NCBI RefSeq assembly: GCF_002101965.1
Contig: NZ_LQQA01000005.1
Span: 1 to 64,000 of the forward strand
DNA length: 64,000 bases
Source: Mycolicibacterium wolinskyi
GTDB taxonomy: Bacteria; Actinomycetota; Actinomycetes; Mycobacteriales; Mycobacteriaceae
Reading direction: 5' to 3'
The notes below the pieces were generated by a model. The model did no database searches. It was not told where the DNA came from and was given only the letters and a program-made list of their open reading frames with translations. Positions 1 to 64,000 of this stretch are shown here, in pieces. The translations under genes were made by a program, and so were the position numbers. Position 1 is the stretch's first letter; the number at the start of each line of letters is the position of its first letter.

Positions 1-1044
1 TCGAATGCCACTGAGGAGATTTTGGCCGGGATTTATGCCCAGGTGTTGGGTCTGGATCAGGTCAGTGTCGATGACTCGTTTTTTGATCTTGGTGGTAATT
101 CGTTGTCGGCGATGCGGGTGGTCGCGGCGGTCAATAGAGCATTCGACACCCGGATTCCGGTGAGCAGTATGTTCACCTCCCCGTCAGTCGAAAGCCTCAG
201 CCGCCAACTCGGAACACGCGCCGACGCTGCGGTCGCGCCTGTCGAGTTGCTGCACGACGGCGTCGGCACTCCTCTGATCTGCATTCATGACGGTTTCGGA
301 TTCAGCTGGTCCTATCGAACGCTGGCAAACTATCTGGACTGCCCGATCGTCGGAATCAACCAGATCGAGTCAGATGACGAAGGTGAACCGGACTCCGTCC
401 ACAGCATGGCCGTGCGGTACGCGGACAGAATCCAAGCCGCATACCCGGACGGCCCTTACAAGCTCTTGGGCTGGTCGGTAGGTGCCGTCATCGCTCATGA
501 GGTCGCCATCGAGCTTCAACGGCGCCGGTGTGTGGTGGACCGCCTGGTGCTTCTCGACCCCGCCAGCACGGTCGTGAAACCGCTTCTGACGCGACGTTCG
601 TCGCACGATCGACGGATACTCGATGAGCTGATGTCGAACAGCGGCATAAGAATGTCGGCCCACTCCAAGGACATCGTCAGCCGGCGCGTGGCCGACCTGG
701 TCGGTAACGATGAGAATGCCGGTCTCGACGCTCCGCTTCCATTGGAAGAACTGGTGAATCAAATGGCGCGGAACATCGAGGCCAACCGTCGACGCCTTCG
801 GGGGTACCGGGCGGGCATATTCAACGGCGATATCGTCTTGTTCGTCGCAGGTCAGCGCGTAGCGACCGATACCAGATGGCCCACATCGAGTTCCAGGATG
901 GCGGTTAAGACTCAGGTCCGCCGCTGGCGTCGCAATGTCACCGGCGCCATTGCCGCGTATCCGGTCAAGTGCACCCACTATGCGATGTTGGCTGCTGACG
1001 CGCTGAAGCACTACGGCGAGGACCTCAAGCGTTCACTCGGCTGA
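1..1044 (+). CDS. Nonribosomal peptide synthetase, C-terminal end (carrier protein plus thioesterase), partial
   Basis: The reading frame is open from base 1, so the 5' part lies outside the window. The visible 347 residues hold a peptidyl carrier protein (FFDLGGNSLSA, phosphopantetheine serine at about residue 34) followed by a type I thioesterase (GWSVGAV with nucleophile serine near 159, LLDPAS aspartate, THYAML histidine close to the end). Such a C-terminus releases a finished peptide from the last module by hydrolysis or cyclisation. It is not the reductase ending expected of the glycopeptidolipid synthetase Mps2, so the product is probably something else. The gene converges on the GAP-like gene downstream and is separated from it by a hairpin. 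The peptide sequence cannot be inferred because no adenylation domain is in view. Confidence 0.9.
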   Translation, partial: SNATEEILAGIYAQVLGLDQVSVDDSFFDLGGNSLSAMRVVAAVNRAFDTRIPVSSMFTSPSVESLSRQLGTRADAAVAPVELLHDGVGTPLICIHDGFGFSWSYRTLANYLDCPIVGINQIESDDEGEPDSVHSMAVRYADRIQAAYPDGPYKLLGWSVGAVIAHEVAIELQRRRCVVDRLVLLDPASTVVKPLLTRRSSHDRRILDELMSNSGIRMSAHSKDIVSRRVADLVGNDENAGLDAPLPLEELVNQMARNIEANRRRLRGYRAGIFNGDIVLFVAGQRVATDTRWPTSSSRMAVKTQVRRWRRNVTGAIAAYPVKCTHYAMLAADALKHYGEDLKRSLG

Positions 1045-1112
1045 ATTCTCGGTGAGCCCGCATCAGGCGAGCTGGTCAAGACCCACGACCGGATCGTTGT
1101 CGAGCACACCTC

Positions 1113-1144
1113 CGCCCGCCTGCTCACCTACAAGCAGGCGGGCG
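1113..1144. terminator. Hairpin between convergent genes, likely bidirectional terminator
   Basis: A perfect 11-bp stem (CGCCCGCCTGC / GCAGGCGGGCG, arms 1113-1123 and 1134-1144) encloses a 10-nt loop. It lies 69 bases after the NRPS stop and 48 bases after the stop of the opposing GAP-like gene. No T tract follows, which is common for mycobacterial terminators. The stem is seen directly; its function is inferred from position. Confidence 0.65.
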
Positions 1145-1191
1145 CCGGCCGATCGGGTGTTCACCTGTGATTGCGAACATACGGCCGGCCG

Positions 1192-1995
1192 TTAGAGCAA
1201 GCCCAGCCCGGTGACCACGGCGAAGGTTCCGATCATTCCGAACAGGCCCACGATGAGAGGGCGGAAATGGGCACGGGTCCAGTCATGGAGTTGTTGCATC
1301 ATCTGCTGAGTCCTCGTGGGCGAGATGACGTGACAGACCAGAATGAGTTCGATGACGAGCAGTGTGCCGAGAAGATAGACGATTCCAGCCGTGAACTGGG
1401 TCCCGAGCCCGACACCCGCGGCAAAGATCGTGGTTATCACGATGAACATGCCGTCGGCCGGTGGGCCCGTACCCAATCCCATCAACAGGGCGACCCACAA
1501 CGAATCGCCTTCCCAAATCCTGCGGATTCGGTTCAACAATCGCCGGAACAACGGATCCTTGCCGCCTTGCCCGGCGGTTTCGGTTCTGGGCAAGGTGGAC
1601 ACCACCACAGGCGTTTCGGCGCCCGGATCGGCAGGTACGTCTCGGCTGAGCCGGGTGGCCCTGTTGTTGCGTTTGGCTTTGACAGATGAGCCAAAGCGCT
1701 TCTGCCACAGTGGCCGCAGGGCAACCCAGAGCGCGATGGCCAACGCGAGGACGCCCAACCCCACCTGTACGTGCCGCATGACGGGATTCGAGTTCGACCC
1801 CGTCAAACTCTCCGCGGTGTAGTTCAGCACCATCAGCGATCCCACCACTGGCGGAATACCGACGATGAGGCAACCGATCCAGTAGACGAACAGGTTCCGC
1901 ATGGGGCGCGGGCGAGAAACCATGAGGAGGACGATGCCGACGCGCACCGGGTTGAAGGCCGTCATCAACGATGACAGGACGACTATGCCCCACAT
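1192..1995 (-). CDS. GAP/Sap-like (SfLAP family) integral membrane protein
   Basis: This 267-residue protein is mostly hydrophobic. It has membrane segments near the N-terminus (MWGIVVLSSLMTAFNPVRVG), around residues 25-75 and in the last third, with a basic cytoplasmic linker in the middle. The pattern fits the family containing Gap of glycopeptidolipid export and Sap of sulfolipid-1 export, which help move lipids across the inner membrane alongside MmpL proteins. The start at 1995 was chosen because upstream codons in the same frame run into the PKS coding region and encode arginine-rich sequence. It lies 73 bases downstream of the PKS on the same strand, so it is probably cotranscribed and may export the PKS-derived lipid. 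Confidence 0.75.
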   Translation of the reverse strand: MWGIVVLSSLMTAFNPVRVGIVLLMVSRPRPMRNLFVYWIGCLIVGIPPVVGSLMVLNYTAESLTGSNSNPVMRHVQVGLGVLALAIALWVALRPLWQKRFGSSVKAKRNNRATRLSRDVPADPGAETPVVVSTLPRTETAGQGGKDPLFRRLLNRIRRIWEGDSLWVALLMGLGTGPPADGMFIVITTIFAAGVGLGTQFTAGIVYLLGTLLVIELILVCHVISPTRTQQMMQQLHDWTRAHFRPLIVGLFGMIGTFAVVTGLGLL

Positions 1996-2068
1996 GAGCG
2001 AAAGCCTGTCCTGGGATCCGGCAAGTAACAACCGCGTACGGCGTGTGGGGTGACCGGCAAACGTGCCA

Positions 2069-5000
2069 TCAGGCGGCCTTCGCCGGCAACAACTCGTCAC
2101 ACAGCATCCCGGCCAGATCGCGTACCGTCGCCGTCATGTCCTTGGGGCTGATCCGCACACCCGTCTCAGCCTCGATTCGGGTCCGCAACTCCAGCGCACC
2201 AAGCGAATCCATGCCGTATTCGGCAAGTGGACGGTCGGGATCGACGCTGCGACGCAGGATCAGGTTGACCTGATCGGCGATCAACCTGCGCAACCTCACC
2301 GGCCACTCTTCGACAGGTAACTCATCCAACTCGGCGCGGAGTTTTGCTGTGCCCGAGCCATTTTGGCTGGTCGAACGGAATGCCTCGGCGAAGGGGCTGT
2401 GCGCGGCGAACGCAGTCAGCCAGGGCGCGCCGGTGATCGGTGCGTATCCGGTGTAGGCACGGTCGTAACGCAACAGCGCCTCGAAGGCGTAGGCGCCCTC
2501 GTCCGGGGCGATCTCCACACCGGTTTCCTCGGACAGCGCGACGCCGCGCCCGATCTGGCCCCAGGCGCCCCAGGCGATCGCTGTGGCGGGAAGGCCCTGG
2601 GCATGCCGCCACAGGGTGAAGGCGTCCAGCCAGCTGTTGGCCGCGGCGTATGCGCCCTGGCCGGGCGAACCCACGAGGGCGGCCGCCGAGGAGAACGAGC
2701 AGAACCAGTCCAGCGGCTGCTCGATGGTGGCCGTGTGTAAATTCCAGGCGCCCTCGACCTTTGGCGCCCAATCGTGCTCCAAGAGTTCGTCGGTGATGTT
2801 CGGCAACGTGGCGTCCTCGATCACCGCCGCCGCATGCAGGACACCCCGGACCGGAAGCCCGGTGGCGGTCGCGGTGGCAACCAGGCGGCGGGCGGTTGCC
2901 GGTTCGACGATGTCACCGGGCTCCACGACCACATCCGCGCCGAACGCACGCAATCGATTGACGGTCGACAGCGCCTCGGGGGTGGGTTCGGAACGCGAGG
3001 TCAGCACGATCCGGCCGCATCCGCCCGCGGCCATCTTCTCGGCGAGGAACAATCCGAGACCACCCAGGCCGCCGGTGATGATGTAGGCGCCATCGCCGCG
3101 GAACACGGTAACCTGCGCCGGCGGCACCACGACACGACCTTTGCCGCTGTGCGGTATGTCCAGGACCAGCTTGCCGGTGTGGTGCGCCCCGCTCATCACG
3201 CGTATTGCATTGGCTGCGTCGGCCAGTGGGTACCGTGTGCACGCCGGCACCGGCAGCGCGCCCTCCGCGGTGAGCCGATACACCGTGCTCAACAGGTTCT
3301 GGACCCGTTCGGGGTGGCTCACCGACATCAGGGCCAGGTCCACGGCGTAGAACGACAGATTGCGTCGGAACGGGAACAGACCCATCTTGGTGTCGCCGTA
3401 GATGTCGCGCTTGCCGATCTCCACGAAGCGCCCGCCATATGCGAGCAACTCCAGGCCGGCCCGCTGGGCGGCACCCGTGACCGAGTTCAGCACGATGTCG
3501 ACGCCGTAGCCGTCGGTGTCGAGGCGGATCTGATCGGCGAACTCGGTGCTGCGCGAATCGTAAACGTGCTCGATACCCATGTCGCGCAATGTTTGTCGGC
3601 GCTGTTCACTGCCGGCGGTTGCGAAGATCTCCGCGCCGGCGGCACGTGCGATGGCGATGGCCGCCTGGCCCACCCCGCCGGTGCCCGAGTGGATGAGCAC
3701 CTTGTCACCAGCCTGGATGCGGGCCATGTCGTTGAGCCCGTACCACGCGGTGGCGGTCGCGACGGTCAGTGCGGCGGCGTGCGCGTCGTCGAGGTCGTCG
3801 GGCAGCGGTGCGGCCAGCTTGGCCTCGGCGGTGATGTAGGTGCCCCAGCAGCCGTTCGCGCACAGGCCGCCGACGCGGTCGCCGACCTTGTGGTCGGTCA
3901 CGTCGGGGCCGACCGCGGCGACGACGCCGGCGAAATCGATACCAAGCTGCGGCAGCCGACCGTCGAAGGCGGGGTAGCGGCCGAACGCGACCAACACGTC
4001 GGCAAAGTTGATGCTCGAGGCGTTGACCTTGACCTCGATCTGCCCTGGCCCCGGCGTAATCCGTTCGCATGCATCCAGTTCGAGCGATTCGAGGTCGCCG
4101 GGCGTCCGGATCTGCAGACGCATACCCGCCTGGTCGAAATCGGCGTCGACGACGCGTCGCTCCTCCGGGAGCAGCGGAGTGGGAGACAGCCGCGCGACAT
4201 ACCATTGCCCGTTGCGCCAGGCAGTCTCGTCCTCTTCGGAGCCGCCGAGCAGTTGTTGTGCCAATCGGTCGGCCTCGGTGGCTTCGTCGATGTCGATCTG
4301 GGTGGCACGCAGGTGCGGATGTTCGATACCGACCACGCGCATCAGACCGCGCAGCCCCGCCTGCTCCAGGTTGGGCTGGTCGCCGGGAAGCACCGCCTCG
4401 GCGTCGTGGGTGATGATGTACAGGCGGGGCGGTTCACCGGAAATCTCGGGCAGCTTGCGGGTGATTTGCACCACCCGCTGCACGTATTCGCGGCCCAGCG
4501 AAGGTGACTCGTCCGGCGAGTGCCCGTTGCGCGGTCCGGTGACAACCACGAGGCCGCTGAATCTGCCGGTACGCAGGTGGCTTTCGACCTCCTCGGTGAT
4601 CGGCCCGACCTCGCCCCGCTGCGGCCAGGACATCGTGGCACAGTGCGCGCCACGGGCTTTGAGCGATTCGGTCAAGGCGGTGGCCGTTGCCTCGGCGGTG
4701 GGTGTGGTGCTGATCAGCAGCCAGCTACCGCCCTCGGCGTATTCGGCCTCGGCCAGATCGCGGGGCCGCCATTGAATGGTGAGCAGCCGCTCTGCCAGAA
4801 CTCGCTCCTGCTGACCGGCCTCCGAGACACCGGTGCCCAACTGCAGGCCTGTCACGGTCAACAGAACGGCCCCATGGTCGTCGAGCAGGTCGATGTCGGC
4901 TTCGACACCGGCGGCGTCGACCTTCGTCACTCGCGTGAGGCAGTAGTGCACATTGCGCGCCGCGCCGTAGGAGCGCAGTGCGCCGATGCCCAACGGCAGG

Positions 5001-8000
5001 CCCAGCATCCCTTCGCCGAGGGCCCGGACCTTCGGATGGGCTTCTACGGACTGGAAGCAGGCATCGAGAAGTGCCGGATGAACCCGGTAGGCATCCTGCT
5101 GTGAACGGATCTGGCGGGGAAGGGCAACCTCGGCGACCACGGTGTCGCATGCGTCACCGGTGTGCACGACGCCGAGCCCGGAGAAGGCCGGACCGTACTG
5201 CATGCCGCGCTGATCCATCCGCGCGCGGATGTCGTGGCCCTCCTCGCTGCCGGGATGCTCAGCCAGGAGTGCGGTGATGTCATAGGCCGGCGGCCGCGCC
5301 GCCTGCGCGGTATGCAGCGTCGCCACGGCATGTCGCACCGGTTCACCCTCCTGGGCGGACTCCACCGTGAAGCCCGCTCCGGCCGACATCAGCTCGGCAG
5401 AAGCGCCGATCGTGGTCTGCTCGTCCAACAGCAGCGCGTTCTCGAAGCGAATGTCTCGGACTTCGACGGCCTCACCCAACATGGTGTGCGCGGCAGCCAG
5501 CGCCATCTCGCAATAGGCCGCGCCGGGGAGCACAGCCACATTCCGTACCTGATGATCGCCCAGCCAGGGGTGGACGGCGGTACCGACCTGCCCCTGCCAC
5601 ACATGGCGTTCCGGCTCCTCATGCAACCGGACATGCTCGCCCAGCAACGGATGGACCACCACACTGCAGGCGCCTCGGGTCGACGAATCCTGCCCGCTGC
5701 CGCTGAGCCAGTGCGGCGAATGCGTCCACGTGGGCAGTGGAGCGTCGATCAGCTCGCCCTGCGGGTAGAGGACGGAGAAGTCGACCGAAGCGCCGGTGCT
5801 GTGTGTGTCGGCCACGAAGTTGCGCAGCCCGTGCGGTAGCGGTTGCTCACGGCGCATGCCGGCAACAGCGGCCAGCGGCACGTCGACGCTGCGGGCGGTC
5901 TGCTCTAGCGCGCGCACCAGCAGCGGATGCGGCGAGAGCTCGGCGAAGACCCGGTGACCGTCCTCCAGAGCGGCCTGGACCGCCGTGGCGAACCGCACCA
6001 TGCGTCGGCAGTTGTCCGTCCAGTAGCGCGCGTCGAAGGCGGGCAGCTCATGTGGGTCGAACGAGGTGGCCGAGTAGAACGGAATCGTCGGAGTCATGGG
6101 CTGAAGGTCTTTGAGCGAGTCCTTCAGCTCGGGGAGAATCGGATCCACTTGAGGCGAATGGAACGCGACGTCGGTCGGGACCTCGCGAGCCAGCACACCC
6201 CGTTCCTCCCAGGCGGCCACCAGATCGCGTACCGTCGCGGCGGCCCCCGCGACGACCGTGGACTCCGGTGAGGCCACGACTGCTACCACGACATCCTTGA
6301 TCCCACGCGCCATGAGCTCGGAAAGCACCTGTTGGGCAGGCAATTCCACCGATGCGGTGGCGCCGGTGCCTGCGACTTTGGACATCAACCGAGAACGCCG
6401 GCACACCACGCGTGCGCCGTCTTCCAGCGACAGCGCACCCGCGACGACGGCTGCTGCCGCTTCACCGAGGGAGTGGCCGATCACGGCGGCCGGTCGGACA
6501 CCATACGACTGCAATGTGGCGGCCATCGCGACCTGCATGGTGAACAGCGTCGGTTGCACCTGTTCTTGTCCGGTCACCGTCTGCGCCCCGGTCATCGCCT
6601 CGGTTACCGAGAAGCCCGACTCCTCGGCGATCACCGACTCGGCTTGTGCGACAGTGGCGGCGAACACCGGTTCGGTCTCCAACAGTTGGGTGCCCATGCC
6701 CGCCCACTGCGAGCCCTGTCCGGAGAACACCCACACCGGGCCGCTCTCGTCGCGGCCGACTGCCGGCTGATAGGGCGTGTCGCCCTCGGCCACTTCACGC
6801 AGTGCGTCGAGCAGCTCTGACATGTTGCTCGCGATGACGGCCGTGCGTACTGGACGGTGGGCGCGCCGACGTGCCAGCGTGTATCCCAGATCTCGCAGGG
6901 TTACGTCTTCGCGGGTGCTCAACCAGTTCGCCAGTCGTCCTGCGGTGCGGCGCAGTTCGTCGGCCGACGTGGACGACAGTGGAAACAGCAACGGCGCCGG
7001 GGATTCGGATCCGCCTTCCTGCGCCGCGGTCGCAGTGTGGCGCGGGGCCTGCTCCAGAACGGCGTGCACGTTGGTTCCCGACACACCGTACGAGGACACC
7101 GCCGCCCGTCGGGGCGCGTTGCCGTTGGTCGGCCAGTCGATGTTCTCTTGGGGCACAAACAGTTTGGTGTCGATCTCGGCCATCTGCTCGGGCAGCCGCT
7201 CGAAGTGCAGATTCTGCGGAACGACGCCGGCCTGAAGCGCCAGTACCGCCTTGACCAGCCCGATGGCGCCTGAGGCCGACTGGGTGTGTCCGAAGTTGGT
7301 CTTCGACGACACCAGCGCGCATGGACCGCCACGGCCGTAAACCTCGGCGAGGCTGGCATATTCGATGGGATCGCCGGTCGGAGTGCCGGTTCCGTGCGCC
7401 TCGACCATGCCAACGCTGTCGGGGTCGACCCCGGCGGCAGTCAACGCGTCGCGATAGGCGGCGACCTGAGCGCGGTGCGACGGCGTCGCAATGTTCACGG
7501 TGCGGCCGTCTTGGTTCGAGGCGGTCCCGCGGATGACGGCGAGTATCCGGTCGCCGTCTCGTTGCGCGTCTTCGAACCGTTTGAGCATCACGACCGCGCA
7601 ACCCTCGCCTGCGACGAACCCGTCCGCCGAGGCGTCGAAGGCATGGCAACGTCCGGTCGGTGACAACATGCCCTCGGCGGACCCCGCTGCCCACTTGCGT
7701 GGATCCAGGGCGACCGTGACGCCGCCGGCGAGGGCGCGATCGGATTCACGTTCGTGCAGACTGCGGCACGCCAGGTGCACGGCGGTCAAGCCCGAAGAAC
7801 ACGCGGTGTCCACCGTGAGTGCGGGGCCGTGCAGCCCCAGTGCGTAGGCGATCCGCCCAGACGCCAAGCTGAAGCTGTTGGCAATGAATCCATACGGCTT
7901 CTCCACGGCACCGGCGTCGGCCGCGAGTAGCTGATAGTCGTTGTGGGTCAATCCCATGAAGACGCCGGTCGCCGAACCGGCCAACGCCTCGCGGGTCAGA

Positions 8001-8398
8001 CCGGCATGTTCCATCGCCTCCCAGGAGGTCTCCAGGAGCAGTCGGTGCTGCGGGTCGCTCAGGGTGGCTTCACGCTCGCCCATCCCGAAGAACTCCGCGT
8101 CGAAACCCGCGACATCGTCGAGGAACGCACCCCACTTCGAAACCGACCGGCCGGGCACTCCCGGCTCGGGATCGTAGTAGTCGCCTGCGTCCCAGCGGTC
8201 AGCCGGAATCTCCGTGACGAGGTCGTCGCCGCGAACCAGCGCTTCCCACAGGCGCTCTGGGGAGTCGATATCGCCCGGAAGTCGACACGCCATGCCAATC
8301 ACAGCAATCGGAGTAACCACCTGCGTACCGTCGAATGGTGCGGAAACGGTCGATTCCGACTCCGACAGAAAACGATTGGTGCTCCCGATTGTCGTCAT
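2069..8398 (-). CDS. MAS/Pks2-type iterative polyketide synthase (KS-AT-DH-ER-KR-ACP)
   Basis: The 2109-residue protein has the length and domain order of mycocerosic acid synthase-type enzymes, which extend a fatty acyl starter by several fully reduced units. Visible landmarks are KS (DTACSSGL, Cys near 200; [17 protein letters not shown]), AT (GHSLGEA, Ser near 643; VAFHSPQ near 745), DH (HPWLGDHQ near 945), ER ([15 protein letters not shown]), KR (GGLGGLG and the [19 protein letters not shown] region) and ACP (GMDSL, Ser near 2065). The start at 8398 has a strong purine-rich ribosome site (GGGAGGGGAAT) just before ATG; longer in-frame extensions lack KS similarity. The AT carries malonyl-like signature residues rather than the methylmalonyl ones expected for a branched-lipid synthase. 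The GAP-like gene follows in the same direction. Confidence 0.93.
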
Positions 8399-8918
8399 AT
8401 TCCCCTCCCGATTGGTGCGGTCGTGAAACCGCAGGCATGCTGGACATCCTGCGCCATGTGGCCCCCCATCAAGATCATTGGCAAGCAGCGCAAGAGGCGT
8501 TGCAGGAAACGTTAATTGTGCACGAGTAAGTTGTCTCAAGTTCCGTGTAATCCACTTCGCGCAACAGCGCGATGTGAATTTATTCGTGTTTGCCTACCGC
8601 TCGAGTCGCTGACTTCCGGTGTCCTCGGGGCTTGGCCACTGCATCTCCAGATATACAGGGCGCCTACGGGTACCGCCTACCAAGGTGAGTCGACGCGTGC
8701 CACGCACTCTGGTGAACACTGAGTGCAGATGTTGCCACTTTTCATTGGTCCGGGCGTCGATTCTGTTCGTGTAGAGTCCGTACACTTCGATCTTGATTGG
8801 TCATCGCGACGGTTGCCAACACCTGCGTAAATATGTATCGCAACTCTCTGACGTCACGAACGGTTGGGTATTATTCCGGCCCGTCTGCTTTTGGAAACCT
8901 CGGATCGAACGGGACGAC
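8399..8918. other. 520-bp divergent intergenic region between the PKS and htpG
   Basis: This stretch separates two divergent start codons and must contain both promoters. A TATTAT hexamer at 8869-8874, 44 bases before the htpG ATG, is a plausible -10 element, but no convincing -35 is paired with it. Short open frames on both strands have no recognisable sequence, motif or ribosome site. No CIRCE or HAIR-type heat-shock operator was recognised by eye. Confidence 0.4.
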
Positions 8919-10868
8919 ATGACTGCACACGTCGAGCAACTGGAGTTTCAGGCGGAGGCACGCCAACTGCTGGATTTGATGGTCCATTCGGTGTACTCCA
9001 ACAAGGACTCTTTTCTTCGTGAGCTGATCTCGAACGCCTCCGATGCACTCGACAAGCTCCGGCTCGAAGCGTTGAGAAACAAAGATCTGGATTCCGACAT
9101 CTCGGACCTCCACATCGAGATCGCGGCAGACGCGGACGCCCGCACGCTGGTCGTTCGTGACAACGGCATCGGCATGACCCGGGACGAGGTCATCGACTTG
9201 ATCGGCACTCTGGCCAAATCGGGCACCGCCGAGGTGCGTCGTCAACTGCGCGAAGCCAAGAACGCCGCGGCCTCGGAGGAACTGATCGGCCAGTTCGGCA
9301 TCGGTTTCTATTCGACTTTCATGGTGGCCGATACCGTCGAGTTGCTGACACGCAAGGCGGGTGAAACCTCCGCCACCCGTTGGGCATCGAACGGCGATGG
9401 CACCTACACCGTGGAAACGGTTGCCGATGCACCGCAGGGAACGTCGATCACGTTGCACCTCAAGCCAGAAGACGCCGAGGATGAGCTCCACGACTACACC
9501 TCGGAGTGGAAGATCCGGGAGCTGGTCAAGAAGTACTCGGATTTCATCGCCTGGCCGATCCGCATGCAGGTCGAGCGCCGGACCCCGCCCGCCCAAGACG
9601 GTGATGTCGAAGGCGTCACGGTCGAGACACAGACGCTCAACTCGATGAAGGCTCTGTGGGCCCGACCGAAAGCCGAAGTCTCAGAAGAGGAATACCGGGA
9701 GTTCTACAAGCACGTCGCGCATGCGTGGGACGACCCGCTCGAGGTCATCGCGATGCAGGCCGAGGGCGCCATCGAATATCAGGCGCTGCTGTTCATCCCG
9801 CAGCGCGCGCCGTTCGACCTGTTCAGTCGAGACGTCGGCGCGGGCGTTCAGCTGTACGTCAAGCGCGTTTTCGTCATGGCCGAATGTGACCAACTCCTGC
9901 CGCGTTACCTGCGATTCGTCAAGGGTGTCGTCGACGCGCAGGACATGTCGCTCAACGTCTCACGCGAGATCCTGCAGCAAGACCGGCAAGTCGCCGCGAT
10001 CCGGCGCCGCCTCACCAAGAAGGTGCTGTCGACGATCAAGCACCTGCAATCCGAGCGGCCGGACGACTACCGCACGTTGTGGACGCAGTTCGGGGCGGTG
10101 CTCAAGGAAGGCTTGTTGTCGGATCCCGACAATCAGGAAACCCTGCTGCAGATCGCATCGTTCGCCTCGACGCATGGTGACGAGGAAGCAACGACGCTGA
10201 CGGAGTACGTCGGGCGAATGAAGGAAGGGCAGGAACAGATCTTCTACGCCACCGGACCGTCGCGTGACCTCCTGCTGAAGTCGCCGCACCTCGAGGCGTT
10301 CAACGCCAAAGGATACGAAGTGCTGCTCCTGACCGATCCGGTTGACGAGATCTGGGTGGGCTCGGTGCCCGAGTTCGATGGCAAACAGCTGCAATCGGTC
10401 GCCAAAGGCGAGGTGGACCTCGGCTCCGATGACGACAAGGCGGCGCGCGGACAGGAACGCGAGGAGCAGGAACGCGATCTCGCGGACTTGTTGGCCTGGC
10501 TCAAGGAGGCGTTGGCAGAACAGGTCAAGGACGTGCGATTGTCCACCCGCCTGACCGATTCACCGGCATGCCTCATCACCGACGACTTCGAGATCACTCC
10601 GGCTCTCGCACGCATGTATCGGGCCTCGGGGCAGACCGTCCCGATCGGGAAACGGATCCTGGAGCTCAACCCGAAACACCCACTGATCCAGCGACTGCAG
10701 CAAGCGCTGGAAAACCGTACAGACGACGATTCGTCCCTCGACGAAACTGCGGAGTTGCTGTACGGGACCGCACTTCTCGCTGAAGGTGATGTACCCGAAG
10801 ACCCCACCCGATTCGCCGGCCTGATCGCGGATCGTCTGGTCCGGACGGTCCAGGGCAACTCGCTGTGA
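8919..10868 (+). CDS. htpG: HSP90-family chaperone HtpG
   Basis: The 649-residue protein closely matches the usual actinobacterial HtpG length. The N-terminal GHKL ATPase domain shows ELISNASDALDKLR, DNGIGM and GQFGIGFYS; the middle domain (about 230-500) and the C-terminal dimerisation domain follow. It is a cytosolic ATP-dependent chaperone. The ATG at 8919 starts at the conserved MTAHVEQLEFQAEARQLLDL segment; the 42 extra upstream codons resemble nothing. Its position between the large PKS and the fatty acyl-AMP ligase is unusual for a housekeeping chaperone and suggests a role in folding the megasynthases. Confidence 0.97.
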   Translation: MTAHVEQLEFQAEARQLLDLMVHSVYSNKDSFLRELISNASDALDKLRLEALRNKDLDSDISDLHIEIAADADARTLVVRDNGIGMTRDEVIDLIGTLAKSGTAEVRRQLREAKNAAASEELIGQFGIGFYSTFMVADTVELLTRKAGETSATRWASNGDGTYTVETVADAPQGTSITLHLKPEDAEDELHDYTSEWKIRELVKKYSDFIAWPIRMQVERRTPPAQDGDVEGVTVETQTLNSMKALWARPKAEVSEEEYREFYKHVAHAWDDPLEVIAMQAEGAIEYQALLFIPQRAPFDLFSRDVGAGVQLYVKRVFVMAECDQLLPRYLRFVKGVVDAQDMSLNVSREILQQDRQVAAIRRRLTKKVLSTIKHLQSERPDDYRTLWTQFGAVLKEGLLSDPDNQETLLQIASFASTHGDEEATTLTEYVGRMKEGQEQIFYATGPSRDLLLKSPHLEAFNAKGYEVLLLTDPVDEIWVGSVPEFDGKQLQSVAKGEVDLGSDDDKAARGQEREEQERDLADLLAWLKEALAEQVKDVRLSTRLTDSPACLITDDFEITPALARMYRASGQTVPIGKRILELNPKHPLIQRLQQALENRTDDDSSLDETAELLYGTALLAEGDVPEDPTRFAGLIADRLVRTVQGNSL

Positions 10869-11004
10869 CCTCGCCCCGGTGCCGCCGACTGCCCACAACT
10901 CCAGTTCGTAAGGCGCACAGCAAAGCTGGTAACGAACGTGTGGAAGTCGGTGATCGGCAGCTTGACGATTTCCCGGAGGACAACGGCGACCGCACGGTAC
11001 CGTG

Positions 11005-12750
11005 ATGCTCGTGAGCGACACCTCTGTGCTGTCCGTTCTGCGCGAGCGTGCCAGCCTGCAGCCCAATGACACGGCATTCACTTTTATTGACTACGAAAGA
11101 GATTGGAACGGCGACGCCGTCGAATCCCTGACGTGGATGCAGCTGTTCAGACGCACAGTCAACCTGGCACGGCACCTGGAAGGCCTCGGCTCGGTGGGCG
11201 ATCGGGCGGTGATCCTGGCACCCCAGGGACTGGAGTACATCGTCGCGTTCCTGGGTTCGATGCAGGCCGGCATGCTCGCGGTGCCGCTGTCGGTACCGTT
11301 GGGCGGGGTCAGCGACGAGCGGGTCGCGTCGGTGATGAGCGACGCTCTGCCCTCGGTTGTTCTCACCACGTCGACAGCCGCCCAAACACTCACCGAGTAC
11401 GTGCGGCCGCACCCGGACGGGTCGACACCCACGGTCGTCGAGGTCGACCTGCTCGATCTCGATGGACCGCTCGGGTCCGGCGGAGCCGACGAGATCCCAG
11501 ACCTCGCCTATCTGCAGTACACGTCCGGTTCCACCCGTTCACCCGCCGGTGTGATGATGTCGCACCGCAATATCATCACCAATTTCGAGCAGTGGGCGGC
11601 GGGCTTCTTCGCGGACAACGGAAACGTTCCACCGCCGGGTGCCACGGTGGTGTCGTGGCTGCCGTTCTACCACGACATGGGCCTCTACCTGGGGATATGT
11701 GCGCCGATACTGTTGGGCATCCCCGCCGTGTTGATGAGCCCGGTCGCGTTCCTGCAGCGGCCGGCACGCTGGATGCAATTGACCGCCAGTCACCCCAAGG
11801 CGTATACGGCAGGACCGAACTTCGCGTTCGAGCTCGCGGTACGCAAGACTTCCGACGACGACATGACCGGGCTCGACCTCGGCGATGTCCTCGTCGTCGC
11901 CACCGGTAGCGAGCGGGTGCATCCGGCAACACTGCAGCGCTTCACCCAGCGCTTCTCCGCGTTCAATCTGAGGGAGTCGGTGATCCGACCGTCCTACGGT
12001 CTCGCCGAAGCAACGATCTACGTGGCGACGAGCACCGTGGGTCATCCACCGTCCATCGTGCGCTTCGATTCCACGAAGCTGACCATGGGTACGGCGGAAC
12101 CGGCTGAGGGCAAGGCCGGTACGGCACTGGTGAGCTACGGCGTGCCCACCGCGCCGACGGTCCGTATCGTCGATCCCGACACGGGCATCCAGTGCCCGGC
12201 GGGAACCGTCGGCGAGATATGGGTTTACGGCGAGAACGTCGCTGCCGGTTACTGGAACAAACCGGATCAGACCGAAAAGACGTTCGGCGCGAAGATTGTC
12301 GAACCCTCCGACGGAACGCCCGAAGGGCCGTGGCTGCGGACCGGGGACTCCGGCTTCTTGTTCGATGACGAGTTGTTCATCATCGGCCGCATCAAGGACC
12401 TGCTGATCGTCTACGGGCGTAACCACTCACCGGATGACATCGAAGCGACCATTCAAGAGATCACCCACGGACGCTGTGCGGCGATTGCGATTCCGGACCG
12501 CGGCACCGAACAACTGGTGGTCATCGTGGAAGCCAGGAAACGCGGCGAGAGCCACCAGGAGATAGCGGACAAGCTCACCGTCGTGAAACGCGAAGTCACC
12601 TCGGCGATTTCGAGCTCGCACGGTCTGAGTGTCGCGGATCTGGTACTGGTGTCGCAGGGTTCGATTCCGATCACCACGAGTGGCAAGGTCAGGCGATCGG
12701 CGTGCGTCGAGAAGTACCGGGAAGGTGAGTTCGCCCGCTTGGACGCTTAG
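11005..12750 (+). CDS. Long-chain fatty acyl-AMP ligase, FadD23-like
   Basis: The 581-residue enzyme belongs to the mycobacterial FAAL branch of acyl-activating enzymes, which make acyl-adenylates and hand them to a PKS or NRPS carrier domain instead of CoA. Visible motifs are the ATP-binding [25 protein letters not shown]-type [19 protein letters not shown] and the [20 protein letters not shown] hinge. The C-terminus ([13 protein letters not shown]...FARLDA) strongly resembles FadD23 of the sulfolipid locus. ATG at 11005 is preceded by an in-frame GTG at 11002; neither has a clear ribosome site. It likely loads the starter acyl chain onto the nearby PKS or onto the first NRPS module. Confidence 0.93.
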
Positions 12751-12773
12751 TATCGGCTGTTTCCCGATGTGTG

Positions 12774-13604
12774 ATGTCTGTCGCCAGATACCCTGAGCGC
12801 GTGGAGGATACGGCAATTCTTGAGTTGGCTTATGAAGATCAGGGAAGCGGAGACCCGGTACTGTTCATCGCCGGCCAAGGCGGTGTAGGCCGTACGTGGG
12901 CGTTGCATCAGGTACCCGCATTTCGGTCCGTCGGTTATCGAGTCATCACGTTCGACAACAGAGGGGTCGGCGCGACGGCGCACTGCGACGGTTTCACCAC
13001 CGAGACCATGGTGGCCGACACCGCTGAACTGATCGAGCGCGTGGTGGGCGCGCCGGTACGGATCGTTGCCGTCTCGATGGGATCGTTCATCGCGCAAGAG
13101 TTGATGCTGGCCCGGCCCGAACTGGTGACCCAGGCTGCGCTGCTGGCCACGAGGGGGCGCCACGATCGCACCCGCGAGTTCTTTCGCCGGGCCGAAGAGG
13201 ACCTGGTTCGTTCCGAGGTGCGACTCCCGCCCACGTATGAGGCGAAACTCCGTCTGCTGGAGAACTTTTCACCGAAGACCCTGAATGACGACCGACTGTC
13301 CGGCGATTGGATCGACACGTTCACCATGTGGCCGACAAAGTCGACCCCGGGGATGCGCGCGCAGTACGACGTCGCCCCGCAGGGCGACCGTCTGCCGGCC
13401 TACCGGTCGATCGAAACCCCGGTACTGGTCATCGGATTCGCCGACGACCTCGTCATGCCCCCACATCTCGGCGCGGAGGTGGCAGCGGCACTACCCAACG
13501 GGCAGTACCGCGAAATCGCCGACGCCGGACATCTCGGTTTCCTGGAGCGGCCGGAAGCGGTGAACTCGGCGATCCTCGATTTCTTCGGCCGGTCTGCGGG
13601 CTGA
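12774..13604 (+). CDS. Alpha/beta-hydrolase fold protein
   Basis: This is a 276-residue hydrolase. It shows the oxyanion-hole region (FIAGQGGVG), the nucleophile elbow AVSMGS, an acid residue in GFADDLVMP and the catalytic histidine in DAGHLGFLE, in the expected order. The elbow starts with alanine instead of the usual first glycine. It follows the fatty acyl-AMP ligase by 23 bases on the same strand and may be cotranscribed, so it could be an editing thioesterase or a hydrolase of the lipid product. The substrate cannot be told from sequence. A GTG at 12801 is an alternative start that would remove ten residues. Confidence 0.8.
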   Translation: MSVARYPERVEDTAILELAYEDQGSGDPVLFIAGQGGVGRTWALHQVPAFRSVGYRVITFDNRGVGATAHCDGFTTETMVADTAELIERVVGAPVRIVAVSMGSFIAQELMLARPELVTQAALLATRGRHDRTREFFRRAEEDLVRSEVRLPPTYEAKLRLLENFSPKTLNDDRLSGDWIDTFTMWPTKSTPGMRAQYDVAPQGDRLPAYRSIETPVLVIGFADDLVMPPHLGAEVAAALPNGQYREIADAGHLGFLERPEAVNSAILDFFGRSAG

Positions 13605-13624
13605 TACGGCACGTTTGGACGGCA

Positions 13625-14542
13625 TCAAGCCGGACTCGGCTTCGACCCGCGCAACTGGGCGGTGAGGGAGTCGGCGCAGGCCACGACACCCCGTGCGCGC
13701 TGGGTGATCTCGGTATCGGTGAGAGCCCGGCCGATATGCAGTGACACCACCATCACCTGGCGGTGGTGGTGGTCGTAAACCGGTGCAGAGATGACGCTTA
13801 CGTCATGGCGCCCGCGGGTCTGCGCCTCGCTTCGGAGGTAGACGCGTTCGCCGATGTCGGAGATCAACTCCCGCAGCAGAACCTGCAGCTCGTCGGGCAG
13901 CGTGCTCGACATACCTGCCATCAGGCCGTACAGGCGCTGACCCGCCGGCGTCAGTCGCTCGACCAGATAGCCGGCAGTGCGGCACTCGGCCACCACCTGG
14001 GCCAGACGTTCGGATTCGGTGCGCAACGGCACCGTCGGCGCTTTGGCCAGCCAGGACCGCAGGGCCGCCTCGTCCCACAGCACGAACATCAGGCCGACGG
14101 GCGGCGCGAACGGGTAACTCTGCCCGATGCGCACGCCGACGTCACTGCCCGGCGGGCCGACCAGCTCGAGCACCGTGATCCGGTCGTCGACCACCGCCGA
14201 TATGGCAGCGGTGGTGTCGAACGCCGCGGATATCCTGCGCAGCTCGGCCCGGCCCGCGGGATTCACCCGCATCGACTCCTGAGCGACATGGCCGAGCGAA
14301 ATCAGTGCCGGACCAAGGCGATACGACTTGTCTCTGCCATTCTCGCCGGCCTCGCGCACCAGGTATCCGCTATCGGTCAGCGTCGTGAGAATGCCCAAGC
14401 AGGTCGGCTTGCTCAGGCCCACCCGGCGCGCGAGTTCGGACAGGCCGAACCGGTCGTGCGGGTGGCGCGCGAGGAAGTCGAGGATCGCGACGACGCGTGC
14501 GGTGGGTGGGGACGCACGTCCGGCCGGGTCGGCAGCCGCCAT
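13625..14542 (-). CDS. IclR-family transcriptional regulator
   Basis: The 305-residue protein has an N-terminal winged helix-turn-helix (ARVVAILDFLARH through LSKPTCLGILTTLTDSGYLV) and a C-terminal effector-binding domain with the DRITVLELVGPPGSD and YPFAPPVGLMFVLW segments of IclR proteins. The start at 14542 matches the natural beginning of the family; a TTG at 14560 is possible. It is transcribed away from the Rv3531c-like operon and a perfect KstR operator lies 21 bases upstream of its ATG. It therefore probably sits inside the sterol regulon and may respond to a catabolic intermediate. Confidence 0.88.
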   Translation of the reverse strand: MAAADPAGRASPPTARVVAILDFLARHPHDRFGLSELARRVGLSKPTCLGILTTLTDSGYLVREAGENGRDKSYRLGPALISLGHVAQESMRVNPAGRAELRRISAAFDTTAAISAVVDDRITVLELVGPPGSDVGVRIGQSYPFAPPVGLMFVLWDEAALRSWLAKAPTVPLRTESERLAQVVAECRTAGYLVERLTPAGQRLYGLMAGMSSTLPDELQVLLRELISDIGERVYLRSEAQTRGRHDVSVISAPVYDHHHRQVMVVSLHIGRALTDTEITQRARGVVACADSLTAQLRGSKPSPA

Positions 14543-14562
14543 CGCATCGGATTGACTCAAAT

Positions 14563-14576
14563 TAGAACCCGTTCTA
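14563..14576. promoter_or_regulatory. KstR-type operator
   Basis: TAGAACCCGTTCTA is a perfect inverted repeat that fits the published KstR consensus TNNAACNNGTTNNA. It lies between the IclR gene and the divergent Rv3531c-like operon and could repress both. Confidence 0.8.
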
Positions 14577-14639
14577 GTGTCAGTTTTCGGAAACTCTACC
14601 ACGTTGGTCCAATATTGGACCGAACGGGATTGGAAGCCG

Positions 14640-15767
14640 ATGTATTCACAGCCGTTGACCGACGCCATCGCCGAAGCCGAGCGCCTGGTGGCCGAGGCAC
14701 CGTTCATCGAGTCCGAGGCAGACCTGCTGGAGGGGCTGCAGTACCTTGCCGGCTGTATCGCGGCGTGCACGCATGTGGCGTTCGACTACGACCGCGACCA
14801 TCCGTTCTTGCACAGCGGCACCGGCCCGTTCACCAAGATGGCGCTGGACAACCCCGACACCCTGTACTTCGGCACCCGCGTGCAACCGGGCCACGAGTAC
14901 GTGGTCACCGGCACACGGGGCACCACCACCGATGTGAGCTTCCAACTGCTCGGGGGCGAGTACACCGACGAGGTGGTGCCCGACAGCGAGACGGCGTTCG
15001 ACGACCGCAAGCTCGACATCGCGGCCGACGGCACTTTCGAGTGGCGGTTCACGCCGGAAGTCCCGTCGCAGCTCGTCATCCGCGAGGTCTACAACGACTG
15101 GTCCGCCCGACGCGGCACGTTCGCGATCGCCCGCACCGACACCGCGGGTACTGCCCCTGCGCCGTTGACCCGGGAACTGATCGAAAAGCGGTATGCCGTC
15201 GCGGGAAAGCAACTGGTACAGCGGGTCAAGACCTGGCTGCAGTTCCCGCAGTGGTTCTACAACAACCTGCCCGTCAACACCATGGTGTCGCCGCGCCTGA
15301 CCCCGGGCGGCCTGGCCACGCAGTACTCGTCCGTCGGCCACTTCGACCTCAAACCCGACCAGGCCATGATCATCACGCTGCCGGTCACCGACGCGCCATA
15401 TCTCGGCTTCCAACTCGGCAGCCTCTGGTACATCTCGCTGGACTACATCAACCACCAGACGTCGCTGAATGGTACTCAGGCACAAGCGGATCCGGACGGC
15501 AAAATCCGCATCGTGGTATCCGACGCGAATCCCGGCGTGACGAACTGGTGTGAAACCCTCGGCCACTCCAAGGGCTACCTGCAGTTCCGGTGGCAACGGC
15601 TGTCTCGGGAACTGACCGAGGCCGACGGGCCGACGGTCGAGGTCGTCGGCATCGATCAGGTCGCTGCGAAGTTGCCGTACTACGAATCCAACAAGATCTC
15701 CGAACAAGACTGGCGCGCACGAATCGCGCTGCGCCAGAAGCAGATCTCCGACAGGATGGTGGGCTAG
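14640..15767 (+). CDS. DUF1214-type protein, Rv3531c-like
   Basis: The 375-residue protein of unknown function resembles M. tuberculosis Rv3531c, a member of the KstR regulon. Its C-terminal half contains a DUF1214-like stretch (IRIVVSDANPGVTNWCETLG followed by a GYLQFRWQRL segment). No signal peptide or membrane segment is evident. ATG at 14640 has GGAAG six bases upstream; a GTG at 14577 directly after the KstR box would give a 21-residue extension and a leaderless mRNA. It is the first gene of a three-gene operon with an SDR enzyme and a sulfotransferase-like protein, so a role in sterol or steroid side-chain metabolism is likely but unproven. Confidence 0.85.
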   Translation: MYSQPLTDAIAEAERLVAEAPFIESEADLLEGLQYLAGCIAACTHVAFDYDRDHPFLHSGTGPFTKMALDNPDTLYFGTRVQPGHEYVVTGTRGTTTDVSFQLLGGEYTDEVVPDSETAFDDRKLDIAADGTFEWRFTPEVPSQLVIREVYNDWSARRGTFAIARTDTAGTAPAPLTRELIEKRYAVAGKQLVQRVKTWLQFPQWFYNNLPVNTMVSPRLTPGGLATQYSSVGHFDLKPDQAMIITLPVTDAPYLGFQLGSLWYISLDYINHQTSLNGTQAQADPDGKIRIVVSDANPGVTNWCETLGHSKGYLQFRWQRLSRELTEADGPTVEVVGIDQVAAKLPYYESNKISEQDWRARIALRQKQISDRMVG

Positions 15768-15769
15768 AC

Positions 15770-16552
15770 ATGACCGGTATGCTCCAGGGCAAAGTTGTGG
15801 TGATCAGCGGCGTAGGCCCGGCCCTCGGCACCACGCTCGCGCGCCGATGCGCCGCGGCGGGCGCGGATCTGGTCCTGGCCGCCCGCACTGTCGAACGCCT
15901 GGAAGAAGTCGCGAAGCAGGTGACCGATCTCGGCCGTCGCGCGATCACGGTGGGCACCGACATCACCGACGAGGCTCAGGTCGGCAACCTCGTCGAGGAG
16001 TCGCTCAAGGCGTACGGCAAGGTGGATGTGTTGATCAACAACGCCTTTCGGGTGCCGTCCATGAAACCTTTGGCCAACACCACGTTCGACCACATGCGCG
16101 ACGCGATCGAGCTGACGGTCTTCGGTGCGCTGCGCCTGATCCAGGGTTTCACCCCGGCGCTCGCCGAGGCCAACGGCGCGGTGGTGAACGTGAATTCGAT
16201 GGTCGTGCGGCACTCGCAGGCCAAGTACGGTGCGTACAAGATGGCGAAGTCGGCCCTGCTGGCCATGTCACAGTCGCTGGCGACGGAGTTGGGTGAGCAG
16301 GGCATCCGGGTGAATTCCGTTCTCCCCGGCTATATCTGGGGTGGCACGTTGGAAAGCTACTTCAACCATCAGGCCGGCAAGTACGGCACCACGGTCGAGG
16401 AGATCTACAAGGCGACCGCTGCCGCGTCGGACCTCAAGCGGCTCCCGACCGAGGACGAGGTGGCATCGGCCATCCTGTTCATGGCCAGCGATCTGGCGAG
16501 TGGCATCACCGGCCAGGCGCTCGACGTCAACTGCGGGGAGTACAAAGCATGA
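15770..16552 (+). CDS. Short-chain dehydrogenase/reductase, Rv3530c-like
   Basis: This 260-residue NAD(P)-dependent oxidoreductase has a Rossmann loop GVGPALGTTLA, an NNAF motif (the usual fourth-position glycine is replaced), a catalytic serine in NVNSMV and YGAYKMAKS as the YxxxK pair. Its start is two bases after the upstream stop and its end overlaps the next gene by four bases, so the three genes are translationally linked. It resembles Rv3530c of the KstR regulon. The substrate is not known; an alcohol on a sterol-derived intermediate is a reasonable guess. Confidence 0.9.
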   Translation: MTGMLQGKVVVISGVGPALGTTLARRCAAAGADLVLAARTVERLEEVAKQVTDLGRRAITVGTDITDEAQVGNLVEESLKAYGKVDVLINNAFRVPSMKPLANTTFDHMRDAIELTVFGALRLIQGFTPALAEANGAVVNVNSMVVRHSQAKYGAYKMAKSALLAMSQSLATELGEQGIRVNSVLPGYIWGGTLESYFNHQAGKYGTTVEEIYKATAAASDLKRLPTEDEVASAILFMASDLASGITGQALDVNCGEYKA

Positions 16553-17697
16553 GTACAGCGCGAACTGATGTGGGCACCGTCGAGGACCTCCACGCCTCGG
16601 CGACGAAAGCCTGCGGTCTCGACGATTTCGGTACCGACGACGACAACTACCGTGAGGCGCTCGGCGTGCTGCTCGAGTCGTATCAGCGCGACGCCGACCT
16701 CACCGAACTCGGCAGCAAGATGCAGCGGTTCTTCGTGCGTAATGCGCTGGTGGCGCGGTTGGTGTCCGAGGCGGCGTGGAAGCAGTATCCGCAGCATGCC
16801 GAGGTCACGATCGAAAAGCCGATCTTCGTAACGGGTTTGCCCCGCACCGGAACGACCGTGCTGCATCGGCTGCTGACCGCCGATCCACAGCACCAGGGCC
16901 TGGAGATGTGGCTGGCCGAGTTCCCGCAACCGCGCCCACCTCGGGAGACCTGGGCATCGAATCCGGTGTATCAACAGCTCGATGCGCAGTTCTCGCGGCA
17001 CCACGACGAGAACCCCGACTACACCGGCCTGCACTTCATGACCGCCGACGAGGTCGAGGAATGCTGGCAGCTGCTACGCCAATCCCTGCACTCGGTCTCC
17101 TATGAAACTCTGGCGCATCTGCCCACCTACGCCCGTTGGCTGGCCCGGCAGAACTGGACCAAGCCATATCAGCGTCACCGTCGCAACCTGCAGCTGATCG
17201 GGCTCAACGACCCCGGCAAACGGTGGATCCTGAAAAACCCCAGCCACCTGTTCGCGCTCGACGCGGTGTTCGCGACCTACCCCGATGCCCTGGTGATCCA
17301 ATGCCACCGACCGGCCGAGACGATCATGGCGTCGATGTGCTCACTGTCCCAGCACACCACCGCCGGCTGGTCGAACAGCTTCGTGGGCGCCCAGATCGGT
17401 GCGGATGCGCTCGACACCTGGTCGCGCGGATTGGAACTGTTCAATACTGAACGTGCCAAGCATGATCCGGCGCAGTTCCTCGATGTCGACTACTCGGAGT
17501 TCATCGCCGATCCGGTGGGCACCGTCGAGAACGTGTACCGGCACTTCGGGTTGCCCTATACCGACGCGGCTCGCGCAGCTGTCGAAGACGTGAACGCCGC
17601 CAGCAAGAAGGGCCCCCGCGCGCCGAAACACACGTACTCACTCGCCGACTACGGCTTGACCGCCGAGGCGGTGAAGGAGCGGTTCGCCGGTCTCTGA
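16549..17697 (+). CDS. Sulfotransferase-like protein, Rv3529c-like
   Basis: The 382-residue protein shows the PAPS-binding P-loop of sulfotransferases near residue 95 (FVTGLPRTGTTVLHRLL) and later the 3'-phosphate-binding region around HRPAETIMASMCSL. It overlaps the SDR gene by ATGA, indicating coupled translation. It resembles Rv3529c. Family members transfer sulfate from PAPS to hydroxyl groups, but activity is unproven for this clade. It is the last gene of the KstR-type operon; everything beyond it until 40.05 kb belongs to the polysaccharide locus. Confidence 0.85.
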   Translation: MSTARTDVGTVEDLHASATKACGLDDFGTDDDNYREALGVLLESYQRDADLTELGSKMQRFFVRNALVARLVSEAAWKQYPQHAEVTIEKPIFVTGLPRTGTTVLHRLLTADPQHQGLEMWLAEFPQPRPPRETWASNPVYQQLDAQFSRHHDENPDYTGLHFMTADEVEECWQLLRQSLHSVSYETLAHLPTYARWLARQNWTKPYQRHRRNLQLIGLNDPGKRWILKNPSHLFALDAVFATYPDALVIQCHRPAETIMASMCSLSQHTTAGWSNSFVGAQIGADALDTWSRGLELFNTERAKHDPAQFLDVDYSEFIADPVGTVENVYRHFGLPYTDAARAAVEDVNAASKKGPRAPKHTYSLADYGLTAEAVKERFAGL

Positions 17698-17799
17698 CCG
17701 CTTTACGGCCACTTCCCCTGGCACCCAGCGTTTTTTCAGGTAACGTCCAGAAAACCGGGTAGCAGCGGTGCGGGCGTTCTGCCTGGTAAGGGGGAGCGA

Positions 17800-18909
17800 G
17801 TGGAGTGGCGAATCACCCAGGTGCAACCCTTCATCGACGATGACGAGTTGACTGGTGTCACAGACGTAATCAAACGTAACTGGCTCACCGAAGGTCCGTG
17901 TGCTGCCTCGTTTCTCGAGGCGATCAAACAGGAAACCGGAGCGCCGCACGCCGTGCTCGCACCCAACGGCACCCTCGCGCTGTTCCTCGCGTTGCTGGCG
18001 CTCGATCTGCCGCGAGACGGTGAGATCATCATTCCGGCGTTCACGTTCTACGCGTCGGCGTCGGCCGCGGTGTTCGCGGGGCTTCGCCCCGTCTTCGCCG
18101 ACGTCGACCCCGAGACCTTCAACCTCACCGCCGATGCACTCGCGGAGCAGATCACCGATCGGACCGTGGCGGTGATGCCGGTGCACGTCTACGGTCACAC
18201 CGCGGCTCTGGACGAAATACAGGATGTCGCTGAGCAGCACGGGATCAGGGTGATCGAGGACGCCGCGCAGGCGTACGGGGTGAACTTCAACGGGCGCGCC
18301 GCGGGCACCTGGGGTGACGTCGGAGCCATCTCGTTCTTCGCGGACAAGACCATCACCACCGGGGAAGGCGGAGTGGTGCTGACCGGCGACTCCGAACTCT
18401 ACGAACGCCTTCGCCTGCTCCGAAATCAAGGACGGCTCAACAGCGGTACCTTCAAGCACGACGCCCTCGGCATGAATTTCCGGGTGACCGATCTGCAGTG
18501 CGCCGTCGGGCTGTCCCAGCTTCGCAAGTTGCCCGACATCGCCGCCGCCAAACGACGCAACCATGCCCGGTATGTGGACAATCTGCGCGGTGTCGAGGGC
18601 ATCAGGCAGATGCGGATTCAACCCGGATCGGATCACCTCCCGTTCCGGTTCGCGTTTCTCAGCGAACATCGCGACGCCGTGGTGGCGGCACTCGAGGCGG
18701 CCGGAATCCAGACCCGTGGCTTCTTCTATCCACTGCACATGCAGCCGCCGCTCAAGAAGTACGCCGACGCGCCGCTTCCGAACGCCGAAAAGTTGTATTC
18801 GCAAGGAATTTGCCTACCGGTGCACACCGGCCTGAGCGCCGCCGACATCGACGAGATCTCGGGCATCATCCGCGGCGTTCACAACGACGCGCGCGCGTCG
18901 GGTATGTAA
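17800..18909 (+). CDS. DegT/DnrJ/EryC1 aminotransferase, GDP-perosamine synthase-like
   Basis: This 369-residue PLP-dependent sugar aminotransferase has the internal aldimine lysine in FFADKTITTGEGG near residue 187, the NGTLALFLAL cofactor loop and EDAAQAYG. The sequence around the lysine and the following LLRNQGRLNSGTFKHDALG...FRVTDLQCA segment are typical of perosamine synthases, which convert GDP-4-keto-6-deoxymannose to GDP-perosamine. That ketosugar would come from the dehydratase encoded at 22915. Start is GTG at 17800 with GGGGAG upstream. A UDP-4-keto sugar substrate is the main alternative. It marks the left end of the polysaccharide locus. Confidence 0.85.
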   Translation: MEWRITQVQPFIDDDELTGVTDVIKRNWLTEGPCAASFLEAIKQETGAPHAVLAPNGTLALFLALLALDLPRDGEIIIPAFTFYASASAAVFAGLRPVFADVDPETFNLTADALAEQITDRTVAVMPVHVYGHTAALDEIQDVAEQHGIRVIEDAAQAYGVNFNGRAAGTWGDVGAISFFADKTITTGEGGVVLTGDSELYERLRLLRNQGRLNSGTFKHDALGMNFRVTDLQCAVGLSQLRKLPDIAAAKRRNHARYVDNLRGVEGIRQMRIQPGSDHLPFRFAFLSEHRDAVVAALEAAGIQTRGFFYPLHMQPPLKKYADAPLPNAEKLYSQGICLPVHTGLSAADIDEISGIIRGVHNDARASGM

Positions 18910-18967
18910 GAATCTAGTTAGCTTCCGAGCAAACATCACCGCTCAACCGGACGGAGGCTCCTGCCAA

Positions 18968-19900
18968 GTGGAGACGACGCAATCGGCGCTGCCCACCCGA
19001 CAGGGCCGACACACAACCAGAGCGCTGGTGGCGCTTCTCATCCTGCTCATCGCCGCCACGTCCGCCGGATGCCGCGGCCCCGATCCGACAGAACGTACGG
19101 CGACCGTTCGCGGAGCCGACGGCGAACGTACGGCCATCGTCTACCACCCCACGACCGCCCGGCCCGGGGCACCGCTCGTCGTGGTGATGCACGGAGCCAA
19201 CGGCGCTGCCGCCGACGTGCGAAAGTCGCTGGGGTGGGACGCTCTTGCCGAGCGCGACGGATTTGTCGTCGCCTACCCGGAAGCCTTGGACAAGCGGTGG
19301 AACGCCGGATTCTGCTGCCGCCGTTCGGACACACCCGAGGTTGACGACGTGGGGTTTCTCCACGAGCTCAGAGAGAAGCTGATCGCCGAGGACGATGTCG
19401 ATCCACGGGGTGTCTACGCGGTGGGCGCGTCGAACGGCGGAATGCTGGCGTACGCGTGGGCATGTTCGAAGCCGGACGATCTCGCCGGCATTGCCGTGGT
19501 GTCGGGCGCGCTCACGGTGCCGTGCCCCGACCCGCCGCCGATTTCGGTTGTCGCGGTGCACGGATCGAATGACGAGGTGGTACCACCCGCCGGTGGCCTC
19601 AGTGTCGGCGGGCCGGGCAACAACCTCAGCTATCCGTCGCTCGATGAAGCCCTTGCCCCATTTCTGGCCGCTGCCTCCTGCCCACCTCGGCCCGAGGTGC
19701 AAGACACCGCGGGAGCCGAGGTCGCGATGTGGAAATGTCCGGACGGCCGGGTCATCATCCGTGACATCGTCAAAGGAAAAGGACACGGATGGCCCGGATC
19801 CGGAGGTAATTCCGGCAAGAGCACCGCTCCGACAGACCCGACCGGCTACATCTGGTTTGTCTTCAGCCGACTGCGTGGTCTGGAAACCCCGGCGGGCTAG
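18968..19900 (+). CDS. Secreted esterase lipoprotein, LpqC/PHB depolymerase-like
   Basis: The 310-residue protein begins with a signal peptide and lipobox (LLIAATSAGC, Cys near 36), so it is probably anchored to the outer face of the membrane. The mature part is a serine esterase: VVVMHGANG oxyanion region, VGASNGGMLAYAWA with the nucleophile serine, HGSNDEVVPP acid region and a GHGWPGSG histidine. The layout matches the poly-hydroxybutyrate depolymerase/feruloyl esterase family. Inside a polysaccharide locus it could remove acyl decorations from the polymer. Its TAG stop overlaps the stop of the opposing glycosyltransferase gene within one CTAG. Confidence 0.85.
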   Translation: METTQSALPTRQGRHTTRALVALLILLIAATSAGCRGPDPTERTATVRGADGERTAIVYHPTTARPGAPLVVVMHGANGAAADVRKSLGWDALAERDGFVVAYPEALDKRWNAGFCCRRSDTPEVDDVGFLHELREKLIAEDDVDPRGVYAVGASNGGMLAYAWACSKPDDLAGIAVVSGALTVPCPDPPPISVVAVHGSNDEVVPPAGGLSVGGPGNNLSYPSLDEALAPFLAAASCPPRPEVQDTAGAEVAMWKCPDGRVIIRDIVKGKGHGWPGSGGNSGKSTAPTDPTGYIWFVFSRLRGLETPAG

Positions 19901-21138
19901 CGGGTGCGGACGGTGACCGCATCGGTCAGTTCGAGAATCCAGTCCTCGTATGCATCGATGGCCGCGGACTCGGAGAGCACTCGGTGCGCGTACTGCCGCC
20001 CCTTCGCCCCCATCTTGATCGCACCGGCTTTGTCGTGTCCGGTGCGCAGTGCCGCCTCCACGAGCAACCGCGGATCACCGGACGCCACACACACTCCCGC
20101 GGCCGCCGAGTGCATCTCACGGGTCGACGCACTCCTTGGGTCGATGGCTGCGACGACCGGACGACCGGCCGCGAAGTAGGAGGTGAGCTTGCTTGGCACA
20201 CTCATCTCGGCCACGCCGGGCTTCTCGTTGAGGATCAGTACATCCGCTGCGGCCAAGGCGTTTTCGAATTCTCCGTCCGGCAGCGGATCCAGAAACTGCA
20301 CCGTGCTCACGTCGGCCGCAAGGTGTTCCAGTGCAGACCGTCGAGCACCGTCACCGAGCAGGACGAAACGTATCGGCAGGTGGGCGGTCTGGGCGATCCG
20401 GGCGGCCTCGACGACGTTTTCCAGACCCTGCTTCTCACCCATGTTTCCGGCGTGCAGGGCGATGACCTCGTCGTCTCGCCAGGACAGCCGATGTCGTGTC
20501 GCCGCTCGTTCCCCGGTGCCTTGCGTGATGTGGGACCAGTTGCGGATCACCGTCACTTTCGCGGGATCGACGCCGAGGGCGGTGACGGCGGCCGCGAAGG
20601 TGTCGTGGATGACCGACACACCGTCGACGCGGGACAACAAACGCCGTTCCAGATCGGCCACCGCCGTCGAGATACGCCCGCCGAACGCTCCGGTCTCGTC
20701 AATTGCCTTGCAATACATGTCCTGACAGACCACGCCCACCGCGGTTCGGCCGGACCTACGCCACGTCAGTGCCGTTGCGACGCTCAGCAGTGCCGGGCTG
20801 ACGGCGAGCACGAAATCCGGCCGGCCGCTGCGGATGGTCGACGCATGTGCGGCGTAGGCCGCTTCCATGGTGATCCGGCCGATACCGGTCGAACTGCGCG
20901 GAACCGGGTGGCGAACGCGGGTGACGTCGACCCCATCGATGTTCTCGTGTCGGCGTAGACCGCGATAGCCGGGGGTGATCCGCCACTGCGGGTAGTGCGG
21001 GTAGCCGGTCACCGCGCGTACATGGTGTCCACGTTCGACGAGTCCGCGGGCCAGCCCAGAGGTATAGGGTGCGATCCCGGTCGGCTCGGGTTGGTAGTAC
21101 AGGCCAAGTATCAGGATGTGCAATCCGGATGGTCTCAC
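19897..21138 (-). CDS. Glycosyltransferase family 4, WcaI/WbuB-like
   Basis: The 413-residue GT-B enzyme begins with ILGLYYQPEPTGIAPYTSGLA, the N-terminal pattern of WcaI/WbuB glycosyltransferases of colanic acid and O-antigen pathways. The C-terminal nucleotide-sugar domain contains HAGNMGEKQGLENVVEAA and PSKLTSYFAAGRPVVAA. It is cytosolic or membrane-associated and adds one sugar of the repeat unit, possibly fucose or perosamine given the GDP-sugar genes nearby. Start is GTG at 21138, five bases after the Wzz/kinase stop, so the two are cotranscribed. Confidence 0.9.
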   Translation of the reverse strand: MRPSGLHILILGLYYQPEPTGIAPYTSGLARGLVERGHHVRAVTGYPHYPQWRITPGYRGLRRHENIDGVDVTRVRHPVPRSSTGIGRITMEAAYAAHASTIRSGRPDFVLAVSPALLSVATALTWRRSGRTAVGVVCQDMYCKAIDETGAFGGRISTAVADLERRLLSRVDGVSVIHDTFAAAVTALGVDPAKVTVIRNWSHITQGTGERAATRHRLSWRDDEVIALHAGNMGEKQGLENVVEAARIAQTAHLPIRFVLLGDGARRSALEHLAADVSTVQFLDPLPDGEFENALAAADVLILNEKPGVAEMSVPSKLTSYFAAGRPVVAAIDPRSASTREMHSAAAGVCVASGDPRLLVEAALRTGHDKAGAIKMGAKGRQYAHRVLSESAAIDAYEDWILELTDAVTVRTR

Positions 21139-21143
21139 GGCGG

Positions 21144-22667
21144 TCAGTCTTCGTGCCGGTTGTTCGGCCGCGTGTGATGGTTGTTGGTGCTCGGGCCGCC
21201 CGCCACCCGAACCGGCTGCTTGCCGTTCACGATCGGCTCAGCCGCAAGAGCGTGAGAGCCGTTGTGGGAAACCGTTTTGGGTGTACTCACCGGTGAGCCG
21301 TTCTTCGCCGGCGCGGTGTAGCTACCGGGGGCGTACCAGTACCGGCTCTTGCCGAGTGCCCGCGCGGGCACCATGTTCAACACCACGCCCAAGACGCGGG
21401 CGCGTACCTGCCCGAGACTTCCGAGCGCGCGGTCGAACTGGTTCTGTGTGGTCTTGCCGGCATGGACGACGAGCAGGACCGCGTCGGCATGCGCGGCGAG
21501 CACCGCGGCGTCCGCGGCGGGCAGGATGGGCGGAGCGTCGACCACGATGATGTCGAACCGCTCCCTGAGGGCGGCGAGGATCGGCGGAAAGCGCTGCGAA
21601 CTCAGCAGTTCGGCCGGGTTTGGTGGAACCGCACCGCTGGTCAGTGCGGTCAGGCCGGGCTGGACCGGTTGCAGTATGTCGTCGACACTTGCCTGACCCA
21701 CCAATGCTTCGCTGAGTCCGAGACCATCCTTGAGATGGAAGTACTTGGCCACCGACGGGCGGCGCAGATCGCCGTCGAGAAGACAGACCCGCGTACCCAC
21801 CCGGGCCAGCGCGGCTGCCAGATTGCCTGCGACAGAACTCTTTCCCTCACCCGCCACTGCACTGGTGACGACGATGATCCTGGGTGTCTGGTCCACGGCG
21901 GCGAACTGGAGGTTGGTCCGCAACTGCCGGAACGCCTCGCCGCGCGCCCCGTGATCCCCGGCGGGGACGATGGTGGCGGCCCCGCGACTGCTGTCGTGGG
22001 CGACTGCCACCAGCACCGGTACGTCACACAGCGTGGCGATGTCGTCGGCGTCCTTGACCGAGGTGTTGAGCTTCTCCAACAACACCGCCAGGCCCACGCC
22101 GATGAACAGGCCCGCCAGCAGTCCGACGCCCAAGTTGAGCGGAATGCTCGGCCAGGACGGTGAAGTCGGGGCCACCGCGGGCGTGACGACGGTCGCCTTC
22201 ACCGGCGACGATCCGCGGGTTTCTGAGGATTCGAGTTCCCCGATGACTTTGGTGAGGCTGTTGCTGACCGAATTGGCCAGGGCGGCAGCTGTTTCCGGCG
22301 AATCAGCGGTGGCGGAGATGTCGATCAGCACGGTTTCGAGCGGTACTTCGGCGCTGACCCGCGATGCGAGTTCGGCTGCCGACACCGGCAGGCTGAGTTC
22401 TTCGATGACCGGATCGAGCACTGTCGGGCTGGTGACAAGCCGGGAGTAGGACTTGACGCGGTCGGTCGAGAAGTTGCTTCCCTGAAATAGTTCTTGATTG
22501 AGATTGCCAGAACTTATCTGTGTGGAAACGAATATCTGCGCATCGGCTTTATATGTCGGCTCCGTCAACAAGATCATGCCCGACGCGGCCGCCACCGACA
22601 GTACGACCGCACTGACGATGACACCGAGGTGCTTACGCAGTATCGCTAGATATGCCCGAAGATCCAC
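21144..22667 (-). CDS. Wzz-type chain-length protein fused to a BY-kinase (polysaccharide co-polymerase)
   Basis: The 507-residue protein has a Wzz domain bounded by two membrane helices (VIVSAVVLSVAAASGMILL near residue 20 and a proline-rich segment with LNLGVGLLAGLFIGVGLAVLL near 175) and a C-terminal cytosolic kinase with Walker A SAVAGEGKSSVAGN, Walker A' LLDGDLRRP and Walker B IIVVDAPP. A few tyrosines lie near the end (SRYWYAPGSY), fewer than in classic Gram-negative proteins. Such proteins set polymer length and control Wzy activity by autophosphorylation. Start is GTG at 22667 with GAGGG upstream. The divergent gene is the GDP-mannose dehydratase. Confidence 0.92.
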   Translation of the reverse strand: MDLRAYLAILRKHLGVIVSAVVLSVAAASGMILLTEPTYKADAQIFVSTQISSGNLNQELFQGSNFSTDRVKSYSRLVTSPTVLDPVIEELSLPVSAAELASRVSAEVPLETVLIDISATADSPETAAALANSVSNSLTKVIGELESSETRGSSPVKATVVTPAVAPTSPSWPSIPLNLGVGLLAGLFIGVGLAVLLEKLNTSVKDADDIATLCDVPVLVAVAHDSSRGAATIVPAGDHGARGEAFRQLRTNLQFAAVDQTPRIIVVTSAVAGEGKSSVAGNLAAALARVGTRVCLLDGDLRRPSVAKYFHLKDGLGLSEALVGQASVDDILQPVQPGLTALTSGAVPPNPAELLSSQRFPPILAALRERFDIIVVDAPPILPAADAAVLAAHADAVLLVVHAGKTTQNQFDRALGSLGQVRARVLGVVLNMVPARALGKSRYWYAPGSYTAPAKNGSPVSTPKTVSHNGSHALAAEPIVNGKQPVRVAGGPSTNNHHTRPNNRHED

Positions 22668-22914
22668 TTGGCCCTCACTTACTCGCGGAACTGGATCCCG
22701 CTGCGTGTTCCCCGCAGTGATTCTGCAGCAGCATAACCTGTGCTGGAGCATTTTGAGCGAACAATGTCGAAGCAAAACTGAACTACACGATGGTGCTTCA
22801 CGGTTAGCTGTTTCGCTATTCAAATACCCGTTGTGCGGTTCCTCGCGTTTGTGCTGCGGTGCGGTCCGAAGGCGTTTATTCTCCCGCTGAGAAGGTTGCG
22901 AAAAGGGGAGGCCC
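22668..22914. promoter_or_regulatory. Divergent promoter region of the polysaccharide locus
   Basis: These 247 bases separate the divergent Wzz/kinase and GDP-mannose dehydratase genes and are richer in A and T than their surroundings, especially 22730-22830. Promoters for both transcripts must lie here. No operator palindrome was recognised by eye. Confidence 0.45.
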
Positions 22915-23919
22915 GTGATTCAAGCAAAGAGGGCATTCATCACTGGGATCACCGGGCAGGATGGCTCGTACCTAGCCGAGTTCCTACTCGCCAAGGGGTA
23001 CGAAGTGCACGGCCTGATCCGCCGGGCGTCCACGTTCAACACCGGGCGGCTGGACCACATCTATACGGATCCGCACGTCGAGGGCACTCGATTTTTTCTG
23101 CACTACGGGGATCTGACCGACGGTTCGCGATTGGTGACGCTGCTGCAACGGATCCGGCCGGCAGAGGTCTACCACCTGGGAGCACAGACTCACGTGCGGG
23201 TGAGTTTCGACGAACCGGAGTACACCGGTGACACCTCGGCGCTCGGGACGACCCGCATCCTCGAGGCGATCCGGATGATCGGATTGGACTGCCGGTTCTA
23301 CCAAGCCTCGAGTTCGGAGATGTTCGGCGCGTCGCCGCCGCCGCAGAGCGAGCAGACGCCGTTCTGGCCGCGCAGTCCGTACGGGGTGTCCAAGGTGTAT
23401 GCCTACTGGATCACCCGCAACTATCGTGAGTCATACGGAATGTTTGCTGTCAACGGCATCTTGTTCAACCATGAGTCGCCGCGCCGTGGCGAGACCTTTG
23501 TGACGAGAAAGATCACGCGCGCGGTTGCTCGAATCAAGGCGGGCTTGGACACCGACCTCTACCTCGGCAACCTCGATGCGGTTCGCGACTGGGGATACGC
23601 GAAAGAGTATGTCGAGGCGATGTGGCTCATGTTGCAGGCAGATGAACCCGATGACTATGTCGTGGCCACGGGGAGCGCCTACAGCGTGCGTGACTTCGTC
23701 GAAATGGCGTTTTCGTATGCGGGCCTGGATTGGCATGAATACGTCAAGTTCGATGAGCGCTATGTCCGCCCCGCGGAAGTGGATTGTTTGATCGGGGAAC
23801 CATCCAAAGCGCGTGAGCTGCTGGGATGGAAAGCAAAAGTGTTGACGCCGGAGTTGGTGGAATTGATGGTGGACGCTGACTACGAGCTCGCGCTCGCCGA
23901 GGTCCGCAGCCGTGGCTGA
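22915..23919 (+). CDS. gmd: GDP-mannose 4,6-dehydratase
   Basis: This 334-residue SDR-type enzyme turns GDP-mannose into GDP-4-keto-6-deoxymannose. Diagnostic features are [20 protein letters not shown] at the N-terminus, the [10 protein letters not shown] segment, [12 protein letters not shown] (catalytic Tyr and Lys) and [19 protein letters not shown] at 22915 has a good ribosome site (GGGGAGG). It overlaps the GDP-fucose synthase gene by eight bases. Its product can feed both that enzyme and the aminotransferase at 17800. Confidence 0.95.
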
Positions 23920-24877
23920 CGTGCATCCGATCGACAGGGGGTCGCGAATCTACGTCGCCGGTCACCGCGGCCTGGCCGGGTCGGCCATCAAACGCGCCTT
24001 CGAGGCCGCCGGGTTCACCGACATCGTCGGGGTGGGGTCCGATGAACTCGACCTTCGGGACCGGGACGCCACGTTCGACTACATCGGCTCGGTGATGCCC
24101 GACGTCATCGTCCTGGCGGCCGCCAAAGTCGGTGGCATCGTCGCCAACAACGCCTATCCGGCGGAGTTCCTGTCCGACAACGTGCGCATCCAGGTCAACG
24201 TCATGGACGCCGCGAGAGACGTCAAGGTCAGACGCCTGGTCTTCCTGGGGTCCTCGTGCATCTATCCGAAGCACGCGCCGCAACCGATCCAGGAATCCGC
24301 CCTGCTCAGTGGCGCCCTCGAGCCGACAAACGACGCGTACGCCGTCGCGAAAATCGCGGGGATCACGCATCTTCGGGCGGTGCGCCGCGAGTACGGCCTC
24401 AACTGGATCGCGGCGATGCCGACAAACCTGTACGGTCCCGGAGACAACTTCGACCCCGAGAATTCGCATGTACTGCCGGGGATGATCTATCGCTTCCACA
24501 ACGCCGTACAGCACAACGAGCGCACCGTCGTCCTCTGGGGATCCGGGCGGCCGCGGCGTGAGTTTCTGCATGCCGATGATCTCGGCAGGGCGGTCGTCCA
24601 ACTCCTCGATCGCTACGACGGGCCCGACATCATCAACGTCGGAACCGGGCAGGACCTGACGATCCGCGAGCTCGCGCACCACGTGGCGCAGGTGGTCGGT
24701 TTCTCCGGAGAGATCGCGTGGGACACCCAGCGCCCCGACGGGACATACCAGAAGCTGCTGGATGTTTCGCGGATCAGCGCCTTGGGCTGGGCGCCCCGGG
24801 TCGCGTTGTCCGACGGCATCCGTGACGCCTACGAGTGGTTCCGGACGAACGTCGCGACAACCTGCGTTGGGCACTGA
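23912..24877 (+). CDS. fcl: GDP-L-fucose synthase (epimerase/reductase)
   Basis: The 321-residue enzyme converts GDP-4-keto-6-deoxymannose to GDP-L-fucose with NADPH. Seen are [38 protein letters not shown] with the catalytic Ser/Cys region, YAVAKIAG (YxxxK) and [12 protein letters not shown]. The start GTG at 23912 lies within the end of gmd; a second GTG at 23921 is possible. The close pairing with gmd is the standard arrangement for GDP-fucose synthesis. Confidence 0.94.
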
Positions 24878-24892
24878 GATGGGGGCATACCG

Positions 24893-27097
24893 TTGACTGA
24901 TACCGCCATCCCAGCAGCGGAAACCAAGGCCGTCGAGGCCGAGTCGAAGCCCGTCGGCAAGGCGGGCACGGTAAGCGCGCACATCGGCGGGCACCGCAAA
25001 GACATCGAGGGCATGCGCGCGCTGTCGATCCTGATGATCATGGTCTGGCATGCCGGCTTCAACATCCTGCCCGGCGGATTCGTCTCGCTCGACGTGTTTT
25101 TCGTCATCTCGGGCTTCTTGATCACCCAGCTGCTGGTCGAGGAGCTTCGGACCACTGGGCGGCTGCGGTTGCGCCGCTTCTACGGCCGACGTGCCAAGAG
25201 GCTCCTGCCTGCACCGACCGTCGTGATCATCGTGACCGCATTCATCGCACTGTTCGTGCTGCCGCGCAGTGAGTGGATGAGCACGGCATTCGACATCATC
25301 TTCACGGCGCTCTACAGCATGAACTGGTGGCTGGCCGCGCAGAGCACCGACTATTTCAACCAGAGCACGACGCAGAGTATCTACGAGCATTTCTGGTCGC
25401 TCTCGCTCGAAGAGCAGTTCTATCTGGTCTGGCCGTGTCTGCTGGCCTACGTGGCGATGCGGTCGTTCCAACAGGGCAGACGCAGTCTGGGTCCTCCGCT
25501 GCTGATCGCGTTCGCGCTCATCGGAATTCCGTCGTTCGCGTGGTCGGTGTACTACTCGGCGGTCCAGCCGGGGCCCGCGTACTTCGTCACCACGACGCGC
25601 GCCTGGGAGTTCGCGCTCGGCGGGGCGTTGGCCATGCTCACGTTCACCGATCGGAAGCTTCCGCGGTGGCTGGCCATCGTGACCGGATGGGCCGGGCTGA
25701 TCGCGATATTCGTGGCCGCCAGGGTCTTGACCCCGTCCGACGCCTATCCGAGTTATCTCGCGCTGATTCCGTGCCTGGCGACGTGCGCGATGATCACCGC
25801 CGGGTTCACCGCGGGACGGGCCGGTCCGGTCGCATTGCTCGGCACGGCGCCGATGCAGGTGGTCGGGCGCATGTCGTATTCGCTCTACCTGTGTCACTGG
25901 CCGGTGCTGACGCTGACCGCGGTTGCCCTCGGGCACGAACTCTCGCCGGTCGAAGGTCTTGTCGTGGTGGCGCTTTCGGCCATTCCCGCCTACCTGCTCC
26001 ACCGCTACATCGAGAACCCGATCCGATACTCGCGCACGCTGTTCCGGGATTCTGCGCACATGCTGAAGGCGGCCGCGGTCGCGACGTGCGTTTCGCTGCT
26101 GTCGGGAATGACCTTGTACATGGCCAACTGGCCGCCCCCGCCGCCGTTCGTGGCGCCGACGATCGCGACCCTGGCCATCGACGACGGCACCGCCGATGAC
26201 GGTTCCTTCGGCGGTGTGGCCAAACCCGACCCGCGCTCCAACCCGAACTCGATTCTGGGCGCGGGGATACTCGGTGACCCGCCGCTCGGAGATCCCAACG
26301 GGGCGCCGAAGGACACGTCCAACCAGATCGTGCCGGACCCCACCGTCGCAGGCGAGGACTACATCCAGTGCACGCAGGTCATCGAGAGCAGCGAGGTGCG
26401 GACGTGCGCCTACGGGAAACAAGACTCCGATACCGTCGTCGCCGTCGTCGGCGATTCGCATGCCAATCAATGGATTCCCGGCCTCTCGAAAGTGGCGGAA
26501 GCGAACGGGTGGGCCCTCGTCGAATACACCAAGGCGGCGTGTTCGTTCTCCGATGTGCTGGTGGCCACGAAAGACCAGAAGGCATACCCGTCGTGCAACG
26601 AATGGAGCGCCGCGGTACTCGACCGGCTGCTGACCACAGAACGCCCGACCATGGTCATCACGACACAGCTGTCGAAAGGTGTCTTCGTCAACGGCCAACT
26701 CAGATACGACCCGGTCGGCAAGGATGTGCTCTCGGACGGGCTGCGGCGCTACTACCAGGCGCTCGCGGACGCGGGCATACCGGTCCTGGTGATCCAGGAC
26801 AGCCCGGAACCACAGGAGGACATCGCGGACTGCGTTGAGCAGCACCCGACGAAATTGACGGAATGCTCGGCCGATCGGGCGGCGATGCTGCCCGCCGACC
26901 ACAACGCGGAACAGACCCGAGCCGCCAACGGCCTGCCCAACGTCCGCCTCGTCGATTTCAACGATGCGATCTGCCCGACCGAACGCTGCGCCCCGGTGAT
27001 CGGCAACGTCCTGATCTATCGCGACAACAGCCATTTGACGGGGACCTACGTCCGGACCTTGGTGCCGGTCATGCAAAAACGAATCACGTTGCCGTGA
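24893..27097 (+). CDS. Membrane O-acyltransferase with C-terminal SGNH domain (OafA type)
   Basis: The 734-residue protein has an acyltransferase-3 membrane domain of about ten helices (GMRALSILMIMVWHAGF and FVSLDVFFVISGFLITQLL near the start, EQFYLVWP in the middle) and an extracytoplasmic SGNH esterase-like domain (VVGDSHANQW near 520, DNSHLTGTY near 710, supplying Ser and the Asp-His pair). Such two-part proteins move acetyl groups across the membrane and place them on glycans. Start is TTG at 24893 with GGGGG upstream. It is a paralogue of the protein encoded at 34053-36209. Confidence 0.9.
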   Translation: MTDTAIPAAETKAVEAESKPVGKAGTVSAHIGGHRKDIEGMRALSILMIMVWHAGFNILPGGFVSLDVFFVISGFLITQLLVEELRTTGRLRLRRFYGRRAKRLLPAPTVVIIVTAFIALFVLPRSEWMSTAFDIIFTALYSMNWWLAAQSTDYFNQSTTQSIYEHFWSLSLEEQFYLVWPCLLAYVAMRSFQQGRRSLGPPLLIAFALIGIPSFAWSVYYSAVQPGPAYFVTTTRAWEFALGGALAMLTFTDRKLPRWLAIVTGWAGLIAIFVAARVLTPSDAYPSYLALIPCLATCAMITAGFTAGRAGPVALLGTAPMQVVGRMSYSLYLCHWPVLTLTAVALGHELSPVEGLVVVALSAIPAYLLHRYIENPIRYSRTLFRDSAHMLKAAAVATCVSLLSGMTLYMANWPPPPPFVAPTIATLAIDDGTADDGSFGGVAKPDPRSNPNSILGAGILGDPPLGDPNGAPKDTSNQIVPDPTVAGEDYIQCTQVIESSEVRTCAYGKQDSDTVVAVVGDSHANQWIPGLSKVAEANGWALVEYTKAACSFSDVLVATKDQKAYPSCNEWSAAVLDRLLTTERPTMVITTQLSKGVFVNGQLRYDPVGKDVLSDGLRRYYQALADAGIPVLVIQDSPEPQEDIADCVEQHPTKLTECSADRAAMLPADHNAEQTRAANGLPNVRLVDFNDAICPTERCAPVIGNVLIYRDNSHLTGTYVRTLVPVMQKRITLP

Positions 27098-27128
27098 AGT
27101 CGCCGTAGTGAACCGGACGAGGGCGCAG

Positions 27129-28037
27129 ATGCGAGGGCACGGGCAGGCATGCTTGTTCTTCGGCGCGGGCGCGTGGGGGCGCAACGTCATCGAGGCCTTC
27201 GTCGCGTGCGGAGGTGACCCGCGTGGGTTCTTGGTGCGCGCAAACCCCGAGACCCGTCACTGGCTTTCGGCGAGGTTTCCCGGAGTCATGATCAGCAGCG
27301 ATCCGACCGAGCTGTTGGATTCGGTTGCCGCGCCCATCGTGGTGGTCGCAACGCCGCGGGACACGCACGCCGATCTCGCCGAGCTGGCGTTGCGGGCACG
27401 CCGCGACGTGTTCGTCGAGAAACCCATGGCGACCGAACCCGCGGATTGCACACGGCTGACGTCGATCGCCGATGCCGAGGGCGTGGCCCTCTTCACCGGC
27501 TTCACCTACCTCTACCACGGCGCGTATGCGTGTCTACGAGATGCCATCGCGGCCAATGAGATCGAACAATTGACGTTTACCTGGAACCGGCCCGGACTAC
27601 GTGGCCCTACCGAGTGGGAGTTGCTGCCGCACGATCTGGCCATCGCGATCGGTCTGACCGGACAGACGCCGGCGCGGATCCGGCTCGAGGTGACCGGCGG
27701 CCGCGTGCAGTGCCGATGGGCCCTCGACGACAACCGCATCGTCCAGATCGAACACGACGGTGGCGGCTCGGGTCCCAAGGACAAGAGAGTTCGTGTGGTG
27801 ACCAAGCGCGGCGATGTCTGGGAGTGGCGCGGAAATCACCTCGCCATGTGGGATTCGGCCACGGAGACGAGCAAGCCCGACCTCGCCATCGACTACTCGC
27901 GGAAGGAACCGCTTGTGCGCGAGGTCAAGTGGTTTCTCGCGCATCGGGCAGACCGGTCGGCGATGCGGGCCGACGCCGCGCTCTCGTCGAGCGTGACCGA
28001 ACTGATCAACCGTGCGCTGACGGAAAAACAGGAGTGA
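27129..28037 (+). CDS. Gfo/Idh/MocA-family oxidoreductase
   Basis: The 302-residue protein has an N-terminal NAD(P)-binding fold (LFFGAGAWGRNVIEAF) and the family motif EKPMATEPADC, whose lysine takes part in catalysis, followed by a beta-sheet substrate domain. Members oxidise or reduce sugars and sugar nucleotides. ATG at 27129 has GAGGG five bases ahead; a GTG at 27108 would add seven residues without a ribosome site. The FAD enzyme gene follows after three bases, so the two probably act on the same sugar. The substrate cannot be assigned. Confidence 0.85.
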   Translation: MRGHGQACLFFGAGAWGRNVIEAFVACGGDPRGFLVRANPETRHWLSARFPGVMISSDPTELLDSVAAPIVVVATPRDTHADLAELALRARRDVFVEKPMATEPADCTRLTSIADAEGVALFTGFTYLYHGAYACLRDAIAANEIEQLTFTWNRPGLRGPTEWELLPHDLAIAIGLTGQTPARIRLEVTGGRVQCRWALDDNRIVQIEHDGGGSGPKDKRVRVVTKRGDVWEWRGNHLAMWDSATETSKPDLAIDYSRKEPLVREVKWFLAHRADRSAMRADAALSSSVTELINRALTEKQE

Positions 28038-28040
28038 GAC

Positions 28041-29168
28041 GTGACACTTACCGCACCACCGAACGGACGAGTCGCAGTGATCGGCGCCGGGGTCTTCGGC
28101 GTCACCGCGGCAGTACATCTGGCCCGCGACGGTTGGCAGGTGGGGCTTTTCGAGTCCCAACGGTCGATCATGGTCGGCGCCACCGGCAACAACGTGTTCC
28201 GGCTGCACCGTGGTTATCACTATCCACGGAGCCTCGACACCGCTCGCGAGACCAAGCAGAGCGTCGAATCCTTCGTAAGGGAGTACGGGGAGGCGGTGAT
28301 TCGTTCGAAGCAGCACCTCTACGCGATCAGCAAGTTCGGCAGCCGGGTGACCGCCCAGCAGTTTCTCGAGCATTGCCGTCAGGCGGCTCTCGAGGTCGAT
28401 GTGGTGTCCTCGCCGCTGTTGAAGACCGAATCGGTGGAGCTCGTCATCGAAGCACTGGAATGGCGGATGGACCCCGTGGATCTGCGCGCGATCGGCCAAC
28501 GCCACATCGCGGCCGCGGGGGTCGAACTCTTCCTGGAAACCGAAGCGGGACCGAGTGTCGTCGACGACTACGACTACGTCGTGCTGTGCGGGAACGCCAA
28601 ATCCAACGCCCTCATGCGGCAGTGGGGTGTCGCACCGCCGCGCAGACAATTCGAAGTCTGCGAAGTCGCGATCATGAAGGGCGCCGAGCTCGGTGACACC
28701 GACATCGTCGTCATGGACGGCCCGTTCAACTCGTTGTCGCCATACGGTCGGCGTGAAGGTCTCCACATCCTCTACGACGTCGAGCACAGTGTGCATCACC
28801 GGTTCGTGTCGGAGACGTTCGAACCACCTGAGCAGTACCGGGCACTGCTGTCCAATCCAGCGGGTGAACAAACGGAACTCACCGCATTCGAAGCCATGAT
28901 CAAGACCGCAAGGCGATACGTCAACGGGCTGGACAACGCCGAGTACTTCGGATCGCTCTGGAGTGTGCGCACCGTGCTCGCCGACGTGGACGCGACCGAC
29001 GCCCGACCCACGATCGTCAACTGGGTGGCCCCGACCGTCATGACCTTGTTCTCGGGGAAGCTTGTCACCGCGGTGACGGCGGCTGAGTCCGTCGTGACCG
29101 AACTACGGGCGAGGTCCGGGCGCGACCACGCGCAGGCCGTCGTGCCAGAGCACCTGTGTGCCAACTGA
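28041..29168 (+). CDS. FAD-dependent oxidoreductase (DAO-like)
   Basis: The 375-residue flavoprotein starts with a dinucleotide-binding loop (VAVIGAGVFGVTAAVHLARDG) and then FRLHRGYHYPRS, a motif seen in FAD oxidoreductases from polysaccharide and O-antigen clusters. A GTG at 28041 follows the Gfo/Idh/MocA gene by three bases. The last 66 bases overlap the opposing lyase-like gene in antisense. It may oxidise an amino group or hydroxyl of a repeat-unit sugar; this is inferred from family and context only. Confidence 0.85.
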   Translation: MTLTAPPNGRVAVIGAGVFGVTAAVHLARDGWQVGLFESQRSIMVGATGNNVFRLHRGYHYPRSLDTARETKQSVESFVREYGEAVIRSKQHLYAISKFGSRVTAQQFLEHCRQAALEVDVVSSPLLKTESVELVIEALEWRMDPVDLRAIGQRHIAAAGVELFLETEAGPSVVDDYDYVVLCGNAKSNALMRQWGVAPPRRQFEVCEVAIMKGAELGDTDIVVMDGPFNSLSPYGRREGLHILYDVEHSVHHRFVSETFEPPEQYRALLSNPAGEQTELTAFEAMIKTARRYVNGLDNAEYFGSLWSVRTVLADVDATDARPTIVNWVAPTVMTLFSGKLVTAVTAAESVVTELRARSGRDHAQAVVPEHLCAN

Positions 29169-29957
29169 ATCAGGGCTTCGATACGCGCCTTGTTTCAGAT
29201 AGCTGGACTCCGCCATACCGAGCGTCGGCCGGTGGTGCATGGGCACGCTCAGCCGTCCGTTGCGCCATACCTCGACGAATCCGACGTGAGGATCCGCCGA
29301 GAACTTGACGTGCAGGACATAGTCGACCCACATGCCGCGCGCGATATCACCGATCGGCCGCCGGAACTGAACCGAGCGCGCATCGCCCCCCAACTCGAGC
29401 TCGCCGTCCAACGAAACCTGCAGCGTCAGTGCCGGTATCGAATCGTCGGCCGGAAGCCACTGCATGATGACGAACCAGTCGTGCGCGCCGGTTCTCGGGT
29501 TGCGGAAGTCCGCGTCGAACTTGACCGACAGCTCATACCATCGTTCGTCGCCTTCGCGGACCGATGCGCCGCCTGCCGGATCGCCTGCCGTGCGTACCTC
29601 CGAACGGATTCCGCCGCCGAACGGCGGAACGTCTCCGTCGCGGATCTCGAACCGCGCGGCCGTGGCGTGGCCGGACCCGCCGTCGCGCACACAGGCGTTG
29701 TAGCCGCAGTACTTGCCCGGAAAATTGTTCCATCCGCGAGTCTGCAGCGTGGCCCACTGAGTGAGATCGCCGGTGTCATAGTCACCGGTGAATACCACCT
29801 CGGAGTCCAGCGAGACCGGGCACGTGCCTGCGGCGGTCGGGACCGAGATGGGACAGGACGTGGCAACCGGTGTTGCCGATGAGTTGCCGCCACATGCGGT
29901 CGAGGCCGAAATCGACACAACTGCAACGGTTGCGGCGATCGCCGTCGGCAAGCGCAT
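29103..29957 (-). CDS. Polysaccharide-lyase-like lipoprotein
   Basis: The 284-residue protein has a signal peptide ending in a lipobox (SISASTACGG, Cys near 22), so it is probably surface-anchored. The mature domain (about 55-280) resembles the heparin lyase-like polysaccharide lyase fold: a RFEIRDGD segment, GGGIRSEVRT, RWYELSVKFDADF, a DWFVIMQWLP core strand and a VEVWRNGRL strand. Several aromatic and basic residues suit glycan binding. It may trim or release the polymer. Its start overlaps the stop of the beta-helix acyltransferase (ATGA), so it is the last gene of the minus-strand operon. Confidence 0.75.
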   Translation of the reverse strand: MRLPTAIAATVAVVSISASTACGGNSSATPVATSCPISVPTAAGTCPVSLDSEVVFTGDYDTGDLTQWATLQTRGWNNFPGKYCGYNACVRDGGSGHATAARFEIRDGDVPPFGGGIRSEVRTAGDPAGGASVREGDERWYELSVKFDADFRNPRTGAHDWFVIMQWLPADDSIPALTLQVSLDGELELGGDARSVQFRRPIGDIARGMWVDYVLHVKFSADPHVGFVEVWRNGRLSVPMHHRPTLGMAESSYLKQGAYRSPDSVGTQVLWHDGLRVVAPGPRP

Positions 29958-30457
29958 CACCGGGTCCGGATCACCCGCGCCGGCCGGCCGGCGACGATCG
30001 TGTCAGGTGCGACATCGTGTAGCACCAGGCTTCCGGCGCCGACCACAGCCCCGTAGCCGATCACGACGGAGCCCAGGATGATGGCTCCATTGCCGATCAG
30101 GTTGTCGCCGGCCAGCCGAATATGTGTCTCCGGCATCCCGCCGCCCGGGTAGATCGGTTGCCCGGCCGGCGGGATGACGTGATCGTTGCCGATGAAGCAC
30201 ACTCGGCTCGATATCAGCACTCCGTCCCCGACCGTCAGATCGACCTCACACAACAGATCGCTGCCGATCCTGACGTCATTGCCGGCGCGGAAGAAATTGG
30301 GGCTCAGAATCCTGGCGTTTGCGCCGACCGAGAACCGATGGCCGACATGCACTTTCCCACCGCTCATGACCTGAAGCCGCAACAGGCGCACCTTGCGTAC
30401 GGCAGCGCGAAGCGGTGTGAGCCAATGCGCTATTCGCCTCTCACCCGTCGTCGTCAA
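29957..30457 (-). CDS. Left-handed beta-helix acyltransferase (hexapeptide repeat)
   Basis: The C-terminal two thirds of this 166-residue protein are hexapeptide repeats (for example VRIGSDLLCEVDLTVGDGVL and LIGNGAIILGSVVIGYGAVV), ending in GRPARVIRTR, as in WcaF/WbbJ-type acetyltransferases. HVIPP contains the likely catalytic histidine. The start was set at TTG 30457, which overlaps the upstream glycosyltransferase stop as TTGA and has GAGG ahead; the longer frame reads into coding sequence of the neighbour. It probably O- or N-acetylates a sugar of the repeat unit using acetyl-CoA. Confidence 0.85.
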   Translation of the reverse strand: MTTTGERRIAHWLTPLRAAVRKVRLLRLQVMSGGKVHVGHRFSVGANARILSPNFFRAGNDVRIGSDLLCEVDLTVGDGVLISSRVCFIGNDHVIPPAGQPIYPGGGMPETHIRLAGDNLIGNGAIILGSVVIGYGAVVGAGSLVLHDVAPDTIVAGRPARVIRTR

Positions 30458-31587
30458 CTGCGCCTCGCCAACGCCACGAATGGCTGGATCATTCGCTCCG
30501 TCGAGTACTGCGACCGGATCTCGTCGGCCATACGGCGCGAATCGAACGGCCAGTCGCCCTGGTAGACAGCGACGATCGCGCGACTGCACTGGTCGACGTC
30601 GTCGGTGTCGAACACGATGCTGTTCGTCGGGTTGAGGGCCTCGATCTCCGGCGCATGCGGATCATCCCTCGGGTAGATGACGGGCAGGCCGAACCCCAGT
30701 GCCTGCGTGACGTTCAGGCCGACGTAGCCGGGTGACAACAATGCCCGGCACCGCTGGAAGATCGGGGCCAGCACGGCGAGGTCGCTCACCCAACCGTGAA
30801 GCCGCACCCGGTCCGTCAACTCGGCGGCGCTGAGGTAGGCGCGCACGTCGTCTTCCTGTGGTCCGGCTCCGACCACGTGCAGCGAGGTCTGATCGGGCAG
30901 GTGAGGAAGCGCCTGCTCGAACGCCGCCAGGCCGAGCAACGGCTTCTTGTCGGCGACGAGCCGACCGATCATGATCAGATCGGTGCATCGAGCGACGTCG
31001 CGAATGTCGTACGCCGACAACTGCGCCGACGAATAGAGCGAATTGCGGGCCGGGATGACCGGCTTGTCGGGAAAACACGTCTTCAGTTCGGCGGCTTCGG
31101 TTTCGGTATAGGTGATCAATTCGGAGCACAGCCCCTGCATGAACCGGCGTGGGCGGTTGAACTCGGGCTTCGATCCGCGCCGTGAGTGCGCATGACCCCA
31201 TGCCGAGGCCTGCCGGAAGGTCAGGAGACGACTGATCAACAGCAGCCAGGACGTGAGATTGCGCGGATTGAGTTCGATGACCAGGTTCTTGGCGAGGAAT
31301 CCGAGCATGAGGCAACCCGGTTGCCACACCAGCTTGCGGCCCATCAGATAGATGTTGTGGCCGGTCTTGCGAACTATCGGCGAGTCGACGTCGGTGACCA
31401 CCCCGTCACCGAATTGTCTGTCGCCGACCAGGAACAGGACGTCTTCACCGGATTCGGCGAGGGCGCGGACGAACTCCTGGCGGTATGAGGGCATCGCGAG
31501 CTGGGGCACGACCAACGCATGTCGCCGCGGCCAGGAGTGCCGTGTCGTGTGACTGCGCCAGCTTGTTGATACCGCCTCGGCAACCAT
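30454..31587 (-). CDS. Glycosyltransferase family 4
   Basis: The 377-residue GT-B enzyme has a C-terminal donor-binding domain with LIMIGRLVADKKPLLGLAAF, LHVVGAGPQEDDVRAYL and GYVGLNVTQALGFGLPVI; the acidic residue of the last motif normally contacts the nucleotide sugar. It probably adds an internal sugar of the repeat unit on the cytoplasmic face. ATG at 31587 has GAGAGG upstream. It lies ten bases after the flippase gene and overlaps the beta-helix acyltransferase by four bases. Confidence 0.9.
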   Translation of the reverse strand: MVAEAVSTSWRSHTTRHSWPRRHALVVPQLAMPSYRQEFVRALAESGEDVLFLVGDRQFGDGVVTDVDSPIVRKTGHNIYLMGRKLVWQPGCLMLGFLAKNLVIELNPRNLTSWLLLISRLLTFRQASAWGHAHSRRGSKPEFNRPRRFMQGLCSELITYTETEAAELKTCFPDKPVIPARNSLYSSAQLSAYDIRDVARCTDLIMIGRLVADKKPLLGLAAFEQALPHLPDQTSLHVVGAGPQEDDVRAYLSAAELTDRVRLHGWVSDLAVLAPIFQRCRALLSPGYVGLNVTQALGFGLPVIYPRDDPHAPEIEALNPTNSIVFDTDDVDQCSRAIVAVYQGDWPFDSRRMADEIRSQYSTERMIQPFVALARRS

Positions 31588-31597
31588 GGTGGACCTC

Positions 31598-32791
31598 TCA
31601 GACGTTGACGACAGAAGCGGGCTTGACTTTGAACCGGTACGCCGCGCCCATCAGCGAGCATTGGAGGACATATCCGAATGCGACGGACCAGGCCGCGCCG
31701 ACGGCGCCGAACAGTGGTCCGAAGGTCGCGATGAGGGCGAGGGTGACGATCGAACTCGTCCAGACGACCGCCGCCACGAGCGACGCCCGGTCGACGGCGT
31801 TGAGACCACTCGCGATCGCCGAGGCCACGGCCGCGAAAACAAGGCTTACGACGATGATCCGGACGACCGCGGTGCTCGGTGCGTATGCCTCTCCCAGGAG
31901 CAGCGCTATCCACCAGGGTGCGGTGATCGCCAACGGCACGAAGAACGCGCCCGACAGCGCGCCGACGACCAGGATGGTCACCAGCGGCAGCCGTTCCTTG
32001 GTCGTGGCCAGCCTCGGTAGCAGAAGCTGGGTGTATGTCCACGGCACCAACATCAACGCCGGCGTGAGTCGGCTCGCGGGGGCGAAGATGCCGGCGACCG
32101 GCGTGCCGGCCGAAATGGTCAGTACCGCAACGTCTGCCTGCCGGATACCTTGACCCGCTAGCGCAGCCCAGAACGGCGCCAGCATCGCCCAGGTAGCGCG
32201 GTCGGGCAGTGCTCGACCCGGCAACGCGAGCCCCGAACCCGACAGATGCCGCGCGAACATCAACCGCGCCGCTATGGCAGCGACCAACATCGACAACGAG
32301 AACGCCCACACCAGAGCGGTATTCGCCGGGACGACCAGGACCACGGCCAACGTGGGCATCCGTCGCACGAAGTATCCGAATCCGACCATCTGCTGGCGGC
32401 CTCGTGCGATGAGGTAGGCGCTGATCACCTCGAGCTGCCGTTCGAGCGGAGCCCAGAAACACAGCGGAATGCACGCCGCAAGGACGGTTGATTGCGTAGC
32501 CCCGGCCAGCCCCGCCAGCACCGGCAGCGAGATCGCCAGCACACCGTAGGTGAGAAGGCGGTTGGCCCGGAACACCTCGGCCACGGTCTGCACAGATTCG
32601 TGATGACGCCCGACGGCGTAGGTGGCGCCACCGTCGGCGATCATGATCAACGCCATGAGTGTGCCGAGTACCGCGGCGAATTGGGCGAACGACGATGGCC
32701 CGAGCCCGCGCGCCATGATCAACATGGTGATGGCCTGTGCGGCGGTGGCAAGCATCCGGGCACCACCGACTTGGCCGAGTGCCTTCAGCAT
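31598..32791 (-). CDS. Wzx-like polysaccharide repeat-unit flippase
   Basis: The 397-residue, almost wholly hydrophobic protein has about twelve predicted membrane segments and the N-terminal layout of the MOP/PST exporter family (MLATAAQAITMLIMARGLGP, then GPSSFAQFAAVLGTL). Such proteins flip undecaprenyl-linked repeat units to the periplasmic side. It overlaps the polymerase gene by seven bases and sits between polymerase and glycosyltransferase genes, the usual context. True Wzx sequences are poorly conserved, so the call rests on topology and neighbours. Confidence 0.85.
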   Translation of the reverse strand: MLKALGQVGGARMLATAAQAITMLIMARGLGPSSFAQFAAVLGTLMALIMIADGGATYAVGRHHESVQTVAEVFRANRLLTYGVLAISLPVLAGLAGATQSTVLAACIPLCFWAPLERQLEVISAYLIARGRQQMVGFGYFVRRMPTLAVVLVVPANTALVWAFSLSMLVAAIAARLMFARHLSGSGLALPGRALPDRATWAMLAPFWAALAGQGIRQADVAVLTISAGTPVAGIFAPASRLTPALMLVPWTYTQLLLPRLATTKERLPLVTILVVGALSGAFFVPLAITAPWWIALLLGEAYAPSTAVVRIIVVSLVFAAVASAIASGLNAVDRASLVAAVVWTSSIVTLALIATFGPLFGAVGAAWSVAFGYVLQCSLMGAAYRFKVKPASVVNV

Positions 32792-34056
32792 CGCGCCACC
32801 CCGAATGTTTCCGTCGACGCCGGGCTTGGTTCGGAAGCCGAACGGGTGTAACGCAAGTCGACCACGAGATAGATCGCGAAGGCGACCGGGATCCAGTAGT
32901 AGCGGTTGTAGAACCCAGGAGCGGTCTGGGCGAAGACCAGCGCCGCGATGACGGAGGTGGCGATCGCGTTGTGCAGCGGATCGCGCCGGGATCGCCCGCT
33001 CAGACAGAACCGCAATGCGATGGCTGTCGCGATGACCACGCCGAGGAACACCAGCACGCCGCCCGCGGTCCAGGTGCCGAGAAAGTTGTTGTGTACGGTG
33101 AACCGCTTCATCAGGACGTTGTCGGCGATCAGCATGCCGCGGCCGACGAACGGCGAATCTCCGATCGCGTCGACAGCCAGCCGCATCAGCTCGAGTCTCG
33201 TTCCTGCGGTGTCGTATTCGGACTGTGAGGCGCTGAATCCGGTGGTCCGGGTCAAACGCTCGATCGGATTGAGGGCACCGATGCTGTCCAGCTGGGGCAG
33301 CAGAATCGCCAACAGCAGTGCACCGGCAGCGGTGATGCCCAATGCCCTGCCGACGCGGACCGTACCCCTGATGAGCAGGTAGGCGACCGCGGCGCCCAGC
33401 CCCAACAGACCGCTGACGCTGCCGCTGAGGACCAGGCCCACCAGGCTGGCCGACAATATCGCCAGCGCGCCGATACGGACGCCGCGGGGGATCGTCGCAC
33501 CCACTGCCGCAAGCATCGCGGCGGCCGCCATGCAGGAGATGCCCGCGAGGTCGTTCTGATGCGTCGTCATGCCGGTGAACCGGCCGTCGACGGTGATGGC
33601 GCCGCCGGGGATGACGTCACCCCAGATCAGCTGTGCGACAGCGCCGACAGCGCACAATGCGGCGCCGGACATGAACCACGCCAACGCGGTGACCACGTGT
33701 CTGCGCTCGGTCAGCAGGTTCACCAGGATCCATGGGACGAGCACCACGAGATAGATGAGCCGGACGGCGATGCTGACGCTGCCGACCGGATCAATGCTCA
33801 CGGCCGACGAGATCAGCGTTCCCACCACGAGCAGCGGAGCGGCGACGTACAACGCCACCGGAAGCGACCGAGCCGGCCGGTTCATCGACAGCAAGGCGCA
33901 GAATCCTGCGCCCGCCATCAACATGTCGCCGTACGGCAATGCCATCGGCCCGCGCAGGACGAGTAGAGAGGTCAGCGCGAGACCGGGGTAAAGCAGCGCT
34001 CGACCGACCGCGAGCATGCCGTCGTCGGTCGGACTTGTCTGCGCGCGTCGGCTCAT
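32785..34056 (-). CDS. Wzy-like polymerase / O-antigen ligase family protein
   Basis: This 423-residue membrane protein has about eleven segments and a large loop containing TTHQNDLAGI and, later, TVHNNFLGTWTAGG, which match the conserved histidine-containing region of the Wzy_C/WaaL family. It should join repeat units into polymer on the outer side of the membrane. ATG at 34056 overlaps the upstream acyltransferase stop as ATGA. WaaL-type ligases share the same motif, but the flippase and Wzz neighbours favour a polymerase. Confidence 0.87.
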   Translation of the reverse strand: MSRRAQTSPTDDGMLAVGRALLYPGLALTSLLVLRGPMALPYGDMLMAGAGFCALLSMNRPARSLPVALYVAAPLLVVGTLISSAVSIDPVGSVSIAVRLIYLVVLVPWILVNLLTERRHVVTALAWFMSGAALCAVGAVAQLIWGDVIPGGAITVDGRFTGMTTHQNDLAGISCMAAAAMLAAVGATIPRGVRIGALAILSASLVGLVLSGSVSGLLGLGAAVAYLLIRGTVRVGRALGITAAGALLLAILLPQLDSIGALNPIERLTRTTGFSASQSEYDTAGTRLELMRLAVDAIGDSPFVGRGMLIADNVLMKRFTVHNNFLGTWTAGGVLVFLGVVIATAIALRFCLSGRSRRDPLHNAIATSVIAALVFAQTAPGFYNRYYWIPVAFAIYLVVDLRYTRSASEPSPASTETFGVARC

Positions 34057-36209
34057 CGCTGAGCCGGTCCCAGTTCTGCCTCCAGGCGCGGGCCGAGCGT
34101 TCTGACGTATGTCCCGGTGAGGTGGCTGGCGTCGCGGTACACCAGAACATTGCCGATCACCGCCGCGCACTTCTCCGTTGGGCAGATCGCGCCGTTGAGA
34201 TCGACGATCCGGACATCCGGGAGACCCGCCTTGGCTTCGAACTGCTCGGCACCCAGGTCGCCGGGAACCATGACCGACCGGTCACCCGCGCACTCGGTGA
34301 GTTTCGTCGGATTGGTTTGCACGCACTCGGGAATGTTCACCGTCGGACGTGGGGTGTCCTGAATGACGAGGACCGGGATGCCTGCCTTGTTGAGGGCTTC
34401 GTAGTTGCGGCGAAGTCCCTCGGCCAGCGCGGTGACGTTCGCCGCATCGAATTCCGCCTTGCCGCCGAGCATCACACGCTTCTTGATGTGGCTCGTGACC
34501 ACCAGCGTCGGCTTCTCGGCGATCAGCCGTTCTCGAAGCGCCGTGCCCCATTGATGGCACGACGGATACGGATGTCCCTCGTTCGTGGTGATCAACGCAT
34601 CGGCGAACGAGCACGCGGCTTTCGTGTACTCGACGAGCTTCCAGCCCCGGCGGGTGGCGATCTCCGACAACGCGGGCACCCATTGATTGGCGTGCGAGTC
34701 GCCGACAAGCACCACGACCGTCTGCGAGTCCGTCTTGCCGTAGGTGCAGGACATGATCTCGCTGTTCTCCTGCGTCTGAGTGCAATTCGTGAAGTCCTGT
34801 TCGGCGACGTCGGGTGCGGGCACGATCTTCGGGGAGGTGTCCTTGGGGCTTCCGGCCTCGTTGCCGAGCGGTTTCGGGCCGAGTGCCGTCGCGCCGAGGA
34901 TCGCGTTCGGGTCGGTTTTCGCCGCCGACGCGCCGTCGACGGCGGCGTCTGCTGTTCCGGCGGCCAGCTGTGAGATGGCCGGGGGCACGAACGGCGGGGC
35001 CGGAGGCCATTTGGCAAGGCACAGAGCGATTCCCGCGGTGAGCGAGATGACCATCGTGATGGCGCCGAACTGCAGCATCGGCACCGATTGCTGCAGCCTC
35101 GATTTCGAGAACCGGATGGGATTCTCGATGTGGTGGTGGAGCAGGTATGCCGGGACGATCGAGGAGAACACGACGATCAGACCCTCGACCGGGGTGAGGG
35201 GGCCCATCACCGCGATCGCGACGATGAGTACCGGCCAGTGGCACAGGTAGATCGAGTACGACAGGCGGCCGATCCATTCCATCGCCGGTTGGCCCAACAC
35301 CCAACCCGCCGAGCCCTTCGGCCGGGCCTCGGCATGCAGACCTGCCCAGATGACAGCGGCAGCACCGACGGTGGGCACCAGCGCGTGCCAACCCGGATAC
35401 GCGATCTCGGGGGTGAAGAGCACGCCGGCGGCAATGATCGCGGCGAGGCCAAGCCAGCCGGTGACGACTGCGAGTCCACGCGGAAGGAAACGCCGGTTCA
35501 CGGCGAGCATCGCGACGACGGCGCCGAGCGCCAGCTCCCACATCCTGGTGGTGGTCACGAAGTACGCGCGCTCGGGACTGGTCTGGGTGTAGTAAATCGA
35601 CCACAGCAGCGACGGCAGCCCGACCAGCGCGAGGGCGAACGTGATCGAGCCGTTGAGGTTTCGGCGTTTGCCGAGCCTGGCGAACAGAACCGCGGCGGCC
35701 ATCAAACACGGCCAGAGGATGTAGAACTGCTCTTCGACCGCCAGCGACCAGTAGTGCTGCACGATAGAGGGCGCGCTGTCCGCCCGCAGGTAGTTGACAC
35801 TCTCCGCGGCCAAGCGCCAGTTGATCGCGTAGACCGCGCTCGCCATGATGTCCTGCCCGGTGGAGACCCATCGATTCTGGGGTAGAAACGCCCACGTGAG
35901 GACTGCCGAGGCCACCAGGACCACGGCGGCAGCAGGCAGCAATCTGCGTGCCCGGCGCGCGTAGAACCGGCGCATCCGAAGCCGACCGCTCGTGCGGGCC
36001 TCGTTGACGAGCATGCGCGTGATCAGAAATCCCGAGATGACGAAGAAGACGTCCACGCCGACGAATCCACCGTCGGTCCACGGCAATCCGGCGTGCGTGA
36101 GCATCACGAGCAGTACCGCGACCGCGCGCAGCCCTTCGACGTCGGGACGGTAGCCCGCCGGGGCCTGCGGTGAAGAGCGGTGTCTCTCGACGGTTGCTGC
36201 TTGTGTCAT
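34053..36209 (-). CDS. Membrane O-acyltransferase with C-terminal SGNH domain, second paralogue
   Basis: The 718-residue protein has the same architecture as that encoded at 24893: acyltransferase-3 helices (GLRAVAVLLVMLTHAGLPW, FVGVDVFFVISGFLITRML) followed by an SGNH domain (VLVGDSHANQWVPALSE, YRDASHLTGTYVRTL). The two share long nearly identical stretches such as EYTKAACSF and IPVLVIQD, but their interdomain linkers differ. ATG at 36209 is preceded by GGGAC. It probably acetylates a different position or sugar from its paralogue. It lies 26 bases after the initiating transferase gene. Confidence 0.9.
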   Translation of the reverse strand: MTQAATVERHRSSPQAPAGYRPDVEGLRAVAVLLVMLTHAGLPWTDGGFVGVDVFFVISGFLITRMLVNEARTSGRLRMRRFYARRARRLLPAAAVVLVASAVLTWAFLPQNRWVSTGQDIMASAVYAINWRLAAESVNYLRADSAPSIVQHYWSLAVEEQFYILWPCLMAAAVLFARLGKRRNLNGSITFALALVGLPSLLWSIYYTQTSPERAYFVTTTRMWELALGAVVAMLAVNRRFLPRGLAVVTGWLGLAAIIAAGVLFTPEIAYPGWHALVPTVGAAAVIWAGLHAEARPKGSAGWVLGQPAMEWIGRLSYSIYLCHWPVLIVAIAVMGPLTPVEGLIVVFSSIVPAYLLHHHIENPIRFSKSRLQQSVPMLQFGAITMVISLTAGIALCLAKWPPAPPFVPPAISQLAAGTADAAVDGASAAKTDPNAILGATALGPKPLGNEAGSPKDTSPKIVPAPDVAEQDFTNCTQTQENSEIMSCTYGKTDSQTVVVLVGDSHANQWVPALSEIATRRGWKLVEYTKAACSFADALITTNEGHPYPSCHQWGTALRERLIAEKPTLVVTSHIKKRVMLGGKAEFDAANVTALAEGLRRNYEALNKAGIPVLVIQDTPRPTVNIPECVQTNPTKLTECAGDRSVMVPGDLGAEQFEAKAGLPDVRIVDLNGAICPTEKCAAVIGNVLVYRDASHLTGTYVRTLGPRLEAELGPAQR

Positions 36210-36235
36210 GTGTGTCCCGGGTCCCGTCTGGTTGG

Positions 36236-37681
36236 TTAGTAGGCGCCTTTGCGCTGAAGCACGACGCCGGGCGTCTGCAACATGATCCGTAGGTCCCACA
36301 TCAGCGACCACGACCTGACGTAAACGGAGTCGAGGTGCTGCAAATCGGCGTACGTGAGGTCGCTACGTCCGCAGACCTGCCAGAGCCCTGTGATGCCCGG
36401 TGATACGCCGAGGCGGGTGAGCGCGACACCGTCGAGTCCGTCGGCCATCTCCGTCGGCAGGGGCCGTGGGCCGACCAGTGACATCTCGCCGCGGATCACG
36501 TTGAGGAACTGGGGGAGTTCGTCGAGGCTCGTCTTACGGATGAGTGCGCCCACGCGCGTGACCCGCGGATCGTGCTCGGCCTTGAACAACGGGCCGTCGA
36601 CCTTGTTGTACTGGGCGACGGCGCTGCGGAGCTCCCAGGCGTCGGCGGTCATCGACCGGAACTTGTAGATCTGGAACGGCTTTCCGCCCCGGCCGATCCG
36701 CTCTTGACGGAAGAACACCGGACCTGGGCTGTCGAGCTTGATCGCCGCGGCGATGATGAGCCACAGCGGAGCCACCGCGATGACCGCACACGAACCGAGG
36801 ACGATGTCCATGGCACGTTTGACGATCCGGTCGGTCTGAGCGAGCGACGGCGTCGGCACATGCATGAGCGTGAGCCCGTGGAGCTCCTCGACGTCGCTGC
36901 GCCAGTTCAGGAGTTCGAAGAACCGCGGGACGATCGACACCGGAACATGGCTGCTCAGGTGACGCACTGCGTCCTGGACATCGGCGTCGGTGCCGTTGGG
37001 GTAGGCGATGATGACGCGGTCGACGCGGTGCCTGGCGCATACCTCGGGAAGTTCGGCGATACGCCCGAGCACCGAACTGTCCGGTGCGGGCGTGTCGTCG
37101 ACCGTGCCGACGATGAGGGTGTCCCTGCACCGGTGCAACCGCGATGTCAGCCGGTCCGAGATCGGGCCCTTACCCACGATCAGTATCCGGGTCACGGTGG
37201 GCCCGTCCAGGATTCGCACCACCACACGCCGCCCGAACGGTACGAGCAACACGGCAGGCAGGGTCATCGCGACCGCGGCGGTGAGGGTCATCTTCCGGTC
37301 AGGCGATATCAGCGCGTCGATTCCGAGTGCCAGGAGGGCTGCGGTCGGCAGGCAGCGCGCGACCATCGTGGGACGCCACCACGAACTCGGGCGGAGCACC
37401 GATGCCGGCCTGCGGTACTGACCGTGCAGGTGAAGCGCCACGATCATGGCGATCACGGCGAGCAGGACTTCACGGGCGCCGAGGTCGCCGGCTCGGATCG
37501 GGCTGATGAAGTTGATGAGCACGGCGCCGAGCACTGCCGAAACGCTCAGTGCCAGAACGTCGGCGAGCCGCAGCAGGCTGCGCTGACGCAGGTCGAACTC
37601 CGGGGCTGGCTCAGCCTGCAAGCGGGCGATCTCGGTCGACGGTGTGCGATGCGGAATGGAGGTCGTTGTGCTGTTGGTCAT
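36236..37681 (-). CDS. Undecaprenyl-phosphate sugar phosphotransferase (WcaJ/WbaP type)
   Basis: The 481-residue initiating enzyme has N-terminal membrane helices, a central nucleotide-binding-like domain (TRILIVGKGPISDRL) and the C-terminal catalytic domain beginning with a re-entrant helix (RAMDIVLGSCAVIAVAPLWL). Signature motifs follow: DSPGPVFFRQERIGRGGKPF, KFRSMTAD, KTSLDELPQFLNVIRGEMSL and VGPRP, and near the end SPGITGLWQVCGRSDLTY. It transfers a sugar phosphate, usually glucose-1-P or galactose-1-P, to undecaprenyl or decaprenyl phosphate and so starts each repeat unit. ATG at 37681 has GAGGGG upstream. Confidence 0.94.
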   Translation of the reverse strand: MTNSTTTSIPHRTPSTEIARLQAEPAPEFDLRQRSLLRLADVLALSVSAVLGAVLINFISPIRAGDLGAREVLLAVIAMIVALHLHGQYRRPASVLRPSSWWRPTMVARCLPTAALLALGIDALISPDRKMTLTAAVAMTLPAVLLVPFGRRVVVRILDGPTVTRILIVGKGPISDRLTSRLHRCRDTLIVGTVDDTPAPDSSVLGRIAELPEVCARHRVDRVIIAYPNGTDADVQDAVRHLSSHVPVSIVPRFFELLNWRSDVEELHGLTLMHVPTPSLAQTDRIVKRAMDIVLGSCAVIAVAPLWLIIAAAIKLDSPGPVFFRQERIGRGGKPFQIYKFRSMTADAWELRSAVAQYNKVDGPLFKAEHDPRVTRVGALIRKTSLDELPQFLNVIRGEMSLVGPRPLPTEMADGLDGVALTRLGVSPGITGLWQVCGRSDLTYADLQHLDSVYVRSWSLMWDLRIMLQTPGVVLQRKGAY

Positions 37682-37715
37682 GGTGACCCCTCGAATGGCT
37701 GGACTGCGATCGGCT

Positions 37716-40049
37716 TCAGCAGCCGAAACCGACGATGTGTAACCCCGAACCGGCAAAGGCGCTTGCGGACAGGAAGTTTCGGCCGTCAACCACCAGATCG
37801 CCACGCATCACCCGGCGAAGTGCCGGCGCGTCGATCTGGCGGAACTCGGGCCATTCGGTGACGAGTACGACGGCGTCCACCCGGTCCGCGGCGCCGTAGA
37901 CGTCTGTTGCGACGCGCACTGCGGCGTACTCGCGCGGAAGGGACTTGATCGCGGGGTCGTATGCCGATACCACGGCGCCAGCAGACACGAGACGCTTTGC
38001 GATATCGAGGGCGGGGGCGTCTCGGAGGTCGTCGGTGTTGGGCTTGAACGTCAAGCCGAGCAGCGCGATTCTGCGGCCCTTGAGCACGTGGAGTTCGCGT
38101 TGCAGCTTGCGCACCGCCGTGGCGCGCTGAGCACTGTTGATCTGCACGGTCGCCTGCAACATCGTCGGCGTGTACCCGTACTCCTGGCCGGTCGAGATCA
38201 GGGCGGCGAGATCCTTGCCGAAGCACGAACCGCCCCATCCGACACCGGGATTCAAGAACGCCGCGCCCACCCGGCTGTCCGCTCCGATGGCGGGCAGCAC
38301 TTCGCGCACGTCGGCGCCGACCGCCTCGCACAGTTGCGCGATCTCGTTCGCGAAACTGATCTTGGTCGCGAGAAACGCGTTGGCGGCGTACTTGATCATC
38401 TCGGCCGATGCGAGTTCGGTGTTGATCAGCACCGGCCGACGCGTGCGGCGTCCGCCCTCGAACGACTGCTCGAGGACCGGCTGGTAGAGCTCGGCGACTC
38501 GGGCGACGTCGGACGGTGCCCCGCCCAGCACGATGCGGTCCGGGTACAGGAAGTCCTCGATGGCCGAACCTTCCCGCAGGAACTCGGGGTTGGATACGAC
38601 GTGGAAGGTGAGTTGGCGCGAACCGGCCAGCGCGTCTTCGAGAATCGTGCGAGCCCAGTTCCCCGATCCGACCGGCACCGTGGACTTGTTGACGACGATG
38701 ACCCCGGGCCGCAGATGCGCGGCCAGGGACTGGATGGCACCTTCCAGTTGGGTCAGGTCAGGGGACCCGTCGGGCCCGGGCGGGGTCCCCACACAGAGGA
38801 AGACGAAGTCGGCGTCGGTGAGCGCCTCGGCCGGATGTTCGGTATATCGGAGCCGCCCGGTCGCCAAGGTCTCGGTCAGCAACTCCGGTAGCCCGGGTTC
38901 GTGGAACGGCGTCTGTCCGTCGTTGAGCTGCCCGGCCCGCGTCGGGTCGCTGTCGAGGCCGCACACGACATGGCCGAGCGAGGCCAGGCAGGCCGAGGTG
39001 ACCGCGCCGACATAGCCGGTGCCGATGACCGCGACCTTGTGTCTGGTCCGCTGCACCTCGACGCGGGCCCGCGTTCCCCCGGAAAGCGCCTCGGGCCAGC
39101 GGGATTCGGCACCAGACGACTGAGTGCGGAACCATTCGATGGTGTCGCGCAGCCCGTCGCCGACGTCGATACCCGGCGTCCAGCCCAGGCGTGTGCGCGC
39201 GAGCTCGATATCGGGTCGGCGCTGTGAAGGATCGTCCTGCGGCCGCTCGGTGAACACGATGGGCGACGTCGAGCCTGCCAGTTCGCGGATCAGTTCGGCG
39301 AGCTGCAGCGTCGTCATCTCGTGCGGATTGCCGATGTTGACCGGTCCGGTCATGTCCGAAAAGAGCAGTCGCACAGCACCTTCCACCAGGTCGTCGACAT
39401 GACACACCGATCGGGTCTGGCTGCCGTCGCCATGTACGGTGATCGGCACTCCGGCGATCGCCTGGGTGATGAACGTCGGTATCGCCCGTCCGTCGTTCGG
39501 GCGCATTCGCCGGCCGTACGTGTTGAAGATCCGCATGATCGTGGTGTCGACGCCGTGTTTCGTCCGGTAGGACGTCGTCAGCGCCTCGGCGAACCGCTTC
39601 GCCTCGTCGTAGCACGCGCGCGGCCCGACCGGGTTGACGTTTCCCCAGTAGTCTTCGCGTTGCGGATGGACAAGCGGGTCGCCGTAGGCCTCGGATGTCG
39701 ACGCCAGCAGATAGCGCGCACCTTTCTCCTTGGCGAGGCCGAGTGTGTGCAGCGTGCCGAGAGACCCCGTCTTCATCGTTTGAATCGGCAGTTCCGCGTA
39801 GTCGATCGGTGACGCGGGCGAGGCGAAGTGCAATACATAGTCGACCGGTCCCGGAATCGAGACGTAGTCGTTCACGTCGACCTTGATAAGCCGGAAACCG
39901 TCATGGTCGAGTAGGTGAAGCACGTTGTCGGCGGAGCCTGTCACGAAGTTGTCGAGGCATATGACGTCGATGTTCTCTGCGAGCAGACGCTCCGCGAGAT
40001 GCGAGCCGACGAACCCCGCACCCCCTGTCAGTACGGCTCTTTTACGCAA
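37716..40049 (-). CDS. Fused UDP-glucuronate decarboxylase (UXS) and UDP-glucose 6-dehydrogenase (UGD)
   Basis: One uninterrupted 777-residue frame holds two enzymes. Residues 1-310 are a UXS-type [46 protein letters not shown] (Tyr 147, Lys 151) and [10 protein letters not shown]. After a 25-residue linker, residues 337-777 are UDP-glucose dehydrogenase: [30 protein letters not shown] and [12 protein letters not shown] with catalytic Cys 609. Together they should convert UDP-glucose to UDP-glucuronate and then UDP-xylose. The start is TTG 40049, preceded by AGGAGG five bases away; an in-frame ATG at 40085 lacks such a site. It is the first gene of the eight-gene minus-strand operon. Confidence 0.93.
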
Positions 40050-40595
40050 TTTCTCCTCCTGCGCACGCCGAATAAACCCCGGCATACCCCCGGGGAATTA
40101 ACAGAAATGAGTTGAAATCTTGGTGGTTGCTGTCGGGCCACTGTGACGCGGCTGAGGGAAATTTACCGCAGGTAGCTGGTATCCGCAGCTGGTGAACGGC
40201 TTTGCGAGAGGTGCGAAGGGCGGTTGGTTCACTTATGAAATATCTTGATTTCCCCGGTGTGGGGTAAATCGAACGAACCGCCTATGGGGCCATGTCGTAT
40301 GACCAGCTGTTATGTCGCTGTATCGGCTCGATGTGCGCGCGGTTCACGGTCATCGCGGCGGCTAGATCTGGTTGAAAATCGTGCCGGTCAGGGCAGCCCA
40401 TCCGGATCGACCACGGCTGGCCGATCGGCCGACAACCGGTCGCAGAGTTCTCGGTTTGTTCGCTGGCGTCTCGTCCAGCGATCCCTCGGACGGTGCGACT
40501 ACCGACTAAACGTAATCACTGGCCTGTGATTCAGGGCGTGCAGCTATTTATCAAGAACGATAAATTGCAATGTCACAAATTGTTGTGCCGCGGAA
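40050..40595. other. 546-bp intergenic region upstream of the polysaccharide operon
   Basis: This region lies between the start of the UXS-UGD gene and the stop of the Rv3527-like gene, both on the minus strand, so it should carry the main promoter of the polysaccharide operon. It contains AT-rich pockets at 40235-40260 and 40540-40590, unusual in this GC-rich DNA. Open frames within it have no recognisable sequence. No insertion-sequence ends or tRNA were seen at this junction of two loci. Confidence 0.45.
40547..40564 (-). terminator. Possible weak AT-rich hairpin after the Rv3527-like gene
   Basis: A six-bp stem TTTATC / GATAAA with a six-base loop lies 31 bases past the stop codon of the minus-strand gene. 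It is short and AT-rich, so a termination role is only a possibility; it might also be a protein-binding site. Confidence 0.25.
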
Positions 40596-41093
40596 TCAGC
40601 CGTCGCCGGGGGACGGGGCACTCGAGACTTCCTCGAGGCAGCCCTCGGCGATGGCGTGCTTGATGCTGTCGGCCAGTCGTGGGCACGACCGGGCGCGGGC
40701 CGGATCGCCCCCGGATTCCCGGATCTCGTTGAACACCGCACACCGTTGTGTCGCCTCGGAGTTCCACTGCACCGACGTGTGCTGCGGACCCAGCTTCTTC
40801 ACCTGAACGGCCACATGGCAGAACCGGCAGTCCACCGACACCAGCCCCGACGTCAGATAGCGTTCCCGATCGCGCTGAGTGGCCTCCCGCACCGCGGCGG
40901 CGCGTTGCGGATCGGATGCGAAGTCCGGTGCCTTGGACCAACTTCCAGAGCTCCGCCCGCCACTGGAGGCGTGCTCCTCGTCCTCGTCGTGGCCGAGTAG
41001 TTGCAGCATCGAGCGGGCCAGACTGTCGACGTCGGCGGGGCCGACAATCTGAACTGAGTCTGGCGCCTGTGCCCGCTCGTCGCGCTTGGTCAT
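40596..41093 (-). CDS. Conserved protein of the KstR locus, Rv3527-like
   Basis: This 165-residue protein of unknown function has an acidic linker region (LGHDEDEEHASSGG) and a conserved C-terminal half with a CRFC pair (VDCRFCHVAVQVKK) plus further cysteines in QRCAVFNE and ARSCPRLADS, which could bind a metal. ATG at 41093 overlaps the kshA stop as ATGA, so it is translated together with kshA. The position next to kshA and the sequence suggest Rv3527, a KstR-regulated gene without known function. Confidence 0.85.
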   Translation of the reverse strand: MTKRDERAQAPDSVQIVGPADVDSLARSMLQLLGHDEDEEHASSGGRSSGSWSKAPDFASDPQRAAAVREATQRDRERYLTSGLVSVDCRFCHVAVQVKKLGPQHTSVQWNSEATQRCAVFNEIRESGGDPARARSCPRLADSIKHAIAEGCLEEVSSAPSPGDG

Positions 41094-42232
41094 GAGCTCG
41101 ACTGCTCTGCCTTCTGCCGCTTGAGGTTTTCCTCGACCTCGACGTTCCACTTGTCGACGGCAGCCGTCGTATCGATCTCCATCTCGAAACGATCGGTCAT
41201 GTCCGGCGTGATGTCGGCGACGTCGACGTAGAACTGCTGATACCAGCGCCGCATCTGGTACACGGCGCCGTCTTCCTCCACGAGCAGCGGATTGTCGATG
41301 CGCGTCTTGTGTTTCCAGATCTCGACGTCCTGCAGGAAGCCCTTGCTGACGCCGTCGGTGAACGCCTTCGCCAGCTTGTCGGTGGTCGCATCGTCCATGC
41401 CCTTGGGCTTTTCGACGATGACACCCCACTGGAGCACGAACGAATCCTGCGTGACGGGGTAGTGGCAGTTGATCAGGATCGACTCGGCCTTGAAACCGCC
41501 GTAGTTGTTGTGCAGCCAGTTGATCATGAACGACGGCCCGAAATACGAAGCCTCCGAATCGAGATGGGCCTCGCCGTACGCGGTGCCCATGTCGCCGATG
41601 TCGGGCCGGCCGACGTTGTGCAGGTACTGCGACGCGATGTGGCCCTCGAAGACGTTCTTGAAGTACGTCGGCAGGCCGAAGTGGATGTAGAAGAAGTGCG
41701 CCATGTCGGTGACGTTGTCGATGATCTCGCGGCAGTTGCTGCCTTCGATGAGCATCGTGTTCCACCGCCAGTCCGTCCACCCGTCGTCGGCGAACTCGGG
41801 GATGTCGGGGATCCGCACCTCGGGCTGAGGTGGATTGCCCTCATGGTCGTGCCAGACGAACAGCAGGCCCCCGCGCACATCGGTGTGCCAGGCTCGCGTG
41901 CGTGCCAGCCGCGGCGTCCGCTTGGCGTACGGAACGAGCTTGCACTTGCCGTCGCCGCCCCAGCGCCAGTCGTGGAACGGGCAGGCCACCTCGTCGCCCT
42001 TGATGGTGCCCTGCGACAGGTCGCCACCCATGTGCCGGCAGTAGCCGTCGAGGATCTTCAACTCGCCCTTGGAATCGGCGAACACCACTAGCTTGGTGCC
42101 GAACGCCTCGATCGAATGCGGCTTGCCGTCCAGGAAGTCCTTCGCCGGGCCAAGGCAGTGCCAGCCCCGCGCATATCGATCCGGCAGTGCGCCGGTGTCG
42201 ATCTCGCGAACTCCGACATTCTCGGTAGCCAT
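41090..42232 (-). CDS. kshA: 3-ketosteroid 9-alpha-hydroxylase, oxygenase component
   Basis: This 380-residue Rieske oxygenase hydroxylates C9 of androstadienedione-type steroids, which together with Delta1-dehydrogenation opens ring B. The Rieske cluster ligands are Cys65-x-His67 (YCRHMGG) and Cys84-x2-His87 (ACPFHDW). The mononuclear iron site includes His179 and His184 in DMAHFFYIHFG. It needs the reductase KshB, which is not in this window. ATG at 42232 lies 26 bases downstream of a KstR operator, so repression by KstR in the absence of sterol is expected. Confidence 0.97.
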   Translation of the reverse strand: MATENVGVREIDTGALPDRYARGWHCLGPAKDFLDGKPHSIEAFGTKLVVFADSKGELKILDGYCRHMGGDLSQGTIKGDEVACPFHDWRWGGDGKCKLVPYAKRTPRLARTRAWHTDVRGGLLFVWHDHEGNPPQPEVRIPDIPEFADDGWTDWRWNTMLIEGSNCREIIDNVTDMAHFFYIHFGLPTYFKNVFEGHIASQYLHNVGRPDIGDMGTAYGEAHLDSEASYFGPSFMINWLHNNYGGFKAESILINCHYPVTQDSFVLQWGVIVEKPKGMDDATTDKLAKAFTDGVSKGFLQDVEIWKHKTRIDNPLLVEEDGAVYQMRRWYQQFYVDVADITPDMTDRFEMEIDTTAAVDKWNVEVEENLKRQKAEQSSS

Positions 42233-42258
42233 GACGCCTCCAGTCCTTGCTCTCTAAC

Positions 42259-42272
42259 TAGAACACGTTACA
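42259..42272. promoter_or_regulatory. KstR-type operator of kshA
   Basis: TAGAACACGTTACA fits TNNAACNNGTTNNA. It is 26 bases upstream of the kshA start and 64 bases past the stop of the preceding same-strand lipoprotein gene. Confidence 0.8.
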
Positions 42273-42336
42273 GTTTTCGGGTCAGGTCTGGCAACGCGAG
42301 CCACGTGACCTGCGGCATACCCACGCCTGGTGGCGA

Positions 42337-42966
42337 TTACTCCCGCTCGGGAAGGCCGATCCGCAGCGCGATCTGCTGCATGCGGCCCACGCTGGCCACC
42401 GTTTGCGGCGACACCGGGTCCTGCGGAGTGCTGTCGAATTCGAGCCGCACCAACGCTCGGCCCTGCGTGAACATCAACAGCGTGACGGCCTTTGACCCGT
42501 CCGGGGCAGTGCCGGATATCACGGTCCCGCCGGTGCCGACGGGGACGGGCTGAGGCGGTCCGCCGGTCACGATCGTGCTCACGGCCGCCGAGGCCTGACG
42601 CAGGGTCGCCGACGCCGTCGCGACGTCCGGGTAGATGAGGATGGTGTCCGCGATCGCCCGGGTGTCGTCGGCGTTCACGAACAGCGCGCTGGCCCCGTCC
42701 TGGCCGTCGGGATTGACCGTCGTCGAACGTGCGGTGAAGGTGTTCGGCGGAATGCTGACGTCCTCGGCCTGCAGCAGCAGGTGGCTGTAATCGGAAGCCT
42801 GCGGTTTCGGTGATGTCGTCGTCGGCGCCGCCGCGGGCAGCCCCGGGGCCGGGGCGCTCGCAGGCGGGGTCTGGGTTGCGTCGCAGGCGCCGGCAGTGAC
42901 GACGACGACAGCAGCGAGTGCGGTGGTGAGCAGGGACTTCAGCCGACCGGCTGACGTGAACGACAT
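42337..42966 (-). CDS. Putative lipoprotein of unknown function
   Basis: The 209-residue protein begins with a signal peptide and lipobox (VVVVTAGACDA, Cys near 28), followed by a Pro/Ala/Thr-rich linker and a domain of about 150 residues (SDYSHLLLQAEDVSIPPNTF onward) of the kind found in small mycobacterial lipoproteins. No catalytic motif is visible. It is not part of the corresponding M. tuberculosis gene order as I recall it. It is transcribed toward kshA but ends before the kshA operator, so it is probably a separate unit. Confidence 0.75.
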   Translation of the reverse strand: MSFTSAGRLKSLLTTALAAVVVVTAGACDATQTPPASAPAPGLPAAAPTTTSPKPQASDYSHLLLQAEDVSIPPNTFTARSTTVNPDGQDGASALFVNADDTRAIADTILIYPDVATASATLRQASAAVSTIVTGGPPQPVPVGTGGTVISGTAPDGSKAVTLLMFTQGRALVRLEFDSTPQDPVSPQTVASVGRMQQIALRIGLPERE

Positions 42967-43028
42967 AGTTACTGGTTACCGTACGCGCCGCGGCGATGCG
43001 ACCGCGCCGGCTGCGGTATATGTGAACG

Positions 43029-43562
43029 ATGCCGTTGTACTCGTTCGAGGGTCATACGCCGAAAGTCGACTCGACCGCGTTCGTGGCCCCGACCGCCACG
43101 CTGATCGGTGACGTCACGATCGAGGCGGGCGCCTCGGTGTGGTTCAACACGGTGCTGCGCGGTGACTTCGCGCCGATCGTGATCCGCGAAGGCGCCAACG
43201 TGCAGGACGGCTCGGTACTCCACGCACCGCCGGGGATCCCCGTCGACATCGGGCCGCGCGCGACGATCGCGCACATGTGTGTCGTACACGGCGTACATGT
43301 CGGGGCCGAAGCGCTGATCGCCAACCACTGCACAGTGCTCGACGGCGCCGTGATCGGGCGTCGCAGTCTGATCGCGGCGCACTCGCTCGTCGTCGGCGGT
43401 ACAAAGATTCCCGACGAGGTGCTGGTCACGGGTTCGCCCGCGAAGGTTCGGGGCCCGATCGCCGGGACCGGCGCCGAGATGTGGGTCAACTCGAACCCGC
43501 GGGCCTACCGGGATCTGGCCGAGCGGTACCTGCGCGGGCTCGAGGCGCTGCCCGACGCCTAG
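43029..43562 (+). CDS. Gamma-class carbonic anhydrase-like protein, Rv3525c-like
   Basis: The 177-residue protein is a left-handed beta-helix with repeating hexapeptides (for example VTIEAGASVWFNTVLRGDF and VIGRRSLIAAHSLV). The metal site histidines are visible in IAHMCVVHG and IANHCTV. The family contains true carbonic anhydrases and related acyltransferases; activity here is untested. Its position between kshA and the ltp genes matches Rv3525c. The last four bases overlap the end of the opposing NTF2-like gene. Confidence 0.88.
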   Translation: MPLYSFEGHTPKVDSTAFVAPTATLIGDVTIEAGASVWFNTVLRGDFAPIVIREGANVQDGSVLHAPPGIPVDIGPRATIAHMCVVHGVHVGAEALIANHCTVLDGAVIGRRSLIAAHSLVVGGTKIPDEVLVTGSPAKVRGPIAGTGAEMWVNSNPRAYRDLAERYLRGLEALPDA

Positions 43563-43978
43563 ACCGGCTTGGCGGTCGCCGCAGCCCGGTCGACCTCCCA
43601 GAAGGCGCGCAGCGCGATCATCTGGCCCGCGTCGTCAACGCGATACGTGAACACCCCTTCGGTGGTGATTCGATGCCCGCCCATCGTGATGACGATGCTG
43701 CCCACGTTGGCTTCCTCGTTGCCGCATTGGAACGTGTCGACGAAGTTGAACTCGAGGTTGTCGGTCGGCGCGATCGCCTTGTCCCAGAACGCCGCGATCG
43801 CCTCCTTGCCGCGATGTCCCGTGCCGTCCGGATCGAAGAACGACGGGCCGATGGGGTCTTCGACGACCGCGTCGTCGGCGAACACCGAGAGCCAGGCCTC
43901 CTTGTCCCGCGCGGCCACCGCCGCGCGGGAGCGCTTGCCTGCCAGGTGGGCTGGGTGCTGGGGATCGGTGATGGGCAT
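43559..43978 (-). CDS. NTF2/SnoaL-fold protein, ketosteroid-isomerase-like
   Basis: The 139-residue protein has the cone-shaped fold of SnoaL and ketosteroid isomerase: an N-terminal helix, ARDKEAWLSVFADDAVVEDP, then KEAIAAFWDKAI and a curved sheet ending in RAFWEVDRA. An aspartate in DAVVEDP lies where isomerases place a catalytic or structural acid. Given the surrounding sterol genes it may act on a ketosteroid or on an enoyl-CoA double bond. It starts one base after the stop of the F420-type gene, indicating an operon with ltp3 and ltp4. Confidence 0.82.
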   Translation of the reverse strand: MPITDPQHPAHLAGKRSRAAVAARDKEAWLSVFADDAVVEDPIGPSFFDPDGTGHRGKEAIAAFWDKAIAPTDNLEFNFVDTFQCGNEEANVGSIVITMGGHRITTEGVFTYRVDDAGQMIALRAFWEVDRAAATAKPV

Positions 43979-43979
43979 G

Positions 43980-44867
43980 TCAGTCCTGCCAACCCGAATG
44001 GATGTAGGTGTCGGCGAACCGCTTCATCGAATCCTTCTTCTTCTCCAGCGGTGCGTCGAAACCGAGGCCGTCGAAGATCCACGGGATCACGATGTTGTCG
44101 GTGATGCCCGCTGCGGCCAGCTCGCGGTGGCCGTCCACCCCGAACTTGTCGATGCACACCGCCTGGAACTCGAAAGGCTCGTCGGCCCTGCCGTATTCGG
44201 CTCTCAACTTGTTGAGCGTGGATACGGTCTCGGCCAGTTGTGCGCCCGTCATCATGGCGCTCGTCCAGCCGTCGCCAACCCGTGCCGCGCGTTTGAGCGC
44301 GACGGGGGTGTGGCCACCCACGTAGAACGGCACCGGCTCACTCGGTGCCGGACTCATCTGCAGCCGTTCGAAATCGTAGAACTCGCCGTGGAATTCGACC
44401 ATGCCACCGCCGAGCACGAGCTTGATGACCTCGATCATCTCGTCGACGCGTGCGCCGCGTTTGGCATAGGCCTGGCCGCACCACTCGAATTCCTCTGGTG
44501 CCCAGCCGATCCCGACGCCGAAGCCGAACCGGTTCCCGGTCAGATTCGCGACTGAACCGACCTGGCGGGCCAGCAGCAGCGGATTGCGCGAACCCAGTTT
44601 CATGACGTTGGTGTAGAAGCGCAGCGTCGAGGTGACCGCGCCCATCGCGGCCGCGGCGATCAGCGGATCCACCCACGGCGTATCGGCATTCCACATGCGC
44701 GAACCGTCCGGGGTGTACGGGTAGTCCGCGGCCTGCTTCTCCATGTAGAACAGCGAATCCGGCAGTGCGATGGAATCGAACCCGACCTCTTCGGCGGTTC
44801 TGGCGAGATCCACCAATTCCTCGACCGGGCCCATGGCCACGCTGACGGTGTACTTCATGCGGGTCAT
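43980..44867 (-). CDS. Luciferase-like (probably F420-dependent) oxidoreductase
   Basis: The 295-residue TIM-barrel protein resembles the LLM class: SIALPDSLFYM, LTGNRFGFGVGIGWAPEEFE and PVPFYVGGHTPVALKRAARVGDGW, the last helping to bind the deazaflavin cofactor. ATG at 44867 overlaps the ltp3 stop as ATGA. Actinobacterial members usually use reduced F420 rather than FMN. The operon context suggests a redox step on a sterol side-chain intermediate; the exact reaction is unknown. Confidence 0.85.
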   Translation of the reverse strand: MTRMKYTVSVAMGPVEELVDLARTAEEVGFDSIALPDSLFYMEKQAADYPYTPDGSRMWNADTPWVDPLIAAAAMGAVTSTLRFYTNVMKLGSRNPLLLARQVGSVANLTGNRFGFGVGIGWAPEEFEWCGQAYAKRGARVDEMIEVIKLVLGGGMVEFHGEFYDFERLQMSPAPSEPVPFYVGGHTPVALKRAARVGDGWTSAMMTGAQLAETVSTLNKLRAEYGRADEPFEFQAVCIDKFGVDGHRELAAAGITDNIVIPWIFDGLGFDAPLEKKKDSMKRFADTYIHSGWQD

Positions 44868-46039
44868 GGCTTGCCCGGTTTGTCGGACGACACAACCCAC
44901 ATCGAGTAGTACTGCGAGCCACCGCCATACGCGTGGCCGAGTGCTTTGCGGGCACCGGGCACCTGATGGTCGCCGGCCTTGCCCATCACCTGGATGGCCG
45001 ATTCGGCGAACCGGATCATGCCCGAGGCGCCGATCGGGTTCGAGCTCAGCACGCCGCCGGACGGGTTGAACGGGATGCGCCCGCCGATCGCGGTTTCGCC
45101 GGCCTCGGTCAGTTTCCAGCCCTCACCCTCGGGGGCGAAGCCCAAGTTCTCCAGCCACATCGGCTCGAACCACGAGAACGGCACGTAGACTTCGCCGACG
45201 TCGATCTCGTCGATCGGGCTCGTGATGCCGGCATCGCGCCACAGCGCGGCCGCGGCGTCGCGCCCGGCCTGCGGGTTGACCTGGTCGCGCCCGGAGTAGG
45301 CGAGCGGTTCGGTGCGCAGCGCGGTCGCGTGGATCCAGGCGACCGGGTGGCCTTCGGCGACGCGGGCGTCCGCGGCCTGCTCGTCACCGATCACCATGGC
45401 GGCCGCGCCGTCCGAGGACGGGCAGGTCTCGTCGAAACGAATGGGATCCCACAACATCTGCGACGCCATCACCTTCTCGAGCGTGATGTCGGGCTGATGC
45501 AGATGCGCGAGCGGGTTCTTCGCCCCGTTGAGCCGGTCCTTGACCGCGACCATCGCGCCGATGTGGTTCGGCGCACCCGAGCGACGGATGTAGGCCCGCA
45601 CGTGCGGGGCGAAGTAACCGCCCGCACCGGCACCGACCGGTTTCGTGAACGGCACCGGAATGCTCAACGCCCACATGGCATTCGACTCGGACTGCTTCTC
45701 CCAGGCCATGGTGAGCACCCGGCGGTACTTGCCCGACTTCACCAGGCTCGAGGCGACCACGGCCGTCGACCCGCCCACCGAACCGGCGGTGTGCACGCGG
45801 ATCAGCGGCTTGTTCGTCGCACCGACGGCGTCGGCCATGAACAACTCGGGCATCATCACGCCCTCGAAGAAGTCCGGTGCCTTGCCGACCACAACGGCGT
45901 CGATGTCGGCCATCGTGGCGCCTGCGTCGGCCAGGGCCCGGTCGATGGCCTCACGCACCAGACCGTTCATGGAAACGTCCTGGCGCTTGGCCACGTACTT
46001 CGTCTGTCCGGTACCGAGTACCGCGGCTTTCTGAGCCAT
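44864..46039 (-). CDS. ltp3: Ltp3-like thiolase-fold protein (probable steroid-CoA aldol-lyase)
   Basis: This 391-residue thiolase-fold enzyme is related to SCP-x. The loop that carries the nucleophile cysteine in true thiolases reads RVHTAGSVGGST here, without cysteine, while GEVYVPFSWFEP and NPSGGVLSSNPIGASG are kept. In Rhodococcus, Ltp3 and Ltp4 are needed to break the side chain of C24-branched sterols, by aldol cleavage rather than thiolysis. The start at 46039 touches the ltp4 stop (TGATG). The gene lies with ltp4 and a DUF35 partner in one operon. Confidence 0.9.
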   Translation of the reverse strand: MAQKAAVLGTGQTKYVAKRQDVSMNGLVREAIDRALADAGATMADIDAVVVGKAPDFFEGVMMPELFMADAVGATNKPLIRVHTAGSVGGSTAVVASSLVKSGKYRRVLTMAWEKQSESNAMWALSIPVPFTKPVGAGAGGYFAPHVRAYIRRSGAPNHIGAMVAVKDRLNGAKNPLAHLHQPDITLEKVMASQMLWDPIRFDETCPSSDGAAAMVIGDEQAADARVAEGHPVAWIHATALRTEPLAYSGRDQVNPQAGRDAAAALWRDAGITSPIDEIDVGEVYVPFSWFEPMWLENLGFAPEGEGWKLTEAGETAIGGRIPFNPSGGVLSSNPIGASGMIRFAESAIQVMGKAGDHQVPGARKALGHAYGGGSQYYSMWVVSSDKPGKP

Positions 46040-47109
46040 CACTTGCCCTCCAGGACTGCAACCAGATTCTGTTGCAGCGCAGCGCCACTCGTGGCATGAG
46101 CCAACACGCGCCCCGCTGATCCGTCGAATATGTGCTGTGCGGCGAAGCCGATCCGTTCGAGTCCCGCCGAGAACATCGGGTTGGCGGCCAGCACCCCACC
46201 CGACGGATTGATCTTGGTCGATTCGCCAAGGCCGATCGCCTCGGTGAGGATCAACTGCTGGTGGGTGAACGGCGCGTAGAGCTCGGCGACCTCGATGGAA
46301 CCGGTGTCGCCGCCGGTTGCCGCCTGTGCCGACGCGGCGGTCGACGGCGACGTGGTCAGATCGCGGGCACCTAAGACCGGGGTCTCGATGCGATGCTCGA
46401 ATCCCGTTATCCAGGCTGGGTTCTCCCGCAGTTCGCGGGCCCGGTCTCCGGCGGCCAGCACGATCGCCGACGCGCCGTCGGCGATCGGTGCGATGTCGTG
46501 GCGGCGCAGCGGATCGGCGAAGAACGGCCGGTCCAGCAGTTCCTCGATCGTCTTCGCCGGCTTCTCGCTGTCGGTTCGTTCCGATACGGCGAAGGAATCC
46601 AGCGCGACCTGGGCCATCTCCTCGGCCGTCCACTTCCCGGCGTCCAGCCCGAAGCGGGCCTGCAGCCCCGCCATCGACACGGCGTCGGGCCACAACGGCG
46701 CCACCGTGTACGGGTCGGTCTGCAGGGACAGCACGCGGCGCAGGATGCCGGCCGACGACTTGCCGAACCCGTACACCAGCGCGGTCTCGACCTCACCGGT
46801 CAGGATCTTGATGTAGGCCTCGTACAGCGCCCACGCGGCGTCCATCTCCACATGCGATTCGTTGATGGGCGGTACCGCGCCGATCGAGTCGATCGCCGAG
46901 ATGAACGAGAACGCCCGGCCGGCAAGGTAATCCGACGAGCCGGAGCACCAGAAGCCGATGTCGGTCTGCTGCAGGCCGAGCTCTTCGTAGAGTTGATGGA
47001 AACACGGCATCAGCATCTCGACGCCGTTGGTCGTGCCGTCGGTGCGGCGAACATGCGGGGCGTGCGCGAAGCCCACCACTGCAACTTGTCTGTTTGACCC
47101 CGAAGTCAT
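46039..47109 (-). CDS. ltp4: Ltp4-like thiolase-fold protein (probable steroid-CoA aldol-lyase)
   Basis: The 356-residue thiolase-fold protein is related to Ltp3 but diverged. Its former nucleophile loop reads INESHVEMDAAWALYEAY and lacks cysteine; the conserved INPSGGVLAANPMFSAG segment is present near the C-terminus. ATG at 47109 has AAGGGA seven bases ahead. It is 12 bases downstream of the DUF35 gene, matching the Rv3521-Rv3522-Rv3523 order of M. tuberculosis. A heteromeric complex with the DUF35 protein is likely, as for Ltp2 and ChsH2. Confidence 0.9.
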   Translation of the reverse strand: MTSGSNRQVAVVGFAHAPHVRRTDGTTNGVEMLMPCFHQLYEELGLQQTDIGFWCSGSSDYLAGRAFSFISAIDSIGAVPPINESHVEMDAAWALYEAYIKILTGEVETALVYGFGKSSAGILRRVLSLQTDPYTVAPLWPDAVSMAGLQARFGLDAGKWTAEEMAQVALDSFAVSERTDSEKPAKTIEELLDRPFFADPLRRHDIAPIADGASAIVLAAGDRARELRENPAWITGFEHRIETPVLGARDLTTSPSTAASAQAATGGDTGSIEVAELYAPFTHQQLILTEAIGLGESTKINPSGGVLAANPMFSAGLERIGFAAQHIFDGSAGRVLAHATSGAALQQNLVAVLEGK

Positions 47110-47121
47110 TGCGAAATCCCT

Positions 47122-48123
47122 TTACAGGTGGTGCTTGTAGGTGTCGTAGTCGGCGTCGGGCTCACCCGTCGGCCGGAAGTGCGAGATGTTGTCGATGCCG
47201 AGACCCCATTCCTCCTGGGGCTTCCACACCGCTTCCACACGCATGCCCATCCGGACCTCGGATGCATCGATCTCGGTCACCAGATGCAAGAACGGGATGT
47301 CAGCACCGTCGAGCAGCACGTACGCCGCGACGTAGGGCGGCTTGATGCGCTGCCCGGCGAACGGGATGTTGATGATCGCGAACGTCGTGACCGTGCCTTT
47401 GTCGGGCAGTTCGACGTACTCGGTGAGTTCTTTGCCCGTCGCGGGATCGGCTTCCTTGGGCGGGAAGTAGACCTTGCCCTTCTCGCCGTTCTTGCCCACG
47501 GTGCGCGCGCCCAGCAGCTTGCCCTCCTGCAACGCCCGCAGGAACGTGCTCTCCGGGAGTGACGCGGTGTGCTGGATCTCGATCGCCGTCGGGACCACCA
47601 GCATCGTCACCGGATCGCGGTCATCGGCGGTGTCCGGCACGGGTTCCGGGGTTTCGCCTGGCACGAAGTAGGCGATGTCGGTGACCGCGCCGACGGGCTC
47701 GTCGACCCAGTGCGCGTGCACCCGCATGCCGGTGCTCACCGCGCCTTCCGCCGCGTCGATCGCGTGCAGCATCGGGGTGTCGGCGCCGTCCAGCTTGATC
47801 AGCGCCCAGGCGAACGGGCGGTCAAGCGGCTGGCCCTCGAGCGGCTCGGGCTGCCAGGTCCAGGACATCACGGTGCCGACGCTCGCGACCGGCACGACCT
47901 CGGTCAGTGCTTCGTAGGTGACCGGGTCATACTCAGCGGGTGGCACATGCACGCGCCCGTCCGAACCCCGCACGCCGACGATGCGGCGCTCACGCAGGGC
48001 GGTGAAGAACTGACTCAGCAGAGGGCCAACTGAACGGGTGTAGTCAAAAGACAGTTTCAGTGGCGCAGAAAGTGGCGGCTCGCGGCGATCTATCGAGGCC
48101 GGGCTGCTTTGGCTGGCTGTCAC
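47122..48123 (-). CDS. Tandem DUF35 OB-fold protein, Rv3521-like
   Basis: The 333-residue protein contains two DUF35-type modules, roughly residues 15-165 and 170-325. Each has a short rubredoxin-like part followed by an OB fold (RRIVGVRGSDGRVHVPPAEY and, in the second copy, GKLLGARTVGKNGEKGKVYF). The zinc-binding cysteine pairs common in this family are absent from both copies. DUF35 proteins form complexes with thiolase-fold aldolases and may bind the acyl-CoA. Start is GTG at 48123, nine bases from a KstR operator, so the mRNA is probably nearly leaderless. Confidence 0.87.
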   Translation of the reverse strand: MTASQSSPASIDRREPPLSAPLKLSFDYTRSVGPLLSQFFTALRERRIVGVRGSDGRVHVPPAEYDPVTYEALTEVVPVASVGTVMSWTWQPEPLEGQPLDRPFAWALIKLDGADTPMLHAIDAAEGAVSTGMRVHAHWVDEPVGAVTDIAYFVPGETPEPVPDTADDRDPVTMLVVPTAIEIQHTASLPESTFLRALQEGKLLGARTVGKNGEKGKVYFPPKEADPATGKELTEYVELPDKGTVTTFAIINIPFAGQRIKPPYVAAYVLLDGADIPFLHLVTEIDASEVRMGMRVEAVWKPQEEWGLGIDNISHFRPTGEPDADYDTYKHHL

Positions 48124-48131
48124 ACATCGAG

Positions 48132-48145
48132 TAGAACAGGTTCTA
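48132..48145. promoter_or_regulatory. KstR-type operator between the ltp operon and the Rv3520c-like gene
   Basis: TAGAACAGGTTCTA is an inverted repeat matching the consensus. It lies nine bases from the DUF35 gene GTG and 36 bases from the divergent ATG at 48181, so it can control both directions. Confidence 0.85.
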
Positions 48146-48180
48146 AGAATCGTGGCAAGAAGCGGTCGAGAGGACAGCTA

Positions 48181-49212
48181 ATGAAGTTGGGACTGCAGCT
48201 CGGATATTGGGGCGCGCAGCCGCCCGCCAATCACGCGGAATTGGTGGCGGCTGCCGAAGCGGCCGGGTTCGACACCGTGTTCACGGCCGAGGCGTGGGGG
48301 TCGGATGCGTTCACCCCGCTGGCCTGGTGGGGACGCGAGACGAGCCGGATGCGGCTGGGCACCTCGGTCGTGCAGCTCTCGGCCCGTACGCCGACCGCGT
48401 GCGCGATGGCGTCGCTGACGCTGGATCACCTGTCGGGCGGGCGCCACATCCTCGGCCTGGGTGTTTCGGGTCCGCAGGTGGTCGAGGGCTGGTACGGGCA
48501 GAAGTTCCCGAAACCGCTTGCCCGCACGCGTGAGTACATCGACATCATCCGCCAGGTGTGGGCGCGCGAGGCCCCGGTGACCAGCGCCGGACCGCACTAT
48601 CCGCTTCCGGTCTCCGGCGAGGGCACGACCGGGCTGGGCAAGGCGCTCAAGCCGATCACCCATCCGCTGCGGGCCGACATCCCGATCATGCTGGGCGCCG
48701 AGGGGCCCAAGAACGTCGCGCTGGCCGCGGAAATCTGTGACGGCTGGCTGCCGATCTTCTACACCCCGCGTATGGCCGACACCTACAACTCCTGGCTCGA
48801 CGAGGGATTCGCGCGGCCGGGCGCGCGACGCTCGCGCGAGGATTTTGAGATCTGCGCGACGGCCAACATCGTCATCACCGAGGACCGCGCGGCCGCGTTC
48901 GCCGCGATGAAGCCCTACCTGGCGCTCTACATGGGCGGCATGGGGGCCGAGGACACCAACTTCCACGCCGACGTCTACCGGCGGATGGGCTACGGCGAGG
49001 TGGTCGATGAGGTCACCGCGCTGTTCCGGTCCGGCCGAAAGGACGACGCGGCCAAGGTCATCCCGGACGAGGTCGTCGATGACGCCGCGATCGTCGGCGA
49101 TGTCGACTACGTGCGTGAGCAGATCAAGGTGTGGGAGGCGGCGGGCGTCACCACCATGGTGGTCAGTGGGCGCAGCGCCGAGCAGATCCAGGAGCTCGCC
49201 GCGCTCGTGTAG
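48181..49212 (+). CDS. F420-dependent LLM-class oxidoreductase, Rv3520c-like
   Basis: The 343-residue TIM-barrel enzyme begins with MKLGLQLGYWGAQPPANHAE and contains GGRHILGLGVSGPQVVEGWY and IPIMLGAEGPKNVALAAEIC, typical of F420-dependent mycobacterial members. ATG at 48181 has GAGAGGACAGC upstream and follows a KstR box. It is similar in sequence and position to Rv3520c. It probably reduces or oxidises a steroid-CoA intermediate, but no specific reaction is established. Confidence 0.9.
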   Translation: MKLGLQLGYWGAQPPANHAELVAAAEAAGFDTVFTAEAWGSDAFTPLAWWGRETSRMRLGTSVVQLSARTPTACAMASLTLDHLSGGRHILGLGVSGPQVVEGWYGQKFPKPLARTREYIDIIRQVWAREAPVTSAGPHYPLPVSGEGTTGLGKALKPITHPLRADIPIMLGAEGPKNVALAAEICDGWLPIFYTPRMADTYNSWLDEGFARPGARRSREDFEICATANIVITEDRAAAFAAMKPYLALYMGGMGAEDTNFHADVYRRMGYGEVVDEVTALFRSGRKDDAAKVIPDEVVDDAAIVGDVDYVREQIKVWEAAGVTTMVVSGRSAEQIQELAALV

Positions 49213-49231
49213 ACACTTCTTGCAAAGTGTT

Positions 49232-49245
49232 TAGAACAGGTTCTA
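49232..49245. promoter_or_regulatory. KstR-type operator upstream of the decarboxylase-like gene and cyp142
   Basis: TAGAACAGGTTCTA, identical to the copy at 48132, lies ten bases before the GTG at 49256 and 19 bases after the stop of the preceding gene. It gives cyp142 its own KstR-controlled transcript. Confidence 0.85.
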
Positions 49246-49255
49246 GATTTGGCCT

Positions 49256-49972
49256 GTGACCCAGCACACCATCGCCGGCCAGGCGGTGACCATGCCGGTG
49301 CAGATCCGCACTGCGGACCAGCACATGGCCATGTTCTCCGTGGATGCCGACGCCGCGCAGCGGATGATCGACTACAGCGGCCTGCAGGTGTGCCGCTACC
49401 GGCCCGGCAAGGCCGTCGTGATTCTGATGCTCATGCGGTACGTGGACGGCGATCTGGGCCAGTACCTCGAGTACGGGACCAATGTCATGGTCAACCCGCC
49501 CGGGTCGACTGCATCCGGGTTGCGTGCGCTGCAGTCGGCGGGTGCGTTCATCCATCATCTTCCGGTCGATCAGGCCTTCACGCTCGAGGCCGGCCGCAAG
49601 ATCTGGGGTTACCCAAAGGTGATGGCGGACTTCACCGTTCGTGATGGACGCCAGTTCGGGTTCGACGTGAGCATCGACGGCCGGCTCGCGGTGGGCATGG
49701 AGTTCCGGCCCGGTTTGCCGGTGCCGTCGGTGTTCACCTCCAAACCCCAGGTGCACCCGACGTACTCGCACCTCGACGGTGTCACCCGCGAAACTGCCGG
49801 GCAGATGCGGCTTTCCGGGGTGCGATATCGGCTGGGCGGCGCGCGGCTGACGCTCGGCGACCACCCCTATGCGAGGGAACTCGCGGCGCTGGGGCTGCCC
49901 AAGCGGGCATTCATCTCCAGTTCCGCTGCCAATGTGCAGATGACGTTCGGCGACGCCAAGGAGATCGCATGA
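49256..49972 (+). CDS. Acetoacetate decarboxylase-fold protein of the sterol locus
   Basis: The 238-residue protein has the acetoacetate decarboxylase fold; the Schiff-base lysine is probably in IWGYPKVMADFTV near residue 121. Further conserved stretches are VCRYRPGKAVVILMLMRY and the VHPTYSHLDG region. Start is GTG at 49256, just after the KstR box. The gene overlaps cyp142 by ATGA, so the products are probably used together. It may correspond to Rv3519. Decarboxylation of a sterol intermediate is not demonstrated; many members of this fold have other functions. Confidence 0.8.
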   Translation: MTQHTIAGQAVTMPVQIRTADQHMAMFSVDADAAQRMIDYSGLQVCRYRPGKAVVILMLMRYVDGDLGQYLEYGTNVMVNPPGSTASGLRALQSAGAFIHHLPVDQAFTLEAGRKIWGYPKVMADFTVRDGRQFGFDVSIDGRLAVGMEFRPGLPVPSVFTSKPQVHPTYSHLDGVTRETAGQMRLSGVRYRLGGARLTLGDHPYARELAALGLPKRAFISSSAANVQMTFGDAKEIA

Positions 49973-51180
49973 CCCAGGTTCTGCCCGCGACCAAGCCGGA
50001 CGTCGATCTGGTGAACGGGGTGTTCTACGCGGACGGCGGGGCTCGCGAGGCCTACCGATGGATGCGGGCCAACGAACCGGTGTTCCGGGACCGCAACGGA
50101 CTCGCGGCGGCCACCACCTATCAGGCCGTCATCGACGCCGAACGCAACCCCGAACTGTTCTCGTCGACCGGTGGCATCCGTCCCGACCAGCCCGGCATGC
50201 CGTACATGATCGACATGGACGATCCGCAACATCTGTTGCGGCGCAAGCTCGTCAACGCGGGCTTCACCCGCAAGCGCGTCATGGACAAGGTGCCCTCGAT
50301 CGGCAAGCTGTGCGACACCTTGATCGACAACGTGTGTGAGCGCGGCGAGTGCGACTTCGTGCGCGACATCGCCGCGCCGCTGCCCATGGCGGTGATCGGT
50401 GACATGCTCGGTGTGCTGCCGTCCGAGCGGGAGATGCTGCTGCAGTGGTCCGACGACCTCGTGTGCGGGCTGTCGTCACACGTCGACGACCAGACCATCC
50501 AGAAGCTCATGGAGACGTTCGCGGCCTACACCGCGTTCACGATGGACGTGATCGCCAAACGCCGCGCCGAGCCGACCGATGACCTGTTCTCGGTCCTGGT
50601 CAACGCCGAGGTCGAGGGCCAGCGGATGAGTGACGACGAGATCGTCTTCGAGACGCTGCTCATCCTCATCGGCGGCGACGAGACCACCCGGCACACGTTG
50701 TCGGGTGGCACCGAACAGCTTCTGCGGCACCGGGATCAGTGGGATGCCCTTGTTGCGGATGAGGAGTTGCTGCCCGGCGCGATCGAGGAGATGCTGCGCT
50801 GGACCTCGCCCGTCAAGAACATGTGCCGCACGCTCACGGCGGACACCGTGTTCCACGGCACCGAGTTGAAGGCCGGCGAGAAGATCATGCTGATGTTCGA
50901 ATCGGCCAACTTCGACGAGGCGGTGTTCGGCGATCCCGACAACTTCCGGATCAACCGTAACCCCAACGGTCACATGGCTTTTGGTTTCGGCTCGCACTTC
51001 TGCCTGGGGAATCAACTGGCCCGCCTTGAGCTCAAGCTCATGACCGAGCGGGTACTGCGGCGCTTGCCCGACCTGCGTCTTGCCGACGACGCCGCGGTTC
51101 CGCTGCGTCCGGCGAACTTCGTGAGCGGGCCGGAGTCCATGCCGGTGGTGTTCACGCCGACGGCTCGCGTGGGGGACTAG
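49969..51180 (+). CDS. cyp142: Cytochrome P450 CYP142, sterol C26/27-hydroxylase
   Basis: This 403-residue soluble P450 hydroxylates and further oxidises the terminal methyl of the cholesterol side chain to the acid needed for CoA activation. Seen are the I-helix oxygen-binding ILIGGDETTRHTLSGG, the K-helix ExxR in EEMLRW, and the heme loop FGFGSHFCLGNQLAR with ligand Cys345. The whole sequence, including YRWMRAN and PANFVSG segments, closely matches CYP142A1. Its start overlaps the previous gene as ATGA. It complements CYP125, which is not in this window. Confidence 0.96.
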   Translation: MTQVLPATKPDVDLVNGVFYADGGAREAYRWMRANEPVFRDRNGLAAATTYQAVIDAERNPELFSSTGGIRPDQPGMPYMIDMDDPQHLLRRKLVNAGFTRKRVMDKVPSIGKLCDTLIDNVCERGECDFVRDIAAPLPMAVIGDMLGVLPSEREMLLQWSDDLVCGLSSHVDDQTIQKLMETFAAYTAFTMDVIAKRRAEPTDDLFSVLVNAEVEGQRMSDDEIVFETLLILIGGDETTRHTLSGGTEQLLRHRDQWDALVADEELLPGAIEEMLRWTSPVKNMCRTLTADTVFHGTELKAGEKIMLMFESANFDEAVFGDPDNFRINRNPNGHMAFGFGSHFCLGNQLARLELKLMTERVLRRLPDLRLADDAAVPLRPANFVSGPESMPVVFTPTARVGD

Positions 51181-51215
51181 GCGCCGCTACCAGGCAGGTG
51201 TGTGGGTGTGGTTCT

Positions 51216-51574
51216 GCCCGCCTGTTAGCGACAATGTCGCGGAAATCGCCTCATGTTGCCCTTCGGGCACTTCGGCCCCAGGCTGGCGACATCATCGGTC
51301 GCTTGTGTCGCAATTTCCTCTTCCGCAACGTAATTCGGGGTGCCCGACTATGAGCGACATTGTCGCTGAGCAGCTTAGCCGCTGAGTAACGAGGCGGCGG
51401 TCTGACGCGTCTTTCCGCCACTGCGTTACTGGCGCGGCAGTCGCGTCGTCGCCGGCCACCCCATTGTCACGCCAGAGTGGCTGTGGGCCTCGAGAGCCAC
51501 GCCAGCGTGACAATCGCGGGCTCACGCCGTTGCGCCTGAGGCGATTTCCGCGACTTTGTCGCTCATAGGCGGGC
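51216..51574. repeat. Composite palindromic repeat element between convergent genes
   Basis: Two 38-bp arms (51216-51253 and 51537-51574) are inverted copies with three mismatches, both containing CGGAAATCGCCTCA. A third, partial copy (TATGAGCGACATTGTCGCTGAG) lies at 51350-51371. Between them sits a separate 52-bp hairpin at 51463-51514. The element fills the 444-bp gap between cyp142 and the nitroreductase gene, which end facing each other. No open frame of interest lies inside. It looks like a dispersed mycobacterial intergenic repeat or a complex bidirectional terminator. Confidence 0.7.
51463..51514. terminator. 52-bp hairpin inside the repeat element
   Basis: The outer stem is ATTGTCACGC / GCGTGACAAT (10 bp, perfect) and the inner stem GTGGCT / AGCCAC (6 bp), separated by a small internal loop; the apex is GC-rich. 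Strong secondary structure between convergent genes suggests transcription termination in both directions, but protein binding is also possible. Confidence 0.5.
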
Positions 51575-51624
51575 GCAACGACACCACGGTGAGCCTGACG
51601 TCAGGCCGCGGCCGGCCTCAATGC

Positions 51625-52278
51625 TCAGTCCTCGATGAACACCACATTGGCGCTGAGGGGATTTCGTGGCGTATGTATGGAATTCGCCGGGAAGTCGGGG
51701 TCGGCATACCCGACGCCCAGGCCGCACAGGATGCGCAGGTCTTCGCCGATGCCGAGTTGAGAGCGCACCACGTCGGGATACCCCGCGATGGAGACCTGCA
51801 CGCACGTGTCGAGACCGCGGGCGGTCAGTGCCAGCAGCAGGGTCTGCAGAAACATCCCGACACCCATCGCGTCGACATAGTCGAGGTCGCGGTGCATGCA
51901 GACTATGCCGGCCAGCGGCGCGCGGAAGAACTCCCAATTGCGCAGCACCACGGTGCGTCGCGCCTCGGTGTCCCCACGTGCGATGCCGAGTGCGCCGAAT
52001 AGCGCTGCACCGACCTCGAATCGGTGGTGTTCGAATTGCTCGGGCAGTGGCGGGATTTGAGGTTCAGCGGCTTGGGCCTGCGTGAGCAGGGTGGCTACCA
52101 GCCGGTCGCGCGCCGCCCCTGACGTGAACAGCACCTTCCATGGCTGCACGTTCGAATTGGACGGGGCGCGGATGGCGAGCGAGAGCGCTTCGTCGACGAG
52201 TTCGCGCGGGACTGGTTTGTCCGGCAGGAACAGTCGGGTCGTGTGTCGCTCGTTGATGGCCTCTTCGAGGTCGTACAT
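51625..52278 (-). CDS. Nitroreductase-family FMN oxidoreductase
   Basis: The 217-residue protein has the nitroreductase fold: INERHTTRLFLPDKP with the FMN-contacting arginines, IRAPSNSNVQPWKVLFT, an AMGVGMFLQTLLLALTARGL helix and LRILCGLGVGYADP near the end. It uses FMN and NAD(P)H to reduce nitro groups, quinones or similar acceptors. ATG at 52278 is a reasonable start. It lies outside the KstR units and no operator was found. The physiological substrate is unknown. Confidence 0.88.
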   Translation of the reverse strand: MYDLEEAINERHTTRLFLPDKPVPRELVDEALSLAIRAPSNSNVQPWKVLFTSGAARDRLVATLLTQAQAAEPQIPPLPEQFEHHRFEVGAALFGALGIARGDTEARRTVVLRNWEFFRAPLAGIVCMHRDLDYVDAMGVGMFLQTLLLALTARGLDTCVQVSIAGYPDVVRSQLGIGEDLRILCGLGVGYADPDFPANSIHTPRNPLSANVVFIED

Positions 52279-52320
52279 GGGTCAGCACGGTATCGACACC
52301 GCGTCGCGATGCCCACTCAT

Positions 52321-52902
52321 TTACGCGAGGTACGGATCGCTGCGGCCGTGGCCCGCGAGGCGACTGCGCACCCGGACCGACGCGGCACGGATGTAGTCAT
52401 CGCGGGCTGGGTTGGCGAGTGCGCCCGGCGAGTTCGGTCCGTGGCGGGCCAGCTTCTCGCGGAGCCGCTCGGACACGGTGATGAAGGACCCGTCCTGTAG
52501 TGCGGTGTTGTCGGCGACGGTCAACACATCGGACGACTCGTCTTCGACGAACTCGAATACGCCCAACGTTTCGTCGAGACCGCGTACACGGGCCACGAAC
52601 CGGCTGCCGGAATGGTGAGCGACCAACGCGCAGATATCGTCACGCCAGCCGTGCTCGCGGAGGTACAGCGCACCGTCGAGCGGATGGAATCCGGTTCGGC
52701 CAAGGAGGGGCAGATAGCCGATGTCGTGCAACCAACCGGCGGCGACGAGCGCATCGACCGCGGCGGGCGGGACCGCCGCGCTGAGTGCTTCGCACCGAGC
52801 CGCGACGCCCGTGAGGTGGCTCAGGCGGTCGGGTTGCTCATGCATGAGACAGGTCGCGAGGCCGCGGGCTTTGTCCGCGAGCGTCCCCGACACAATCGCC
52901 AA
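52321..52902 (-). CDS. HD-domain protein
   Basis: The 193-residue protein has a metal-dependent phosphohydrolase HD core: the histidine of LSHLTGVAARC, the His-Asp pair in WLHDIGYLP and a later LVAHHSG histidine pair. Related proteins hydrolyse nucleotides or act as small-molecule phosphatases; the substrate here is unknown. It is separated from the nitroreductase gene by 42 bases on the same strand. Confidence 0.82.
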   Translation of the reverse strand: MAIVSGTLADKARGLATCLMHEQPDRLSHLTGVAARCEALSAAVPPAAVDALVAAGWLHDIGYLPLLGRTGFHPLDGALYLREHGWRDDICALVAHHSGSRFVARVRGLDETLGVFEFVEDESSDVLTVADNTALQDGSFITVSERLREKLARHGPNSPGALANPARDDYIRAASVRVRSRLAGHGRSDPYLA

Positions 52903-53007
52903 ACTACGCGCGGGAAACTGGCGGCGCCGCCGGGTTCAGCAACTTGTCGCGCGACGTTCGGACGTTCGCTGCGGTGTGTTGGTCGGGGCGCCCCAGTCGA
53001 TCGTCGG

Positions 53008-53808
53008 CTACTTCATCTGGAACTTGGGCGCGCGCTTTTCCTTGAAGGCCAGCGGACCTTCCTTGGCGTCCTCGGACAGGAACACCGGAATGCCGTTGGC
53101 GGTGTCGGGCTTGAACGCCTCGTTCTCGTGCATGCCCTCGGTCTCGCGGATGGTCTTGAGGATCGCCTGCACGGCCAGCGGCCCGTTGTTGTTGATCACC
53201 TCGGCGATCTCGAGCGCCTTGTCCAGCGCGGTGCCGTCGGGAACGACGTACCCGATCAGCCCGTAGGACAGCGCCTCGGCCGCGGTGATGTGGCGTCCGG
53301 TCAGCAGCAGATCGCACGCGATGGTGTAGGGAATCTGGCGCACCAGCCGGACGGCCGACCCGCCCATCGGGTACAGGCTCCACTTGGCCTCGGAGATCCC
53401 GAACTTCGCGCTCTCACCCGCGATGCGGATGTCGGTGCCTTGCAGGATCTCGGTGCCGCCCGCGATGGCGGGCCCCTCGACGGCGGCGATCAGGGGCTTG
53501 GTGAGCCGACGGCCCTTGAGCAGGCCGTCGATGCGCGACGGGTCATAGCTGCCGTCCTTGAACGAATCGCCCGGCGGCTTCTTGGTCGCGCCTTTGAGGT
53601 CCATGCCCGCGCAGAAGTACCCGCCTGCCCCGGTGAGGATGCAGGTTCGGATCTCCGGGTCGTTGTCGACACGGTCCCACGCCGCGACCATGATCGAGAG
53701 CATCTCGGTCGAAAGCGCGTTGCGCGCCTCTGGCCGGTTCAGCGTCAGGATCAGAGTGTGTCCGCGCTGCTCAATGAGTGCGTCGGGCTCCTTTTTCGCC
53801 TCGCTCAC
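53008..53808 (-). CDS. echA19: Enoyl-CoA hydratase EchA19
   Basis: The 266-residue crotonase-fold protein hydrates steroid enoyl-CoAs during side-chain beta-oxidation. Visible are the oxyanion-hole segments [12 protein letters not shown] and [16 protein letters not shown] and the glutamate-bearing [16 protein letters not shown]. Start is GTG at 53808 with GGAGG ten bases upstream. It is divergent from fadD19 across a KstR operator, as for Rv3516 and Rv3515c. Confidence 0.94.
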
Positions 53809-53852
53809 AGGTACCTGCCTCCATGCTTTCCAACCCCAGACTTGTCACGAAA

Positions 53853-53866
53853 TGTAACACGTTCTA
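53853..53866. promoter_or_regulatory. KstR-type operator between echA19 and fadD19
   Basis: TGTAACACGTTCTA fits TNNAACNNGTTNNA. It is 44 bases from the echA19 start and 11 bases from the fadD19 GTG, so it can control both genes. Confidence 0.82.
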
Positions 53867-53877
53867 GTTTAGGTTCC

Positions 53878-55530
53878 GTGGCTCTGAACATTGCGGATCT
53901 TGCCGAGCACGCCATCGACGCGGTGCCTGACCGTGTCGCGCTGATCTCGGGCGACGAACAGCTGACGTATGGGCAGTTGGAGGAGAAAGCCAACCGCCTC
54001 GCCCACTACCTGATCGAGCAGGGCGTCAAGAAGGACGACAAGGTCGGCCTATATTGCCGCAACCGCATCGAGATCGTGATCGCGATGCTGGGCATCGTCA
54101 AAGCCGGCGCGATTCTGGTCAACGTCAACTTCCGCTACGTCGAGGGCGAGCTGAAGTATCTGTTCGACAACTCGGACATGGTCGCGCTCGTGCACGAGCG
54201 TCGCTACGCCGACCGGGTGGCCAACGTCCTGCCCGAGACCCCGAACGTCAAGACGATCCTGGTCGTGGAAGACGGTTCGGATGACGATTATCAGCGCTAC
54301 GGCGGCGTCGAGTTCTACTCCGCCATCGCCGACAGCTCGCCCGAGCGCGACTTCGGACCGCGCAGCGAGGACGACATCTACCTGCTCTACACCGGTGGCA
54401 CCACCGGATTCCCGAAGGGCGTGATGTGGCGCCACGAGGACATCTACCGGGTGCTGTTCGGCGGGACCGACTTCGCGACCGGTGAACCGGTCGCCGACGA
54501 GTACGGCCTGGCCAAGCAGGCCGCCGCCGGGCCGCCGATGATCCGCTACCCGATCCCGCCGATGATCCACGGCGCGACGCAGTCGGCGACCTGGATGGCA
54601 CTGTTCTCCGGCGGAACCGTGCTGCTGACACCGGAATTCAACGCCGAAGAGGTCTGGCAGGCCATCCACGACCACAAGGTCAACCTGCTGTTCTTCACCG
54701 GCGACGCGATGGCCCGCCCGCTGCTGGACGCGCTGCTCGCCGCGCAGGCCAACGGCACCGAGTACGACCTGTCGAGCCTGTTCCTGCTCGCGAGCACGGC
54801 CGCGTTGTTCTCGACGAGCCTCAAGGAGAAGTTCCTCGAGCTGCTGCCCAACCGCGTCATCACCGACTCGATCGGATCGTCGGAGACGGGCTTCGGCGGC
54901 ACGAGCATCGTCGCCAAGGGGCAGTCGCACACCGGTGGCCCGCGCGTGACCATCGACAAGAACACCGTCGTACTCGACGAGGACGGCAACGAGGTCAAGC
55001 CCGGCTCGGGCGTGCGTGGTGTGATCGCCAAGCGCGGCCACATTCCGGTCGGCTACTTCAAGGACGAGAAGAAGACTGCCGAGACGTTCAAGACGATCAA
55101 CGGTGTGCGCTATGCGATTCCCGGCGACTACGCCGAGGTCGAAGCCGACGGCAGCGTGACGATGCTGGGCCGTGGCTCGGTTTCGATCAACTCCGGTGGC
55201 GAGAAGATCTACCCCGAAGAGGTCGAGGCCGCGCTCAAGGGGCATCCCGACGTGTTCGACGCGCTTGTGGTCGGTGTGCCGGATCCGCGGTTCGGCCAGC
55301 ACGTCGCAGCCGTCGTCCAGGCCAGGGAGGGCACCCGCCCGTCGCTGGCCGAGCTCGACGCGTTCGTGCGCACCGAGATCGCGGGATACAAAGTGCCGCG
55401 CAGCCTTTGGCTGGTCGACGAGGTCAAGCGCTCGCCCGCGGGCAAGCCCGACTACCGGTGGGCCAAGGACACCACCGAGGAGCGCCCCGCCGATGAGGTG
55501 CACGCCAATCACGTGGGAGCGAATTCGTAA
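53878..55530 (+). CDS. fadD19: Steroid-CoA ligase FadD19
   Basis: This 550-residue acyl-CoA synthetase activates the C26 acid of cholesterol-type side chains; in Rhodococcus its orthologue is essential for C24-branched sterols. Motifs are YTGGTTGFPKGVMWRHED (ATP binding), DSIGSSETGFGG, IPGDYAEVEADGSV and GSVSINSGGEKIYPEEVE, with the catalytic lysine in SPAGKPDYRW. The GTG at 53878 right after the KstR box begins the conserved NIADLAEHAIDAVPDR segment; the very long upstream open frame is antisense to echA19. Its stop overlaps the next start by one base (TAATG). Confidence 0.96.
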   Translation: MALNIADLAEHAIDAVPDRVALISGDEQLTYGQLEEKANRLAHYLIEQGVKKDDKVGLYCRNRIEIVIAMLGIVKAGAILVNVNFRYVEGELKYLFDNSDMVALVHERRYADRVANVLPETPNVKTILVVEDGSDDDYQRYGGVEFYSAIADSSPERDFGPRSEDDIYLLYTGGTTGFPKGVMWRHEDIYRVLFGGTDFATGEPVADEYGLAKQAAAGPPMIRYPIPPMIHGATQSATWMALFSGGTVLLTPEFNAEEVWQAIHDHKVNLLFFTGDAMARPLLDALLAAQANGTEYDLSSLFLLASTAALFSTSLKEKFLELLPNRVITDSIGSSETGFGGTSIVAKGQSHTGGPRVTIDKNTVVLDEDGNEVKPGSGVRGVIAKRGHIPVGYFKDEKKTAETFKTINGVRYAIPGDYAEVEADGSVTMLGRGSVSINSGGEKIYPEEVEAALKGHPDVFDALVVGVPDPRFGQHVAAVVQAREGTRPSLAELDAFVRTEIAGYKVPRSLWLVDEVKRSPAGKPDYRWAKDTTEERPADEVHANHVGANS

Positions 55531-56651
55531 TGCGTACTGAACTCTGCGACCGGTTCGGGATCGAATACCCGATCTTCGTCTTCACCCCGTCGGAGAAGGT
55601 GGCCGCCGCGGTCAGCAAGGCCGGCGGGCTCGGCGTGCTCGGCTGCGTGCGGTTCAACGACGCCGACGACCTCGAGAACGTCCTGCAGTGGATGGATGCC
55701 AACACCGACGGCAAGCCCTACGGCGTCGACGTGGTCATGCCCGCCAAGGTGCCGACCGAGGGCACGGCCGTCGACATCAACAAACTCATCCCGCAGAGCC
55801 ATCGCGACTTCGTCGCGAAAACCCTTGCCGATCTTGGTGTTCCGCCGCTTCCCGAGGACGAGGAACGCAACGAGGGCGTGCTGGGCTGGCTGCACTCGGT
55901 GGCCCGCAGCCATGTCGAGGTCGCGCTCAAGCATCCGATCAAGCTGATCGCCAACGCGCTTGGCTCACCGCCCAACGACGTCATCGAGCAGGCACACGCG
56001 GCCGGTGTCCCGGTGGCGGCGCTGGCAGGCAGCGCCAAGCACGCACTGCGCCACGTCGAGAACGGTGTGGACATCGTCGTCGCACAGGGACATGAGGCCG
56101 GCGGGCACACCGGTGAGATCGGCTCGATGGTCCTGTGGCCGGAAATCGTTGACGCTCTTGACGGTAAGGCGCCCGTGTTGGCGGCGGGCGGCATCGGTAC
56201 CGGCAAGCAGGTCGCGGCGGCGCTCGCGCTCGGTGCGTCGGGGGTGTGGATGGGATCGGCGTTCCTGACCTCGGCCGAGTACGACCTCGGCCACCGGCTG
56301 CCCGGCGGGACCTCCACGATCCAGGAGGCGCTGCTGCGGGCAGGCACCGCCGACACCGTGCGCCGCAAGATCTACACCGGCAAGCCGGCCCGGCTGCTCA
56401 AGACCAAGTGGACCGACGCCTGGGATGCCCCGGACGCGCCTGAGCCGCTGCCGATGCCGCTGCAGAACATCCTCGTCAGCGAGGCACACCAGCGCATGAA
56501 CGAGTCGGACAACCCCGACACCGTCTCGATGCCGGTGGGCCAGATCGTCGGCCGCATGAACGAGATCCGCCCGGTCGCCGACATCATCGGCGAACTCGTG
56601 GCCGGGTTCGAGCAAGCCACCAAGCGGCTGGACGGAATCGCGGGAAGCTGA
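55530..56651 (+). CDS. Nitronate monooxygenase-like FMN flavoprotein
   Basis: The 373-residue TIM-barrel protein belongs to the 2-nitropropane dioxygenase/NMO family. Diagnostic parts are SKAGGLGVLGC, VAQGHEAGGHTGEIG with the active-site histidine region, and PVLAAGGIGTGKQVAAALALGASGV for phosphate binding. It is translationally coupled to fadD19 and so almost certainly KstR-controlled. Members in sterol loci (for example IpdC, Rv3553) act on steroid-CoA double bonds rather than nitronates; a similar role is likely here. Confidence 0.88.
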   Translation: MRTELCDRFGIEYPIFVFTPSEKVAAAVSKAGGLGVLGCVRFNDADDLENVLQWMDANTDGKPYGVDVVMPAKVPTEGTAVDINKLIPQSHRDFVAKTLADLGVPPLPEDEERNEGVLGWLHSVARSHVEVALKHPIKLIANALGSPPNDVIEQAHAAGVPVAALAGSAKHALRHVENGVDIVVAQGHEAGGHTGEIGSMVLWPEIVDALDGKAPVLAAGGIGTGKQVAAALALGASGVWMGSAFLTSAEYDLGHRLPGGTSTIQEALLRAGTADTVRRKIYTGKPARLLKTKWTDAWDAPDAPEPLPMPLQNILVSEAHQRMNESDNPDTVSMPVGQIVGRMNEIRPVADIIGELVAGFEQATKRLDGIAGS

Positions 56652-56654
56652 GGT

Positions 56655-57164
56655 TCAGACGCCGGTCGCGCCGTCGATGCTTTCGCGGATGAGGTCGGCG
56701 TGCCCGCAATGGCGGGCGTATTCGGCGATCATGTGGGTGTAGATCCAGCGCAGCGTCACCTCACTGCCCATGAACGGGCTCGTGTCGTCGAGCGCGCGGC
56801 CGGCGCAGTTGGCTTTCGACTGCTCGATCTCGGATTGCCATCGGGCGTATGCGGTTTCGAAGTCGATGTCGATGGCGGGATCGAAGCCGCCGTCATGGCC
56901 TTCCGTCGAGCGCGGACCGTAGATCGACGGCACCTCTTCACCGATCAGCACCCGGCGGAACCAGTTCCGCTCGACCTCGGTCTCGTGCTGCACGATGCCC
57001 ATGAGGGTCAACGAGGACGGCGGCACCGCGGCCGTGCGCAACTGCTGTTCGGACAGTCCGGCACACTTCGCCGCGAGGGTCGCGCGGTAGAAGTCGAGCC
57101 AGCTCTCCAGCGTGGCGCGTTCGTCGCCGGCGAGCGGCGGTGTGCTGCGTTCGACCGTGCTCAC
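56655..57164 (-). CDS. DinB-family (DUF664) protein
   Basis: This 169-residue four-helix-bundle protein has the three-histidine metal site of the DinB/YfiT group: GIVQHETEVERNWF and, at the C-terminus, HMIAEYARHCGHADLIRE. Family members include mycothiol- or bacillithiol-dependent transferases. The start was set at GTG 57164, overlapping the aldehyde dehydrogenase stop as GTGA. The convergent neighbour ends three bases away. Confidence 0.87.
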   Translation of the reverse strand: MSTVERSTPPLAGDERATLESWLDFYRATLAAKCAGLSEQQLRTAAVPPSSLTLMGIVQHETEVERNWFRRVLIGEEVPSIYGPRSTEGHDGGFDPAIDIDFETAYARWQSEIEQSKANCAGRALDDTSPFMGSEVTLRWIYTHMIAEYARHCGHADLIRESIDGATGV

Positions 57165-58714
57165 CGCCCGGGCAGTTTCTGCACGGCCTGGATCATCGGC
57201 GTGAGGGCCTTCTGCCACAACGTCTGCGATATACCCAGCGGCGGATCGAGATTGAGGACGCGAGCCGTCGAGACCGTTTGGGATTCGGTGTATTTGAGGA
57301 TGCCGTCGACCCCGTGCCTGCGGCCGACGCCGGAGGCTTTCATGCCGCCCATCGGCGCCGCGGTGCTGCCGAACGCGAGTGCGTAACCCTCGTCGACATT
57401 GACGGTGCCGGAGTTGATCCGGGTCGCGATCGCCTCACCTTCGGCCTTGCTGGCCGCCCACACGCTGGCGTTGAGCCCGTATTCGGTGTCATTGGCCTTC
57501 TCGATGGCCTCGTCGACCGAATCGACCGGGTAGATCGAGACGAGCGGGCCGAAGGTTTCGTTTCGTGCGCATTCCATCTCGTCGGTGACGCCCGACAGCA
57601 CCGTCGGCTCGTAGAACAGCGGCCCGATGTCGGGCCGGGCGTTGCCGCCCGCGATCACCTTGGCGCCCTTGACCTTTGCGTCGTCGACATGCCCCGATAC
57701 GGTCTTGACCTGGTCCTCGGAGATCAGGCTGCCCATGTCGGCGGTGAAGTCATAGGCCGGCGACAGCTTCATGTTGCGGACCTGCTCGCCGAACTTCGCG
57801 GTGAACTCGTCGGCGATGTCGCGCTCGACGTAGATGCGTTCGATCGAGATGCACAGCTGGCCGGCGTTGGAGAAGCACGCCCGGGTCGCGGCTTTCGCGG
57901 CGACATCGAGGTTGGCGCCCTTCGCGACGATCATCGGGTTCTTGCCGCCGAGCTCGGCGGAGAAGCCGATCAGCCGGCGCCCGCACTGCTCGGCCAGTGA
58001 CCGTCCGGTGGCCGTGGAGCCGGTGAACATCAGGTAATCGCAGTTCTCCACGATCGCGGTGCCCACGACCGACCCCGGACCGGGGACGACCGCGAACAGG
58101 TCGCGGGGTAGACCCGCCTCATACAGCAGTTCGGCATTGGCGAGGGTGCAGTACGGCGTCTGGCTGTCGGGCTTCACGACGACGGCGTTGCCGGCGAGCA
58201 GGGCCGGAATCGAATCCGAGATCGACAGAGTCATGGGGTAGTTCCACGGTGAGATGACGCCGACCACGCCTTTGGGGTGGTGGTTGACGACGGTCTTGAC
58301 CACGCCCGGGAGCAGGCCCTGAACCCGCTTGGGTGCCAGCAGCTTTGCGGCCTGCCGCGCGTAGTAGCGCGAGTTCAGCATGATGTCGACGAGCTCTTCC
58401 TGCGCGGCCGAGCGGGCCTTGCCGGTCTCGGCCTGGGCCACGTCCATCAGGAAGTCGCGATTCTTGGCGACGAGTTCGCGGAACCGCTCGATGATCGCGC
58501 ACCGCTCCCTGACCGGCCGCTTGGCCCAGGCCACCTGAGCGGCGCGGGCCTTGGCGAAGGCGGCCGTGACGTCCTCGGCGGTGCCGACCGGGATGGTGGT
58601 CAGCTCGCGGCCGGTGAAGACCTCCTCGATCGATCTCGACTGGCGGGCATCGACGTCTTCGATCGCGACGAGCTTGCGGAGCCGGGCGAAGTCCGCGGCG
58701 GACGGAGCGGGCAT
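57161..58714 (-). CDS. gabD2: Succinate-semialdehyde dehydrogenase (NADP+), GabD2-like
   Basis: The 517-residue aldehyde dehydrogenase has SPWNYPMTLSI, MFTGSTATGRSLAEQ (cofactor loop), FSAELGGKNPMIV with the general-base glutamate, and NAGQLCISIERIYV with the nucleophile cysteine. Length and sequence match mycobacterial GabD2 (Rv1731), which oxidises succinic semialdehyde to succinate. No KstR box precedes it. It is cotranscribed with the DinB-like gene. Confidence 0.92.
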   Translation of the reverse strand: MPAPSAADFARLRKLVAIEDVDARQSRSIEEVFTGRELTTIPVGTAEDVTAAFAKARAAQVAWAKRPVRERCAIIERFRELVAKNRDFLMDVAQAETGKARSAAQEELVDIMLNSRYYARQAAKLLAPKRVQGLLPGVVKTVVNHHPKGVVGVISPWNYPMTLSISDSIPALLAGNAVVVKPDSQTPYCTLANAELLYEAGLPRDLFAVVPGPGSVVGTAIVENCDYLMFTGSTATGRSLAEQCGRRLIGFSAELGGKNPMIVAKGANLDVAAKAATRACFSNAGQLCISIERIYVERDIADEFTAKFGEQVRNMKLSPAYDFTADMGSLISEDQVKTVSGHVDDAKVKGAKVIAGGNARPDIGPLFYEPTVLSGVTDEMECARNETFGPLVSIYPVDSVDEAIEKANDTEYGLNASVWAASKAEGEAIATRINSGTVNVDEGYALAFGSTAAPMGGMKASGVGRRHGVDGILKYTESQTVSTARVLNLDPPLGISQTLWQKALTPMIQAVQKLPGR

Positions 58715-58841
58715 GGCTGACCCTCCCTACTGGCGAGTAACTAGCGGTTACGGTCAACCTACTCGGGAACCGCCGGTCGACCAAGGGCCGCCTGTCCGAT
58801 CTGTTCACGACATCGGGCTTCTCGCGTCATAGCCTGCGGAT

Positions 58842-59237
58842 ATGGCTATCCAACCGATATCGGCGGTCGTTGAGATCGTCGCCAGAGACCTGTCCCGCGC
58901 CGTCGAGTTCTACCGGCTTCTCGGCCTGGACGTGCCCGATCCCGACGGTCCGCACGTCGAGGTGGTGCTGCCGGGCGGCAACAAACTCGCGTTCGACACC
59001 GAGGAGGTGATCGCGGGTATGCACCCCGGCTGGACTCCGCCGACCAGTTCCGGACGCGTCGCGATCGCGTTCGGCCTGAACACGCCGTCCGATGTCGACG
59101 AACTCTACGAACGCCTCACCGCGGCCGGCCATCCCGGCACGCTCAAACCGTTTGACGCGCCGTGGGGGCAGCGCTACGCGACTGTCGAGGATCCCGACGG
59201 CACATCGGTCGATCTGTACGCGCCGCTGGCGAGCTGA
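58842..59237 (+). CDS. VOC/glyoxalase-fold protein
   Basis: The 131-residue protein shows paired beta-alpha-beta modules of the vicinal oxygen chelate fold (SAVVEIVARDLSRAVEFYRL and, in the second half, DELYERLTAAGHPG...RYATVEDPDGTSVDLYAP). Such proteins bind a metal for dioxygenase, isomerase or resistance functions; no specific activity can be named. Its last 64 bases overlap the end of the opposing AraC-type gene. Confidence 0.88.
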   Translation: MAIQPISAVVEIVARDLSRAVEFYRLLGLDVPDPDGPHVEVVLPGGNKLAFDTEEVIAGMHPGWTPPTSSGRVAIAFGLNTPSDVDELYERLTAAGHPGTLKPFDAPWGQRYATVEDPDGTSVDLYAPLAS

Positions 59238-59890
59238 CGCAGCGGAACGCCGGCCAGATCGCGAACCTCGCGGTGCAGGTGCGGCTGATCGGCGTAGCCG
59301 GCCTGCGCCGCGACATCGGCGGCAGGCAGTCCGGTGCTCAGCAGCCGCACGGCCCGCCGAAACCGCAACACGCGCCGCAGCATCGCCGGCCCGTAGCCGT
59401 AGACCGCCGCACACTGGCGTTGCAGTGTGCGATTCGACCAGCCGGTCGCACGCGCGATGTCGCCGACAGCCGCCCCGTCGGCGAGCCGGTTCGTCACCTC
59501 GCGCAGCGTCGGCAACGACCACGGCGCGGTCGCGGTGCCTTGCCTGCCGGACGCGAGGTCGGCCGTGAGTTCGTACAGTGAGCGGTCGCCGCGGACCGTG
59601 CGGAGGTCGTGCAGTGGCACCCGGATGTTTCGCACCTCGGCAGCCGGGACGCCGAGCAGCCGTGGCAACACGCCTGGCCGGAACCGCAGGCCCTGTATGG
59701 GATGCGGGCTGCCCGCGGCGAGGTAGGCGGTGGTATCGGGGCCTGCCACGATGGTCTGGTCACCGGAACGGATCAAGTCCATGCAGCCGTCGGGCAGCAC
59801 CCGGCCGGGCTCGACGCGCCCGGTGCGGGTCCAGCTGCATTCCACGAGGGCGGCCAGCTCAGGCGGCGGAGACTGCTCGCGGTAGCCCAC
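59174..59890 (-). CDS. AraC-family transcriptional regulator
   Basis: The 238-residue protein has a C-terminal pair of helix-turn-helix units (NRLADGAAVGDIARATGWSN and TGLPAADVAAQAGYADQPHL) and an N-terminal DUF6597-like sensor part (MDLIRSGDQTIVAGP). Start is placed at GTG 59890 because the long upstream extension reads antisense to the TetR gene. It is divergent from the TetR-family gene and may regulate the VOC gene it overlaps. Confidence 0.85.
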   Translation of the reverse strand: MGYREQSPPPELAALVECSWTRTGRVEPGRVLPDGCMDLIRSGDQTIVAGPDTTAYLAAGSPHPIQGLRFRPGVLPRLLGVPAAEVRNIRVPLHDLRTVRGDRSLYELTADLASGRQGTATAPWSLPTLREVTNRLADGAAVGDIARATGWSNRTLQRQCAAVYGYGPAMLRRVLRFRRAVRLLSTGLPAADVAAQAGYADQPHLHREVRDLAGVPLRQLASGAYRSTDVPSGSSTVA

Positions 59891-59932
59891 AGACCCGACG
59901 GTACCCGCGTGGCCATGCGGTTGAATCGGGGC

Positions 59933-60487
59933 ATGACCGGGCGTCCACGCGACACGTCGATCGACGAACGGGTGCTGGCCGCGACGCGGGAGTTGCTCGT
60001 CGAGGTCGGCTGGGACGATCTGAGTGTCCGGCTGGTCGCCGCCCGCGCGGGTGTCGGGCGTTCGAGCCTGAACCGGCGCTGGTCGTCGAAGGCAGAACTG
60101 GTGCTGCACGCCATATTCGGCGAGTCGCCGGACATGTCGCCGTTCGAGGGCACCGATCTCACCGGCTGGATCGAGTGGGTGGTGCGCGGCAGTCACGAAC
60201 TGTTCAGCAGGCCCGACCTCTACGAGGCGGTGCCGGGATTGCTGTTGGCGCTGCGCGAGAACCACGAGTTGCGCACCGCGCTGTGGCGCGAGTTCAGCGG
60301 CCCGGCGATCACGATGTTCGCCGAGCAGGGATACGGAAGTGAAGCGGACGCGCGGGCCGCGCTGGCAATGGCGGCCGGGGCGGCGTTGTTCGTCACCACG
60401 GTTGCCGTAGACGACGATTCGCCCGCGCTGCAAGGCCACCTGGTGCGGTTGCTGTGTTCCGCGCTGGGCGCCTCACCCCCCGATTGA
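59933..60487 (+). CDS. TetR-family transcriptional regulator
   Basis: The 184-residue repressor has an N-terminal helix-turn-helix (LSVRLVAARAGVGRSSLNRRW) and an all-helical ligand domain. ATG at 59933 was chosen; ATG 59915 would add six residues. The 42-base gap to the divergent AraC gene probably contains shared control sites. The last 15 bases overlap the convergent epimerase gene, which it may control. The ligand is unknown. Confidence 0.87.
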   Translation: MTGRPRDTSIDERVLAATRELLVEVGWDDLSVRLVAARAGVGRSSLNRRWSSKAELVLHAIFGESPDMSPFEGTDLTGWIEWVVRGSHELFSRPDLYEAVPGLLLALRENHELRTALWREFSGPAITMFAEQGYGSEADARAALAMAAGAALFVTTVAVDDDSPALQGHLVRLLCSALGASPPD

Positions 60488-61444
60488 CTCCAGGATCGCC
60501 GCCTGCGGTGAGCGCCAGCTGTCGATCGAGAGTTCAGCGCGGGTGTGGCCGTCATCGGTCGGGGTCGCGGCGGTCAACAGCATCGCCGCCTCATGGCTGA
60601 GACCGTCACCGAGCGGCAACGCCCCGCCGATGAGATCCGAACACCAGCCAATCGCCCGGAAAGCCTTTGGCGACAGCGGGATTCGCCGGATCCGTAAACC
60701 CGATCCCTGCTGCAGGGTGTCGATCATGTCGTCGAAGCTCACCATGGTGCCGCCGCACACATAGCGCCGTGGGCCGCGTCCGGGTTGCATGAGCCTGATG
60801 TGGACGTCGGCGACGTCGCGCACGTCGATCATCTGCATCCCGCCCCGCAGCCGAGGCGCGACCCGCGCGCGCACGATCGGTGCCCAACCCCGCTCCGTCA
60901 CGCCCGGGGCGGTCCAATAGGCCGGGCCCACCACGCTGGACGGATACGTGACGACGACGGGCGCGCCTGCGCGCTGCAACCGCCGCGCGACCCGGTCGGC
61001 GTATGCCTTCGTCTGCGCGTACGGGCTTCGTCCCGGTGCGGTGGGGGTGTCGCGCGAGATCACGCCGTCCGGCGGCGGGAACAGTGCGCTGTAGCTGCTC
61101 ACCGAGACAATGGGATCCAGCCCGGCCGCGACGGCGCGCGTCAGCACCGCCTCGGTCGCGTAAGCGTTGATCTGCCACATCAATTCGGTGCGACGGCGGT
61201 CGGTGCCGACCACGCCCGCGGCATGGATCACGGCATCGCAGCAGGACAGCAGCACGTCGACGGTGGCGGTGTCGCGGATGTCGCCCTCGATCACCGTGAT
61301 GTCTCCGGCATCGGCGAGGCGCTCGATCACCGCGTCGTCGACCCCCGGGATCGCCAGCAGACGCACCTCGTGCCCGGCTTCGAGCAGGCCTCGGACGATG
61401 TGGGCCCCCAGATAACCGGTTCCACCGGTCATGGCGATTCGCAC
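60473..61444 (-). CDS. NAD(P)-dependent epimerase/dehydratase-family protein (extended SDR)
   Basis: The 323-residue protein begins with MTGGTGYLGAHIVRGLLEAG and has VIHAAGVVG, VSVSSYSALF and SPYAQTKAYADRVARR with the catalytic Tyr and Lys. It looks like mycobacterial extended SDRs that act on lipid or steroid alcohols as often as on sugar nucleotides. GTG at 61444 has GAGGTG upstream. Divergent from the flavin oxidoreductase gene 34 bases away. Confidence 0.87.
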   Translation of the reverse strand: MRIAMTGGTGYLGAHIVRGLLEAGHEVRLLAIPGVDDAVIERLADAGDITVIEGDIRDTATVDVLLSCCDAVIHAAGVVGTDRRRTELMWQINAYATEAVLTRAVAAGLDPIVSVSSYSALFPPPDGVISRDTPTAPGRSPYAQTKAYADRVARRLQRAGAPVVVTYPSSVVGPAYWTAPGVTERGWAPIVRARVAPRLRGGMQMIDVRDVADVHIRLMQPGRGPRRYVCGGTMVSFDDMIDTLQQGSGLRIRRIPLSPKAFRAIGWCSDLIGGALPLGDGLSHEAAMLLTAATPTDDGHTRAELSIDSWRSPQAAILESIGG

Positions 61445-61477
61445 GATTCACCTCTCGTCGCGGCCTGCTATATTTCG

Positions 61478-62671
61478 ATGCCAATGGTATCGAAAGTGGA
61501 AAACTCGGTGGCAGCGGGGCCTTTCACGCCGATGGCCCTTGGTCCGTTGACGCTCAAGAACCGATTCGTCAAGGCCGCGACATTCGAAGGCGTGATGCCG
61601 CTCGGGCAGGTCACCGATGCGCTCGTCGACTTCCACGTCGAGGTCGCCAAGGGCGGTGCGGCGATGACGACCGTCGCATACTGCGCGATATCGCCCGGCG
61701 GCCGGGTGCATCGCGACACGATCGTGCTGGACGCCGAGCGCGCCCGGGCGCTGCGCCGGCTCACCGACGCGGTACACCGCGAAGGCGCCCTGGCCTGTGC
61801 GCAGATCGGGCACGCCGGCCTGGTGGCCAACACCCTGTCCAACCGCACGCCCTCGCTCGCACCGAGCACCCGGGTCAGCGCGCCCGCGATGGGCCTGGTG
61901 CGGGCCGCCACGCCCGAACAACTCGAGAAGGTTGTGGGACAGTTCGGAATCGCGGCCCGCAACGCCGTCGAGGCCGGGTTCGATGCCATCGAAATCCACA
62001 TGGGCCACGGCTATCTGCTGAGTTCGTTCTTCAGCCCCAATCTCAACAAGCGGACCGACGCCTACGGCGGAACCACCGCGCGGCGGGCCGAGCTGGCCCG
62101 GCGGGTGGCCGAAGAGGTCCGCACCGCCGTCGGCGAAAGCGTCGCCGTGACAGCCAAATTCAACATGGACGACGGCGTCGGCGGCGGATTCTGGCTCACC
62201 GACAGCCTGCCGACCGCCCAGTTCTTGGAGGCCGACGGTCACCTGGATGCGCTGCAGTTGACCGGCGGTAGCTCCCTGCTCAACCCGATGTATTACTTCC
62301 GCGGCCCGGTACCCCTCGACGAGTTCATCGCCTCCCAGCCTGCCGTGGTCGGACTGGGTTTGCGGGTGCTCGGCCGGCGGCTGTTCCGGGAGTACCCGTT
62401 CGAAGAGGCGTTCTTCCTGCCGCTGGCGCGCCAGTTCCGGGAGGCCTTGACGATGCCGCTGATGCTGCTCGGCGGGGTCAACGCGTTGGCGACGGCGCGC
62501 GACGCGGTCGCCGACGGATTCGAATTCGTCGCGATGGCCCGTGCGCTCCTGCGAGACCCTCAGCTGGTCAACCGCTTTCGCGGGCACGAGGCCACCTCGG
62601 GCCTGTGCGTGCACTGCATGAAATGCATGCCCACGGTATACAGCGGCACCCGCTGCGTGGTGCGCGGCTAG
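61478..62671 (+). CDS. Old-yellow-enzyme family NADH:flavin oxidoreductase
   Basis: The 397-residue TIM-barrel flavoprotein has the N-terminal PMALGPLTLKNRFVKAATFE, CAQIGHAGLVA, IEIHMGHGYLLSSFFSPNLN with the substrate-binding histidines, and YGGTTARRAELARRVAEEV. A cysteine cluster near the end (GLCVHCMKCMPTVYSGTRC) resembles the Fe-S motif of 2,4-dienoyl-CoA reductases, but the second, pyridine-nucleotide domain of those enzymes is absent. It probably reduces an activated C=C bond. ATG 61478 and 61484 are both possible starts. The stop shares a CTAG with the opposing ligase gene. Confidence 0.88.
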   Translation: MPMVSKVENSVAAGPFTPMALGPLTLKNRFVKAATFEGVMPLGQVTDALVDFHVEVAKGGAAMTTVAYCAISPGGRVHRDTIVLDAERARALRRLTDAVHREGALACAQIGHAGLVANTLSNRTPSLAPSTRVSAPAMGLVRAATPEQLEKVVGQFGIAARNAVEAGFDAIEIHMGHGYLLSSFFSPNLNKRTDAYGGTTARRAELARRVAEEVRTAVGESVAVTAKFNMDDGVGGGFWLTDSLPTAQFLEADGHLDALQLTGGSSLLNPMYYFRGPVPLDEFIASQPAVVGLGLRVLGRRLFREYPFEEAFFLPLARQFREALTMPLMLLGGVNALATARDAVADGFEFVAMARALLRDPQLVNRFRGHEATSGLCVHCMKCMPTVYSGTRCVVRG

Positions 62672-64000
62672 CGCGCGATCGCCCACACCGGGTCGGGGCA
62701 TTCGGTGCCCTCGGCTGACAGCTGGCGCTTGATCACCTTGAAGGTCTCCGTGCGGGGCAGTGCGGTACCGACCCGCACGTAGGACGGCCACTGCTTGGGC
62801 CCGAGGTCGGTCTGCTCATGCAGAAACTGCCGGAACTTGTCCGGATCGAACTCCGTGCCTGCGGCGAGCACGAGCGCGGCCATCACCCGATCACCGACTG
62901 CCGGGTCGGGGATCGGGTACACCGCGGCTTCCACGACGTCGGGATAGCGCATCAGAATACGTTCGATCGGTGCGGTGCCAAGGTTTTCGCCGTCGACGCG
63001 CATCCAGTCGCCGAGCCTGCCTGCGAAGTACACGTAGCCGTCCTCGTCGCGGTACGCGAGGTCGCCGGTGTGGTAGACGCCGCCTGCCATTCGCTGCGCC
63101 TCGGCGTCGGGATCGTTGTAGTAGCCCCGAAACCAGCCGCGCCCAGTGGGATTCACGAGCTCCCCGACGACCCCGGGTGGGCACGGCTCGCCGGTCTCCA
63201 CATCGACGATGGCGACCTCATCGGTCAGCGGGCCCAGTGAACCCTCCGGGGTGCCCGGGGCCCGGGCGATTGCCACACCGCCTTCGGTCGAACCGAAGCC
63301 GTCGACCACCACGACGCCGAATCGCTTCGCGAACCGGTCCAGGTCTCGCGGCGCACCCTCGTTGCCGTACAGGATCTTCAGCGGATTGTCGGCGTCGTCC
63401 GGCCGCGGTTCGGTCGCCAGGATGTAGGACAGTGGTTTGCCGACATAGTTCGCGTACGTCGCACCGTACCGGCGCACGTCGTCGATGAATCCCGACGCGG
63501 AGAACTTGCGCCGCAACGCGATCGAGGCGCCCGCCGCGACCGCGACGGCCCAACCCGCCATGATCGCGTTGGAATGGAACAGTGGCATCGACAGATAGGC
63601 GGTGTCGGCGGGGCCGAGTCCGAACCGGTCGGCCAGCATGCGGCCGGGAAACGCCACCTTGTCGTGGGTCACCCGGACCGCTTTGGGCTCACCGCTCGTG
63701 CCGGACGTGAAGATCAGCATGAACAGGTCGTCGGGCGACGGGTCGGCGAAGGCCACCGGGGTGCCCGCATGTGACGCGAGTTCGGCTGCCCAGCCTTCCG
63801 ATTCGACGTCGATGTAGTCGACACCCGGCGGTACGAGGCCGGCATCGTCGGCCAGCACGAGCTGGCAATCGGCCCGTTCGATGTCGCGGATCAGCGCATC
63901 GCCGCGCCGGGTGGGGTTGAGCCCCACGGGCACCAATCCGGTCAACCCGGCCGCCACCAGCAGGCTGGAGAAGAACGGCGTGTTGCCGAGCAGCACCCCG
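62668..64000 (-). CDS. fadD17: Acyl-CoA synthetase, FadD17-like, 5' end outside the window
   Basis: The frame stays open to the end of the window, so the N-terminus is missing. The visible 443 residues contain the ATP-binding MLIFTSGTSGEPKAVRVTHD, FGSTEGGVAIA, VYHTGDLAYRDEDGYVYFAG and an ERILMRYPDVVEAAVYPIPD hinge region, and near the end TETFKVIKRQL with the catalytic lysine. The sequence resembles FadD17, which activates shortened steroid side-chain acids in sterol catabolism. In M. tuberculosis fadD17 is followed by fadE26/fadE27; those would lie beyond 64000 or elsewhere. Confidence 0.85.
   Translation of the reverse strand, partial: GVLLGNTPFFSSLLVAAGLTGLVPVGLNPTRRGDALIRDIERADCQLVLADDAGLVPPGVDYIDVESEGWAAELASHAGTPVAFADPSPDDLFMLIFTSGTSGEPKAVRVTHDKVAFPGRMLADRFGLGPADTAYLSMPLFHSNAIMAGWAVAVAAGASIALRRKFSASGFIDDVRRYGATYANYVGKPLSYILATEPRPDDADNPLKILYGNEGAPRDLDRFAKRFGVVVVDGFGSTEGGVAIARAPGTPEGSLGPLTDEVAIVDVETGEPCPPGVVGELVNPTGRGWFRGYYNDPDAEAQRMAGGVYHTGDLAYRDEDGYVYFAGRLGDWMRVDGENLGTAPIERILMRYPDVVEAAVYPIPDPAVGDRVMAALVLAAGTEFDPDKFRQFLHEQTDLGPKQWPSYVRVGTALPRTETFKVIKRQLSAEGTECPDPVWAIAR

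Follow-up and report, generated by a model that had tools for sequence, protein, structure and literature searches.

Seventeen adjacent genes in the window, the whole 64,000-nucleotide stretch of Mycolicibacterium wolinskyi DNA that was analysed, probably (about 0.75) form an intact-looking Wzx/Wzy-type locus for the production of an acylated cell-surface polysaccharide whose repeat units contain fucose and xylose. The open reading frames, at positions 17800-40085, were all uninterrupted, and 15 of the 17 proteins passed the curated cutoff of a fitting Pfam family. With the flippase recognised from its predicted fold, the 17-gene block described in the original prediction was borne out, and the complete-looking Wzx/Wzy-type pathway that it proposed was supported, the Wzx and Wzy candidates both having a predicted fold of the expected family. 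The genes are as follows.

17800..18909, + strand: DegT-family nucleotide-sugar aminotransferase, perosamine-synthetase-like (PF01041, 349 bits)
18968..19900, + strand: secreted esterase of the Esterase_PHB family, likely a lipoprotein (PF10503, E 7.6e-8; N-terminal hydrophobic stretch, then Cys)
19897..21138, - strand: GT4 glycosyltransferase, WcaI-like (PF13579; NF007640, 264.6 bits, below the cutoff of 276)
21144..22823, - strand: Wzz chain-length protein fused to a bacterial tyrosine autokinase (PF02706; TIGR01007, 171 bits, cutoff 108)
22915..23919, + strand: GDP-mannose 4,6-dehydratase, gmd (TIGR01472, 517 bits, above the cutoff of 415)
23912..24877, + strand: GDP-L-fucose synthase, fcl (NF047922, 434 bits, below the cutoff of 500)
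24893..27097, + strand: AT3-SGNH acyltransferase a, AT3a (PF01757 and PF19040)
27108..28037, + strand: Gfo/Idh/MocA oxidoreductase (PF01408, 59.7 bits)
28041..29168, + strand: FAD-dependent (DAO) oxidoreductase (PF01266, 60.5 bits)
29103..29960, - strand: secreted polysaccharide lyase, likely a lipoprotein (PF14099, 105.5 bits)
29957..30589, - strand: hexapeptide (LbH) sugar acyltransferase, whose start probably lies within the ORF (PF00132, 22.7 bits, below the cutoff of 27)
30454..31587, - strand: GT4-type glycosyltransferase (PF13692, PF00534)
31598..32791, - strand: Wzx-type MOP flippase (AlphaFold2 model, pLDDT 86.8)
32785..34056, - strand: Wzy-type polymerase (PF04932, Wzy_C, 42.4 bits, cutoff 31.7)
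34053..36209, - strand: AT3-SGNH acyltransferase b, AT3b (PF01757 and PF19040)
36236..37681, - strand: initiating polyprenyl-phosphate hexose-1-phosphate transferase (PGT) of the WcaJ/WbaP type (TIGR03025, 371 bits, cutoff 295.6)
37716..40085, - strand: fused UDP-glucuronate decarboxylase (UXS) and UDP-glucose 6-dehydrogenase (UGD) (Pfam domains)

Blocks of genes alternate between the two strands, which rules out a single operon. AT3b and wzy both start with ATG, at 36209 and 34056, respectively, and overlap by 4 bp, while the fusion at the end of the locus has two start candidates, 40049 (TTG) and 40085 (ATG). The G+C content of the locus is 64.9%, against 64.4% in the left flank and 66.6% in the right flank, so that a horizontal island read from base composition is a weak proposition. 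Rfam gave no matches within the 64-kb window.

The initiating polyprenyl-phosphate hexose-1-phosphate transferase of a Wzx/Wzy pathway was present, and the PGT also matched WbaP structures with E 3e-48. For the flippase candidate no Pfam match was obtained even at E 0.1, and its structure was therefore predicted. The best PDB match of the model was WzxE (E 5e-8), followed by MATE and MurJ (TM 0.79 for MurJ), all of which are MOP proteins; the candidate thus belongs to the superfamily of Wzx flippases by predicted fold, without a Pfam match. The model of the Wzy-type protein (pLDDT 91.6) best matched WaaL, a ligase, with E 6e-7, and His321, R158 and R384 were invariant across 41 aligned sequences. 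The original prediction was to be doubted if the two candidates fell in unrelated families on profile search; Wzy was placed as expected by both PF04932 and fold, and Wzx failed in Pfam but was placed by its fold. The locus encodes only two glycosyltransferases for the predicted sugars, which was counted against the polymer reading.

A Wzz (PCP) chain-length protein with a BY-kinase was also found; its start is uncertain, and the searches used position 22682, where there is no start codon. The 17-gene cluster contains no low-molecular-weight tyrosine phosphatase (Wzb-type), the nearest on the contig being ~134 kb away, and a tyrosine-phosphatase homologue was present in 10 of 15 related regions (a second cluster in the own genome, described below, counted), in one of which it was identified by Pfam. 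Poly_export, the family of Wza-type exporters, had no matches in the own genome and matched in 4 of 14 control genomes, E. coli included. Signature motifs with catalytic meaning were readable in the PGT (LDELPQ), the kinase (Walker A, A' and B and a C-terminal Tyr cluster), the UXS-UGD fusion (TSE, YDEAK, RRPDI and GGSCFGKD), the polymerase (VHNN) and both SGNH domains (GDSH and D-x-S-H). The remaining enzymes were assigned more broadly: all 25 NCBIfam matches listed for the hexapeptide transferase were below their own cutoffs, the MocA and DAO oxidoreductases had general matches only, and the polysaccharide lyase had a single match among PDB sequences, to an enolase at E 0.32.

The sugars named in the original prediction were fucose, xylose or glucuronate, and possibly perosamine. 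In the fusion, the N-terminal half best matched human UXS1 (363 bits) and the C-terminal half is a UGD; with a UXS1-type decarboxylase as the fusion partner of the dehydrogenase, xylose is now preferred over the less specific "xylose or glucuronate". Perosamine remains reasonable, since the best solved relative of the DegT protein is the perosamine synthetase 3bn1 (247 bits) and gmd supplies the shared precursor. The fusion is one open frame in all 14 of the other carrier genomes. Elsewhere, 21 of at least 80 loci listed were checked, and a single frame was open throughout only in L070-L073, which are two named mycobacteria, one Mycobacterium MAG and one MAG named only Actinomycetes. The cyanobacterial matches were refuted as fusions: no single frame spans the match in 17 of the 21 loci, cyanobacteria included, and the halves there therefore look like separate neighbouring genes.

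From these assignments, the product is likely an acylated surface polysaccharide with fucose and xylose, for which the following route can be proposed. The gmd and fcl products would provide GDP-fucose, the DegT protein may produce GDP-perosamine from an intermediate of the same pathway, and the fusion, predicted from its sequence to convert UDP-glucose to UDP-xylose, would do so via UDP-glucuronate. The PGT would start the unit on polyprenyl phosphate and the two glycosyltransferases would extend it; Wzx would flip the unit, Wzy would join units, and the Wzz/tyrosine kinase would set chain length. The two AT3-SGNH proteins and the hexapeptide enzyme may decorate the polymer, and the lipoprotein lyase and esterase may trim it outside the cell. 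The route gives no step to the MocA and DAO oxidoreductases, which weighs against it. The repeat unit would in this way be assembled on a membrane lipid carrier and then delivered to the cell surface.

Homologues of all 17 genes, with 50-86% identity, were found on a single M. manitobense contig (G028:C148) in a span of ~23 kb, and the block is therefore more than a chance assembly. The two loci differ in that the M. manitobense polysaccharide lyase occurs in two tandem copies, versus one here, and that the interior between the AT3-SGNH genes is inverted. These two genes form an inverted pair flanking the interior, and between the species their AT3 and SGNH halves are exchanged (chimera test, p = 4e-23, with the cut point chosen to minimise p), near residue 425 (~26165) in AT3a and near 34972 in AT3b. 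Since the halves were swapped, the inversion probably ran through the AT3-SGNH genes.

Among 248 sampled genomes of the genus, PGT proteins were found in 191, Wzx-type proteins in 179 and Wzy_C proteins in 178, often clustered. In at least 121 of the 248, genes for matching parts lay near one another, a lower bound because the counts were taken from the best 150 matches of each listing; the shift control assumed a 5.5-Mb chromosome. This co-location makes an overlooked family of mycobacterial capsule-like polymers likely. Rarity in mycobacteria, as implied originally, was not supported by these counts or by the second cluster in the own genome. What is rare is the particular 17-gene set. When presence of the whole block was mapped, as had been suggested, 14 of the 247 other genomes sampled had both the fusion and a close PGT, adjacent in all 14 orthologue regions, and only one of them, M. 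manitobense, had the full set. The conserved pair is surrounded by different genes in different species: a Wzz/kinase homologue was present in 8 of the 14 regions and Wzy_C close by in at least five (G028, G066, G024, G241 and G208), with none seen near the pair in the other nine, some of which end at contig ends.

The second, different Wzx/Wzy-type cluster of the own genome (G000:C29, ~635-658 kb) adjoins birA-bPH_2-GtrA-purK-purE, and in two further species its flanking genes lie close to the fusion-PGT pair. Like the main locus it has Wzy_C, a flippase (here of PF01943), Wzz/kinase, a PGT, a WcaI-like glycosyltransferase (50%) and an fcl homologue (50%), but its PGT is only 36-38% identical and it carries pyruvyl and methyl transferases and GDSL lipases. 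It is an even question whether the locus belongs to a genus-wide, serotype-like Wzx/Wzy capsule family with exchangeable cassettes and diversifies by inversion between its two AT3-SGNH genes, an event in which the acyltransferases would trade halves and the wzy-wzx-GT block would leave the PGT operon for the GDP-fucose operon.

Both PF04932 and the WaaL-like fold are compatible with a polymerase or a ligase, and the Wzy-like protein might instead move one finished oligosaccharide onto protein or lipid, giving a glycoprotein or glycolipid and no polymer. WaaL as the best fold match and a hit to the O-glycosylation-ligase model TIGR03097 point this way, the latter at 29.8 bits, far below the cutoff of 188; however, the conserved cluster includes a Wzz/BY-kinase polymer-length protein and a polysaccharide-lyase-family protein, both of which fit a polymer, and we regard the ligase as unlikely. 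A teichuronic-acid-like glycopolymer that LCP ligases from outside the locus link to peptidoglycan, which we also consider rather unlikely, would agree with the match of the UGD half to TuaD (405 bits, below the cutoff of 700) and with the lack of a Wza-type match in the genome. Against it, the predicted secretion of the lyase and the esterase points to an outer polymer, and Pfam detected no LCP domain among the 17 proteins. It is very unlikely that the locus is a silent, horizontally acquired island without a product under ordinary conditions: the distribution is patchy, with wzy matches in 4 of the 396 genomes of the genus (the own one counted; of the others, one is close at 66% and two are at 28%), but all 17 frames are open with homologues in M. 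manitobense, and the G+C content resembles that of the left flank. The surface polysaccharide is the preferred reading.

The Wzx/Wzy-dependent pathway is described in part of PMC10937973, and no mycobacterial Wzx/Wzy locus was described in the titles and abstract openings of the open-licence literature among the matches listed. According to a passage of one review, evidence for exopolysaccharides in mycobacterial biofilms came only with recent reports, chiefly of cellulose, and further exopolysaccharides perhaps await identification (PMC8875947); a passage of another calls identifying the genetic pathways of mycobacterial polysaccharide synthesis an opportunity (PMC6364259). In these passages the genes for mycobacterial matrix polysaccharides are left open, and concrete candidates are offered here in many species, with the PGT as a single gene through which the whole pathway could be probed. 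Should a capsule-like polymer be the product, mycobacterial species may come to differ in their surfaces through exchange of loci, as is the case for K antigens.

Wzx/Wzy-dependent group 1 capsule and colanic acid loci have in common with the present locus a WcaJ/WbaP-type PGT, a MOP-fold flippase, a Wzy_C protein and Wzz/BY-kinase, as well as gmd-fcl, a WcaI-like glycosyltransferase and acyltransferases. Unlike Gram-negative group 1 capsule loci, it has neither a Wza/OPX exporter match in the genome nor a Wzb-type phosphatase within or beside it, and it differs from both types in carrying the UXS-UGD fusion and an inverted pair of AT3-SGNH genes. In part of a report on exopolysaccharide clusters of Actinoplanes missouriensis, Wzx and Wzy were counted 24 times each (PMC13390465); by that description, those clusters and the present locus are alike as actinomycete polysaccharide clusters of different genera.

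The window lies at the beginning of contig C5 of the 7.5-Mb genome, and reading of its open frames gave 17 uninterrupted ORFs at 17800-40085, which were assigned by family profile searches.

Order of the locus genes, left to right, with strand
1, +, DegT protein
2, +, esterase
3, -, GT4
4, -, Wzz/kinase
5, +, gmd
6, +, fcl
7, +, AT3-SGNH a (acyltransferase, inverted pair with gene 15)
8, +, MocA oxidoreductase
9, +, DAO oxidoreductase
10, -, polysaccharide lyase
11, -, hexapeptide transferase
12, -, GT4
13, -, wzx (flippase candidate)
14, -, wzy (polymerase candidate)
15, -, AT3-SGNH b
16, -, PGT (initiating polyprenyl-phosphate hexose-1-phosphate transferase)
17, -, UXS-UGD (fused UDP-glucuronate decarboxylase and UDP-glucose 6-dehydrogenase)

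The lyase family PF14099 is represented by one protein in the locus. The Sulfotransfer_3 family sulfotransferase gene immediately preceding the locus (16549-17694, +) had no homologue in 15 related regions, and therefore it is probably not part of the locus, although a sulfated product is still possible. About 1 kb upstream of the fusion gene (40086-41089) contains no convincing gene, and may include its promoter. Elsewhere in the window, a type I polyketide synthase gene (2072-8539, -; 2156 aa, KS-AT-DH-ER-KR-ACP) adjoins the gene for Hsp90 (HtpG; 8793-10865, +), with an ACP-thioesterase end at 22-1041 and an AMP-binding enzyme at 11002-12747.

The original prediction was a complete-looking Wzx/Wzy pathway, and its flippase and polymerase candidates were compared with known families and folds. 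The flippase candidate had no match in Pfam or NCBIfam profile searches. The top structural match of its AlphaFold2 model (17 input sequences, pLDDT 86.8) was the lipid III flippase WzxE (E 5e-8), and the highest query-length TM-score among the 50 matches listed was 0.79, for MurJ, a lipid II flippase; MATE transporters, which belong to this superfamily too, also gave matches. The polymerase candidate exceeded the cutoff of the polymerase/ligase family PF04932 (Wzy_C; 42.4 vs 31.7 bits), its predicted model (41 sequences, pLDDT 91.6) matched WaaL best (E 6e-7, TM 0.53), and H321 was unchanged throughout the 41-sequence alignment. Because of the WzxE/MurJ-type fold on one side and the PF04932 match with the WaaL-like fold on the other, both candidates fall in the right classes, the Wzy candidate being a polymerase or a ligase. 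From the genes and predicted folds, a lipid-linked repeat unit would be built, polymerised, decorated and placed at the surface. A genome search for the Wza-type exporter family Poly_export gave no match.

The UXS-UGD product has 789 aa. Human UDP-glucuronate decarboxylase was the top match of its N-terminal half (363 bits; 124 for the best UDP-glucose 4-epimerase), the C-terminal half is UDP-glucose dehydrogenase by sequence search, and E120, Y147, K151 and R277 (numbered from 40049), which we take to be the catalytic positions of UXS1, are present. From these matches and residues, conversion of UDP-glucose to UDP-xylose within a single chain is predicted. As for other precursors, gmd exceeded its equivalog cutoff, fcl fell below its own (434 vs 500), and the top solved relatives of the DegT protein were perosamine synthetases (247 bits vs 198 for the next kind).

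Among 248 sampled genomes of the genus, a close PGT (66-73% identity) was found in 14 besides our own, and in all 14 the fusion, as a single open frame, directly adjoins it. Of these 14, M. manitobense alone had homologues of all 17 genes; the remaining 13 carriers have different gene surroundings, several with Wzy_C, Polysacc_synt (flippase family PF01943), Wzz/kinase or phosphatase homologues nearby. The window's Wzx matched in 7/248 genomes and its wzy in 4/396, own included, at 60% and 66% in M. manitobense and just 25-28% elsewhere. In 5 of 15 regions, a protein of about 610 aa (L064:17094-18920, with homologues in G151, G067, G241 and G208; DUF4012 by Pfam in one case) is encoded next to Wzz/kinase. 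Among 201 genomes drawn from the family (E 1e-120), full-length fusion matches were limited to our genome and one other (G053), while the UXS half alone matched in five genomes of two other genera. When 21 of 80 loci listed in a genome scan were checked, a single open frame was found only in L070-L073, three mycobacteria by name and one MAG named Actinomycetes only, and in none of the rest, cyanobacteria included. From the family draw and these loci, the fusion looks largely mycobacterial among the genomes and loci examined. In non-mycobacterial loci (L074, L075-L084 and others) UXS and UGD homologues adjoin in separate frames, which suggests that the fusion derived from a neighbouring gene pair.

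The segment bounded by the two AT3-SGNH genes has opposite orientations in the window and in M. manitobense; seen from the window, this inversion shifts the wzy-wzx-GT-hexapeptide-lyase block from behind PGT to behind gmd-fcl. When the species are compared, both genes prove to be chimeras: through column 430 of the alignment, 63 sites paired by position and 3 swapped, and beyond it 1 and 36, respectively (Fisher p = 4e-23, column cut picked to minimise p). The exchange point is in or near the linker joining the membrane acyltransferase to the SGNH domain. Because the halves are swapped, the inversion probably arose by recombination within the two inverted genes; at least one inversion event has occurred. 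Among the 120 of 1022 matches listed, besides the window's own protein (P0065), 19 further homologues (P0066-P0084) were classified: 8 clearly window-like, 4 inverted-like, including the M. manitobense protein itself, M. arseniciresistens and Mycobacterium sp. NPDC050551, and 7 too near to assign. Window AT3-SGNH b matched M. wolinskyi AFM11_09175 (P0081) at 98-99%. The lyase gene is tandem-duplicated in M. manitobense (L043/L044; 65% and 61% to the window's).

Across the 248 genomes, own included, PGT (E 1e-30), Wzy_C and Polysacc_synt (both E 1e-5) matched in 191, 178 and 179, respectively. Among the best 150 matches per marker, Polysacc_synt and Wzy_C lay within 30 kb in 85/98 genomes with both, PGT and Polysacc_synt in 50/78, PGT and Wzy_C in 36/76, all three in 24/55, and any two in at least 121 genomes. 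PGT and Wzy_C were this close in 20 of 31 large-contig genomes, against a mean of 0.2 and a maximum of 3 in 1000 random shifts. Of five example regions picked for close marker pairs among the matches listed, four have in common a PGT-flippase pair (68-80% identity) as well as a Wzz-like gene (61-73%), and three of the four also a Wzy_C-bearing membrane protein (54-61%), with varying intervening genes; the fifth differs. A locus type unlike that of the window, present in several species (L164, L165, L166, L167), has adjoining PGT and flippase genes, along with a Wzz-like gene and, in three, a Wzy_C protein at greater distance, the genes between being variable. The polysaccharide pathway of the Wzx/Wzy kind is already well known; in the portion of the open-licence literature available, we found no description of its clustered presence across the genus.

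Our genome has a second cluster of Wzx/Wzy type on contig C29 (about 635000-658151; L041, L042), containing Wzy_C, PF01943 flippase, Wzz, PGT, pyruvyltransferase, methyltransferase and lipase genes, and adjoining genes for biotin ligase (birA), bPH_2, GtrA, PurK, PurE and acyl-CoA dehydrogenase. In G082 and Mycolicibacterium iranicum (G229), several of these neighbours have homologues, 60-91% identical, near the fusion-PGT pair. Because of these shared flanks, a single chromosomal site appears to accommodate different polymer clusters across species, like capsule loci.
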